Notes under the pieces: generated by a model
Seen by the model: the letters and a program-made list of their open reading frames with translations, nothing else
Told to the model about the DNA's origin: nothing
The model's database searches: none
Part shown: in pieces, positions 1 through 64,000 of the stretch
Numbering within the stretch: position 1 is the stretch's first letter
Layout: every line of letters starts with the position of its first letter
Source: Membranipora membranacea
Taxonomy: Eukaryota > Bryozoa > Gymnolaemata > Cheilostomatida > Membraniporidae
Direction of reading: 5' to 3'
DNA length: 64,000 nt
Assembly: GCA_914767715.1 (NCBI GenBank)
Contig: OU612073.1
Coordinates: 21,204,001-21,268,000 of the forward strand
Translations under genes and position numbers: made by a program

Positions 1-8
1 TCGATTCG

Positions 9-450
9 GAGTTGTCCTCTCTCCAGTTTGGTACTTTTAACCCACGTCGCATAGGAAAAACCTGCTGAAAGAGGGTTATATTGAAAACCGCTTCTGTAAG
101 GATAAAAATGGTTTTTGATTTAGAGTCTGCACCATTGAAAACCCTGTGAGACAGTGTTTCCAAATCTTTAGAGGCATGAATGTTGATAAATCCTCATTTT
201 AGTGACGAAACTCTTGAAAGATTCTGCCAAATTGTCCGCAAAACAGGCAGAAAATGCGATAATTGAAATACTAAATACCAAATACTAAAATTATTTCCCA
301 AACTATGTCCATATGAGTTTTCAATGTTGCAGATTCTGAATCAAAAATAGTCTTTATCCTATTATAAGCGGTTTTCAAGACAACCCTCTTTTCAGCACGT
401 TTTCCTATGCGGCGTGGGTTAAAAGTACCAAACTGGAGAGAGGACAACTC
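9..450. mobile_element. Foldback/MITE-like element with long terminal inverted repeats
   Basis: The stretch starting GAGTTGTCCTCTCTCCAG reappears in inverted orientation and ends at position 450. The arms match over at least 60 bp with few mismatches and weaker matching continues to about 130 bp. The centre is AT-rich and has no ORF. The element lies directly upstream of the first visible GNAT exon, probably in an intron. A lone copy of the first 15 bases of the arm occurs near 16757. No clear target duplication is visible at the flanks. Confidence 0.75.
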
Positions 451-513
451 AAAATTGAGGCCTTAATCAGAGCTCAGAAAACTGTCTATTTCAAACACAA
501 TATCATGGTGTAG

Positions 514-1837
514 AGAGTTGCTGATGAAGAGAAAGATCTTTTGTCAGAATGTTGGTTGCGGTATTTAAAGACAGAGCCAATGTACTCCACTGTCGGATTT
601 GATGTGGTCAGTGATAGGGACGAACTACTAAAGATATTCCAATACAACTTTAAACCCAACAGCCCACAGTTAGCCCTGTGGGATGCTGACAAAAATATGG
701 TAAGTGGTATAAATAAGCCTATTTTATTCGGCAGGTATGACAGCGAATGTAAGCATGCGAGATGGGAAGAGGACCACTAAATCGTAACAAAAAATTTTAA
801 TACCTAAAATCCAATATATGTAGCTATGATTATGAATGAGACTTCAGAAATTCAGAAGTTAATCTTGAAACAGATTATTTCTGAAGATCGATTAAGTTTG
901 CTGCAGTTGATCATAGTCTCTTACTGGTAGTGGTAGTTACCCCTCTCAAATCAGGTACAGAAAACTGAGAATATTCTTTTATAATATGAATTCTATTTCG
1001 CGTCCTTGATAGGCAGTTGGTATGCAGTTGACAGAAATCCTTACTAAATCTGAATGTACGGGAGAGAGAGGCTGGGATAAAGCTGTGCTACCTAAAGCAA
1101 CCAAAGACAGAATAACACAGGTCGAAATATTTGCTGAAAAAGTTATCGTGGACACCAACATTCTAGAGAAATTTAGGTGAGGGATTGAAAGGACGTTCTG
1201 TAAACAAAATCAGTAATTTATGATATGATATGATATATATATATATATATATATATGATAATGTTGGTCAAATAGTATATCATGCTATCTTGATAATTTG
1301 CTTTGAAAAATGCCTTGGAACTGAGGTATCAGTCTAACAGAAATTAGATATACAAAGAACATAGTCGAGTACAGGAAATCAATCCAGCATAACTCATTGC
1401 AGCGAAAATTGCTAGAATTGCTAAAATTGATGACAAAATGCGCAATTTAGTTTACAATTGAAATAAGGTAATGCAGGATTATTACAATACATCAAAAACA
1501 TTTCAAACATCCTTCCTTTCACCCACCGTATTTTTGATTCCACAGCACAGACAGAGCGTTGTTACTGAATGGTCTGTATATCTATGATGAGTATAGAGGA
1601 CAGGGATACGGTTCTAAGATGGTAGAGGCAGCAGTCCAGTACGGCAGAGACATGGGACTAAGGCTTGTTAGCAGTGATCTTTCAAGCTACTTCACTCAAA
1701 AGATGTTTGCAAGATTAGGCTTTCAAACAATTTTGTCCAGAAGCTTTGATGGTAATTTGCCAACGTACAAACATATGCAGAATGAACTTATGGAGCTACA
1801 TAAAACATTCGATGTTGTCATTAAGCATCTGGATTGA
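514..1837 (+). CDS. GNAT-family N-acetyltransferase, 3' exons (5' end outside window)
   Basis: Three exons join in frame: 514-699, 1013-1176 and 1546-1837, each with AG acceptor and GT donor, ending at TGA 1835-1837. The last exon holds the acetyl-CoA-binding motif A of the GNAT fold, with YIYDEYRGQGYGSKMVEAA containing the R-G-Q-G-Y-G pyrophosphate loop, followed by a helix and a KMFARLGF segment near the C-terminus. The arrangement resembles invertebrate arylalkylamine or polyamine-type acetyltransferases, which transfer acetyl from acetyl-CoA to an amine, but the substrate cannot be deduced. A stop lies in frame just before 514, so 514 is an acceptor and the start codon is in an upstream exon, probably left of the window. 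An AATAAA at 2283-2288 could end the transcript. Confidence 0.7.
1221..1258. repeat. AT microsatellite
   Basis: TATGA repeats grade into a run of about eleven TA units inside the second visible intron of the GNAT gene. Confidence 0.9.
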
Positions 1838-2388
1838 CAATATCAAACAGTTTAGCGTGATTGAAGCCTGTTAAATGTCCATAGCGTTTAACATACACAA
1901 TACTACAATTTACCCTGTATCCTGGCTGCCTGATGTGATGTAGATCAAATTTGATCCAATTTGCCTGCACGCTCCGGTCATTCCCATTCTACTGCTGATC
2001 TGTATATGAAGGCATATTGATCATGCTTGATCTAGACGTGACGGCATGACATGCAATGAGCTTGGGTTAGGTTTATCGTTTTATGAAATGTAACAAATGT
2101 TTTACCCTAAATAGTTTACTTTGTCATTAGTTGTCTTTTGTACAAGGCTTGAATCTTTGGCCTTGTAAGCAAAATTTCAGCATTCTCATGTAATATCTCT
2201 TCCCTGGCTATCTGGCTCTATATAATGGAAAAAAAATCACACACCAATCTCTGCAATTAAAATATTGCTCTCTTGGCATTTAAATAAATTTGACCAATGA
2301 AATAAAGCCAATACTAATAAATTATCCAATCAATCTGCAAACAAATTGTATTATCATTTCTTCCTTCTTGCAAAGAGATCTTAACAAG
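1838..2388. other. Intergenic spacer between GNAT gene and MRPL10
   Basis: About 550 bp with no supported exon. It contains the 3' UTR of the GNAT gene, with an AATAAA at 2283-2288, and must also contain the MRPL10 promoter. The two genes are co-directional and very close. Confidence 0.6.
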
Positions 2389-4905
2389 ATGGCAGCCCCC
2401 ATGAGAATTTTTCTCTCCAAGACAACAGATGGTTTAGCAGCAGTAAGACTCCAGTACAAGGCTCATGCTATCTCTCAAATCAGAGGAAGAAAGGTGAGTT
2501 GAAATTAATCCTTGCATCAATCAATGAAATCTCTTGGTTGGAGGTGTTCATTGCTTCAATCAATCAAGAGAATTCATACAACATTCGTTCATTAAACATT
2601 ACATTTAATTCATCATGGCTTCTTTCTACACTCCCTTCATTGCAGGAGTTAATGAATTGAGAATTTTGCTTGAGCTTGCACCATGGATTGAGGCCTAAAA
2701 TATCACCTCTTTCAGCAACGGCTTTGTAAAACTTTGTATGTAAGCCAAGTACAATAACTAACTACCAATACTAACATAGATAAGATAGATAGATGGCTAT
2801 AAATCTATCTACATAGTTAGCAACTATCATAGTAAGGAGGAATGGAAATAGATTGTTACTGTAGTGTAGTATATAGCCCAATGATAAGGTCTAGCAGAGA
2901 ATGTGATCCTTGCTCGTAAGGTTTCATCTTCCATGAATAGTCAGTAGCTGCATGGAAAAGATTATAATATAACAATAATGATACATTATTTATCTATCTG
3001 ATTTTTTCATTGTAGCCTAATATTAAACATCCTAGACCAGGACATATAGTGAGACAGATTGTTGCCAAGGTTACAGCGCCGATGATAGATGATGTTCCTC
3101 AGGACCCAACCCTAACATGCACGAGGCGCCCTGAGTTTACTGATGCCTTTAACGAGATATCTCAGTATGAGGCGTTTCTCATCCGCCACACCAAGTAATT
3201 ATCTTGTATAAAAATTATTTTTAAGTACCTTTGTATACTGTTGTGTTGGCCTAAACATTCATAGTCAGACTTAGACAAGGTACTCATTGGTTAGTACCTG
3301 ACTCTCCTGGTAATGCTTGGAGAATAAATCGGTTCTTGAATCTTCAGATGAGCTGTCAATTGGATGGAGAAGGTTCTTACCTCATGTATCAGCCACTGGC
3401 CACTCAGGTCTCAGCCTTATGAGCCCTCAAGTGTTGTTTGTAGCCTATGCAGAATTAGATAAGAAATACAATACTTATACCTAGTCTATTGATATTTGTA
3501 GAAAGCTACTATCAGAGAACGGTGACGGTTTTATATCTTTGCTGCACTTGGCTTCCACAGATGCTCGTACTTATAATAGAACGAAGGTATGTAAAGGTGA
3601 AGTGATCATTAAATGGTCAGTTGACAGAAGTAAAATTGAAAATCTCTGCCCACATCACCTCTCAAGACTGGCTATATACATCCAGGACTGACAGTTTTAT
3701 TGTGTACTCCGATCATGAGCTGTGTGTTTGCAGACAGGTGATGAGTATCTTAAGTGTCGCATACAAATAATTCACAAAGTTATGTTACCACAATTAAAAA
3801 AAGCTTGCATGATGCAGATCATAATACGTTTGCGATCATCTTTGAAGTTGCAGGGGTTTCCTATCTGAATGTTGTTAAATGGTACATCAATCTATTTGTG
3901 CCCATATGTGTTGAAGATGTTTTTATCTTATACATTTTTGAAGGTGGCATTGCGAAAACAGCGAATGTATATATCAAGAGTGAATCGTAAGGTCTTCTCT
4001 CATGCTACTAAAGGCACACAGTATGAGAATCTGAACATGGTCATATTTCAATCTACTGCACTTGTTGTGTGTCAAGAACCAAAGGTGAGCACAAATTTAT
4101 TAAAGATACTCCAAGGTTCTAGAACCATCCACGTACCACGAAGCTTCTCAAATTAAAATGTTATTATTCTACTGTAATGAAGTCCAGCAATATCGGGAAT
4201 GCATTATGCGGTTACTTTTTCTACCTCACCTTCATCAATTGCGACATTCTACCATGCAATGCATGGAGGCCTTCAATTGGTAGTACCGTTTCCTAAATTT
4301 GATAGTTTTGATTGTCCAACTAAGTTTACTTGTGTTTGGCTACAGACAAGGCACTAGCCACAAAGTCAGATCTGACTATAAAGCTCCTTACAGACAGATG
4401 AGACAGTAAACTTGTGATTATGGTCTAGGAGTTGTTCACTCGACATCAAGGAATAGACAACTGAGACGTTATGTTCACCAACTAAATTTTGATAAAACCT
4501 GTTGTGTCGTAGGACCTAGACTATTTTAAGTTTCATTAAGTTGCTTATGCCCATGAGCCATAAATTATATTCAAGTTTGAGTTCTGTGGTGCCCTATTTT
4601 TGAAGCTAACATTGCTGTGATTTCACTGCTACGAATTCACTTTACAGATTAAGGAGTTTGACGAGTTACTGAAGACAATCCCGTCATTATACCCGCTGTG
4701 TGCAGTAGTGGAGGGCCAACTTTTAAGTAAAACAGAGTTGGAGACGTACGCCTCATACCCAGATAAACCTGCTATGTTAGGTCAAACCTGTGCTATTCTC
4801 AACCAGTCTCAACAAAAATTGAAAGGACTCTTGACCTCTCAGCAAGAACAATTAGTCAGGAACCTGCAGAGCTATGCTGAATCAAGTTCAGCTGAGAAAA
4901 GCTAG
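2389..4905 (+). CDS. MRPL10: Mitochondrial large-subunit ribosomal protein uL10m
   Basis: Five exons (2389-2493, 3016-3194, 3502-3586, 3944-4084, 4648-4905) total 768 bp and encode 255 aa, close to the usual length of animal MRPL10. The protein joins the P-stalk base of the mitoribosome, where it carries the L7/L12 dimers. The N-terminus begins MAAPMRIFLSK and is basic with few acids, as in matrix-targeting sequences. Family hallmarks are the block ending FQSTALVVCQEPK, equivalent to HNMLLVSEEPK in vertebrates, then IKEFDELLKTIPSLYPL, equivalent to the REMVRIL...PFLPLL helix, and LLSKTELETYASYPDKP, equivalent to ILSRQGFINYSKLPSL. Splice phases agree at every junction. The start chosen is the first ATG that leads into the conserved frame. 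The gene converges on CSTF3, whose stop codon lies 560 bp away. Confidence 0.88.
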
Positions 4906-5113
4906 GTACCAATGTATCGCAGTTTTTCGTTTAGTTTGATGATATTTGCTTTGTATTTCCTAGGTACATATTATGATGGTATATGAGCTGTCTATATATA
5001 TTGTCAAATGTAACCATGACTTGTGACCTCATCTTATGTGTCAATTTTTTACGTTGCCAGCTTTGGTACCATAACAAAGTGATTTGGAACTATTGTTGGG
5101 CGTAAATGATAGA

Positions 5114-5119
5114 AATAAA
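5114..5119 (+). terminator. Poly(A) signal of MRPL10
   Basis: AATAAA lies about 210 bp after the MRPL10 stop codon and before the convergent CSTF3 3' end. No better signal is visible between the two genes. Confidence 0.6.
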
Positions 5120-5467
5120 GAGCACTTTTACCACATCATTATCATTGATTTATTAGAGTGAATACTAGCTGTACATTTGTTGTATGTTCATCAGGTCCAT
5201 ATCTAGCTCTCAATATTTACAATAAGGTAGGGTTAAAAATCAAATGTACCATTGTAGTTAACTGGTAATGAATAGACTAGTGAACAGATCAGAGATATAG
5301 TATAATAATGATTACATAGATGATAAGGGTAACTTGCTATCAATGTTTTGTATACCATATTGAAAACAGATTGGTATCAGATGCGGCGTTTGCATCAACT
5401 TTGTTTCAAAATGGAAACAACATTGCTTGCCAATGACAATGGCAAAAAGAGAGCTAATTTATGTCAG

Positions 5468-8400
5468 TTATCTGACGCGCTTTTGTTGCCTCTCTCTGAA
5501 TATATCCCTGTTAGGAGCCTTGTTATCCCCCTCACCATCGCTGTCTCTATCATCCACCCCTGAGACTAGAGCCTTCCTCTTCTTATTCACTATACTAGCC
5601 TGATTTACAGAGTATTGTGTACCGGCGTCCATCTCCTGATATCCATTACTGCTACTCTCCTCTTCGGCTACATATTCTGTAATCATGAGCATGAGATTTA
5701 TCTTGTAGTAATATGGGGCAACTCCCTAACTAGAGAAACCCATCAATGAGACCAGGGAGGGTGATGAGACATATGACAGTAGGGTTTCAGGTGGAGCTAT
5801 ATGGGAAGTTTGTAATAGGAAACCTGTAATAATAATTACATCTGAAAATTGCTGTAACAACACTCCTAAATTATGCAACCGGGAATGGGACTGTCTTGAG
5901 CAGCCCTTGTCATATTGAAACCCTGACACTATGAATGGTCAACACCCAGCAAAGTGATAGTGGGATACCTGTCCCACTGAATGTATTAATGACTGGTATT
6001 AATAATACATACAGTAGGGTAGGCTGTGATGGGTTATTTTGTGTTATGCTTACCATCAGGCAGTTTTATGTTCTTGAAGTTCTCAAGAAATTTGTCTATT
6101 TTGACAAATGGTCCAACAAAACATGTAGGAGGAGGTAGGAGAGACATCAAATGTGTAGCAGCAGGAGGTGGAGGGAATGAACCCCCATCTATTGGGTGTA
6201 CTCCTGTGGCTGTAGAAATACAAAATCTATGTAAATATATGTACATGTTCATCAGACAGCTTCAGATCTTACCCTACACATCATTTTGTCAAATTTTTGT
6301 CAAAATCTTCACATTCAGAAGCTCAGCAGCTTTCCAACAATGTACGGAACCCTGTGACTCAACTTCAAGTTTAGCAAATTTGCTTTGAGCAAACAAGCAT
6401 GTTTCAAATTGTAATGAATCCCTTTCCTGTACTATAATCACGAAGGCAACATATAAATTCTTTATAATATATATGAAACATAAAAAAAAGTGAACCACAT
6501 TCTATTTCCATTATATCTCTCCACTGCCATCCTATTTAACACAGTGTGAATGCAATGGGGTTGTTAAAGCTAGCATGGCCCATTGGTTGGACCTCCTGGG
6601 TTGTATGACCAGCTAAAAGCCGCATGCCTCTCCCCTTGAGGTCAGAGTTACACTTACGTATAAGCGCCTTAGGTCGAGGTTTGAATGCTATCATCTGATT
6701 AGGATCAGGACGAGGATAGTCTAGTTTAGCTTCTTTAAGCTCCTCCTCGAGGCTGGCAGGTAGAGAGCTGATGGCAGCTGATGTCGGGTGTAACAGAGAA
6801 GTCACTCGAGGATCCTACAGTATAAGAAGACATTAGACATCAGAGGAACTCATTGTCTGGCCTAGTGGTCTATAACACATACTGATATCTAAATCTAAGG
6901 AAAACATGAAAAGGCCTCAGAGCTAAGTGGACAATTTATGATATCCGTTGATTGGACCATGTTAGTTACCTCGCCAATTTATTTGTCTCTCATTTCAGTC
7001 TAATCTGATTACAGTCAACAGCGCCAAAGTGAAATTTTGATAATTAATGCAAGTGAGTTTCCACAAGCGTATAAAGCTGACCTTATAGCCGAGACATCTT
7101 AGTTCTTGCGAGCTACATGGAAACAGATCAAGGTATTTGTATCTCTCCACTAATAAGCTGGACTCTTTTCCCTCGTTATCTTTAATCGCCTGATTAGCCA
7201 CTAGTCGTCTTTTCTCTACTTTGTTTATGGACGGTAAGTCGCCTATCTGTGACTCAAACTCTACAAACCTTCTCCAGATCTCACTACACGTGGTAAGACA
7301 AAAAAAAGATCAAAATTACAGAGATGTCAAGTCAGCTGCAACTTCGACAAATCAATAAGTGCAACAAAGTATTTGGAAAGGCAGGTCAACATAAGAAATT
7401 TATCAAAAAAAAGTCAAACGAAAAAACACTGGCCAACAGCATTGGCCTTTTACCTTTATGAATTAACATGTGGCATAATTAACTTAATTACATCAGTTCT
7501 CAGCATACAGGAACAAACGTGCCCCTTTAGTCAGATAGCAGAAGACTTACAGAGATTTTTCAGGTTGAAGTTGAGCTGAGGTGAGAACTCTCTCAAACAG
7601 AACTCTAGTGTTGTTGTCCTCTGTAATAAAAAAAAAACATGCGAAATGTGCAGAATTATTTGTTGTCTACTCTCTGAACTATTCAGCTTTAGAAGACAAC
7701 TCTTCATTCATGCATTTTTCCAAAACGCTTGGAATCATAATTGTAACCAAGTTATTTCAAAATTTGTTGGCTTTTTGTCAAAGTACCCAAGGCTAAACAA
7801 AACACATGAAATAGACATGATCACTCACCATTCAGATGCAGCATATACTCGATAAAACTTAGGATATAGTCTGAGTTATCACCGAATCTCTTCAAACCCA
7901 ACTCAAAGATCTTGTATGCTATATTTTTATCCTGCAAAATGTACACAGATAGTTAGACAATTAAAGGGCAACCAAGGTTTCAAACAACTTCTCATTGATG
8001 GCCATTGATTAAAGGGCAACCAAGGCTTTAAACAACTTCTCATTGATGGCCATTGATAATTAGCAGACTGCACCTTCTGCATGGGGAAAAAGACAAAATA
8101 TAATTCGGATGATTATGCTACCCATTAATGCATTGCCGCGAAACCTTGGTTGCCCTTTAAAGATCAAGATGTGATTGACCAGAGCTTAAAGGGCAACCAA
8201 GGTTTCGCAGCACTGCATCAATGGGTAGTAAATAATGTGCTGAGCAGCATCAGCTTTGTGCATTACGCGATGCAAAACTCAAAGTAGTTGCTGACTCTAA
8301 GCTGGGTAACACTTCAGGTTCCAAGACATTGCTGTAATGATGATAGAGCACAGGCTAAATAATAACAGGAACAGGAAACAGCTCTGTGGTATTCTAGTTT

Positions 8401-11400
8401 AGCTGAGTTTGAGTACCTGATGGAAGAAATGTTTCACAGGAATTCTGGCTGAATAATCATCCGAATTATATTTGGTCTTTTTCCCTATGCAGAAGGTGCA
8501 ATATTCTATTAATCAATGAGAAGTTGTTCGAAACCCTGGTTGCCCATTAAGCATAACGTCATTCAACGCAGAACATACATTTCTATGTAGAAATTTTGGA
8601 GCTTTCACTCATACCTCTGTGCATATAAGACATTTAATGTAAGTATTCAGCAAACTGTTCAAAGAAGTTTATAACTAACTGATATGGAATATTAGATGGC
8701 CGAGCTGAATTGAAAATAGTATATTTTTCTTAAAGAGTAAAATGGGCTAGTGCCAGTACTGTTGTTGATGATCAGGGATGAAATTCTACTATCAGATTGA
8801 CAGGAACGGAATTATATTAAGTGAAAACCTATAGAGTAATGTTAACAAGGTCGTTCAAGCGATATCCAGGGAGATCAATTGAAAATTCTATGTATTCTTC
8901 GGAACTGCATTACTGCATTACTAACATTGCATTATGGGATACTCTAGATAGTAGATACACATACCTTGCTACAGTAGAATTCCATGAGAGCAGCAGCTAC
9001 AAATACATGATAACTGGATCGTTTATCCTCACGAGCCATCTTAAATACAGCTCTGGCCGACTTAATACCCTCTGCTCTACGGGCAAAGTTCATGTACTGG
9101 ATGTAGCACTGCAATAAAATAGAATACAAGGATCCATAGATGGTCCAAAAAAAAGATTTGATTGGATTTAAACGAGTAAATTTAATTCCTATTTTTAGAT
9201 GTTTCTTTCTTTTTTGGTACCTGGCTTAATGAGGTGTCAGGTTATATATATAGGGATGTAGTACTGCTGCTGATGGCCACCCGCTTCCAAGAACACATGT
9301 TCACTCACTGCTGTAGCAAAGTTAAGTAAACGTATCAGTATTGTAGATTATAATTAGTGTTTATATAACCCACCAGTGTCGGATCATGGTCTTCTATATC
9401 AATATATCTCTTATAGATTGTGTGAACTTTCTCATACTTTAATCTGCCCTGTAACGTTAAACAAAAGATAGCTTCAACTAGCCTGTGAGAATTATGTATA
9501 TTTGACACCAATATGGTTGAGAACGAAATGATAATTGGACTTAAAAGCCGTATCATAGGGAAGAAGGAGTGAATCAAGTTAAATCAGATCTTCTATGCCC
9601 GCATTTCAAGGTGTTTCACCTCTTGTGGTCAGGTATAAAGTTAGAAGTACTGGTATGAAGATAGAAATATGACAACACCCACCTCTTCAAAGTCAGCATA
9701 AGCAAAATAAAGCAGCAGGGTGTGTTTGAGAAGAGCTGATACACCTCTCTCATATATATTACCAGCCTCCTCAGCGAATAGCTTACATGCATTCTGATCT
9801 CCTTTCTCCTGAAGTATTCGACTAGACTGCTCTAAATAACTTGCTGCCTCAAACCTTCAAAACATTTAGATTATTACCTTATATTATATTCGTATTTATA
9901 TTCATGGATGTAATGCATTACTTTGCAGAATTGCCTTCTCGTGTTCAATGAGGAGATAAGTCTTAAACACGAGTTGCAGCAGGGAATGAGAGATTTTGTC
10001 AATGGAAGCTGGGCTAGCTATGTGTTTGTATGAAGTAACCTCAAAATCTAACAGACTAAATTATCATATCATAAAATTATAACCTTTCTTAAAGATATGA
10101 CTATTTCTTTCATTGTGATCGGACAAATTTAACATCTAGGTAGTGCTAACAAAGAGTATCAAACATGGAGAAAAGTTTCAAATTCACTGATGTACCGACC
10201 ATTCTTAGCATTTTCAGAAAGCAGGTTAGCACTTGACAAACTAGTTAAACTAAAATTATAATTGTTATTTACACTCTTTGTGCTATTTGATTCCAGTGTA
10301 ATAATAATATTGCTCAAGTCTTACCAGACATCAGGATGATAGCCTAGACAGAGGAGACATTGCTCATATGCAAACATGACCCTCTTAGTAACAACAGCAT
10401 GATCCTCAGATCTCAGAGGGTTGGATTTCTCCCACGCTATATACTTCTTCCATAAATCAACCTGAAAAATAGAGCATGGAAGACAGCAAGGAGGCATTTT
10501 ACAATAATCTTTAGCCTTCAAGTACCGTTCTAGATTTTGTTCTTGGAAGTTTGCTTTGAAAACAGAGCACAACATTTCGCCTATAGCCTGATGGCAGTGT
10601 CATGTGACTGGAGCAATAACACATAATGTGGGAGTCTGCTGAAGTTAGCCTGCCGGCTCATCTTAGTGCAAAAAAACTCAATCAATAGGACTACCGACAC
10701 CTGACAAACTGACAATCAGAACACTACCTAACTGCCAGCTCATATGCTTCAGAATTGACCTTCAACTTCAATTGAGTGATGCTGACCTGTTTGAGTTCTT
10801 CAGCAGAATTTAGTGGCGGGACAGATGGTATACCCCGTAATATACCCTTGTTCTGCATTTCAAATTCTCGTGCTACTCTCTTAGCGTTGGAGTAATCCTT
10901 ACTTCGCTCTTCTATCATTTTCTTGGCAATGATCGGGTTAATTCCCTGGAATAAATCATAATATAAAACTTATATAGCCAAACAAGAACTAATCAATAGC
11001 TTAGCAATAGTGAGGGCAATTTAAAATACATGCATAGCTCATATGTTAAAAAATTATTAGGCGAAAAATTCGGCCCAAGATCAACTTTTGGGCTTTTTGG
11101 TATAATATATATGTGAAGACAAAAGTGTCAAAGATTTCTGCCAAAGATATCGTTTTCACGTGCTTGGTTGCAGAGAAATCGAGGAGTAAAAAAAATACAA
11201 TTTCGTACTCACTGATGAAGTATATGAGATAGTTCACTCAATGACATAGATCCATAGGATATAGATGTCCAATACCCTGGGAACTAGCCCGAATATATAT
11301 ATTGCTGACTACATCTAATATGTTATCCATCTCATGGCAGAGAGATATATCTACTTATTGATTACATTTGGATGCAGTACCTGTACTCACATTCTCATAA

Positions 11401-14400
11401 ATACAATATTCCTTCCACAGCTGTTCAACTGAATGCATGGGGGTGACTGTGCCTCGCTGGTATACTCTTCTTACTGCTGTGATTCTTTGGTTTTCTGCAT
11501 ACGATCCTACTGCCTCACTGAAACAACATCAAAAGTCTACACAGGGAGTATAAACTAATCCCCTAACATTTCATTTAATTGACTAATCATCTAAATGCAC
11601 AGTATATTTCCTTTTTGTATTGCATTTTTTGTATTGCATTTTTTGTACTTTACATGTAATTTTACATTCTTTACAACATTATTTGCAGTTTGTGTGTTTC
11701 ATCGGTCGTGCGCAACCTTGTCTTGTAAAACTTTGTGTACATGATTCACAGAGAGCATCATCTATACAATATCGATATTGACTATGAGTGCGCATTTGCA
11801 CATTATACAGTTGAAACTTCCATAGCAGGGTATGGGGTCACAAGCAAACATACATTTAACATAATATGTATATTATATCAAAAACCTTGCACCGCTGTAA
11901 TTCCACCAAAAAAAACGATGAAATTAGTTGTATTCATAACTGGTGCCATCATGAAGATAATTATAGAGCAAGATATTGTGAACGATTTACCCTCATTATC
12001 CTCGCATGGAAATAAGTCTGTTTCACCTCAACAATTTGTATACAAGAATGCCGAATTTAGGACGAAAACTATGACATTATACTAGGGTTCTCTGTTCGCA
12101 CTAGAAATAACAGAAAGGATCTACTTGAACCCCTCATAACGCAGCTTCTCCAACCTAACTTACACAGATTTGAGGAAAGCTATATAGTCTGACCATACTG
12201 GATACGCATTGTGGTCCTGTCCTATCTTGTCTATTGCAAAATCGTAAGCCTGCAAATAGAGGGCAATGTGACTTGATGTCAGAGACAAGATTATTGATTA
12301 CTGTAAAAATGGAATAGATGTTGGCCAAAAAGTTCTCCTTGTATTTTCAGCGAATCAAACATAAGTCTCTCATATTTTTGATGATGACATGACGATGCCT
12401 GGTTTCTAATTTGGTAGGATTGGTCAGAGTGTCTTTACCTGCGCCATCTTCTCTTTGAAGGTGGGTAGTGAAGCTTTGGTATCCTTGATATATTGCAGGT
12501 AACATCTCCACAGATCTATGTTGAGTATTTTGATGAGACATCGTTGGAATAACTTCTCTACTTTCTCATAATTGTGTGCTCTCATCTGAATAGAGGAATG
12601 ATTTCATTACGACAATAAAATTTAAATCTATAAATTACACATGACTTCAATATTACGCTATTGACATATGGATCTCTGACAGATAGAGTCGATAAGCCTT
12701 AGTACCTATCCTGTAGCCAGCTACCTTCCCTCAATCATTGCAATATATTTTGGACATTCACTTAAAATTTCAATTAAGGGTACTTAGGCTACATATATCA
12801 ATGCAAACCACAAAATCAGCATGTATGGGACATCTTGCGACCTGGACTGTCGTAAAGCCTCAGAGCAATGGGTATGGAATGCAGCTTGCGAGCCAGGTCA
12901 AAGAAGGCAACACAGATACAATGTTGATCTTTCTAATCTTTGAACAACACAAGAATAAATATGGTGAAGACTGTCAAAAACCATACCCATACCTATGCGA
13001 ATACAGTGCAAAACAAAAATGTTTCGGATAAGAGGAGGATCTCATCATCCTGGTGGAACAAAAACATCATCTGTGGTAGGCCAGCTCAGAAAGGATAAGG
13101 TGGCCCCTTTAGAGCGGATACCGATAAGTAAACCGGTAAGCTGGTAAGCAACTGCAGCTCACAATAAGGACAAATAAAGTGGTATTTCTGACCATGGCTC
13201 CTACTATCTAGGTTTCTCAGTTTATTAATCCACTTCTTATAAATATGATGTGCTAATTCACAATACAGTCCATCATATAGAATTAGAGATGCAAAGTCTT
13301 CGAACGTTGATCTTGTCAGAAAAGTTCATCATATCTATCATTTAGCTCAGAACTTAATTTTGTCTCCATAGTCGATTGATATCAAGCCATAGTTCCCAAT
13401 CTTGTGGTATAAATTGCTGTTATGAAATGATGACAGAGTCTATCTTGCTAAATTTGTCTGGGTTTATTATTCTGTGTTTGACAAGCCAGACAAGATTCCC
13501 GGGATATGCATTGTTGCATGAGTACTGAACTGAGTATCTGACAGCTCACACCAGGCTAATCACATAACATTAGCACAGGAGAGGGTAATATCATCATATA
13601 TTTCTTTCTAAAACTGCCAAGGTAGCAATTTGATCCCAACACCAGTTATGACTGCAAGTGACTATTATTATGTAATACTATATTATTGAGCTAAATTACA
13701 TACAATTTCAAAATTTCTAAGTTATTAGTTTTGTTGGTTTGCGATAGATAATTTCTTCATTTTAAGCTAGACTACCACGCACTCTTGTGAGGAATGTCTG
13801 ATTGGTTGTCTGGTAGGTATTGGCATACATCAACTTGATTTTAAAATGAACTACAGGTTTGCCAATTTCTTATATGCATTGGTTTGTCAGGATTGCTCTT
13901 TGCTTTCAATGGACAAGAAACTGTGCAGGCACAAAAGGGCTGACACAGATTAAAATAATGCAGATACATGTTACATGGGTGCTATTCACTATTATATGAT
14001 AGATGATACAATACCATGCAATGAAAAACTAATTTTCTGCACCACTAATTTTGGGAAAAAGTAATTTTTAAACTTGGATCTTGCTACTTCTCAGTGATAA
14101 AATCCAACTTATAGTATCTATCCAGTAAATCTACAGAATAAACTAGAATTAATACGCTTTATTCCGATTGAGCCATAGATGAGTGTGCATAAATATATTA
14201 GATATATATAAAAAAGAAATTTTGGCTGGTTCAACATGTTGTTCGGTTAAATTTCTGAATTGATTTTATTTAAATTTGGTGGCAATGACATCTTTGTTGT
14301 GTGAAAGTTTCAAACAAATGCTTGGAATATAAATTGCGGGCATCATTTGCCCTTCAATAAAAAATAGTGGGTATACATATACCTTGTATGTCCGAGTTAA

Positions 14401-17400
14401 ATCATGTAGCATGAGCCTTTGAAAATTGATCGGATCCTTCCACTCTTGCTTTAGCGCAGATCATAGTTAAGGAAAGTTTTCAGCCTAAGGTTAATGATAT
14501 CGTTATCCGACTAGTAATTCAGAAGTAAACAAAGGGTTCAGTAAGACATTCTTTGGTCCGGAGACTTTCGTCTCACATATTGTGATTAGGAATATAACAT
14601 CAACCACATATATAAAACATGATACACAATCTTCCTGGAAATCAGGTAACTGCTAGATTGAGAACTCAAATGGCTGCAAATAAGATTACAGAACGTTCTT
14701 CCGGCAACAAATTACAAGAAAAACTGCATTTTCATAGTTTGATTCACTTATGCCGAAACAATGTTATGTGGTCTCGGTATTTGTCTAGTCCTAATTATAC
14801 GGCTAGTAGATGGAGAGAAACTTTTTTGACCAAATAAAATGAGCAAATAGCACTGTATAATGAATTAAAAGAGTAATCCTCAGATTTCAGTTTTCTTGAC
14901 ATCATATTATCAGTAGCCAATCTGCTATCTTTTAGTACATAATCCACTTATAGTAAGAGTTATTTGCCCACAACTTTTAAGAGGATAACTCCTACAAAAC
15001 TTTGATAATTAATTTGTCAAATCAGGGAGTTTGGTCAAACCGTAGAGTTATCCTCTATGGGTCAAACCACTTTAATGGTTTTTCAGTGTTTGAGACAGTA
15101 AAGTACTTCATAATAAGAATACAATCTTACAGCTTATAAAGATGTCAACTCCCACTTATCATTTTTCAATGCTCCCCGAGATCTTTTAAACTCCTAAACA
15201 TTTAGTGCAGAACAATGTATAACAAGATATATTTTGTCAGTGTAGTGCTTTATTCAATGAAGAGGGAATTCATTGCTTTATTCATGTTCAGATTAGCTAA
15301 AATCAATTTGATAACCTTGGGGTAACAGCATCAAGACTTGTAGATTTTGGATATTCAGGTCAATTATAGGAGTATCAATCCACTGATTATTCTAAAAACA
15401 TTCAACAATTGTAACAGTTTTACAATTTCCTCTTCAATATTTGGTTACTTATCCTGAATGACAGCTGTTTAAGCACTCAACTACATCAAGGTGTAGGCAG
15501 GGTATTAGGAGTAGTCTATGAAGAAAAAACAGTAATAACATCCTATTTTAAAGAATCAAATGTGTATACATTCTGTTTCTGAAAGAACTACAAATAATTG
15601 ATATGAACAACTTCAATAGTCATGCAATTAATCTGTTGTGACATCCCAAAATGTTAGCTCATGTTGATTATAAAAGCAAAAATATTTTCTTGAAAATGAG
15701 TACCCTGGTTGATGCTGTTTAGTTGAATTAGAATTGCAGGGTGTTTTGTGGATGATTCTATGCGATAAGTCCAAGCCCAGTGTGAACACAATGACGCCAA
15801 GTATGTGCATGTCTCTTGGTTTACCAAGCATCAACATTGATAGAACAACATCTTGCCGGCGATTTTAAATGTGTCATCAAAGTGTACCTATGTTTAAATC
15901 AATTGCGGTTTCGTGACTAAACGCATTTCGACAGACAGATTTTCGAGAGATGAACTAATACACTCCACGACACCGCTTTGTTTTTATGAAATACGTCAGT
16001 TCGTCATAAAGAATACTCTAGTACAAGATATTTTGGAAGCTTGGTTCACTTCTTGAGCGGAGAAGAAGTTGGCTTTACTATAACTGCTCAATTTGTGAGA
16101 AATGCTGAAGTTTGATCAAGTCCTAGATGCAACATCACACTCTGGCTCTACATTCAAACAAGATAATGCTGACAGGGTCGATGTCAAAGCCACATAACAC
16201 AACTTCGAGTAGTCCGAGAGGTTCATTTCATCTGCTCTTTGGTGGGAGAGACATATCCAATGATTCCAACCTGTACTTTGTGTATGCTACAAGCTAATTA
16301 TTCAAAAATCAGACACAGCAAATTTCTAAATCATCCCCATAGCTAAAGCTTATGCTCTGGTTTTTTGTTTGCAATTTCATTCAAGGATAAGGAATATTGC
16401 ATATTGTTGGTGATAATTCTCTCCAAGATCACAGCCATCATAACTGTCCACTTTCAAGGTAAAATTCTTGCCTGTCACACCAGATGTGCCAGCATACGCG
16501 CACCACTGTATGTTGTATCATTCACTACAGTGAAAATTAACAAGCAAAGGTGTGGGTGTGTGTCGATAGACTTTTTTTGTTTCTCTCCTCAAAAACTAGT
16601 CACGAGTAGACATATGAAAGTTAGAGGTGGTTTTAAATATAGACGCCGCAGCTATTTCAACACCTCCAGAGAAAGGAAATATGGGATGAGGCTTCTGGTA
16701 GACGTGAAAAGATAAATTAGAATACAAACTCCCTGATTGCAGAGTACGAATGTTTTACGGGGAAGTGAGTTGTCCTCTCTTTTTACATGTCCGACAACTC
16801 TTCATTAAGCCACTAACTCATCGGAGTTGTTGAGTGGAATCACTGTTGGAAGTGATTCATAAAAAGCCAAGTACAAGCAGTTTCTCTTCTCTTTAATGAA
16901 CTGTGTAATCCTCAAACATGTTTGCAGTCTGTGTAGGATCATACGATACTATCAGTATATCCAACTTGATAAGGTCAAAGTTCATTTGCTTTCGTCAGAA
17001 ACATGATCCTGGAGTTAGCCTACATATGAACCAAGCTGTATGGGTTATTTGTGAAGTCCTTTGGTAACAGTTGGTGGAATCTATTCTGAGAATATTTTAG
17101 CATGTCTGTTTACCAATAGTCAACACAATGCGATCATCCTCATGCAAACAAATATCTGCAAGCAACCAAGCCAGGACAAGATTTATTGATAATTGGGCTA
17201 CTTCTCTGAGGCAAATTGCAAGCTGAATATTGCGATGCTTCTCACTGTCCCACCTTTTACAACCATTGTGTAATAAAAAAACTGAATACTATGAAAGGAG
17301 TGAATGCATCACACATGCAAGTTGGTAGTTCAATTATCTGTCTGTCGTAAAAACTGGGAACTGAGTTGTACCAGACAGTGGTATTGATTATTCATTGAAT

Positions 17401-19700
17401 AGGCCCGAGTTTCATTGGTGACGAGTTTGCATTATCAGGAGACTGACCTAAGCTTCTCAACATTTTGCCACAACAACAAATCGGAAATCAAAGTGGCCTG
17501 GATTTTCAAGCTCTGAGCATCTACAGTCGAACCTTGACTGCAACTTCCACAGATTAATACTAGTATAAACTTCTACTATTGCCACTGGTAAAGAAGTCAT
17601 GGAGCAGGTCTGATAGTAAGAAAACTATATACAGTGCTTGTGAAATCAGAGGCTGCTAAACATTGCCAAACTGTGCCAGATGAAAGCTCTTCAGAAACAT
17701 CACTATCACTAAAACGAATAGTTTTGCAAGTTTGGAGGTACTGCATAGCATCAACTATCACAAGCTAGAGTGGGAGTTTGTATTATAATCTAATGAGGTC
17801 GAGTAATGTAACAGCATAAATTTTGTTTGGTGTGTGCCAATTGCGATGTTTGCCCCAAGTGAATACTATTCTAGGGTATGTCGAACAATGAATGCGCCAA
17901 CTGAAAAACAATAAAACCAATTTTTTGACAAATTGAGCGTTGTATACCAGGAATCTCGATTACTTATATGCCAATGATGACATTAGGAAGAGGAGGAGGT
18001 GGTTGATGGTTGCTGTATCTGTCAGTCACGCCTCACCACTGATGGTGCAGATATGATGCGGATATATTGTGTTAGATGCATAGACTTATTATTGAGTCTA
18101 TGGTTAGATGTGAGAATTCAATATAAGTTGGAAGAGCAAAGCCAGATTTACTTCAGGAGGTTGTCTGAAAGACCAGCAAGCCATACATGATCGCCTGAAA
18201 CTTCTTTTTACCCTATCCCAGCTTTTTGATGAGAATTAATAACAGTTGGATTTGCAGGTTGTATCAGGCAACAGTGTGATTATTAACCTAAAGCGCCTTA
18301 ATAAATTGAGAGGCTGCTGCAGAAAACAGTGATCAAAGCATTTGGTCATTTATAGATAGTGCCTTTTCTGACAGCTGTATGAATATGCAAATTTTGTGAA
18401 ATTTTATTTGTTGTTCATTATCTTTCTTTCGTTTTAAGTTTAAAATCCATTGTGTAAATGATGTAGGTTCATCGACCTTTTTCTGTACATTGGTACCATT
18501 AGTTCTTGATCTTTTGACTCTTGATTTTGATACACCTTTAGCCTTCGTTGGCAGTGTATTAGCAATTAATATATGTTGAGCGTGTGGGCAAAGGGTGTGG
18601 CCAATAGTGGGTTCCCTATGTCTGGCTGTGACAGATTTGGTCTTGAATTTTTTGATACAGTGTGAACTACTCAATACACCCTGACATCGATTGGTAAATT
18701 TTCTTTTCCATATCAGAATCAAAAACCCTTATCAATAAGCAAAGCTTTGAAGAATGTTTGATGGATAATCACCATCTGACCAATGAGATTGGGTCAGAGA
18801 GAGACCAACCAAGAGAAACTTCCTGAAAGCTTTGTCTTGTTAAAGCAGCTACCAATGTGATAGAAATCGTGAACGTCACTTGAGATAGGCGGTTTTTTGT
18901 TAAAAGATACAGTTCAGTTACAATAGGTACAATATTCAATTTAGATCAAGTCTCAATTCTGGGACTTTATTTGGATTCTCAGAAGCTGACGATTTCTGTC
19001 ACATGGATACTGTACAAGTGCAACAGCAAAATGTAGGCAGCAATACATTGATAAAAATAATTTAGAAATGTATGTAAAGTAACCTCATGTTCCACGTAAA
19101 GTCTCCAGTATTTGCTACAGTTTGGGAACTGTGTAATCAGCTTCTCGTAGAACGGCCTGGCATCAATACATTTTTTTCTCTACAACAAAGTAAGAGGTGT
19201 CATCACTACCAGCAAGCTAGGTATGGATGAAACTAATTTTCATAGCAGGTGATTTTTAACACAATAGTCAAAGGAAGCAAATAACAGTTGGTAGTAACAT
19301 TAAATAGCCTATTTAAAATACAGTACTTACTTGGTTCTCTCGAATGAAAATGCCCCATGCTTCGGTATCGAATGGTTCCTCAACTAGTCTGTCCTGGGCT
19401 TTTTTCAGCCTGTCTGGAGCTCTCTTGAAGTCCTATGTTGCAAAATAAAATATTTTAGAACAAAACTGAGAGAAAGGAAAATTCACTGTCAGCTCTCTTG
19501 AAAGCCAAAATCAATCATCCAAGAACTGAGAAGAAAAAACAATTTGTACCACAAGGAAAATACCAAGCGGCTTTATGTTAGCAACAAATCGTTGTAGGCC
19601 CATGCTGTACATTCAAGTGGATGGAAAATGAGAGTTTTATGCAAACCTCAGGGCTCAGTGGCAAATTATCATTCTTCTTTGTATCGTCTGAAGATGCCAT
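5468..19700 (-). CDS. CSTF3: Cleavage stimulation factor subunit 3 (CstF-77, suppressor of forked)
   Basis: Seventeen exons on the minus strand form one open frame of 2190 bp (729 aa; the vertebrate protein is about 717 aa): 19700-19647, 19432-19331, 19179-19084, 12585-12439, 12249-12164, 11517-11391, 10945-10787, 10461-10325, 9854-9683, 9448-9374, 9108-8965, 7931-7829, 7620-7551, 7283-7082, 6814-6658, 6203-6054, 5676-5468. CstF-77 is the scaffold of the CstF complex that recognises the GU-rich downstream element during mRNA 3'-end formation in the nucleus. Residues 1-560 are HAT repeats; examples are [36 protein letters not shown] and [14 protein letters not shown]. The C-terminal part has the proline-rich segment with [13 protein letters not shown] (monkeytail/CstF-50-CstF-64 region) and ends [11 protein letters not shown], matching the family terminus. 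The start ATG leads an acidic 18-residue first exon. Intron 3 is 6.5 kb; intron 11 holds two MITEs. Confidence 0.95.
7961..8160. mobile_element. TTAA-bounded MITE, copy 1 (with duplicated left end)
   Basis: The unit starts TTAAAGGGCAACCAAGG and ends with the inverse, CCTTGGTTGCCCTTTAA. Its left arm is tandemly duplicated: a segment of about 49 bp, from the TTAA through CTCATTGATGGCCATTGA, occurs twice in succession. Internal sequence such as TATAATTCGGATGATTA is shared in inverted orientation with the neighbouring copy at 8186-8550. TTAA at both ends suggests mobilisation by a TTAA-specific transposase (piggyBac or Kolobok type), which is an inference. It lies in CSTF3 intron 11. Confidence 0.8.
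8186..8550. mobile_element. TTAA-bounded MITE, copy 2
   Basis: The unit starts TTAAAGGGCAACCAAGG and ends CCTGGTTGCCCATTAA. Its right 110 bp, which contains the ATAATCATCCGAATTATA and TGCAGAAGGTGCA motifs, is the reverse complement of the left part of copy 1. The two copies therefore lie head to head, 25 bp apart. There is no coding potential. The element is in CSTF3 intron 11. Confidence 0.8.
12738..13031 (+). pseudogene. Possible C-type-lectin-like fragment, antisense inside CSTF3 intron 3
   Basis: An open frame of 97 codons ends [19 protein letters not shown]. The [12 protein letters not shown] pattern resembles the last conserved cysteine pair and C-terminal strand of C-type lectin domains (C...P.P.ICE). 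The expected WND/WxDxxC region and upstream cysteines are not recognisable, and no clear splice partners were found. It could be a decayed retroposed fragment or a chance ORF. Confidence 0.25.
15034..15067. mobile_element. Mini-hairpin with 7-8 bp direct flanks (GTCAAAC)
   Basis: GTCAAAC at 15034-15040 and 15061-15067 flanks a 20-bp hairpin at 15041-15060 with arms CGTAGAG and CTCTATGG. The direct repeat extends to 8 bp (GGTCAAAC) if the last G of the hairpin is counted. It does not have the CA start of the other hairpins, so membership in the same family is less certain. Confidence 0.55.
15248..15282. mobile_element. Mini-hairpin with perfect 7-bp TSD (CTTTATT)
   Basis: CTTTATT occurs at 15248-15254 and again at 15276-15282. 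Between them is a 21-bp hairpin with perfect 7-bp arms CAATGAA and TTCATTG around a 7-nt centre. The ends are CA...TG, as in the other members. It lies in CSTF3 intron 3. Confidence 0.75.
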
Positions 19701-22404
19701 CTCTTCTAATTCCAGCTCTCTACTGATGTTGTTGCAATGCCGGAACTACAGATTATGGATTGTTCAAATCAACAAGACATTCAAATTGACGAATTACACG
19801 GGTATGATTGAATTTACGTAACTGTTTTATTGGAATAAACTCATACCAGGATATCATCTTCCGAGAATGATCAGAGGACGCCTTGATGAAGACCAGATAA
19901 TTGAAAGGGTGAGAGAGAGAGGAGAGTGAGAGCTGTATTGAGTGGTATATCATTGTAAACATTCAGATGCATGAACAAGCCAAGGTTTTCATTCCTCTCA
20001 AATCTGATAAAATCAGATGTAGTAGAAGATTTAATATTCTCACAAATACTCAGATGCTTGAAAACTCGGTATAAACCCTAGCATTATTATTAATTATTAT
20101 GCAACCCAATAAGGGCCGGTGTGTCCTTGCTATTATACTAATAAGAAACACGCACCCTCACATAGTGAGTCAACTCATGTGCAACATCATCAGTGGAGAA
20201 GAGTAGGCCTATGTAGGGAGGCCTATCTAATACTATGCATGTGTTATGTCAGGGGACAGATTTATGCTCATTTTATTTACAGATAGTTGATTGATACACA
20301 TTGTCTACCCATCTATTCCTTACTCAGTGTAGGGGTACTGTAAGTTTTTTGTTTGTCAGATGGCCAAGTAGTTTGGAGGAATAATTTAGCTCAGTGACAA
20401 CAGCGACTTGAGTGATGAGGCAGCAGTGTGTGAGAAGGAAGACAGATTTGATTTAATTGCCGTGTCCAAAGATCAAATTTGAAAACGGAATGAACAAACA
20501 GCGTGAGGGTCAGATGAGAGAGATCACATATCAGTTGGAGTCACTAGATAGATAGTGAGTGCTATGTGATGACTTAAATAAAATACTTCCATTCATTGAT
20601 TGACACAAATTAATTTCAAAAGTGGGTAGGATTGATTTCAAGACAGGATTGGCTAGCTTGATGACCTATTGCAAGATGATGGTTTGGTTTGTTGTAGTTC
20701 TGTGTTTTGAATGATCTTGATTGGTTACTGATTCTTTCTGTTTCTCATTGAAGGTTCCAGTGAGTGACCTGCAAATGGATGCAGCAATGCTATTATTATT
20801 TGTATAAAAAGTTACTTTTTGAGTCAAAACAATGCATGTGGAGATAATTTTAAATGGATAATAAATGTCAAGGCTGAAATTAATCTCCAAATCTGCATTC
20901 TAACTGAGGACTGGTGATATCATAGCGATCAAGTAGAGGGGTCACTTACACTATGATTTTAGCAAATTGAACCAATCACAAATGGGTAAACTGCGCTGTC
21001 CAATTAAATCCATATCAACACAATAACTATGACCAGATTAGCGCGTAAACCAAAGTAGTGCTCACGTGCAATGCAACGTGAACCTTGGGTACTCACGCAT
21101 ACTGAAAGCTATTATAGCCTGTGTTCTATCAGGGAGAATTCTCCCTGGTTCTATGTACACTAAGGATTGTCATAATATTATGTTATTTTTTAGTCAACGC
21201 TTTGGATAGCCTGTGGAATGAAATCTTGAATACTTCCATAAAGAATATGAATATATCATTTCATTGAAACACAAGAAGCTCACACTCACAAGGATATAGC
21301 AGTGCTCTTAGCCGATAAGTAAGGATATTCTATAGCTAGTTGATATTGTATGTTATGTACAGAAACTCCTGGCTGTTTCTTGTTTTTTTAATAATCCAGA
21401 CACTAGACAGTTCTCATGGATTGGACTGGAGTGGTAGGCCCTCCTACAACGATTCATCATTCTTATAGTTGATTTGATGATCATGATGATGGTGGATTTG
21501 ATCTCACTCTTTTTATATAGTTCCATTATTAGCTATGCAGTCATCATACACTTAAATTGTCACTTTTGACTGATTAGTGATTACTTTCAGGGATAAGGGT
21601 GAGCATACCAGACCAACAATGGCAAGATTGAATGAATATGCACTGTACTGTTTTCACCAAGTACCACTCCTTTGACCTTTCCTAACAGTGGTATGGTCCA
21701 ATGGGGGTCCCGTGTATGTATGTACAGACAGGGCGCTTATACTCTAAGGACCATATTTAACGCAGACAAAGGACGGAAGATCAGAGTTCCATGCAGCTGT
21801 CATTACTAGGCATTACATTTCGCGCAGGTCATCGAACTCCGGCTGCGGTGGCCTTCATATGGGGCCTCACTACACTAAATGACTACATCTAAATAATTTT
21901 AGAGCCGTACTCTCATATTTTGTCTTGGGCGTCTCGTGATTTTCTCATCATAGAACCTCGCCAGCGCAACAACAATCACACAATTGAATTCCCAGTGGGA
22001 GCTAGTATCCCGTTGTGTAATATGTTGAGCTGCTTGACTGGCTATGGATAAAGCCCCGCAGCGCCCTGATAATGTGACAGCTAAGTTTATCCATCCATAC
22101 TCTGTCTTTGTCAGGCTTTGTTGGATTTGTGGAGGAAGGACCCCCTCCTTCCATCCAACAGAGCTTGTCAAGTCAGACTACACCACTCTCTAGGGGCCTT
22201 ATACTCATTCTAACCATTGTTATTTGTCCTCTTTTTATATCGCAATCGCCTACACTGGATTTATAGAAATAATAAGTGTTCACAAATTCTAGCTGGATAT
22301 TACAAACAAGTTACAAGTCTAGAATCATCAGGAAATTACGATTTCCTAGTATAATTCGGGATACCGAATTTCACCGTTGTCAATCTGACAGAAGCATCTG
22401 ACAA
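19701..22404. promoter_or_regulatory. Divergent intergenic region between CSTF3 and cryptochrome
   Basis: This 2.7-kb stretch separates two start codons facing away from each other and must contain both 5' UTRs and promoters. No conserved ORF is visible. A GA-rich tract lies around 19903-19932, about 200 bp upstream of the CSTF3 start codon. One mini-hairpin is inserted at 21123-21154. No E-box cluster or other clock element stands out clearly. Confidence 0.5.
21123..21154. mobile_element. Mini-hairpin with perfect 7-bp TSD (GTTCTAT)
   Basis: GTTCTAT at 21123-21129 and 21148-21154 flanks an 18-bp perfect palindrome, CAGGGAGAATTCTCCCTG. This is the smallest member; the CAGGGAG end matches the hairpin at 40341. 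It is located upstream of the cryptochrome gene. Confidence 0.8.
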
Positions 22405-22405
22405 G

Positions 22406-22438
22406 ATGAGTGGTACAAACCGGGATGTCACAACTTAA
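22406..22438 (+). CDS. Upstream ORF overlapping the cryptochrome start codon
   Basis: A ten-codon ORF beginning ATGAGTGGTACAAAC starts 19 bases before the cryptochrome ATG in another frame and stops 11 bases after the main ATG has been read. An overlapping uORF of this kind would lower initiation at the main start unless bypassed by leaky scanning. Whether the transcript includes it is not known. Confidence 0.5.
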   Translation: MSGTNRDVTT

Positions 22439-25400
22439 CCATTCCGAACACGCAGAAGATAGCAACTCCATAATCACGGCTGAGGCCGGGCTTAGCAATG
22501 CAAGTCTGAAACCAGAAAATGCAGCCATCTTTGATTCTAGTGACGATGAATGCCAACAGGGCCCGGGTACAGCCCTTCACTGGTTTAGACGAGGATTAAG
22601 GTTTCATGATAACCCTGCTTTGTGCGAATCAATCAAACTCTCACATGACTTTAGATGTATCTATATTATTGATCCCTCCACCATAAACACAAGCTCAAGG
22701 GTCGAGACAAATAAATGGAGGTAAGTGTATTTAAATTCTAAATTCCCTGTAACTTATTGAAATGATGCTACATACAAATACAAATCTATGGCGAAATAAT
22801 TCTTGAAGGTCGGCTATGAAGTCACCTACTATCGTGTAGGCCTTGGGCATGTTGTTGTTACCATCAAATATATAATCACTTTATAATCCATAGTTCTCTT
22901 ATGAGTTGGTCGGCCTGCGAGGGCTATGATAAGCCGATCTGCTATTACACGTTTGAATTTTGAGAATCAGCCAATAGAATAGATATGATATTTGTCACCT
23001 TAAGTTTATTTCTGGTTTTAGTCAGTAAATTTGTTAAGTTGGTGTTGAAATTTTGTTGTTGTTGGACTGGAATCTGAAAAGTAAATGTTGAAAATCTATC
23101 TGTTGAACATTTTAAATTGTTGAAATCTTAATGTACTATCTAGGCTGTAATTTTTGCTTCCGCAACCAACCACCCACTTATTGTATTTATCACCTTTCTA
23201 TGCCAGAAGGCAATAGTAAGGTTCAGGGTTACTGTACTGAAAGACTCAAGTCCTATTGATTTGATGTGTATGTTATTCAACTTTGCAGTTCCATCCAAGC
23301 CAAACAATTCATTTCAGAATTAATAATATCTTTCCATCCCTCTGACAGACGCGACCAACAACCTCTTGCCCTAATGTGTATATTTTATATACTGTGGCCG
23401 CGATACTGATATATTTTATTTGTATGGTCGCTGTACCTGATGGGTCTTTTTGTCCTCAGATGATGGGAGGACATGTTTCATGCTTATTGTTTACAATAAC
23501 TCAGCTGTTTTGGAAAATTGTATTGTTACTATGATTGTCTTTTGTAGATTTTTGTTGGAAAGTCTTCAAGATCTCGATTGTACCCTACGTAAACACAACT
23601 CAAGGCTATACGTGCTGCAGGGACAACCCACCTATGTACTCCCTAGTCTATTCAAAGTAAGACAAACTCAAAGCTCCATTTCGTTTCCTCGTAGTGACAC
23701 TTACTGGCGTCTTGTTTAAAAACAGTTGGCTCAAGTTCTGTTTACGCTACTTCTATGACCTACCTATCTAATATGTAATCGAACAATGTTATTGAAAATA
23801 TATTGACGGTTTTTCTGCATTGGTTAAGGTTAAGATTTGACAGAACATCGCCCTCAGAAAAAACCTTGATGAAATAAATTAAGAAAAAGACAAAAACATG
23901 AGCAAGGTCACAACTATCAAACTGCACTCAGTACAGTCATAAATCCCATGACGATATAAAGCCCACTGAGGTTTTATGGATTCAAGCAGTCAAATCTCAA
24001 GTTATTCGATTGCCACTTAATTCGGACTTGGCCCACATCTCCCTTGCTCAATCGAGACAAAATTGGTGGTACCCAGAGGTTTGAACTGAGGGTTGTGCCC
24101 TGTACACGACTGTAACACAAAACTATACGTACACAGACAATGATGACGATATGTCAGCAAGATTATTAACAAGTATCTGTGAAGACAATATTGTGTATTA
24201 TAAGCCTGTGACATTATGATAACAGATAAACGATTCTCATTCTTGCGTTTTTTTTTTAATGATTGGAAGCCATGGTCATGCTAAGCTACATGCGGCAAAA
24301 AACATGATGATAAGTGCCTGTGACAATTTTAATTGATCTATAAATACAAGTATACCTATCAACATCTTTCAACAAAATTGGAGAATGAGATTAGGAAATC
24401 TGAAATCGGCAATATAATAATTAGCTGCTAACACTTTCTGTAAGCTCTGAATGAATAGGGGTGTGGTAAACCAGATCGATAGAAGACCTCACCTATCCTA
24501 ACACTGTGCAGATCTGGAGAATATGCTCATAGGGAGCGGTCGATGTATGCCATTGATCGACGTAGGGGACCATAATCGTCATACTTGATGCTGTTATGTG
24601 TATGCAGTACAAATGATTATCTTAGATAATATGGTTGGACTTTGGAGAAGGGCAGCAAGCAGCTGCACCAAATACTGAAGCTCTAATGCTCTCTGACAAG
24701 TTATACGACGATATGTTGTGTTGGTAGGCCTATGAGTTGCCAAAATTGAGTATTTTATCTTTGCTTTCATAAGCTATGGTTTCCCAATGTTAAAACATAT
24801 TTATCTTATCCGTTGAGAATTGTTTGCATAACTCATATCACCGAATAGATTATGTGCTATGAGCAAAATGCGTGTGAGAGTTTTGCGATAAATAATAGCG
24901 GCCATTACAGTTAAACTTCTTGCTTCAATGCACCTGATTTCGTGTGTGGGCGCATGACTATGACCACTACGGAAATTATAGAATAGTCGATATATTTGTG
25001 TGCCAGATTCAATTGATTTGCCTTTCATACCAGTGAAAGCGATAAAATCAAATCTGGCACTAAAATACCTGAGGTCACATCAGTTGGCTAAGCTGAGAAA
25101 GCTACCAGATGTAGAGCATTGAGCATAGAATTAGCCTTGTTGGCAAATTGCCTCAAATTTGTATCTTTTTGGTGAAAGAAGACCGCAATTATATAAAGAC
25201 AAAACATATTGTATATAGCATAAAATCTGTGGTATTTGTTAAAAAAAAAACGATGCAATTATTCAAAGAAGTTAATAAATATAAACCTAGTTTTAGATAG
25301 CATTAATTCAGTGTCTTCCTTTAAAAAAACAATCAATTATCTTTAGGCACTTGTTTATATTTTGCGAAGCATCAATCTGTGGCTGTTGGTCAAGAAAAAT

Positions 25401-28400
25401 GACATAGGGCCTAATTATTCAAAGACAATAGTGAATATTTATATAGGCATATATTTTATTTTATTCATCAACAAATCTTTGGCCTCGGGTTAAAGACAAC
25501 AACATCGTTAGTTAAAGACGATCATGAATACTAATAGACCTGTCGATATTATATATATTATCAAATCTGTGCATTTCAGTTAAATAAACAGTTTAAATAT
25601 TAATATGAAATTAAATATGAATGTTAAAGAACCTAACGATAATATTTAATAAGATAGGAGAAAAGCAATTTCATCAGGCGACAAAGATTTGAAATTCCAC
25701 GTGTTGTCCTGCAGAAGAATTGCAAACCAAACTAGTATTTACTAGTTTTGCATTTCTTATAGCATTTCCTATAGCTGGCTGTATTCCTTATGCAATTACA
25801 CACTATTATATGGGAAGGATCTTGTTACTTTTGGAAATTCATAAAATACTGGATATCTGAACACAATATACCTGCTGAGCTATCATATATTGTTATTTTT
25901 CAATGGTAGAAGCAATTTTTCATGCACGTTATTAAGTACTGTGTCACGTTATCATAGGTCCATATTTGACCTTGTTAGATAATTATTGCTTTGTATGGGA
26001 GGCAAAGCAATCGATGAAATTGATTGGCTGAATGCAGCTTATAACAAATTGGGCGAAGTATTATAATAGTCTATAAACAGTGAACTCCCTGAAGAGGGAG
26101 GTCATTGCTATAAACGTGCAGCTAAAAGCTGCACTAGCTGCACGGGCAATTTGCTCGTAACTGCTATTTCGTCAACAACTTTTTTAGAAAGAATTGGGTC
26201 AAATATATTGCATAGTAATTGTGCCTGTGGTAGTAATATCAAGTATATATCAAAATAATCAGTAGGGAGAATCGTCACTTGCTCCACATCCTGTATGTAG
26301 CCACTGAAATTGTGTTTTCGGACGTTGTGATAGACTCTGTTGAACCCATCCGCTATTTATTGTCCCACCACTTCCATAACCTATACTTCCTTTTCCTCAA
26401 AAGCGTATATTCATCATGTAAATTAGAAGGCCGTGGAACAGATTGTGAATGAAGATATACCTTTCAAGGCATTTAGTTTGAATTTCCAACTCAATTAGTC
26501 ATAATAACTTCCTTCCCAGAATGCAACTTTAACCTTGGGCTCAGAGGAGGATAATGAATTTGGCATAAATGTAATCACTGATTTTATTTGGTACTGATTT
26601 TATTTGGTACTGATTGTTGTGTGGTATGATAGAATCAGTGAGTCCTGAGTGAAAACATCACAAGCCGCCTGTAACATCCTAATATAAACATATATATCAA
26701 TATACAATGAAACAACAATGTTGGCATCGATAATAGGTCTCACAGCTGATAAAAACACATATTGCTATGCTATTTAATTCTACATACAGTGGTTTGACTC
26801 CTAAAAGCACTGATTCAAGGCAATTAGTCAGTAAACCAATGTAAAATGGCAGCACTGACACTCAATGCCTAGACATTTGTTTATCTACTGTAACATAACA
26901 ATGTGCTCCTTCCAATTAAACATGTCAGCAGCTAAGTTATAGATTAACACATGCCATTTCCAAGAAAACATCAGTTTGCAAGCTGACCATGCCTTTGCTC
27001 GACAGGCAATAAGCGATGAAGTTTTGGATTACTGCATTAACATCAGCTCTGATAATTTAATGTTTTAGTTTATTCACTGGGCGTGTTGTGACATACTTGA
27101 ACTGCCAGACTGCCTGTAATCTATAATAACTTGACCTACAAATCAGAATTTGTTGTTTTGGAAATCAATGCTTTGCAGTTGCAGCTGCAAATATCCAGTT
27201 TAGGAATTCTATATTTAGATTATGTAATCTCCTGTAAATCTCTGTGCATGTGCGTGTGAGCAGCTAGCCAAATAACAAGGCTCAAGGATTGATCTGCCCA
27301 AAAGATTTCAGTTACTCAGTTTAACTCGTTACATTGCAGTGTAAGCGCAGGTCTGATAGAATTTAGTTGTCTGAAAACAGAATTTGCTTTCAGGAAGTCC
27401 CTGTTGGGAATACAAGGTGCCCTAGCCAGCTAGCGATCTATAAAAAAAGTGCATCGTCAACAATGCCAGAATCCCTAGAGACCTCTTATTGATCAACCTG
27501 AATCTGTCTCTGATATGTCCTGCCAATGATCTGTTCAGTCAAGTTCTTGTGTCGACTAGTACGTGTATGGTCACGTGAGGTCTCCTGATGTATAAGGTCA
27601 TCATAACTCTGATAGCCATAGGCATAGAACATGTGGAAGGGTATCGGGATCCCACAACTCCTTTCTTATGACGAGGGACTGGACTAGGCAGTAGCAGACA
27701 AAAATAAGATGGCGACAATATATTCACACTCACAATTCATTATTTTACTACCATTTCAGCATTGGCATGTCAATGTACTGTCTATAGAAGAAGACCCCAC
27801 TCCTTACGGATCCAAACGTGATGAGGCTATAGGCTCCCTGGCTCATGAATACGGAGTTTATGTTGTAAAACGTTCTTCTCACACCCTGCATCCAATATCA
27901 AAGTGAGTTATAACAGCATAGTCTATTTTCTGTGAGAGGCCTTATTTGGTATCTTCACTGAGTGCAGCTCTTCACATGTTTACAGTCGCGTCTCTCGATC
28001 AAACTGGAATTGTACCATTTTTTTATCAAATTAAATTGTTGCTCTGACCGAATAAAGAGTAAACAAAATCCTATTCAAAACAGGCTACCGGGGGGGGGGG
28101 GGGGGTTGAGGGGGGAGCAACTATAGCAATGTATCAGTGTCTGAGATATTGCCAATTGCCTTTTTCTCTTTGTTTCCTCATCAGTATAACAGTTTTTTCT
28201 AACCCTTGGAGGAGAGACTCATCAATTTGGCACTGTACATTCAAATGTGAAATTCTGCCCTTTTTTCTTACAGGTTGGTTGATCTGTGTGGGGCGAAGAC
28301 GCCAGCCACTCTGAAGCAGTTTGCAGTGATATTTCAAGCTGCTGGCCTTCCTGACATCACAACAGAGACAGTACCCTTCAGCCGACTAAAACTCCCTACT

Positions 28401-31400
28401 AGTCACTCCGACTATGACCCCAAATACTGTGTACCTTCGTTTGAAGAGCTCGGTAAGCGTCCACTAATCAATATTTCTTGACCATCATCCACAGTCAGAA
28501 TTTGGCTGGTACTCTTTTCCAGGATGCCAAGCTGGTGTGGCTGTGGCCATGACCCCCTTCCTGGACCTTTACCTTGACCACAGTGAATCTATACAAGCCC
28601 CACTAGCTTGCATCGCTTTATTGGGCCTCAAAATGGGCCATTGAGGGGTGAGTTTTACATGGTCGATGTTGTTTGCTCTTGCTTATATTTGGGTAAGGCC
28701 CCTTGTGCTATATTCATTGTGTCTCTGAATGGTTGGTGTAGGCTAGGTAGGGACTAGATCTATATATTTATCAGGGCATGCTTGTGGTGAATGTTGTGCT
28801 GTGTTGACTTTTTCCTTGGTCCAACAAATTTTTTTCTCAAACAAGATAGCTATCAATCGCAGTTATTGCTCACCACATTTCGTAGCCGATTATTTACCTG
28901 TAAATTGATCATTGCAAGTGAGTGAATGCATGGGTGATGATTGCCCTGCAAAATATCATAATCTATCCTTTGATTTGATAATAATAACAAATGTATGGGT
29001 GATAAGGATTTCATATCAGGAGAATAGAGAAAATTGGCAACCAATATAGAGAGTCATGGGATGCCTCAAGAGATTGCTACATTTGCCAGCGCACCAGCGC
29101 ACGAGGATCGCATAGTGCGAGCACACATCACGCCTGCGTTGATTTCACATCAGACGACCACAAAATATTTATACTAATTGGCTCAAATGGCTGATGTAGC
29201 TCTTACGTCATCGTTAGAAACAGAAATCATATCTGGCTGTGGAATATGTGGACATTATATCACGTTTAGGAAGCGATTGTGAATTGAGACGGCAGGAACA
29301 TGGCCACATTAAACTGCAGGACAATACTTACCTTTCCTAGTTACATGTGTATGATGTTATTGAGCAAGTCAGTGGAAAAGATTCTGAAGAAACCTTAATT
29401 CTTGAAAGGCTATCCTTCTTTTCAGATAGTGATTTTCCCACTAGGCCGCACCCCTCAGGTCATGAATCCTCGGGCATAACCCCAATACACAAGCATGGAC
29501 TAAACGTGCAAATCAGTCACTGCCAAACACACAAGTTTTCGCATAACTCAAGTTCAATAATGATCACATCACAGAGTAAAGATAAACAGAGGGGACACTT
29601 CAATGATCGTTATAGTGCCTGCGGTTTTTGAGCTACTGGGGGAAAATCATCATCTGGCCACCTGCCAATTTTCAATAAATATATAAGCTAATAAGGGATT
29701 TTCTCATACACACATGCCTACCTTTGTTGGGCCATCAGTCTTTCTGTATTCATCCCAAAGACTGATTTCCAACTTTTTTTAAATGTCCAACCTTCAAGCT
29801 ATACACATTATTGTTGTCATTTTTTGCTAGGATACATAGGCTATGATTTATGTGGGTTTTTAAAATGAGTTATATCATATAGATTAACAAGCGGCTTGGG
29901 TCGGTACACGGACATTTCCTAATTTTGATGACCATCCATCAATTGTCACATGTAAACCTATATGGAAAAACTCATTTTAAAAACCCATATAACTCATAGC
30001 CTATGTATCCTAGCAAAAAATCACAACAATATGGTGTATAGCTTGAAGGTGTGACATTTCAAAAAAGTTGGAAATCAGTCTTTGAGATAAATACAGAATG
30101 AATTATGACCTATCAAAGGTAGGTGTGTCTGCCTAAAACCTCACATTGTAACTTATATAATTATTGAAATTTGCAGGTGGCCAGATTGATGATTTTCCCC
30201 CAGTGGATCAAAACCACAGGCACTATAACGATCATTGAAGTGTCCCCTCTGTTTATCCTTACTCTGTGATCATATCCTAGAAACCACAGAACGGTATGAT
30301 TTATGTGAGTTATAGTAACTAGGGCATTGACCCTGATTTATGAGAGTATTAGATTCACATACGTGAGTGTCTGAAACAGGGAGAGGATTAATTACTCTCA
30401 TGTGCACCCATCAGGGAAGATTGCCATTACAGCAAGAATGGTTATTGCCTGAAACCAAGGAGTTAGTCTCTAACTCCTCGCTGAAACACAGGCACCAAGT
30501 TGCCATCACAAATTAACCAGCGGATACCTCTCTTGAAGCCCATATAAGACACAAGGAATCATGTTTACTGGTCCGTGTGTAATAGGTCGGTAATGGGTTC
30601 TTTATCAGATTGTGTCTTTCTGTCCAGCATCCGTATAATTGAACGCAGAAACTTGCTCTATTATTTATATGGTGACAACGCCGTGCTCATTTCACTATAT
30701 TTGTCGAAACATACGTGTCAAGGCTATAAACCAAGCACTACCGTGTCTATTATTGTCAAGGACAATTACTAATGGCTATCATATCTACCTACCTACCTAC
30801 CTGTAGCGTTTCACCAGGAGCATGGGAGATGTGTTATATTTATATTTTGTGTTTAAAGAAGACTTGACAGATCATCATTGAACCATTTACAAAAAAAATC
30901 ACACTGCTAATTGTTATTGGTGGAGCTCAGTTGATCGTAATAGTGTAGACTGTTCACACTCGTCTGTATTCTGGTCGTATAGCCAATCAGGTGCGATTAT
31001 TTCTCACCTGATAGCTCATCCACTTTATGCACATGAAGTATTGATGCCATGTGAGTCGGGAGCACGCTGCCTCGAAAGCCCGGAGGGACCATATTATTAC
31101 GGCTAAGCAGTCACACATTCCACTGGCACAATTGGTCAGCCTATGTGACACCTCTGACACCTTTCTATATGTTGTAAAAATAGCGATGGGCAGAGACTCG
31201 TGTGAGCTCTGCACATGCAAACGCCAAGTAATGTGGTTTGGGCCTTCATGTAAAAAAGGCAACATAATATGGGCTGCAGCATGTTGTTATCTGAGAAAAT
31301 GCCCAATCGCATTACACAAGAATGACTGTTGTTTTGTATGTGCTTGTTTTAAATGTCTGATCGGTGATTTCTGAGCTGTGTCGTGCGTATTTTGCAATGT

Positions 31401-34400
31401 ACTTTTTCCCCAGTTGAACTATTTTATGTGATGGCGTGTTTTATTTGACAGCATTTTGATAATATCAAACTCTGGTCATGCCTCATTTCTTAGCTTTCAA
31501 GTATCATCTATATCCTACATTCTATATTTGATAAATGGTCAAAACCGCTGTGTCATCCTTAACTGATGGATCATAACTTACCATGCCATATATTTGGTAC
31601 TGGTATGATGTGTTTTGCTTTTTGGTTGCTGGGAAAACAGCCAGAAGAGCATTTATCTAAGATTTAATTTTTTATTATTAAATGGATAATATTATTTATC
31701 AAACATAATAACCTTAAATGATTCTTCCCAGCCACTCGGTCAGATGTAGACAAAATAACTTCTGGGGCCAAAAACCTTAAAAACTTTAGAATGCCATTCT
31801 CGTTTTTACCTCAAGTTGTTATTTTTGTTATCAGGGTTACCTGAACCATCTAGCAATGAGGGGTTTGTTTGGCATGGAGGTGAATCTGAGGCACTAAAAA
31901 GGCTGTCATATCATCTGGAGAGAAGGGTAAGTGGTAATATCACTAATACTATGTGCTACGACGTAATACAATACAAACATTACTCTGCATATAATCATGA
32001 AGTTCATGCAGCTCATATAAGAACACAAAAATTGTTCTAAGTAATCTTCCCTTGTCTGATATTCCCATCAGTTTTGGTTTTATAACATAATTGCGTATGT
32101 AAACCTATAAACGATAGAAATTTATTGAGGACTTGATAACTTTTTATATTTATTATAGTGCTATTGGTTGGTGATTGCATGTATTTAGCCAATATTTCCC
32201 GACCCAACTGGCCAGCGTGCTTGCTTAGTCTAGCCTAGTCCAATGAGAGAAGCTAACCACGATTTCAAATGGCACCTCATTATATGCCCTTCATGATTCT
32301 GTCCAAATAGCATATCTAACTTCTGAGATTATAATGAGTTGTCTTTTTGCACATTTTTATCTTATCGAGAGGGAACAACTATATAAAAAAAGTATTGATA
32401 ACGCCACTTCGCCCCCTGTAGCATGACGGAGGGTAAGATATCCCTCTCTCCCTCCCTGGTAGCATTATGTGTAGTTTTCAGGGTATAATATACTGAATGA
32501 TCCATCTAACATTTGCGTCATCTTTTCTCACAGGCTTGGGTGGCATGTTTTGAGAAGAGACCAAGTATGACCTCAGCCTCTTTGTTAGCCTCACCTAGTG
32601 GACTAGGACCGTACCTTAACTTTGGCTGTCTCTCGCCTCGACTTCTCTACTGGAAGTTGGATGAACTCTACAGACAGGTAATGTTAGGGGTCAGAAGTGA
32701 TATCACATGATCATCGCTAGTGGTTTAGGAATATGGCCATTAGTTGGATTTGCTATTAGGCGCAATAAAGTGCCTGTCTGTTTGTGAGACCATGTTGTTA
32801 CGATATGGAACTGTACTTTACAAAGTCTTATTTTAACACAACTTACCGATTGTAACAAAGAAACAGATTTTTTCTCTTACGACAAATAATTCATTGCATT
32901 CAATTGATTTTGACATCATTTCATTTACAGATTAATGGGTTGGACGTACCACCACCCCTCTCCCTACATGGGCAGCTTTTACTAAGCGAATTCTACTATC
33001 TCAGTGCAAACCTCAATAAGAAATTTGACCAAGTGGCTGGTAACAAACTCTGTCTCCAGATTCCTTGGAAGAAAACCGATCTCAAAGTCATGCAGAGGTT
33101 TGCAAAGGTGAGAAATAGTCTTCCTACACTTCACCCTGGTCTGATTCATATATAATCAAGTGATAATATAGTGCGCAGAAGCACCACGTTTTCCAGATGG
33201 AATTTGACACCCGCCACACATATTCACCATTACCTTGTCTGAATTTGGAAGTGTTGGACATACAAACAAACATATATTATCATTTTTGGATTTCTCGTAA
33301 TGTTATTTTTTATCTGTAGGGGGACACTGGATTTCCATGGATAGATGCTATCATAAAGCAGCTAGTTAAAGAAGGCTGGATACATGGCATGGCTAAACAT
33401 GCTTTGATAAGCTTTATAACACATGGACAGCTATTCTTCTCGTGGGAGGAAGCTGCAAAGGTAAATGCTCTGACATATTGAAAATATGTTAATTTCTGAT
33501 ATTAATGACGGCGAGGTATTTCCAGTCTCACTCAAAGATAACATCATTATCACATGTTTCATTTAAGTGAATCCTCTGGAACTTTCTACATGCTCAGTTA
33601 TGTTACTCAGCTAAGTGAGTGTTGGTGTGAAGGATCGATCTCTTAGATCACTCAACAGAATAACAGTCACTGCAGTGCACAGCGTGGCTAAGTACGGTCA
33701 AAGTCCTCATCTGTGCAACGCATACACACCTGGGACCAGATTTCATTCTTGTCGATTAAAATTTAAGAGGACAGTTGTGATCTAGCAGCACAATCGTTGG
33801 TAGTAGCATAGCATTTAGCAGAATGTATAAACAGCTATACATCTAAACTTGATTGATGCTGCAATGTTGCTATTTAACTTAAGTTTTTTTTAAACATGCG
33901 GAAAGCTTTTATTATTTTTAAAGGGGAAATTTAATACTCTTTTGTGATGGTTTGTCATTTAATAGTCTTTGGTTTTGGTTTCACACTAAGGTCATCTACT
34001 CAAGGTCATAACGTCATTTGACAAGCATGAACACTAAACTACTAAACGTGCAAATCAGTCACGCCAACCACACCTCAGGTTTAACAGACATTAACTTAGT
34101 TAATCACCATTTCAACATAGCAAGAAAAACAAATTAAATTCAAGTTGTTAGTAACTATGGTGATGACCGTTAATTATGAGGTTATAAGTGTTATTGACAT
34201 ATAGCGCATGACTTGCACGTGAGTGTGTGTCTGAAATGGGAGAGCGTGAGTTACTCTCACGTGCACCCATCCAGTGAAGACTGCCATCACAGCAAGAATG
34301 GCTATAGCCTGAAACACAGGCACCAAGGGACATTAATTGGAGTGATATTTAATATGAGCACTTCCGTCTATAAATATCTTTTTCCATCCTTGACATTTTG

Positions 34401-36024
34401 TCCTCAAGCCTAACTTCTTTCACCTAATTTTATTTATAGCTGTTGGATACATACTGTTTGGAGGGTGACATATGCACTAATAACGGAGTTGCCATGTTAT
34501 TATCGGGTAGTAGCTTAGTGAAGCACCTGCCAAGTAATGTCGATTCTCCAGTGTTGTCGGGTCGACAGGTGGATCCTGGTGCTGACTTTATCAGGTAATT
34601 ACATACTTCAAATCCACTGTGTAACGGCCAGCATGGCCTAATTTTAGCTCATCTTGTTCATCTATTTTGCACTCTATAAAGCCTAATATTTTCATGAGTG
34701 ATTCATAAATCCATGCTTTGTCACCAACCAGTAAATATTTTGTAACCTTTTATGGTTATTAATCAGATATCCACCTGTTACTAGATTGAATTTCTACGCT
34801 ATTTAGCTATCTAGCTATAAAGCTATATCAAAGATCATTGGCTATATGAATCATTCAGATGTTTTTGTAAACAATTTAACTGACTATAAATACTTGTGTA
34901 TTGATCATAGAGATTTGTTCTATGCTTGGCCTAGCCATGGAAGGTCATGCCATGCTCCACCAGCCGTTTTATAGAGCCAATCAGGGAATTAATAACTTTA
35001 AGTTTTCTGTGAATCTGAACTGTTAATATCTTTGATGTGAAATAATGTAAAAGTCTCAACTGTATTTGATGTTATACCTGCTAATTTTATACTTTTGGAA
35101 ACACATTTTTACCAACTTGTTGTTCGAACTTTGTAGTTTTCACGGTGTCTTCATGACATCAGTCGAGACTTACGGCTCAATAAATTATCTCAACAACTTA
35201 ACCACGGCTGTCGCTACACACTGCGTTCATTGATTATTACTTTCCAAGCAGATTGGTGATTAAAGTTGGAGATCACACTGTTTTCTGAATACTTAGACCA
35301 GAAAAAAATGTGTGGTAGATCTATTTGATTGATCGGTCTGTTCATGTAGTTTGTGTAGAAATGCTGTCTATAAGCAGATTAGGGTTTTGATGTGTGGCTT
35401 ACAGAAATCACCATTGACCTGTTTCTACAGTCCCCTCACACATATTACTCTATTTTATAAAGGAGATATCTGCCACCATTGAAGTCGTTTCCAGCTCAGT
35501 ACATATATGAGCCATGGACCGCACCTCTAGATATCCAACAGCAAGCAGGTTGTGTTATCGGGCATGACTACCCCGCCCCGATGTTGGACCACTACCAGGC
35601 ACTACATTCTAATATGCTCAGTCTACAGCAATTTGTACAGAGTCTGAAAGATCGAGTTTGTAAGTTGACCTCATCTATCCCTGTGTCGTGATTAGTTTGT
35701 GTCATTAATTTAGATCATGCACTAGATCTGTTGTTTCCCAGTTGCACGGCACCTTACTCCTTGGCTCAATTCAACATGGTCACAGATAATTTGTCAAATA
35801 ACACACACATGTACTCACTTTTCAGAGTAGTGACTAAAAGTATTCTACAATTTTAAGAGTTGTCTACCTCATATCAATGTTAAGATAATTCCAAGTTTAC
35901 CTATTGATAAAAGAATGCCAAACTATCCTAAATTTTTAGCTGTTGACAAGCATGAAGATGTCTCATTGTCTCTTTTACAGCTGCAAAGAAAAGACACCAT
36001 GAACGGCTTTATTCTCATGATTGA
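22425..36024 (+). CDS. Animal-type cryptochrome/(6-4) photolyase-clade protein with altered flavin pocket
   Basis: Eleven exons (22425-22720, 23548-23656, 27760-27902, 28274-28452, 31835-31926, 32534-32677, 32931-33107, 33320-33460, 34440-34594, 35463-35659, 35981-36024) give 1677 bp, 558 aa, in frame at every junction. The N-terminal photolyase domain starts [16 protein letters not shown] (about residues 46-61), with the family motifs [15 protein letters not shown] and [16 protein letters not shown]. The FAD-binding half has [20 protein letters not shown]367 in [17 protein letters not shown]422 in SWEEA and [21 protein letters not shown]. In the canonical family these proteins bind FAD and act as light sensors, repair (6-4) lesions or repress transcription. 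Here the proximal chain Trp is Ala445 (block [16 protein letters not shown]), the W-R of LLWREFFY is L-S (339-340), the second His of IHHLARH is Gly403, and the FAD-contacting Arg of that motif is Lys406. The C-terminal extension after residue 540 is very short. A repair function is therefore unlikely; a light-independent or alternative role is an inference. The start is the first ATG in the conserved frame. Confidence 0.92.
26071..26114. mobile_element. Mini-hairpin with perfect 7-bp TSD (CTATAAA)
   Basis: CTATAAA at 26071-26077 and 26108-26114 flanks a 30-bp hairpin (26078-26107). Its 13-bp arms CAGTGAACTCCCT and AGGGAGGTCATTG pair with two mismatches around GAAG. The arm is close to that of the hairpin at 51364. 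It lies in cryptochrome intron 2. A second small hairpin (GTGCAGCT-AAA-AGCTGCAC) follows immediately but has no direct flanks. Confidence 0.75.
28090..28105 (+). repeat. G16 homopolymer followed by a second G run
   Basis: Sixteen consecutive G and, a few bases later, six to seven more G, in cryptochrome intron 3. This has strong G-quadruplex potential and is likely length-polymorphic. Confidence 0.9.
29560..30273. mobile_element. 0.7-kb foldback element with ~310-bp arms
   Basis: The arm beginning TGATCACATCACAGAGTAAA is repeated in inverse order, ending TTACTCTGTGATCA at 30273. Imperfect pairing with small indels runs through both arms as far as GTTTTTAAAATGAGTT near 29870 and its inverse near 29965, leaving a loop of about 90 bp. 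No ORF of transposase size is present. On the minus strand the arms would be identical in character, so the element has no orientation. Confidence 0.8.
30449..30487. mobile_element. Mini-hairpin with perfect 7-bp TSD (CTGAAAC) and a preserved empty site
   Basis: CTGAAAC at 30449-30455 and 30481-30487 flanks a 25-bp hairpin (30456-30480) with 11-bp arms CAAGGAGTTAG and CTAACTCCTCG around TCT, one mismatch. The homologous repeat copy at 34041-34327 reads CTGAAACACAGGCACCAAG at 34309-34327, with one CTGAAAC and no hairpin. This is the pre-insertion or precisely restored state. Confidence 0.88.
32418..32465. mobile_element. Mini-hairpin with perfect 7-bp TSD (GTAGCAT), GGAGGG type
   Basis: GTAGCAT at 32418-32424 and 32459-32465 flanks a 34-bp imperfect hairpin. 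Its ends are GACGGAGGG and CCCTCCCTG, with an internal GAGGGTAAGATATCCCTC pairing. It resembles the hairpin at 40341 (GGGAGGGTGGGATATACCC). It lies in cryptochrome intron 5, about 70 bp before exon 6. Confidence 0.7.
34041..34327. repeat. Dispersed repeat, copy B (uninterrupted)
   Basis: This copy shares ACTAAACGTGCAAATCAGTC at its left end and the GTGAGTGTGTGTCTGAAA through GCACCAAG block at its right end with copy A. It contains a short inverted pair (TTGCACGTGAGTGTG / TACTCTCACGTGCACCC). It lacks both the foldback and the mini-hairpin. It lies in cryptochrome intron 8. Confidence 0.7.
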
Positions 36025-37817
36025 AGAGAACCAGTGGGCACCACACACCTAGCACCCCTGTCAGCAGATCCGAAACTTCCGCCTCATTCAACTTCAAATC
36101 AGGATCATCATCACAACTCATGCCAAAATATCATAGATAACTCAATATTGTAATTACATATTCAGTTGAGCATTCCCCCGTCTCCCCTCCGTGCAGCAGA
36201 ATGAATGCGGATAGCTGCTGTTGGGTAGGAAAGTCTGTATATGAGTCTATTGACTGGAACATTTATGTGCCTTTATGGCGCTACAGAGACCAGAGTACAA
36301 CCATTACTGTGAACTGTTATAATATTGAAAGTTCCCTGCTGCTGAGACTTGCCATAATATAGTATAGTGTAAATATTTTAATTAAAAGTTAAATATTTAG
36401 ATATCATGCTTTATCCATAGTATTGTGGAAATAGTAACATACTATGATAATAAAAAACAGAGATGTATATACTGAACCTGCGAATAATCGAGATCATCAG
36501 TAGGCAACTCATCATCATCAACAATCTTATGCACCTCGTTTCAAAGACATGAAAAATATTTTTGCCATCAGAATTGTCAAGTAGAACGCAATGCTTGACC
36601 ATTCGGATAGTATTGATTTCATGTTCCCCCCTCAATCAAACCGGTGTGCTCTCTCCATAAAGGGAGTCTATCTCTAATACTGCTTGAAAACAACGTGACT
36701 GTTGTATTTTCTAGCCTAATTTTGAGTTCACATTTTGAAGTCACAATAAGATTGGTGTGTTTTGGTGATCAGAATCGTATCTTTTTTTCATGAGACTGAA
36801 TTTTTTTATGAAACTAGCTGAGCATTCTCATTATTGCATTAGTCCATGATTGTATTTGTAAGCCACCCTTCTATTTTCTTATCCTGGCCAATGGCTTCCA
36901 AGGCTAACTCATACTTGTATATTGTGTCGGTTTTCTATAAATTGGTTATCATATTTTTGCAGCGTATCATTATCATACTAGTCCAGGTTCATGTTCATCA
37001 TGTTTTACATTAAGCTACTCGACAAATATAATATTGTATTGTCACCTGGTAATGGACCTGTCCTGTCTTCAGTAGCTGTATACCAAATCTGTGACTCTTT
37101 GTGAGGAATAATCGGAAAAAGAGTTTGGTACTTGTTTTACTGTTTTTTCATCTTGTTTGGCGGAGTGCCCTGTTATGAAGTCTCAGTCCTGCAATTTTCT
37201 TGTCCTCATTCATCAGTGAGCCATAAGGGAAAACTTCTTTATTTTGAGATTGTCTGATTTTAATCATGCCATAACAGCCCACCAAAAAATAGTAGTCACA
37301 ATATTCTTACTCGAACATCACATGAAGCAATTAGTAACTGAAGCAGTGTTGATGCGATCCATTCAGTACTAGCGTCTAAGATCCACCAAATCAAGATCTA
37401 TAAAGATTGTAGAATTTCCGAGGGTATTAACATCATTCTTCTATATTAACCAAAATGAAAATTACAAACTCACTGTATAACAGCAAGTAGCCAGTCGTGA
37501 CAAGGTCCCTCGTGTTGTAGGAGATATTAAATCTGATTTAGTTTACCTGCATTCGGAATTGCTTTCCTCCACTGATAAGCTGCAGTGGAGGGGAACAATA
37601 CTAAATGGTGGTGAACTGGATCGAATTTTATCTAGGTTAAGCGATGCAAATCTCATCAACACAAGATCCTCTCATTGGCAATTTATTAATTGTATTTTAA
37701 TTACAGCACTTCACATTGAGAAAAAATAAATAATATGTTGTGTAAGATGTTCATCATGCAACGAGACATACTCGAAAATATTGATTATCATTTTTATCAT
37801 CGGTACGTTCTGACATC
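36025..37817. other. Cryptochrome 3' UTR and intergenic spacer
   Basis: No supported exon. ATTAAA at 36381-36386 may be the cryptochrome poly(A) signal. A hairpin with 9-bp arms, CCTCCACTG and CAGTGGAGG, lies near 37567, with no 7-bp direct flank. Confidence 0.5.
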
Positions 37818-38543
37818 TCACTGATGTTGCCCGCAGGTAGCGTTCTTACTGTTATCAGCTCCGTTCTCATAACGAAACACAAACTCTCCATCTATTGGCA
37901 GTAGTGACCTGCCCACAAAGTCAGCGATTCGGTTAAACTCCGCCTCCTCTAGGTCACAGATTCCATGTTCTAGATTACATCGAGTGTACACCTCGTATGC
38001 TCGCTCCCTCAGCAATGCACAGGACAGATCTGTGGCAACATGTGGCGCCAAAGCTCTCTGTACACAAGATCGCGATTTCTCATACCAATCCAGAGCTTGA
38101 GGAGACTTGCTGACACTGTTCAAAAAGTTACAATCCTTCCAGAGGAAGTGGATAGCATGCTGGTGATCACTTGAGCAGTCTTCGAATTTGTGTGAGTTGA
38201 GACACTCGATATACCAGTTACATTGATCTCCAACAGGCTGTTGACACTCTCTCAGTCTTTCACAAATACAGATGTCATTGTCACTATCAGGTATTTGTGT
38301 AACTATGAGGTTGATGGCAGGATGCTCTAAGCAACAGCTACGGCATCTGGAGTGCTCATTAGCCTCTGACCCGGTATAAGAGTAAAATCTCACAGAGCCG
38401 ATACTGCGACGTGCCTCTGACTGGCATACCTCACTGCTGTTTGTTGTAGTAGGTTGAGATGGTAGGATGATATTAGCGTAGGTTATTACTAGTATAGCTG
38501 TTGATAGCACAGCGCTAGCTGTAAAGCTGGATAAATACGTCAT
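37818..38543 (-). CDS. Secreted or membrane-tethered cysteine-rich protein, intronless
   Basis: A single open frame of 241 codons begins MTYLSSFTASAVLSTAILV, a hydrophobic N-terminus fitting a signal peptide or anchor. About 18 cysteines follow, including CRSCC, ICICERLREC and the block CNWYIECL, then WKDCNFLN, ALDWYEKSRSCVQRAL and a late CNLEHGICDLEEAEF. I recall the pattern C-x-W-Y-x-E-C-L followed by W...R.C.Q.AL from uncharacterised secreted proteins of cnidarians and lophotrochozoans, loosely reminiscent of stanniocalcin-type helical Cys-rich proteins, but I cannot name a function. Potential N-glycosylation sites occur near the N- and C-termini (NSS, NAT). There is no intron, whereas all neighbouring genes are split, so origin by retroposition is possible. 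Confidence 0.7.
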   Translation of the reverse strand: MTYLSSFTASAVLSTAILVITYANIILPSQPTTTNSSEVCQSEARRSIGSVRFYSYTGSEANEHSRCRSCCLEHPAINLIVTQIPDSDNDICICERLRECQQPVGDQCNWYIECLNSHKFEDCSSDHQHAIHFLWKDCNFLNSVSKSPQALDWYEKSRSCVQRALAPHVATDLSCALLRERAYEVYTRCNLEHGICDLEEAEFNRIADFVGRSLLPIDGEFVFRYENGADNSKNATCGQHQ

Positions 38544-41500
38544 TATGCTCTGGGATTTGGTTGTAGTTTTGCGAGTCTGATTGTTCTAATGATAGTATCT
38601 TATTATTTTGGTCTTTATATACTAAGTTTTGTCTATGTGACCATAATGATTAATCTGGTGCCTGGTGTGGCAACATAATGACTATCATATAAACAGCTAC
38701 CATCATTTTGTTGTTATCAATTTGTTGCCCAAATATTGATTCATAACAGCAAAAGGAAGTTTTGTTCTTAAAAACTTAGTATACAGTCCCCTTTTAGATA
38801 AGACCACACAGGTCTTTCCACGAGCCATATATGTTTACATCACTGCAATGTAAGATTTTATAGATCAAAACATCTTCAGCATTATGATGACATGTAGAGT
38901 TTGCGATGCTTGCTCATAGATTTAGACTTCAAGCAACATGATTGAATTGTTCCAGACATTGGACTATTTGATGTGTAATAATGAGCCAATAATTTGTTAT
39001 GATGGTGTAGCATGAGAAATAGGATCTAAATTCACTCCAACAAGGAAAATCTAATGCTAAAAAAGATTCATCATGAGCCTACAAAATATTTATTATTCCC
39101 CAGTTATCTTCTAGGCTTGCAGAAGGCAGTATGATAAAAACTCTGACTGATACTCTGCGAGAAACCCAGTGAGCCCTTAGACTTATACTGATAGTTCAGA
39201 AGAAAATTTGGGTGGATGCTCCTCCTGCCACCTTCCCATCCGTTTGGAATTGAGCACAGAACCCTGTGCACCTAACCCATTGAGATATGTTCTCACCTTA
39301 TATATACAGACATGGACATGCAAAGTCTTATCTTTTATTAAAATGCCTTCATGGAATTTTTACTAGAGAGGTGTGTAATCGAACTAAACAGCTCTGCGAT
39401 GAGGGGCACCTGAAAAAATTGTGTTTTCAATTCCAGATTGAACCCAGGTTTGTCATCACATTATCATGCTAATAACAAATGATGTGTAGCCATTTACAAT
39501 GCCCACAACACACCAACCTTACAACTTAGTTCACAGTTGACAAACTATATTATTACTCATTCTCTTTCTTATCTCAAAATGGAACTCAATAGAGAATTAA
39601 GCAGGTCTTTTCATGGCTTGAAAATTTTCATGAATACTACTGACAATAAGTTGGAACCTTTCTATGGATGGAAGGGTTTATTGCATTATTGCACGATTTG
39701 ACATCCATCACTTTGCAGTCTATTAATGTTTTGGAGATGATCACAAGCATTACAAATCCTCCTGTGGTCATCAAATTTTTTGTTCTCTTGTTATTAAAAT
39801 TTGAAAATTATACAATATTTTTGCATTTCTATGCCTTTTGAACAATAAGCGTTTGTTCAGCTATCAGGTATCAACAGGTAGTGATGAATGTAGTTTTAGT
39901 TTAGGAGTTGTAGATTACACCAGCCTCCCTCCCTCTGATTTAAAGGGGAATGGTTTACATTCTTTCATACCCTAAGAACTGCTTATATGTATATGGACGA
40001 TGTGGTTATATCATATTACGCTAGGCTGGATATAATATGGATAAAAAAAGGGCATGAATTCCATTCTGAATCCAAATTCTATTGGCACAAGTAAAGCTAT
40101 CTGAACTGAGCAGTGCAGGTACTTAGTGTCAGTGTCAGTTGTATTTTGTTTTTGATCTTACAGCCTGTTTTTCAAAGATAAATGATCTAGCCTCAGTTGC
40201 ACGGCCATTCAATCACACAGCCTGCTGATTTCTATCTAACATTTTAGGACATCTTCTTCTACAATGTCCTTTTATATTGTGGCTTTATCTCATCAATGTT
40301 GAAGATAATTTAACAATTGGCGGTTAAGCTAATGTATAAACAGGGAGGGTGGGATATACCCTCCCACCCACCCTGGTGTAAAGCAGCAATAAATGAAGCT
40401 GCAGAAGTTATCCCTTCTTTGTACATGACAAGGCAACTCCTAATAGAATAGGACAATCGAAAATGCAAAATGATGAGTATAATTCAGTATGTAAGGTGTA
40501 AACATCAAAACTGAACTATGAGAAAATTAATATCTGCCGTGGTGATTCTGTGAATGAAGACAAAACCTCTGTAGTATCTGGTATACATCGTCAAACAATA
40601 GAGAAAATGGCAGCGATCTGTTAGTAAACTAAAATTCTGAATGAGTAAATCAATGCTTTTATATGGTGGCAATATTTCGAAGTTGATTCACATGGCCCCC
40701 AAAAACAAGGCACACAGAGGCAGGTTATAAAAATGGTCACACAATGAACTCAAAATCACCCAGAGATGTGCGGACAATGATGAATCAACATGTTTGCAGT
40801 TGTAAATCAAATCACTCAAATAAAGTTGTTTTGCTGTTTTGTGGTAAATGTAAATATAAGGTGATTAATCATGTCAGAAAACAAATATCTGTTTGCACGG
40901 GAGGTTAATGGAACAAGATTGTACTCTCCAGAGAAAAGGTGATTGACACCCTTTAGTTTTCAAATAACAGATATCAACTTTTGATTATTGAACCCCATAA
41001 TAAATGACCTTGACGAGGGCCGTTGAAGAGAATTTTGGAGTACATTCGTAAATTTAGGGAAACATAGTTACAAGTGTAATTCCTGTATTGCACATACATG
41101 TTTTTTTTTAATAATTCTATTTTTATATTTTTCTATCATTTTTCATTATACTCATAATACTCACAATTGTATAATATTACTTATAACGATAAAATGTGGT
41201 GATTAGTGCTTGCCACTGTTTTGTATTGTATTATTAAGGTGATGGGTGTAGTTATGATCTTACAATTAGGATTTTAAAAGTTGGTGGTGAAGGTCTTATC
41301 CCTCATTAACTCTTGCCTCACCCGGCTCAAATTTGGGGTCCAGACCAGAAAGAAAACGTGTATTTTGTCTGCAACTAAAATTGTAAACCAATTACCATCA
41401 AGGTAGCAAATAGGATTCTTTCTTGCATAAAACAAGGGTCGGAATAGGATGCCAAAATCCCCTTGCCCAAATTTGACATTTGATTAGTCAAGCTGTGATT

Positions 41501-41836
41501 GGTAAATTGTATTTTCAATAAAGCACACCATGCATAATGATTTTTTTAAAAATATGGTCGAATTAAGCCCGAATGTTGTTTGAAGTCAGCTCCACTATAG
41601 TGTTTTAGTGTGTTCTATATTGAGTTAGGGGTTAGGATGAGAAATATAAAACCCCTGTCACAAAGACACAAAGTCATAAGCAAGCATGACTCACCAACTG
41701 TCACTGGCCACAACACACTGTCATATTTAGCACAGCTGCACAGTGCTTGAAAGGGTTTTATTCAGTGCAGCTCTATGTCTTAGTAAATTAGTAACTTCAA
41801 TTTGTTGTACCATTATTCTTTATTGAATACACATGG
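38544..41836. other. 3.3-kb intergenic region
   Basis: No recognisable exon on either strand. It contains the mini-hairpin 40334-40382 and AT-rich tracts around 41100-41200. It must include the promoter of the macro-PARP gene and could hide a non-coding first exon of it. Confidence 0.5.
40334..40382. mobile_element. Mini-hairpin with 7-bp TSD (GTATAAA/GTGTAAA), GGAGGG type
   Basis: A 35-bp hairpin (40341-40375) starts CAGGGAGGGTGGG and ends CCCACCCACCCTG around ATATA. The flanks GTATAAA (40334-40340) and GTGTAAA (40376-40382) agree at 6 of 7 bases. It lies in the intergenic region. Confidence 0.65.
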
Positions 41837-44800
41837 ATGTCCTGGGGTTCTGAGATAAACTCAACCTGTGCTATGGGAGCGGTTATCGGTGCACCATTTG
41901 AAAACATTTGGTACATTGTTTCTGATAGTCCAACAGCTACAGGAACCTTACAACTTGACGAAACAGCCAGTGCATCTAATACCTGCAAAAATTCTTCTGT
42001 GTCAGCAAACAAATCAACTTGCTACACAAACAAATCAATGACGAAACAGCAGCCAGATCCTGATACTCAATCATCAATGAGGGTAAGCTCAGAGAATTCA
42101 GCTGCAGAGGAAAGAGTGTCATCGAAGAAACACGTTCGCTCTGTAAATCACAGCAGCAAAAAGAAAGGATTATCAGATCGATCCAGGAAAACAAGTAGTC
42201 AGTGTGTGCAAGAATCCGACAAAGATTCTCATGCAAGTACACCAAATCCCGACGTTGATCAACAAGCTGTTAACGCTGATTGTTCTAAGACTATATCGCG
42301 TACAACCAAACATACACTGAAAGAAATTACAAGCAATCAAGAGATAGATGCTAGATGTGAGTCAACTGTTCAGAAAAGAATTTATGCCAAAAAACACGCT
42401 CGAAAACCCGATATACAAACACAGTCGCATGACAAGACAAAAATATCTCAGCGTAGCAATCACAAAGAAGTGAGACAAACCCAACAGCCTGCTCTTACCA
42501 GCAAATCAAGCATCATCGTCAAAAACCCTATGCAAGCTTGTGAATCACAGCGACCTAGCCCAAGATTACCTTCAAAAAATCCCTCACCAAAGTCAGACGA
42601 CAGCCATTGTACTTCTACAGAGGTACCAAGACAGGTTAAAGTTAAACGCAGTACAAAATCAGAAAACCAAAGCAGTAGTAACAAAGAGAATGACCCTAAG
42701 ATGGCTGCAGCTGTAGTCTTGCAATGTAAGCCAATGAAAGTTGAGGCTAGAGGTCAGAAATTATCGGAGTCATATGTAACGAAACACGCAAATGGCACTG
42801 CTACGGACTTTGGACAAGATACAAGTAATAAGCAGTTCAAGAAGTATACAAGTTCAGATACAGCTTCTCAGGAGCAAAGAATCAATGAAAGAGGTGAGTT
42901 TGATCGAAGAATTTGTAATAGTTTTACTCTTTTTAACTTACAATTCCACTGTAGCAGTGATTAGGACATCAGTTAAAGAAGGCGGCAAATACAAATTGAA
43001 AATTTGGAATCCAGACCAGAAACATAAGTTTATATGTGAATATTATGGATCCATTCTTAGAGACTTAGTTTGAGGCTGCTCTTTTGTATCACATCTTATT
43101 CTCCATATTTTATTCTATCATGTGAGCGATTTTCAGCTTTAGAATCCAAATATTGAGGAAGTTATGGCCTCTCAAACCTCCAGGGTGATTGCCTTCAATC
43201 GGCATTGGGAATAAGCGGATGTTTCCCCTGGGGTACGTCTCAACCATAGACATGTGTTTTGTCTATGGTCATACTTTTTATGAGGTAATACACTAATAAT
43301 CACACAGATAAGATGATGATCAAAATTCAGACCTGGGTGAGAATCGAACCCAGGTCCACATACCTCTAAGCAACGACGCTACCATCGTGCCTCTTAGACC
43401 AACTAGGTGAGCTGGCAGACAATATAGCTCAGCTTTAGCGGCGTTGCCTGCAAAGCCAATTGGACTTGGGTTCGAGACCGTTACATAACTGAAAATTTTG
43501 ATCATCAACATATTTATAAGTGTATCGTAATAAGTATGATGGTTGTGACGTATCATAGGGATTGCCGGCTGATTCTTACTGCCGATAAATTGCCGTCACC
43601 TTGGAAGTTTGAGAGGCCATAACTTCCTCAATATTTGGATTCTAAAGCTGGAATTCACTCACATGATAGAAGAGAATATGGAGAATAAGATGTGATACAA
43701 AAGAGCAGCCTCAAACTAAGTCTTTAACACTTGTTTTTTACCTCTTGGTCGTTCAAAATCGCAACCATCAACTGGAGAATAATCGTTTTTTTTTTTTAAA
43801 GAATTATATCACCGCAGATCTGGAATTTATCTTCCTCTTTTTACAGTGATATTTTCTACTAGATTCCACTCTGATGGGACATTAAATCTGGTGACTGGTG
43901 GCGACATTCTTAGATACCCGGTAGGTATATCCTAAACTTACAGCGTCGTTAGAACAATGATCTAATGGGGATCTAATCCCCCTTTAGTTCATCTGTTAAA
44001 ATATAGGGTAATTCCTACTCCCCACTCTCCGCACGTGCGAACGGTTGAGGCATTTGTTCGTCTCTGCAGCATAGGGCTTGAATTCATTCACCTAAACTGA
44101 GTACCTAAATTGGCAAAACAATGACAGCCCATAATTTGGTGACATTTGGGCCTAAATGGAACACTGGCTTTGCAATCTGATAACCTTAAACTCTGGGAGT
44201 TGCCTTTCTTGATGGAAGGCAGCGCAACCATCGCTGTGCTGAAGAGTGAGACTCTGTCACAAGGCTATCCTGCAGGCAGAGTGCCTACTCCTTGTAATAA
44301 GCAAACAACACATATTCGCATTTAGCAAAGTATGTGAGCTTTTCCAGGCTGGGCAGTGCTTGGCGTTTTTTATGGCCAATATCGATCAGCTATCAGCAAA
44401 GCATCTTTGAACAAAGGAGAGGAATAGCTACGTATTGGCGAGGTTCAATAATACTACACTATTTGAGGATTGTCCCCTTTTGAACCAAGAGGAGACAACT
44501 TTTGTATGCTATTCTGAATTTGCCAATGCATTCCTAGTCTCTCAACCACGTGTCCACTGTAGTGTTTAATTCTGTGTACATATTCATATTACTTTTTCAG
44601 TGTGATGCAGTCGCCTCTACTATTGGCCCTCGTTATTCTACAACTGAAAACTGCGAGGTGTTGTCCAGGGGCACACTCGGTCCACAATTTGCCAAGATAG
44701 CTGGTCAAAGCTACATTCATTATTTGAATAGCCCATCACTACAGGATTGGTCTTATGGTGAATTGATCGTTACTCCCTCCTTTGAACTAAGTACACTCTT

Positions 44801-47179
44801 TGCTGGTTCACCCTCCCATATAATAAACCTGTGTGCACCAAAAAACCAATCTACTGATGACGAATATGTGAGTACTTGTCTACGGGATTGATTTTGAGAC
44901 ATAAATAATTGATTTGCCAGTGCATTGAAATTTGATAATCTCTGAAATCAGGATGTTGCAGCATTAAGATTTGAAATGTATGCTTGGAGATCAGATCAAG
45001 TCCTGCGTGCTATGAATTGCATGATCTCATTAGGGAGACCATAATGTGACATTATTGGATGGTCCCCTTTAGTTGATTCATTTCCTTACAATCAACATGC
45101 CACATTATATCCTGCGTAAGCATAAAAGCTCCATTTAATTGCTAGGGAAGGGTAACCCCATAGACTTAAGTCTATGAGTAATTATTAGATCTATGGGTAA
45201 TGCCAATTGTTGACAGTTACCTCCTATGTTTGCACATAATTAACTAACATCAAAAATGCAGTCTATTTGTTGAAAGTCCTTCCTTGATAAGGATGTAGTG
45301 ATATAAACCAGGACAGGGACATAGATTGAGAATTTGTTTTTCACCAGATTTAACTAATATTATTTTAGATGTTGCAGACATTATTTGAGAGGTCTCTTAA
45401 TATTGCTCATGATATGGGGATGACATCGATAGCATTCCCAATGATTGGATGTGGAAATCTTGGATTCTCACCTACACAAGTTATGGCAGCTGTACTGGAT
45501 GCCTGCTCACTATTCCATATGAGAAGCAGCTCTCTGGTTCGAGTTGATGTGATCGTTTATGAACGTGACCTAGTAACTCAGCAAGTGAGTGTGTACTTTT
45601 ACAAGTATTTTAGACTGACTTGCAGACATATAAAACTGACAACCGGGTAGTTACTAGATTGCTAACACTGTTGGTTGTCAGTTGGCAGTACTGGTAGTTT
45701 GCTGTCTTAAAGATGCATTTTACGCTAGAAATGCCTTTCATTGGCTCTAGGTTCACAAATACTGTTGTAGGGAATTATTGCAGAAATTGTTGTAGAAAGC
45801 ATTATGGTTGGTTTTATGTTCTGTCTCATCTTAACAATACCTGGCCAGAGCTCAGTCTACAGGGAGGTAGCAATTTAACTGGCTGTCAATTAAATTCAGT
45901 GTAACACATTATTTACAGTATGTCGAGTGGCCACAGTTTATCAAATGGCTAAACCGATTCAGTCCACAGGGTAACGGGCACCTGGAGAGGATACCATTGG
46001 TGGTTAAAGCCTTGGATCCTGTACTCATGTTTCTCTGGACTATGGGCAAAGATAGAGGCGTGCAGGTAGTGAAGGTAAGAGCAGTGTTGATCCTGTCCGT
46101 GGCAAAAGATGGAATGTTTTACAAAAGAACAACTTCTACATGGCAATATTCATTTCTACAAGCAATAGCAAAATAGTCATTACAGAGACATGTATATACA
46201 TATATGGCTATTAGCTATTAGATTTATATAGGCCCATATATATAATTATGTGTAGTCTGAGCCCCCAGACTTTTGCCCCTCGCCCGACGGCCCCCTTCGA
46301 GAAAAAATTGTTATTAAATTATGTGTTTTTGCGTCTTTTTATGATAGCATTGTCCGATTCCCCGCGGGTCGCATTTAGCTGAGTTCAGCCAATCACTACA
46401 TCGAGTAAAAAGGCAGCAGGCAGATATGGCTGACTCCTCACTACTTCAGTATGCCTGGCATGGAACCAAGGGAAAATATGCGTTTGACATCGTGAAAGAT
46501 GGCTTTGACATCAGTCTCGCCGGCAAATCCAATGGTAAGTACAGTACAATATACATGCACATGTCTATGAGATCACAATTACATTATCATACAAGACTTG
46601 TCAATTGGGAAATTTTTTTTTATCAACTTTATTGGCATAATTTTCATTCAATGAGAATGTTTCACAAAATCAGCCTTCCAAGAAAAAGAAAAAAAGGGAA
46701 AAAAAAACCAAAAACTTTCAATCAAGATGACGAAAAAGATAATCAGAAAAATTGAGTTTGAATGATTTATAATAGTTTTAGATCAATGATAATTTGCTTG
46801 TCACTTTGCAGCAAAATCTTTTGGTAATGGAATTTACTTTGCTCTGAGGGCCGACTATTCCCATAACTATGCTCCTGTTGGCGGCTTTGTACCAAAAGGG
46901 AAACAGCTGACCGTCGCAGAAAAGAAGGATAGAGCAAAAGTCCACACAATGATACTGTGTAAGATTATTACTGGGAGGCCGTGTCAGGGAAAGAAAGGTA
47001 TGATAAGCCCTCCGCACGGTTACAATAGTGCCTACGGCCGCCAAGAAGATCAGTTTGTCATCTTTGATGCCAGCCAGATATTACCGGAGGCTATAATTGA
47101 ATATACAACCTCTAAACATAAAGTACACTGTCAGTACTATACAACCTCTAAACCTAAGGTACATGGTAAGTCATCTTAG
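41837..47179 (+). CDS. Macro-domain plus PARP (mono-ADP-ribosyltransferase) protein, PARP14/15-like
   Basis: Seven exons (41837-42893, 43847-43920, 44601-44867, 45369-45584, 45919-46074, 46348-46534, 46812-47179) join in frame to 774 aa. Residues 1-350 are a Ser/Thr/Lys/Gln-rich, probably disordered segment without a recognisable domain. Residues about 353-540 resemble a macro domain: LNLVTGGDILRYPCDAVAST, GPQFAKIAG, and ASIAFPMIGCGNLGF-like sequence (IAFPMIGCGNLGFSP is present). The canonical NAAN is replaced by AST, so ADP-ribose hydrolysis is unlikely and binding uncertain. Residues about 590-760 form a PARP catalytic domain with His628 (WHGT), Tyr661 (GNGIYFA) and Ile in the PEAII position. 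H-Y-I in place of H-Y-E marks a mono-ART, which modifies target proteins with single ADP-ribose units; relatives act in stress and antiviral responses. The ATG at 41837 opens the exon, but an upstream coding exon cannot be excluded. Confidence 0.85.
43061..43723. mobile_element. Foldback element carrying two opposed tRNA-like promoter heads
   Basis: Inverted arms of about 115 bp begin AGACTTAGTTTGAGGCTGC at 43061 and end GCAGCCTCAAACTAAGTCT at 43723, with only scattered mismatches. Between them are two pol III-like modules. On the minus strand, a B-box complement GAATCGAACC is at 43341-43350 and the A-box region is at about 43391-43415. On the plus strand, an A box TAGCTCAGCTTTAGCGGCG starts at 43425 and a B box GGTTCGAGACC is at 43469-43479. 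The element is in intron 1 of the macro-PARP gene. Confidence 0.75.
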
Positions 47180-47534
47180 TGGCCATCAGATGCCAGAGGG
47201 AACCTAACACTTCACTTTTGTGCCTCTGCTTTGTTCATCGGCTGACTCCTCAGTCATCTTTCATATTATTTACACTTTAGTAATTGTTATTGTGAAACTG
47301 CCCCTTAGATTTAGTATTATATAAGAAACACAGCATTACATCTATCGGTCCATAAACACTTATACACATGTGTTCTCATAAGAGTACTGCACCAGCCTCT
47401 CTCCTACACACAGTTTTTCTCTTTCATACACTTTAAATAGGGTTGAAAGAAGGGTGTCTACCGTTGACACATAAGTGATAATATTACGTTTTTTATTTTT
47501 GTTATACTAATATACAGACATAAATACACTGAAC

Positions 47535-47540
47535 AATAAA
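47535..47540 (+). terminator. Candidate poly(A) signal of the macro-PARP gene
   Basis: This AATAAA lies about 355 bp after the stop codon of the macro-PARP gene, and no other gene intervenes. Confidence 0.45.
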
Positions 47541-47648
47541 TAGACATTCTTACCAGTACAAGTAAATTCCCAACCATCCCAACAAATATTCCCTTTTGTT
47601 TGGACGAGGAAATCATTTGGCTAACTTTTTTTATGCTTTCATTATAGT

Positions 47649-47698
47649 GTTAAACCAAGGAGTTGTAGACCACAACTCCTACAACTCCTTGGTTAAAC
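47649..47698. mobile_element. Mini-hairpin with perfect 7-bp TSD (GTTAAAC)
   Basis: GTTAAAC at 47649-47655 and 47692-47698 flanks a 36-bp hairpin (47656-47691) with perfect 13-bp arms CAAGGAGTTGTAG and CTACAACTCCTTG around a 10-nt loop. The first nine bases, CAAGGAGTT, are shared with the hairpins at 30456 and 50652. Confidence 0.88.
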
Positions 47699-47878
47699 AT
47701 ACAACTACCGAAAGAAAATGGCCGTGCACTGTACAGCATGTTAACTTTTTCCACAATTTTCCTAAGTTGTCTTTTTCTTGCGATATATTTATTATTGTAA
47801 AAGTTTGTCATGTAGGATACGGTACTGTTCTCTACCTTGCTGTTCTGTTTGTCAACCTGGTATTTGGTAAGGTGTTGG

Positions 47879-47905
47879 ATAGATGGATGGATGGATGGAT
47901 GGATT
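47879..47905. repeat. (GGAT)n microsatellite
   Basis: Five to six tandem GGAT/GATG units occur downstream of the macro-PARP gene. Confidence 0.9.
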
Positions 47906-50644
47906 TTATTACTATCACTGACATAATTATTAAAAGAAAAAATGAGTCGCGAAATACAGTGTAATTGCTGGCACTTTGAATCAGCAAGAAAAAGCGAAGA
48001 CACTTGGAATAAAAAATCAAATCTCTGTCTAAAAAGGTATTTCGTTTAAAATAAGAGTGATATGACGCAGAAAACAGTCTCTCCCCAGTGAGCTTCTATG
48101 TTTTACTGTACGGTATCTGCCAGATGGACATTGGGGAGAACTATAAAATATTTGTCTCCATAAAAAACATGGCAATATGGTGAGCAGTGTCTAGACAACG
48201 TCATAAATAGATACACAAATTCCTCATACGTTCATTTTCATTGAAACCATGAATCACCGAAATGAGTAATAAATAACAATGCGACATTTATATTTTGGGA
48301 ACACATTAGCTCTCAACTGAGTAAGGGAAATAACCGTGATCAATATTCTTTCCACGCACATGTCGTTACTTTTGCCTATTCATCATTTTTTCCTTTGTAT
48401 CAAATTATATCTCAATTGAGATAAAATACTGAGGCTAATTTACCCTGATATCTACTTACATCCACTGCCTAATCCACAGTTGTTAGACCCAAGGAAAGTA
48501 TTTGCAGTATGAAGTTCGCTATTTTACACATTGTTGAGATAGCTAAATTTAGATCTAGCTAATATTTACCAACCCTCTTTACTTTCAAAGACTCTCTCCT
48601 CAACTAGCCAAAATATAGTTTTAGCTAACATTATTCACTCCATAACTAGCTAAAATTTAACCCTTGGTTCTTCCAGTGGAGTAACCCATAAAATTACAAA
48701 TGAGGTACAAGGAAGCAGTATTCCATAGACCTATGAGCATTTCAATGGATAAACTAGCAACGCTGGAAAATCTTAATTAACACGATAATCAAATCATTGA
48801 CAGGTTCTTCATAGGAACAATGCAAATATAAGACACAGTTTATAACTAACCAGAGTGGGAATCCCTTCTGAGAGGGAATCCTTTCTCCACCGACTCACAG
48901 TTCATTGAGAGGTACTGATATATCATCATTCATTGACACGAAGAAGAAATTAAGGCATCACCTCATAATTCCGTCCTTATCAATTCTAAGAAATGAATAC
49001 ACTGAAGTACTTCTGCCTGAGTGATGCCGATGTCATCAAAGAATTAGGATTGTGTTTGTTCCAAGAGATTGGGGAGTGGGTCATGTTGTTATAGGAGCAT
49101 TGTTCATCATCGAATTTCTAACAATACTATATTTACGTCCAGAACAGGTAAAAAGAGAGTTAGAAAGTAGCAACAACATTTGTATCGGAACAAAAGCTCC
49201 ACACCCAGCATTCTTCCACCTTTACCTGCAAACATTGATAATTGTTTGATTGAGCTTTTTATTTACAATTATAATATACTTTTACACAGTAAAACAGAAA
49301 TTCAGACTGGCTGGCAAGTCAGTCATGATATTACCAGCAATACTGAGGCATGGAATACCTAGCCAATGTGTTGGCTCTGCTAAGAGCCTACGCAGCAGAG
49401 CCTACTCATTAGCTAGGGATACTAGTAAAAAATTGAAAAAAATTGGGCTATGCTTGATGTTGATATAAACAATGATAATTATCCATCCTGCTGAATGAGA
49501 GTACTTTATCGTGTTAAGTGTTGTATAATAGTTTTTGGTAGCATTACTATATTAATGTGTTATGTCAGATCGCCTCGATGCTTAATGAGGACCATTAATA
49601 GTATAATTTACACAGTAGCAAAATCCTGAGGTTTTGATATAGCAGCAGAGAAGACTAGATTGGGTTTTCTGACATTTGGAATCTTATGAATATCAGCATA
49701 GGTTAGACCTGCTCCATTATCTGCGGAGGTTAGAGCTGCTCAGCTAGTTGGTTTTCTCCCTCACTTTATCTTTGTTATTGAAGATAAAATATTTGAGGAA
49801 AACAATTGTGGAGTTTCTGCCTTGCTGTGAGAAGACATAAGAGTGATATGAGTTATTCTGTCAAGTTTGAATAATAATCAAACTAAATTCTTCAATACAT
49901 AATACATACATGACAAGTTGGTAGACCCAGAAATCAGGAGATCTGCGCGGACGAACTCCCGACCCGGAGTACCACTCTTCGCGTCCCGCAGTGAAGGTGT
50001 AATTTGGCCCTTGTTATCATTTATTTTAAGCCAAAACTTGAGCGTTCATATTATGAAATGCATAATTTTACCTGATTTTATAAATTATAGTGTTGCACTT
50101 TATACGAACGAGGAGAGAGTAGTATGTTTATAGGCAATTACATATAGGTATATGTACTGTGGGGGTAGCAAAACGTAGTTTTTCTTGCAACGAGAAGCTT
50201 AAAAAGTCTTCTGGGTGAAGGAAGCTGAAAAAAGGGAGGAAAACGGGAGATAGGGAGGAGGTGGAAAATACCCCTAAAAACTGGGAGGCTCCCTACCAAA
50301 AAGGGAGACTTGTCTGGTATGACATAATAATTATTCTACAACTCTAACACTAGATGAGTAGTGTTTACTATCTTTGGAGTTATCTGCCTAGTTTGTCAGG
50401 GAAGATAACTTCTACACCTACTTATTGTTGAATATTGTAGTAGTATTTAAGTTCTTGTATAGTAACAAGTTCTCAGTGCTGCTTGTAATGTGCACTCACC
50501 CGTATAGCAAATTTCCTATCTTCCTCTTCTAAGCTGAAGTCCATCGTATCGATGTAGTCACAGTTAATACCGACTGTTCTATTGAAGTCATCAGCCTGTA
50601 AGAATAATGTTTACCAAAACTGAATACAATGACGACTGGCCTTG

Positions 50645-50702
50645 CATATACCAAGGAGTTAAAGACATATATACCAAAGAGTCTTTAACTCCTTGTATAT
50701 AC
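50645..50702. mobile_element. Mini-hairpin with 7-bp TSD (CATATAC/TATATAC)
   Basis: A 44-bp hairpin (50652-50695) has perfect 15-bp arms CAAGGAGTTAAAGAC and GTCTTTAACTCCTTG around a 14-nt loop. The flanks CATATAC and TATATAC match at 6 of 7 bases. It lies in the last intron of the patatin remnant. Confidence 0.8.
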
Positions 50703-51356
50703 TAATGTACATGTATTACTCTTGCTTGTTACATAATTATAACAGTAGTGAGTCACACTTATGTATTGTTGATGTATTTCCACAATGCTGATTGCTAATT
50801 TAATGTTTTCTGCTACAAAGAGGAGCAAACATGAACGGGACTATACAATACTAGTTTGAGCCTCCTAACTCTTGCCCTCTCCCTCGCCTGGCCAGGGAGA
50901 TGATACAATTGTCATGCTGACCCCACAACAGGAGTTATCTCCCTAAATTTATAAAGACTAAGACTCTTACCTTGAGGAACATCCTAGTGGAGTTTGTTAA
51001 CAAGGTATTAATTAGTAAGTACAGTAAAGAATTGTTTAAGTTTACTGATCGGCTGTCTGTCGTATCCCTGATATCTCTTATTTATATTCACTCCATTACT
51101 GCTCAAAAACCTCATAAGTGATTCATATGTGACCTTCAACAAACATAAGGTCAGTTAGAGCACATTAGTCATGTAAGTTCTGTACTGAAGTCCCCTGAAA
51201 GCTTATGCTGAGATGTTCTCCTAGCCATATGCCGTAACTCAGTTATCATACCATATTAGAATTTTCAGAAAAAGGTTATTTTAATGTTTGACAGCATTTA
51301 TACTGATCTTTACAATTTTACGATAGAAAGTCGTCTACCTCTTATTTATCAACTTA

Positions 51357-51407
51357 CAGTGCCCAATGAACTCCCTCTTCGAGGAAGAGGGAGTTCATTG
51401 CAGTGCC
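51357..51407. mobile_element. Mini-hairpin with perfect 7-bp TSD (CAGTGCC) inside a patatin exon
   Basis: CAGTGCC at 51357-51363 and 51401-51407 flanks a 37-bp hairpin (51364-51400) with perfect 17-bp arms CAATGAACTCCCTCTTC and GAAGAGGGAGTTCATTG around GAG. On the minus strand the duplicated GGCACTG overlaps the exon end, because the donor GTAAGT is the complement of 51352-51357. Hairpin plus one duplicate therefore add 44 bp to the exon. Confidence 0.9.
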
Positions 51408-53109
51408 TGTGTTATCAGGATCAAGCATAGAGAAAATCTTGTCTAGATTCATGTTCTCCCCAAATAATAGTCTGATATCAAAACTGTTAAACATTAAGGC
51501 TCCCAGTTCGTAACTTTTGGCTGGCATCGCATCGTCCAGAACCTTCTTCAGCTCACCCTTTGTGATATCAGGGTTATCTCCCTTGAAACACTTAACATCC
51601 TTCAGTGCCTAAGCATAGAAAATACTGAATGAATCCTTCAGTGTACTTATGTGTCCAACCTACTGCTCCTCAGATAAAGCAAAATATTGGGACCCTCACA
51701 ACGCAAGAGAATGGATAGATTGAGTGCCGATAGCCAACTAGAGATTTACTCAAACTGAATGACATTGTAAATCTCTCACGAACAGCTCGTACTACCAATA
51801 TGATCAGTGATCAGACCTACCTTAAGAAATTGTCCCATCCCATGGCTTTGACGAATATTTCACTATGCACAGCAGCTTCTTTCGTACCAACTACATGTTT
51901 TCTTCTCTCTCTGTAAAAAAAGGTATATAATTGGTCTGCTATTATATCAAAAGTTAGATCATCGAACAGCAGATATCAATCAAAATCCTCTGCAATTTTA
52001 TCTATTTTTTCATGGGAGGTTTTAATATGTATAAGAATCATTCCCAACAGTCTCTGCTGCATAATATAAAAATTATTATAATGTATGTATATCCCTTATC
52101 ATATTATATATGCGTCATACAGATTACAAAGAGTTTTAGTAGGCAGTTAACATTGAATGACAGAGTTTTCATCGGAAATCTAACGTGAATAGTTCAGTAT
52201 TCGGTCTCATCCCTTTTGTAATCGCTAGATCAACTCTTTTCTCCAGTGAGCCCGCATCAAATCTTGTTCCAGCGCTGATTAGACGATAAATCCAATAGTT
52301 TGGTCATTTCTCTCCTTAAATCTGGCACTGTTATCAATTAATTTACTGAAATCACTCAATGGCTGGATTCTGTTGAGGAAACTGTCATCTGGTTTCATTG
52401 ATAGCCACCAACCTTCCAAAAGTAAAAACATATTTATAAAAAGGTAAGGCCATTTGGTTTGGTAGCACCTGTACGATCTATTTCCTCCATTTTCTTACAC
52501 AGAATTCAAAGCTACCACATCAATTCTCTTGCTTGTAGGCCAGTAACTATCATCAGTAATCTATCTGTAAAAGGGTTGAAAGAACAGACAACCATCCAAG
52601 TGATGCATGTGAGTTGCTTAGACTGACTATGATATACTTACCATCAAATGCATGTATAAGAAAGTTACATAATACACCACCATCTACATAGTAATCTATT
52701 GTGTCAGTATTAGACTTAGTCTCAAATGGTACTGGCTGGAATACACCTGCAATGTTTAACAAGTAATTACTTCGCAGGTACGAGACCCAACCGTGGACTA
52801 TAATAATGGATCTGTTTAACAGGTAATGCGGATAACTTTGGGTGGCTCCGGTGACATTTCATCCAATGCCAATGCATGAACCAGCTGGTATGATGGGTGA
52901 TAAATGGCTACGTACAATACGTCTACGTCATGAGCTAAAGCTCGTAAAGCGTCCCATTCTTATTATTATTTACCTGGAATAGACATAGACATCCTGACAG
53001 CAACTCTGATAGGTACATTAGGAGTTGTCTTCACATGAAAGTACTCGGCTCTCATCATATTAACATTCACAGCCATTATGCAGAGTTCAGTATTGGTCTT
53101 ATCATAGAG

Positions 53110-53712
53110 CTAGAAGCAGCAGATGTGTTATAAGATATATGAAATTGTGATTGTTCCGTGTAATACAGCAATATAGGACTATATGAATTATCTCGTTATT
53201 CATCAGGACTTTTCTTTTTTGGAGAGATATTAACGTGAATTGCCTAAACTTTAGAAGACTGCAGTAATGATATACATATGTTGTAACTTCATGCTAGTGG
53301 CTGGTGAGTTATCATACACACTTACTGTAATTCTTATGGCTTTACCAATATTGATAAATGGTAGTAATTGGTGGTATATTTTTAGGGGAAATTAGTATTG
53401 AGAAATGTTGTTGCGATTTTAGAATCAAAGAAATTTTTATCTGTTGCTAATGGTTTTCTCAATTTACAATCTGGAAATCAGAAACAGCTGGTAATGGCTT
53501 CAGCAGGGTGTTTTGGACAAATACTCAAATTTCCCAAACTCCCACTTTCAACAGCGCCTCTTTTTTTGGTCACAATAAAATGAGTTGCCTTCTTACATTC
53601 ATAAGTGTGACATTACAACACAGTTGCAGATATGCAGATTATTTTTTTCTTATTCTCTGAAGGTAAAGGGACAACCGCTTACAACAGTAACGCCAAACTC
53701 TTAAATCAGCAG
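53110..53712. other. Spacer between patatin remnant and CUB/sushi gene
   Basis: Neither the patatin N-terminal exons (minus strand) nor the first exons of the CUB/sushi gene (plus strand) can be recognised here. A 61-codon plus-strand ORF near 53400 looks incidental. Confidence 0.45.
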
Positions 53713-56191
53713 ATGGTAGTGAGGTGATAACCCTCAAAGACATGGGTGAAGTGAGTCGAGGTGTAATCTATGTGGATCGTTATGGTAATCAAACTGCTCC
53801 CAGAAACTGTACAGTGAAAATCAGGGGGAATCAAACAGGTGTCATTTTTTTCAAGCAGAGATGGAGAAATGCAACAAGTGGACCGTGTCTTCAAGGTAGA
53901 ACTATTAGCAGCAAAACGCACTATGGGTCATGCCCAGAACAGAGGGAATATTTCCACCTAGAGATTGAAATCATATTGGAAACAGGAGATGTGGCTCAGC
54001 CAGGCTTTATCATAGATTACAGGGGTGAGATTTTTCAATTTCCAATTCATCGATAGCGTAGATTATATTTTTCAATCTAATTTAGAATGATTATGCTGAT
54101 TTTACATTGTTTTTCGTTATCACATTATATGGTATAGTTTCCACACCTAGTAGTTGTTGTCATGACTTCTTACACCATTTTATTCAACTTGGCCATTCCG
54201 CTACACTTTGCATGACTCATGCAAGTGTTGAAGGTCGCTTCTCGGCCTATTGGCTAAGATCAAAGTGTCGCTGCCAATGGCCGATTAGTGCCAGTTCAGT
54301 TTTGGCAGCTCGCTGCACACCCACGATTAGGAGGTCCACATGGCCTCACCTCTAGGATGCATTCTAGCTTTCTAGGATGTATCACATTCTCAGTATGAGA
54401 ATTTAGGGCACCTTGCGTCCCTCTTTAGGGGCAGCCCAATCTTCTGTTTCTTCGCAAACAGCAACTTGGCCATTCGGCCTATTGGCTAAGATCAAAGTGT
54501 CACTGCCAATGGCCGATTAGTGCCAGTTCCGTTTTGGCAGCTTGCTGCACACTTATGATTAGGAGGTACTCTATGGCCTCACCTCTAGGATGCATTCTTG
54601 TTTTCTAGAATGTATCACATTCTCCGTATGAGGATTAGGGCACCTTGCGTCCCTCTTTAGGGGCAGCCCAATCTTCTGTTTCTTAGCAAACAGCAACTTG
54701 GCTATCCAACCGGATAATGATAACTGTTTACTACTTACATTAGCGTTTCCTTCAACTATTGTTATCTTTCTCTTCCAGTTTACCCAGCGTTCACCATGAG
54801 CGAAAATTACCCATACATCGGTGCTCAAAAGCAGCCTGAGGGATATATTGCTGACCAATTGTTTTCAAAGGATTCTTTAGATAGACCGTATCGCATGAGA
54901 GCATTTATTGAAAAGTTACCTGTGACTGCGATGATAACCCTTCAGGTAGAGGTTGTCAAGTTGAACACATCAGAAAATCCTTTATTTCATATTTATTATC
55001 ATGAAACTAGTCGCCCTGGATTTTATATCCTGAAAGACATTTACGCTGCCAATACCACAGTCACGAACAAGAATCTGAAGTTTATAGGCCATTATCCAAT
55101 AAAGATAGACTATAAGCCAAATGTGGATGCTAAATATGGGGAATCTCTTCGCATCAAATACAAGGGTGAGTGAGCTTCTATCTGAATTATGAATCGTGCA
55201 CCCATACCACAAGACAAAGAAACGGGAATTTTGGGAGCTTGAATTGAGGAGTAAAAGACTTTACTCCTTGCTTGAATAGCTACTGGTGAGGTTTTGCTGT
55301 GGCAACTCAACATCAAACAACGGGGCATTTGAATGGTATGCCACAGTATCTCACTTACTTTTAAACCTTCAACCTAGGAAGATACAACCATTTTTTTATC
55401 AGATAAAAAATAATTGCTGTACTTGCCTTCGATTCCAGTCAACTGGTGTCCTGATACGGAAATACATCTTGAACGTATACAGCAAATCCAGGTAAATACA
55501 TCAGAATACACTGCAACGTGTAAGCAGGGATATGAACTTGATTCCAAAGACACCCATTACACTTGTCACGGTGGAGAGGAATGGCTTCATGAACTGAGAT
55601 GCAGTAAAATAGCGAATGTCACAACTGGGTCAGCGACAGATGACATCCCATCAGATCATGGTATGTGCTATGGTATAACTAGAAGTGTTTGCTTGTGTTA
55701 CGAGCTCTTGACGGATCAGGGGATGCTCTTTTCTATGCGTTATGACTTCATTGTGTTGCTGGGAGTAGGAGGTAGCTCAGTTGGTTAGAGTGCCTGCCCC
55801 CTAACGCGCAAGCGTTGGAGGTCTCGGGTTCGATTCCCGGTGTAGGCTACTGTATGCTACCGGGCTCAGTAGATGATATAGGTGTTCAGTCTTCAGACAG
55901 AGACCAACTTGCAATATTAACCTACTTTAACCCACATGTAAATTGGTAAGTTTAAGTTTATGTGTCACATTTGACAAAATATTGTATCAGTCATTGTTAT
56001 CATTAGTGAACCAATGAATATACAAGATGCACTTAATATTGGTGACCTGTAAAACGCAAAATCGCAGCGCAGACACCAAACTACTTATTCTCAACTCCAT
56101 CATCATTCCAACCCATCCCAATCATCTCCTCTCGTTCTCAGGTGATCAGCAACAAACTACAGTGCGGCCATCTGTTCAGACACGGGTGTAA
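53713..56191 (+). CDS. CUB-CUB-sushi extracellular protein (5' end not resolved)
   Basis: Four exons join in frame: 53713-54024, 54779-55165, 55439-55660 and 56142-56191. The first and second exons each encode a CUB-like beta-sandwich of about 105-125 aa; the first has aromatic/Gly landmarks such as GEVSRGVIYV and ends PGFIIDYRG, the second starts YPAFTMSENYPYIG and ends LRIKYKG. The third is a sushi/CCP module with cysteines in CPDTEI, TCKQGYEL, TCHGGEEW and RCSK. Exons are phase 1-1, typical for shuffled extracellular modules. Several N-x-S/T sites agree with secretion. The reading ends at TAA 56189-56191 with the C-terminus VQTRV. Skipping 36 bases (GTGTAAG donor at about 56186, CTCAG acceptor ending about 56221) would keep the frame and add a hydrophobic stretch, VPVFAGVLAALSMLIRLL, ending at 56326-56328. 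Start and signal peptide must be in an upstream exon. Confidence 0.7.
54235..54470 (+). mobile_element. SINE-like unit with U2 snRNA-derived head, copy 1
   Basis: The unit begins TCGCTTCTCGGCCTATTGG followed by CTAAGATCAAAGTGT. This matches the 5' end of U2 snRNA (conserved ATCGCTTCTCGGCCTTTTGG then CTAAGATCAAGTGT) with one substitution and one inserted A over about 33 bases. The remaining 200 bp are unrelated to U2 and recur in copy 2, ending GCAAACAGCAACTTGGC. It lies in the intron between the two CUB exons. Confidence 0.75.
54474..54702 (+). mobile_element. SINE-like unit with U2-derived head, copy 2 (head shortened)
   Basis: This tandem copy is about 93% identical by eye to copy 1 from TCGGCCTATTGGCTAAGATC to GCAAACAGCAACTTGGC. 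It lacks the first six bases of the U2 head. The direct head-to-tail arrangement with no spacer points to unequal exchange or nested insertion. Confidence 0.75.
55238..55277. mobile_element. Mini-hairpin with perfect 7-bp TSD (CTTGAAT)
   Basis: CTTGAAT at 55238-55244 and 55271-55277 flanks a 26-bp hairpin (55245-55270). The right arm ends TTTACTCCTTG, and the left arm begins TGAGGAGTAAA rather than CAAGGAGTAAA. The C-to-T and A-to-G differences at the first two bases are the only deviations from perfect pairing near the end. It lies in the intron before the sushi exon. Confidence 0.78.
55765..55860 (+). mobile_element. tRNA-derived SINE head
   Basis: An A-box region TAGCTCAGTTGGTTAGAGTG (55773-55792) and a consensus B box GGTTCGATTCC (55827-55837) are spaced as in a tRNA gene. 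The anticodon arm is replaced by a hairpin, CCTAACGC-GCAA-GCGTTGG. The acceptor stem does not pair, so it is not a functional tRNA. It lies in the last intron of the CUB/sushi gene. Confidence 0.7.
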
Positions 56192-57010
56192 GGGATTAAG
56201 AGCAAGCGCTATAAGACTCAGTCGACTGGAGTACCTGTCTTTGCAGGAGTTTTGGCTGCACTCTCCATGCTTATCAGACTGCTGGGAGGGACTCATCGCC
56301 ACTTTAAAGAGAGTCCAGTACAAAGTTAAGATGTGAGACGCCCATTTTACTGATCAGCAAATTGGAATTGGAGCAGTTATTCAGGAGGTCTTTCAATTAA
56401 AATCAGCCAAAATTGCGAACACAATCTGATTTGTGACCTGCTAGCGAGCGATATTTTTGAGCGATGTGAAAGTGATAATTTGCTATAGTAAAGCATCATT
56501 CTCATGGAAAGACCCCCTGATTTGTTTGCGATAACTGGGTGCGCTGCCATAAGTTTTGTTACATATGAGGTAAATTGTCATCTCATTCACACCCCTTATA
56601 TTAAGTGTATCTAGATTTAGGACCAGAGGAAGATCAATGATACAAAAGACTTCTAGACCATTACCTCTATTACCTACTACAGCAGGCACTCAGCTCAATC
56701 TGGCTGGTGAGTGAAACCTCAACTGTCACTCATAAAGTTACTTTTGCAAAACGCACTTCATCTGCTAATGAATGAGACAAAGAGAGGCAAATTACGCTTA
56801 TGCAGTGATTACAGTCAGGTCGGTCAGCATATTTTTACCTATTTTTTCTTTACAACAGAAACTCACTGCTTCAAATACTTGCAAATTGTTGACAAACAAA
56901 GGTAGATCAGCTGTTTTAGTCACAAACTTGATAAAAAAAAAGGCAAATTAACACAATTTCAAAAATGTGTAGCCAGAAATTTGATAAATATTATTATTAC
57001 TAGTAGGCTA
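56192..57010. other. Spacer downstream of the CUB/sushi gene
   Basis: Apart from the alternative hydrophobic coding stretch at about 56222-56328 described under the CUB/sushi gene, no exon is supported here. Confidence 0.4.
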
Positions 57011-58331
57011 CTATGCCTTTTGCCTAGGACCGTCAAGGTATTGCTTGCAAACGTACAGGCGATAGGAATCTCCAACAGGTAAAATATTTCGGAAATCATC
57101 CATTCTTTGACAGCCTGAGTACATCAAAAAATAATACCTTTTTTTTTTATCTAAAACTATTCGCAAAAAGTCTTCTCTGCACAAGCTGCAGTTACACATA
57201 TTATTATAATGTGTGGGTCTTCCAGAATTGATAGGTCCAATCTTCTCACAAGCAGTGTAACAATCTTCGGATGATCTATCCTCCCCAAAGCTCTGTAAAA
57301 CGTACTGGGCTACAATGGAAAATGCTTAGATGAATTTTTTAAAAAGGTTATGAGATTTATGGGATTTTACTAGATATTCCTAAGAGAGTGCATTGTGGGA
57401 TACTCAATGCATACAATAATGGAGATATATCTGGCGTTGCTTGACTAAGGCATGTATGTATGAGCGACACCCCAGCAGGTCTCACTCAGTGAGTGAGCGA
57501 TCAGATTGCGATCTTAGCTGTTTCTAATTGAAAGATCCACTAGGTTCGCAAATACAAATGGGAACAACAACGAATATCGATAGGTGGTAAGAACCCAGCA
57601 GTACTTGAAGTTGATTACAGATAATAAAGTGGTAGCGTTAAAGCCACTTGTTGATGGTACATAAAATTAAATACATTTTATAAAAAAAAGAGGGGGGCTA
57701 AAGACCAGCCAAATTTATTCTCAGATTTGACGAAAGATGCTGTCATGAATCAGATCTTAGGTAAATCTTAAAGTAGTTTTTATCAAAGGAGGGTCACAAA
57801 AATTAAATTGTTCAAGTCTAAGTCGTGCCCTTAGCGGGTTTTCCAATCCACAAATGTAGATCACTCTTATACTCCCCATTACATCACAAACAGTGTTCTG
57901 AGTGAGTGGGAAATATTTAGAAATATTTAGGGGGAACTCTTAGAACACAGTTTGCCCTAAATTCTGTGCTTAAAAAAGTGTGAAAATGTTACATTTTGCA
58001 CAGATTTCAATCATATTATCAATCATGCTATCACAGATCTATATTTCTGCATACATGTTATGCTCAACAGCATGGATTTGCATAATGTAACATAGATATT
58101 GCAAAAGATTTCTCTGCGACAGCATTGCGGCCATTTTGGCTGCTGTCGACCCAGAGAGTAGAGTTCCCACAATGAAAAAAGTCCACTTAGAACACTGATC
58201 ACAAATAATGCAGTTAACTAAAAGTACGTACCTGGTATAGATTTATCCTGACATGTTGATGACCAAACTCTGGAAGCAGCGTAAGATGTGAAGAGTAAAA
58301 AAAGAAACAAAGAAAACATATTTTTACTCAT
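57011..58331 (-). CDS. Small secreted cysteine-rich protein
   Basis: Two exons, 58331-58232 and 57309-57011, give 399 bp (132 aa). The N-terminus MSKNMFSLFLFLLFTSYAAS is a clear signal peptide with a likely cleavage after Ala-Ala-Ser. The mature part has about nine cysteines, including SSTCQDKS, DCYTACEKIG and the clustered MCNCSLCRED, then YSGCQRMDD and LYVCKQYL. The intron has AG/GT ends and phase 1. No family is recognised; the layout suggests an extracellular disulphide-rich domain. The gene lies on the strand opposite to the CUB/sushi gene and to the downstream signalling-tail exon, possibly within an intron of the latter. Confidence 0.6.
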
Positions 58332-58799
58332 TGTGTCTTGGAATGCAAGTTCGGAGGGTTGACCCCAACCACTGAATGATCCTAACAGATTATCATACAG
58401 CTGTTTTTGTTGTTCATTCTTATATATCACTAATATCTTGAGTTACTTTAATCCATTAATCTACATATTTTCTAAGTGGTCTTACGTAGTTATGGTAAAA
58501 AGTGAAACTTGACTACTTGTCAGTTCAATAGACATGGGATCGGGAAGTGGGGGGGGGGGCGGGACTTGAATGGTACTAGCATGAAGAGAGGCTAACGACT
58601 GGCAAACATCATAGATCTCAAGCTAAATAACTGCAGGTGTGCTAAATCATTAATACAGGATCCATGTTTGGATAAATGAGACAGATCATGAGTTATAATG
58701 ATACAGGCTAAACAACAATGTGATGCTGCCATTTTGGATGAGGGGGAATTTAAATGGAGATATGGAGTGTCAAAGTCTGAGAATGCTATAACCTGTCAG
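58332..58799. other. Spacer with a G-rich run
   Basis: It contains GGGGGGGGGGCGGG-like sequence near 58548-58563 (ten G). It must include the promoter of the minus-strand secreted gene. No exon is supported. Confidence 0.45.
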
Positions 58800-59562
58800 A
58801 TTTGTTTTGGGAAATAATTTTGCTAAAAATTGTTCTGATCTTGAAAATACAACCCTGTCAATAAATTGTAGTCCATACATTTCTATTCCAGACCCAAAGT
58901 GTACCAATGACATTGACTGCGAATCTGCCCCAACATCTGACTATGATAACATTGAGAATACTGATTTATATGCAGATTACAGCGTCATCAATGAAAATGA
59001 CATGATAAGCATATCTCAACAAGAAAGGAACACACAGCATCCTCATATAGCCCCTCCTCCTATGAAGGCACCAAGGTGCCCCTCACCAGGATTGTTGAGG
59101 AATTGTTTACATGAGATGGAGAAAAGAGGGATGCGTTGCCACAACAATTTAGTAGAGGTGCCAGGTAATTTAGAAGACATTTCTTCACGACCTAAGGTAC
59201 CACATGCTCCACCGTTACCTTGTGTAGGGCCCTCAGTAACCAAACCAAACGACTTGAAGCGATTGCATAGGAGTACAGTTATTGATGAAACTACAAACAG
59301 CACCTCCATTGAAAGTGCTGAAGCTTTAAGAAAATCCAAAGACATTGAGACAGAGAACAGACCACATGCATTGTCATCTGACCAAAAATCTTGTGATGAG
59401 ACGTCAACAAATACAGGAGCAAATAATACTGAGGGTAGCAATTTTTCTTCTATGTCAGATTTCTCCTCGGAAAAGTGTACCACTCTGATAAACAATGATA
59501 ACCGTAATCCGATAGACTATGAGGATGCATTAAGTGTTTACGATGTATATACACTTGATTAA
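58800..59562 (+). CDS. Terminal exon encoding a signalling-tail-like region with an ITAM-like motif
   Basis: One long open frame of about 254 codons stops at TAA 59560-59562. The frame has an in-frame stop at 58789 and a plausible acceptor CAG ending at 58799, so this is probably the last exon of a longer gene whose upstream exons I cannot assign. The sequence is hydrophilic and has no cysteine-rich domain. It contains YDNI (58942) and YSVI (58978) separated by eight residues, fitting YxxI-x8-YxxI, plus SH3-ligand-like prolines (IAPPPMKAPRCPSPG, VPHAPPLPCVGP) and a C-terminus with four tyrosines ending SVYDVYTLD. Such tails recruit SH2 and SH3 proteins after Tyr phosphorylation. It might be the cytoplasmic part of a receptor, perhaps of the CUB/sushi gene upstream, but splice phases tried did not give a clean join. 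Confidence 0.5.
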
Positions 59563-60629
59563 TTTTCACTTTTTGCTCTGCCCTGTAATGTCTGGGATTT
59601 TCGATGACAAATAATTAAGCATAGCATTACATATTGAACGTCATTAAGCTTCTTCTCTGTGGGACATATGAGCTTAGTGGTTTGAGAATAGAATGACTAT
59701 ATTGCCGATATATCGTAAATCTTAAGAGCATCAACAGAATGAACCAATAGCATTTCCAGTTTCCTAAATCTGCATAATTGTAATCAGTCAAATTCACGTA
59801 ATACCTTTGAACACACGTACATCGGATCAATTTAATCCTGCTCTTATAACAAATCCTTTTGATAACAAAGAGGAGCAAAAAAGGCAGGTGTCTTGATTGC
59901 TCACCTTCTCTGCTCTTTCCTGTTCGGATAGAGGGTGCCTGCCAAATTGATTTTTTCTATCTTATCCTGTCCTGAGCACCCTCTTCACTGAGGTGTCTTT
60001 GTTTTCATGAATAAGATGAGGCAAAGGATTTAACATATTACAATAACCTCTCCTGTTCGCTTCCTAACCATGCAGTGATAACAGATCACAGCAGCAAATG
60101 ACAATTATCCTCTCCTGTTTTGAATATATTTGAAATTTTATACCGTGCAACATTTTGCAATCATATCAAGAATCTCATATTTTTAAGCATTGCGTCATGT
60201 GTATTGTTCCGACTGTATATTTTCCTAAATATTTATATTATAACCTCATATTTATTATCTTTAATGTCCTTTCTCACAACGATCGAAACGGTTTTTTCCA
60301 AGCAACAAAAAGTTGAGGTTCAAAAAGTTGCTTTTCTTGTGTAAGATAGGATAACAATAAGTTAACAAAATTCCAAATTTGTGTTGTCACTGGCCGTTAA
60401 CAATGGCTCTGGCACTAGTGCTGGCATTGTTACAAATTTAGACTTTTTTGAGACCTGGAGTGTTATTATACAAACCTTCTGCTAAATCATGGGTTCCACT
60501 TTGACAATCATACAAAGCTCCTTCCAAATCATGGAGGCGACTTTGAGTATCATGAAGACCTCCTGCTAAATCATGATAAAGTTTTACATGATCCTACCCA
60601 CACGTTACATAAAGGAATTATTCTCCATA
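59563..60629. other. Intergenic region before the LINE
   Basis: No gene is supported. A 9-bp inverted pair (AGAGGGTGC near 59931 and GCACCCTCT near 59977) and several CTCCTGTT repeats are present. Near 60475-60600, short repeated phrases (CTTCTGCTAAATCATG / CTCCTTCCAAATCATGGAGG / CTCCTGCTAAATCATGA) form a degenerate tandem array. Confidence 0.4.
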
Positions 60630-61770
60630 CCAACATATTCTCGGACAGTCAGCAGTTTTAGTTAAAGGTCAATTCTCTGCTGTCAAAACAACATCCACTG
60701 GCAGTCCACAGGGGTGCCTCTGGAGCCCACTGCTATACTCCATATATGTCCAGAATATGCCTTTACCACCTTATGGTAACTACCACCTGATCAAATATGC
60801 AGATGACACTATCCTATTAGAGCTCTGCACGCCTAAGACACCATCAACACTGGACTCAGCTGCGGAATTCCTCACTGACTGGTTTTGTGCCAATGACCTC
60901 ATACTAAATGCCACAAAAACAAAGGAAATGATTATTAGTAACAAACGTGATAATCCAAGCTGTGATAACATCATCATTAAGGGTACTGAGGTTCAACGAG
61001 TCAATTTGTATACCTTGGCACTTCTATTGACTCAAAGCTCACTTTTAAAGATCATACTCAGTCTGTCGTTAGGAAAGCTAGAAAACGGCTTTTTATTATG
61101 AAACATCTATCATTCCTCAAAGTGCCTAAACCAATCAGATTGAGATGCTATGTCACGTTCATTGAGTGCGTTTTTATTTACCATCTGTGCACTGTTTTTG
61201 GTCATATGTCTAATTCATGTGAAAAATCTATTGACAATGTGATCTCCACAGCAGGTTATCTAGCAGGATGCAGATTCTCCAACATATCTGATATTTATGA
61301 ATGTTGTTTTCACAATAAGTGCCTTAGAATGTACGCCACTGAGAATGACCCTCTTTTTGAGCTAGATAAGCTACCTTCAGGGCGCTACCGTGCCTTGAAG
61401 TGTAGAGTTGATATTCGTAAGAACTGTTTTAGAGCACAATGCATCAAATTTTTAAATAAAACATTTTTCCGAGTATCATTTTATAACGGTACAACACTGC
61501 AACATTTTTATATTATACAGTATTTTAATATTTTTATTATGAGCTCAACAGACACTTTTATTTCTCAACCACTTGGCAGAGACAGAATAAATTATCCTTA
61601 GACCAAAGAGATGTCGCACTGAAAAGAGATGTCGCAGCTTATTTAATTTTTTTATGTCATACTGTGACACCACATTTCATGGAAGTTAAAAAAATTATGT
61701 CCTGCTTTTACCCAGAGCAACCCGTGATACATTTTTATTATCATATGGTAATATTGGATCGGATAATAAA
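60630..61770 (+). mobile_element. Decayed, 5'-truncated LINE with reverse transcriptase C-terminal half
   Basis: The frame carries reverse transcriptase motifs STGSPQGCLWSPLLYSIY and YADDTILL (the YADD catalytic box), then LNATKTKEMIISNKR. It shifts by one base near 61000, after which QFVYLGTSIDSKLTFKDH and ARKRLFIMKHLSFLKVPKP continue in another frame, as in the thumb/C-terminal region of non-LTR retrotransposons of the Jockey/CR1 or related groups. The endonuclease domain and RT palm N-terminus are missing. The 3' end may be the ACTAAACTAAAC repeat at about 61769. The copy is inactive. Confidence 0.8.
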
Positions 61771-63050
61771 ACTAAACTAAACTTCTTCAATTTAGTTAAC
61801 GACAAGCCTCACATACCCAGTTTGTTTGTGCAGTTGTTAGAGTAGCCTAGTCCGACCCAGAATATGTTATCAGTTCACCTAGGCCTTAAGGGGGTTTTGA
61901 GCTGATTCTTAATCTGTCATAAGAGTTTTGATAGCTGTCATATTTTGGAGAAAAATACCTTTTAATGTCGTCACTGGACCCTGGCAAACTCCTATCAAAA
62001 ATGTGGGAAATATGGGTTCAGACAAGTTTCTATTACGATATCAGAGGAGCTGCTCCAAAACAATCACACACATCTGAGGTTAAGAGGACGGTTGAGGGTT
62101 ATATAAGTAACCAATGTGGTATTCCCTGTATTACCTCATTCAATTACCTTCTACCTACTATTCAATGACTAATGTTATACCTAAGCAGGTGCCCAAAATG
62201 GTTACGATGCATGATGAAGAGTTACCTCCCCATATCTATAGTTAGAAAATGCAAAAGAATTACTTTTGTTTACTTGAAGGGCCAATCAAGAAGCAGCACC
62301 TCTACTCTCATTGACCAAAGTAGATCTCCAGGCTTCTAAATCAACCATAATAGCAAATGTTATAAATATAATATAATAAAGTCATTGATAGTAGACTGGT
62401 CCATTATCAAGCTATAAAGGTTCATCTCAGCTGAGATTCCACCAACGGCAAAGGATAAGTGGTAGGGTGGGCATACCACCCTCCCGACTGAACTGACTAG
62501 ACTGAATAAGACATGTACTTGATGTCAAGGTATCAGAAATTTCCCTTGTCATCGTAAGCCAAGACTAGATTTGAAAATGAGGCATTTGATTCAAGCATAT
62601 GTATCCTGAGCAGATTTTTACATATAACTCGTGAAACATGACGAAAGCTGACACATAGCACCATATATTATAAAACCTTTATTTGAGAGAAAAACATGGC
62701 AGTTAAATGCATCAATACAGCGGCTTAGCAGATATGTTGAAAGTTTTTACTTTCATCCTGCGTTTAAAATAATTCAGGATATATAACAGTATACATCAAC
62801 AGTCAACACATAAGCATATAACATATTCTTTACCGATCTTGTCCCAGCAGAGAAGGATTTTGAAGAAAAGACACAGGTAGAGTAATGAAAATGATTTTAC
62901 CGACGGGTTAGCTATTGCAAAACTATCTACCCTAAATACAAGGCATGTTCGAGCCAAGTAACCCACTAGCACAGAAATTTCATGAGCTGTTTTTCTTGTA
63001 CATGTAGTTATCTAGAAATAAATATGGAAAAACCTGGTGTAGGCTGTAAT
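61771..63050. other. Intergenic region between LINE and fumarase
   Basis: No gene is supported. A GC-rich hairpin (TAGGGTGGG-CATA-CCACCCTCCC) near 62463 resembles the GGAGGG-type mini-hairpins but has no convincing direct flanks. Confidence 0.4.
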
Positions 63051-63983
63051 TCACTCCATCTGCCATTCTTTGAAAAAGTCATTGCCCTTGTCATCTACGA
63101 CTATAAAAGCAGGGAAATTCTCCACCTCAATCTTCCAAATGGCCTCCATACCTGCAATTACAAATATCATAATTTAGCTAAAATGTCTGAACACCAAGTG
63201 GCTCTTAGTTTTGCTGGCAGGTATTAGACAAGCACACAGTTTTCAGTTAATACCTCCTAGCTAACTACATCTAAATCAGCAGGTGCTCAAATCCACTGAG
63301 CCCCGCCCCCGTCCCCAACACACCCAATCATAATAAAGTGTACTTACCAAGCTCTTCATATTCTAGCACCTCCACCTTTTTAATGCTATTTAAAGCTAAT
63401 ACAGCAGCGGGACCTCCGATAGACCCGAGGTAAAAACCACCGTGTGTTTTACAAGATTTTGTAACCTGTCAAAACAGATAACAATAATGATTTAGGTGAA
63501 TGCCATAATAATAAGTTATTATTATTATTCATTTACGGTGAATGCTTAGTTTGCAAATGCTTAGACTCACTCCCAGCAGTCTGAGCGCTTAGACTCACTC
63601 CCAGCAGTCTGAGCGCTTAGACTCACTCCCAGCAGTCTCAGCGCATGACTAGTGAATGCTAAATTTTCCTAACTCAATAAGCTGCACACTGAAGTCCTGA
63701 CTAATAAAGCGATTTACAATGGCGAGATTCAACCATGGTATGTCTACAAGTGACCTATAGCATAATTATATTGAATATCCAAAAATTATTAGGACCAGGA
63801 GTCTCAGTCCTAGTGGCATTGTGAGATTACTGAAAGGTCTTTACAGGTTTCAGGTGACTTACTGCTTTACTCCTGTTGCCTTTAGCTAACATAACCATGC
63901 TGCCTCCAGCTGCCTGCAACTCCTCTACATATGAATCCATTCTTCCTGCTGTAGTCGGACCAAAAGAACCACTGGCATACCCC
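63051..63983 (-). CDS. Fumarate hydratase class I (Fe-S), 3' exons; 5' part beyond window
   Basis: Three exons on the minus strand, 63983-63863, 63465-63348 and 63151-63051, join in frame. They read [59 protein letters not shown] and [20 protein letters not shown], ending FFKEWQME-stop. This is the C-terminal domain of class I fumarases, with the TTAGRMDSY and [15 protein letters not shown] signatures, which interconvert fumarate and malate using an oxygen-sensitive [4Fe-4S] cluster. The cluster cysteines are expected in the upstream part outside the window. Mammals use the unrelated class II enzyme (FH). Splice phases and GT/AG signals show this is a true nuclear gene and not bacterial contamination. 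Confidence 0.9.
63559..63642. repeat. 28-bp tandem repeat, three units
   Basis: Three successive near-identical units of GCTTAGACTCACTCCCAGCA plus GTCTGAGC occur in the fumarase intron. Each unit is itself partly palindromic (GACT...AGTC, GCTTAGAC...GTCTGAGC). The third unit has one substitution. Confidence 0.9.
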
Positions 63984-64000
63984 TGTAGCACCAATGAATA

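Follow-up and report, generated by a model that had tools for sequence, protein, structure and literature searches.

What produced the very short hairpins that recur across the window, by which we mean the whole stretch of 64,000 nt analysed here (Membranipora membranacea, GCA_914767715.1, OU612073.1, 21,204,001-21,268,000)? The initial annotation had left two readings side by side: tiny mobile palindromes, or excision footprints left by a cut inside the inverted repeat of a transposon. The anatomy of the inserts, the lengths of the flanking duplications, the target motif, the P transposase genes of the genome and the ends of an 8-bp P element collectively support the second reading, and we conclude that the hairpins are very probably the repaired excision holes of P-superfamily DNA transposons. 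The first is disfavoured by unequal arm lengths and a one-sided scar, while recurrent inserts still fit it. The Membranipora membranacea genome comprises 339.4 Mb in 21 scaffolds, with eleven chromosomes (PMC10290214). Our genome-wide pattern searches covered 339,339,785 bases in 18 contigs, and 280,651 bases in 43 records (loci labelled L), including four loci picked by the hairpin pattern and 20 transposase loci, were sampled for closer study.

Under the excision explanation, insertion of a P-superfamily element would duplicate 7 bp of the target (8 bp in some families). On departure, the transposase would cut in a staggered fashion some 17 nt in from each element end, with at most 17 nt of either inverted end staying behind in the chromosome. 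End joining would then trim these remnants, anneal short matches or add templated filler, and the product, ordered as duplication, left end, filler where present, right end and duplication, would read as a hairpin. We infer the cutting step itself, and likewise joining of the polymerase-theta type; the 7-bp families would be moved by a transposase of the same P superfamily. The Drosophila P transposase is described as cutting one strand 17 nt inside the element (PMC7776569), and in the fly P-excision repair junctions described in PMC2895639 the two copies of the duplication enclose remnants of both element ends, at most 17 nt each, joined at microhomology or through templated filler. The Drosophila P{wa} junctions reported there have the same layout as the scars here, short and one-sided products included, whereas they carry an 8-bp duplication and were induced in laboratory flies; the bryozoan scars are natural, fall into several families and mostly have 7 bp.

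All eleven hairpins of the initial annotation are present in the window, and its description of 7-bp direct flanks holds for ten of them (eight perfect, two matching at 6/7); the exception, 15041, has a perfect 8-bp duplication. Four candidates were absent from that list (5753, 18079, 34829 and 45159). The division of inserts into left and right ends in Table 1 is our reading and is not always unique. The left ends of 40341 and 32425 are alike, as are their right ends. We read the doubled sequence in 47656 as filler copied from the right end; in 50652 the ATATACCAA of the insert occurs also at the left flank junction, and we read it as templated filler.

Table 1. Putative excision scars and one foldback element in the window, by position.
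Feature	Position	Direct duplication	Insert (nt)	Insert sequence and reading
One-sided scar (5753)	5746..5770	ATGAGAC	11	CAGGGAGGGTG; first 11 nt of the 40341 left arm
8-bp scar (15041)	15033..15067	GGTCAAAC, perfect	19	CGTAGAGTTATCCTCTATG
Scar (15255)	15248..15282	CTTTATT	21	left 4 (7 with microhomology GAA) + right 17 (CAATGAATTCCCTCTTC)
8-bp scar (18079)	18071..18110	GTTAGATG	24	left 7 (CATAGAC) + right 17 (CATAGACTCAATAATAA)
Scar (21130)	21123..21154	GTTCTAT	18	CAGGGAGAATTCTCCCTG
Scar (26078)	26071..26114	CTATAAA	30	left 13 + right 17 (CAATGACCTCCCTCTTC)
Unexcised foldback element	29563..30275 (element 29570-30268)	ATCACAT/ATCATAT, 7 bp		element of 699 bp, near-identical ends CACAGAGTAAAGATAAA
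Scar (30456)	30449..30487	CTGAAAC	25	left 8 + right 17 (CGAGGAGTTAGAGACTA)
Scar (32425)	32418..32465	GTAGCAT	34	17 + 17
Short candidate scar (34829), weaker, may be chance	34822..34847	GCTATAT		CAAAGATCATTG
Scar (40341)	40334..40382	GTATAAA/GTGTAAA	35	17 + A + 17
Probable scar (45159), weaker	45151..45203	GGTAACCC/GGTAATGC, decayed 8 bp (6/8)	37	CATAGAC ends
Scar (47656)	47649..47698	GTTAAAC	36	ACAACTCCT twice in tandem
Scar (50652)	50645..50702	CATATAC/TATATAC	44	contains ATATACCAA
Scar (51364)	51357..51407	CAGTGCC	37	17 + GAG + 17 (CAATGAACTCCCTCTTC at both ends)
Scar (55245)	55238..55277	CTTGAAT	26	left 17 + right 9

The arms of related scars were compared between loci. In the CAATGAACTCCCTCTTC family, the splits run from 17+GAG+17 (51364) through 13+17 (26078) and 4+17 (15255) to 17+15 (L048:43) and 17+4 (L048:2075). 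Six arms of this family at five loci have a common 17-mer (0-1 mismatch) followed by five different continuations. The insert at L050:1501 reads 17+TTA+17. Across 16 pairs from hand-picked families, with arms chosen by eye, cross-locus identity was 1.00 at positions 13-15, 0.62 at 16, 0.56 at 17 and 0.19 at 18. In a less selective pool (80 pairs, 23 loci) the similarity ends at 15-18, with the best change-point at 15 and 16-18 about 5-6 log units lower. A sharp drop at 17 is thus seen for some families but not for the pooled arms. For insert length, 23 of the 31 catalogued inserts measure up to 34 nt, and the eight that exceed 34 nt would need filler under the excision reading.

The strongest rival, which we consider improbable, is that the hairpins are themselves tiny mobile palindromes, MITEs of extremely short length that a P-like transposase would mobilise in trans. 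The duplications and the ends would fit it equally, and the recurrence of near-unchanged inserts, readable as discrete mobile units, counts against excision: 15255 and L048:2075 are one 21-mer in opposite orientation with one base different, and of the first 50 hairpins among the matches listed genome-wide, 31 have a length of 18, 24 or 27 nt (one repetition being a duplicated site). Microhomology could explain several of these recurrent inserts. The rival is also favoured by the want of a convincing intact 7-bp-family element in the 280,651 sampled bases. Against it stand the variable lengths within families and the inequality of left and right ends seen at 15255, 26078 and 51364 (4+17, 13+17 and 17+3+17), the one-sided 11-nt scar at 5753 and the filler of 50652 that is identical to its flank. 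The inserts of the CAATGAACTCCC family measure 21, 21, 30, 32 and 37 nt, the two 21-mers being nearly identical, and show neither the uniform length nor the internal sequence common to all copies that mark a MITE. Furthermore, Drosophila P elements are said to require 138 and 216 bp of end sequence, although only about 100 bp has been suggested for Anopheles, both according to PMC1562414.

The excision explanation calls for a transposase, and the P-type enzyme that had been predicted is present. The P-transposase HTH family PF12017 has 78 matches in the genome and none in any of 14 control genomes. All four Pfam families (THAP, P-type HTH, RNase H and GTP-binding insertion) are recognised in open frames at two loci (L073 and L071), and three of them in one at L065; one open frame is similar to the solved Drosophila P transposase (PDB 6p5a, E 7.7e-14). 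In the window, a Pfam scan of 40 of the 60 frames of at least 85 codons found no P transposase. A reverse transcriptase fragment (Pfam RVT_1) lies at 60613-61101.

A full-length element had likewise been predicted, and this was borne out for the 8-bp family and, within the 280,651 sampled bases, not convincingly for the 7-bp families. A 4933-bp P element (G000:C1:26749000-26753932) lies between perfect 8-bp duplicates, TGCTGATC, and its inverted ends, beginning CATAGACCTACTAATAATAAACC, are identical over 35 bp; a 483-bp element (L051:6261-6743, duplication GTTTGAAC) has ends related to these. When seven scar arms were aligned to the L051 end, the right arms of 18079 and L086:441 matched it at 16/17 and 17/17, both diverging at 18, and the other five fitted less well. 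Seven intact ends of the CATAGAC family were compared, and six have CCTAGACAGG shortly past position 17 while L083 has TCTAGACAGG; the 18079 and L086:441 arms are without the CCTAGACAGG-type continuation. The autonomous CATAGAC copies carry an extra TAA, so that intact ends aligned in register also differ past 17 and agree again after a shift. Judged by this resemblance of sequence, the ends of 18079 belong to the end family of a P element found in the same genome, and the arm matches thereby tie the 8-bp scars to that element. An 18-nt scar-like insert with an 8-bp duplication (ATCCCGCT) lies at position 1144 of L064, L067 and L069, inside a P-transposase locus; being common to the three copies, it was probably carried along by transposition.

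For the CAAGGAG, CAATGA and CAGGGAG families, which have 7-bp duplications, no convincing intact ends were found in the 280,651 sampled bases. A search for long elements covered 23 of the 43 records, the 20 transposase loci being left out, and returned three candidates with 7-bp and two with 8-bp duplications, with none in one shuffle; only the L051 element among them belongs to a scar family. The 20 transposase loci, in stretches of 3.2 kb, gave no useful long element; the sequence covered stops short of the full ends of transposase group I (L064 and relatives) and of the L071/L078 group. Near matches to 7-bp-family ends outside hairpins occur at L055:9371 (2 mismatches) and at L052:6454 and window position 2295 (3 each). 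The first, on the minus strand with 2 mismatches in 17 to the CAGGGAGGGTGGGATAT end, may be an intact 7-bp-family end or chance. The foldback element of Table 1 may be a surviving P-type element; it does not share the scar ends, and its resemblance to the scar families is one of form only.

The target sites were also informative. The window duplications suggest the motif S-T-N-N-N-A-S; a first test of it was circular, using the duplications that had suggested it, and the later tests were a priori and out of sample. In 20 duplications outside its derivation, the motif gave 59 matches against 27.5 expected (0/400,000 samples), and the published GTANTAC of Galileo fits the same 20 duplications (p 7.5e-6). 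It is highly improbable that the scars derive from a different superfamily of the kind whose ends partly stay behind, be it hAT-, Mutator- or Dada-like. The hAT elements make 8-bp duplications and have CA ends, and the window does contain an 8-bp element of hAT look, but most window scars have 7 bp, and hAT transposons are cut at the element end and are not known to leave a terminal repeat behind. Dada, for its part, inserts into small-RNA genes. Moreover, the 8-bp scars match the ends of a family that includes an element with a P transposase, and the 7-bp length together with the target motif fits Galileo, which favours the P superfamily over a hAT, Mutator or Dada source. The hAT-like element (57891-58197) is 307 bp long, with a perfect 8-bp duplication ATCACAAA and ends CAGTGTTCTGAGTG. 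A 417-bp stretch at 49905-50321, with a perfect 8-bp duplication ACATAATA and inverted ends matching at 12/17, may be chance.

Galileo, a member of the P superfamily, makes 7-bp duplications in Drosophila willistoni, with 8 bp in three copies, and like the scars it has the palindromic target consensus GTANTAC (PMC4168063, PMC2775673). Like the 699-bp element at 29570 it has long inverted repeats, a likeness by form that leaves terminal sequences aside; the passages on Galileo in these two papers contain no scar catalogue. The Anopheles P elements and P-MITEs in PMC1562414 resemble the present case in their P transposase families, 27-31-bp inverted repeats and non-autonomous relatives; they have 8-bp duplications, and the word footprint is absent from the main text of that paper. 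Natural, genome-wide excisions with deletions and filler, as here, are described between two rice species (PMC4423477), where 94 putative events are counted, the superfamilies tabulated are others (DTT, DTH, DTM, DTC and DTA) and the passages on these excisions report no palindromic terminal remnants.

The frequency of the flanked hairpins was measured by scans with shuffled controls. A general scan for a direct duplication of 4-12 bp and inverted arms gave 16 matches in the window, 10 of them at 7 bp; 20 dinucleotide shuffles averaged 0.65 matches overall and 0.05 at 7 bp. The ten comprise eight hairpins of the initial annotation, an AT run at 1236 and an unrelated hairpin at 22115. The rows at 1236, 22115, 63579, 49359, 2783 and 50249 were set aside, as was a 48-nt row at 24551 in the scan that gave 5753 and 34829. 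A blind scan for CA..TG hairpins, which omits 55245 (where the left end is TG), found 9 at 7 bp, 3 at 8 bp (one of them a tandem repeat at 63577), 1 at 5 bp and 0 at 6, 9 and 10 bp. Sixty shuffles of the window gave means of 0.08 at 7 bp and 0.03 at 8 bp. In 13 arbitrary 10-kb stretches (130 kb) the same scan found 4 at 7 bp and 2 at 8 bp, and over the window and these stretches the shuffle means for 7 and 8 bp were 0.03-0.15 (60 shuffles). The density of 7-bp sites is uneven, 9 per 64 kb in the window against 4 per 130 kb in the arbitrary stretches, and the finding was selected because its hairpins had caught the eye. Over the 280,651 sampled bases, 22 sites have a 7-bp duplication, 9 have 8 bp, 2 have 5 bp and none has 6, 9 or 10 bp, while one shuffle gave 1 at 7 bp and no other length; the nine 8-bp sites are not all scars, for one site in three copies (L064, L067 and L069) is counted among them, together with a tandem repeat and one or more longer palindromic elements (L056:5985). 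A looser scan, which allowed one mismatch to CARDGA in the ends and one in the flanks, was noisier, with 16 at 7 bp in the window against a mean of 3.9 and a maximum of 9 in 30 shuffles; with exact flanks it gave 8 at 7 bp, 0 at 6 bp and 1 at 8 bp. The peak of duplication length at 7, with 8 second, against near-zero shuffles counts in favour of excision scars.

Several other small features lie in the same sequence. A second, different class of very small palindromic element, with ends CATTGC or CAGTGC, occurs at 8131-8215 (85 bp) and L056:5985-6040 (56 bp); its duplication is CATTAATG, read as CATTAATG/CATCAATG in the window copy. The tandem repeat at 63559-63644 has a 28-bp unit in 3.1 copies. 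An Rfam scan of the window gave no match at gathering score; two tandem 232-bp units at 54234-54705 start like U2 snRNA (31.3 and 20.6 bits, gathering 46) and are probably pseudogenes.

Genome-wide, the pattern CAAGGAGTTN{0,30}AACTCCTTG has 1103 forward matches and its reversed form 1. At the first twelve listed places, all on chromosome 1, 7-bp flanks were found in 12 of 12, perfect at L047, L048, L050 and all eight of L089-L096 (11 in total) and 6/7 at L049; L091 and L095 are reverse complements, flanks included, and hence copies of one site, so the twelve places are eleven sites. Among the first 50 of the matches listed, 45 hairpins are no longer than 34 nt. It is a practically negligible prospect that the hairpins arose by chance or are commonplace structures, such as terminators or regulatory palindromes: the same arms do form hairpins elsewhere, in 43 viral-contig stretches carrying CAAGGAGTT..AACTCCTTG (some being one sequence in several contigs), but direct flanks of 5-10 bp accompany 0 of those 43, against 12 of the 12 examined in this genome (6/7 or better), and shuffles yield almost none. 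Of further pattern matches in other contigs (two Bartonella, one viral), none showed a 7-bp direct flank within the sequence retrieved. By a very rough extrapolation from the 4 sites in 130 kb, the whole genome would hold of the order of ten thousand such sites.

The fate of the 7-bp families may be read further. It is conceivable, if unlikely, that these families were purged, in that excision without reinsertion removed nearly all of thousands of P-type insertions and the lineage survives chiefly as scars of 11-44 nt. The cause might then be a transposase that cuts and integrates poorly, or loss favoured by the host, a proposal we hold just as tentatively. If the purge did take place, the P superfamily would have conserved its 17-nt staggered cut all the way from flies to bryozoans. 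No paper among those listed in a literature search treats P-element scars across a whole genome or in a bryozoan, which is weak evidence of novelty, most subscription journals being outside its reach.

P-element excision junctions are known from laboratory flies, and here they would be preserved, scattered over the genome, in a distant animal phylum. A single assembly, with 1103 matches to one exact hairpin type, offers a natural data set on transposase cut sites and on how the bryozoan germ line joins breaks by microhomology, filler and trimming. The findings suggest a scar annotation for tiny palindromes that have direct flanks, and such scars offer a route to infer transposon ends that are no longer extant intact. 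In conclusion, this bryozoan genome most likely preserves a natural history of transposon excisions and of the DNA repair that followed them.
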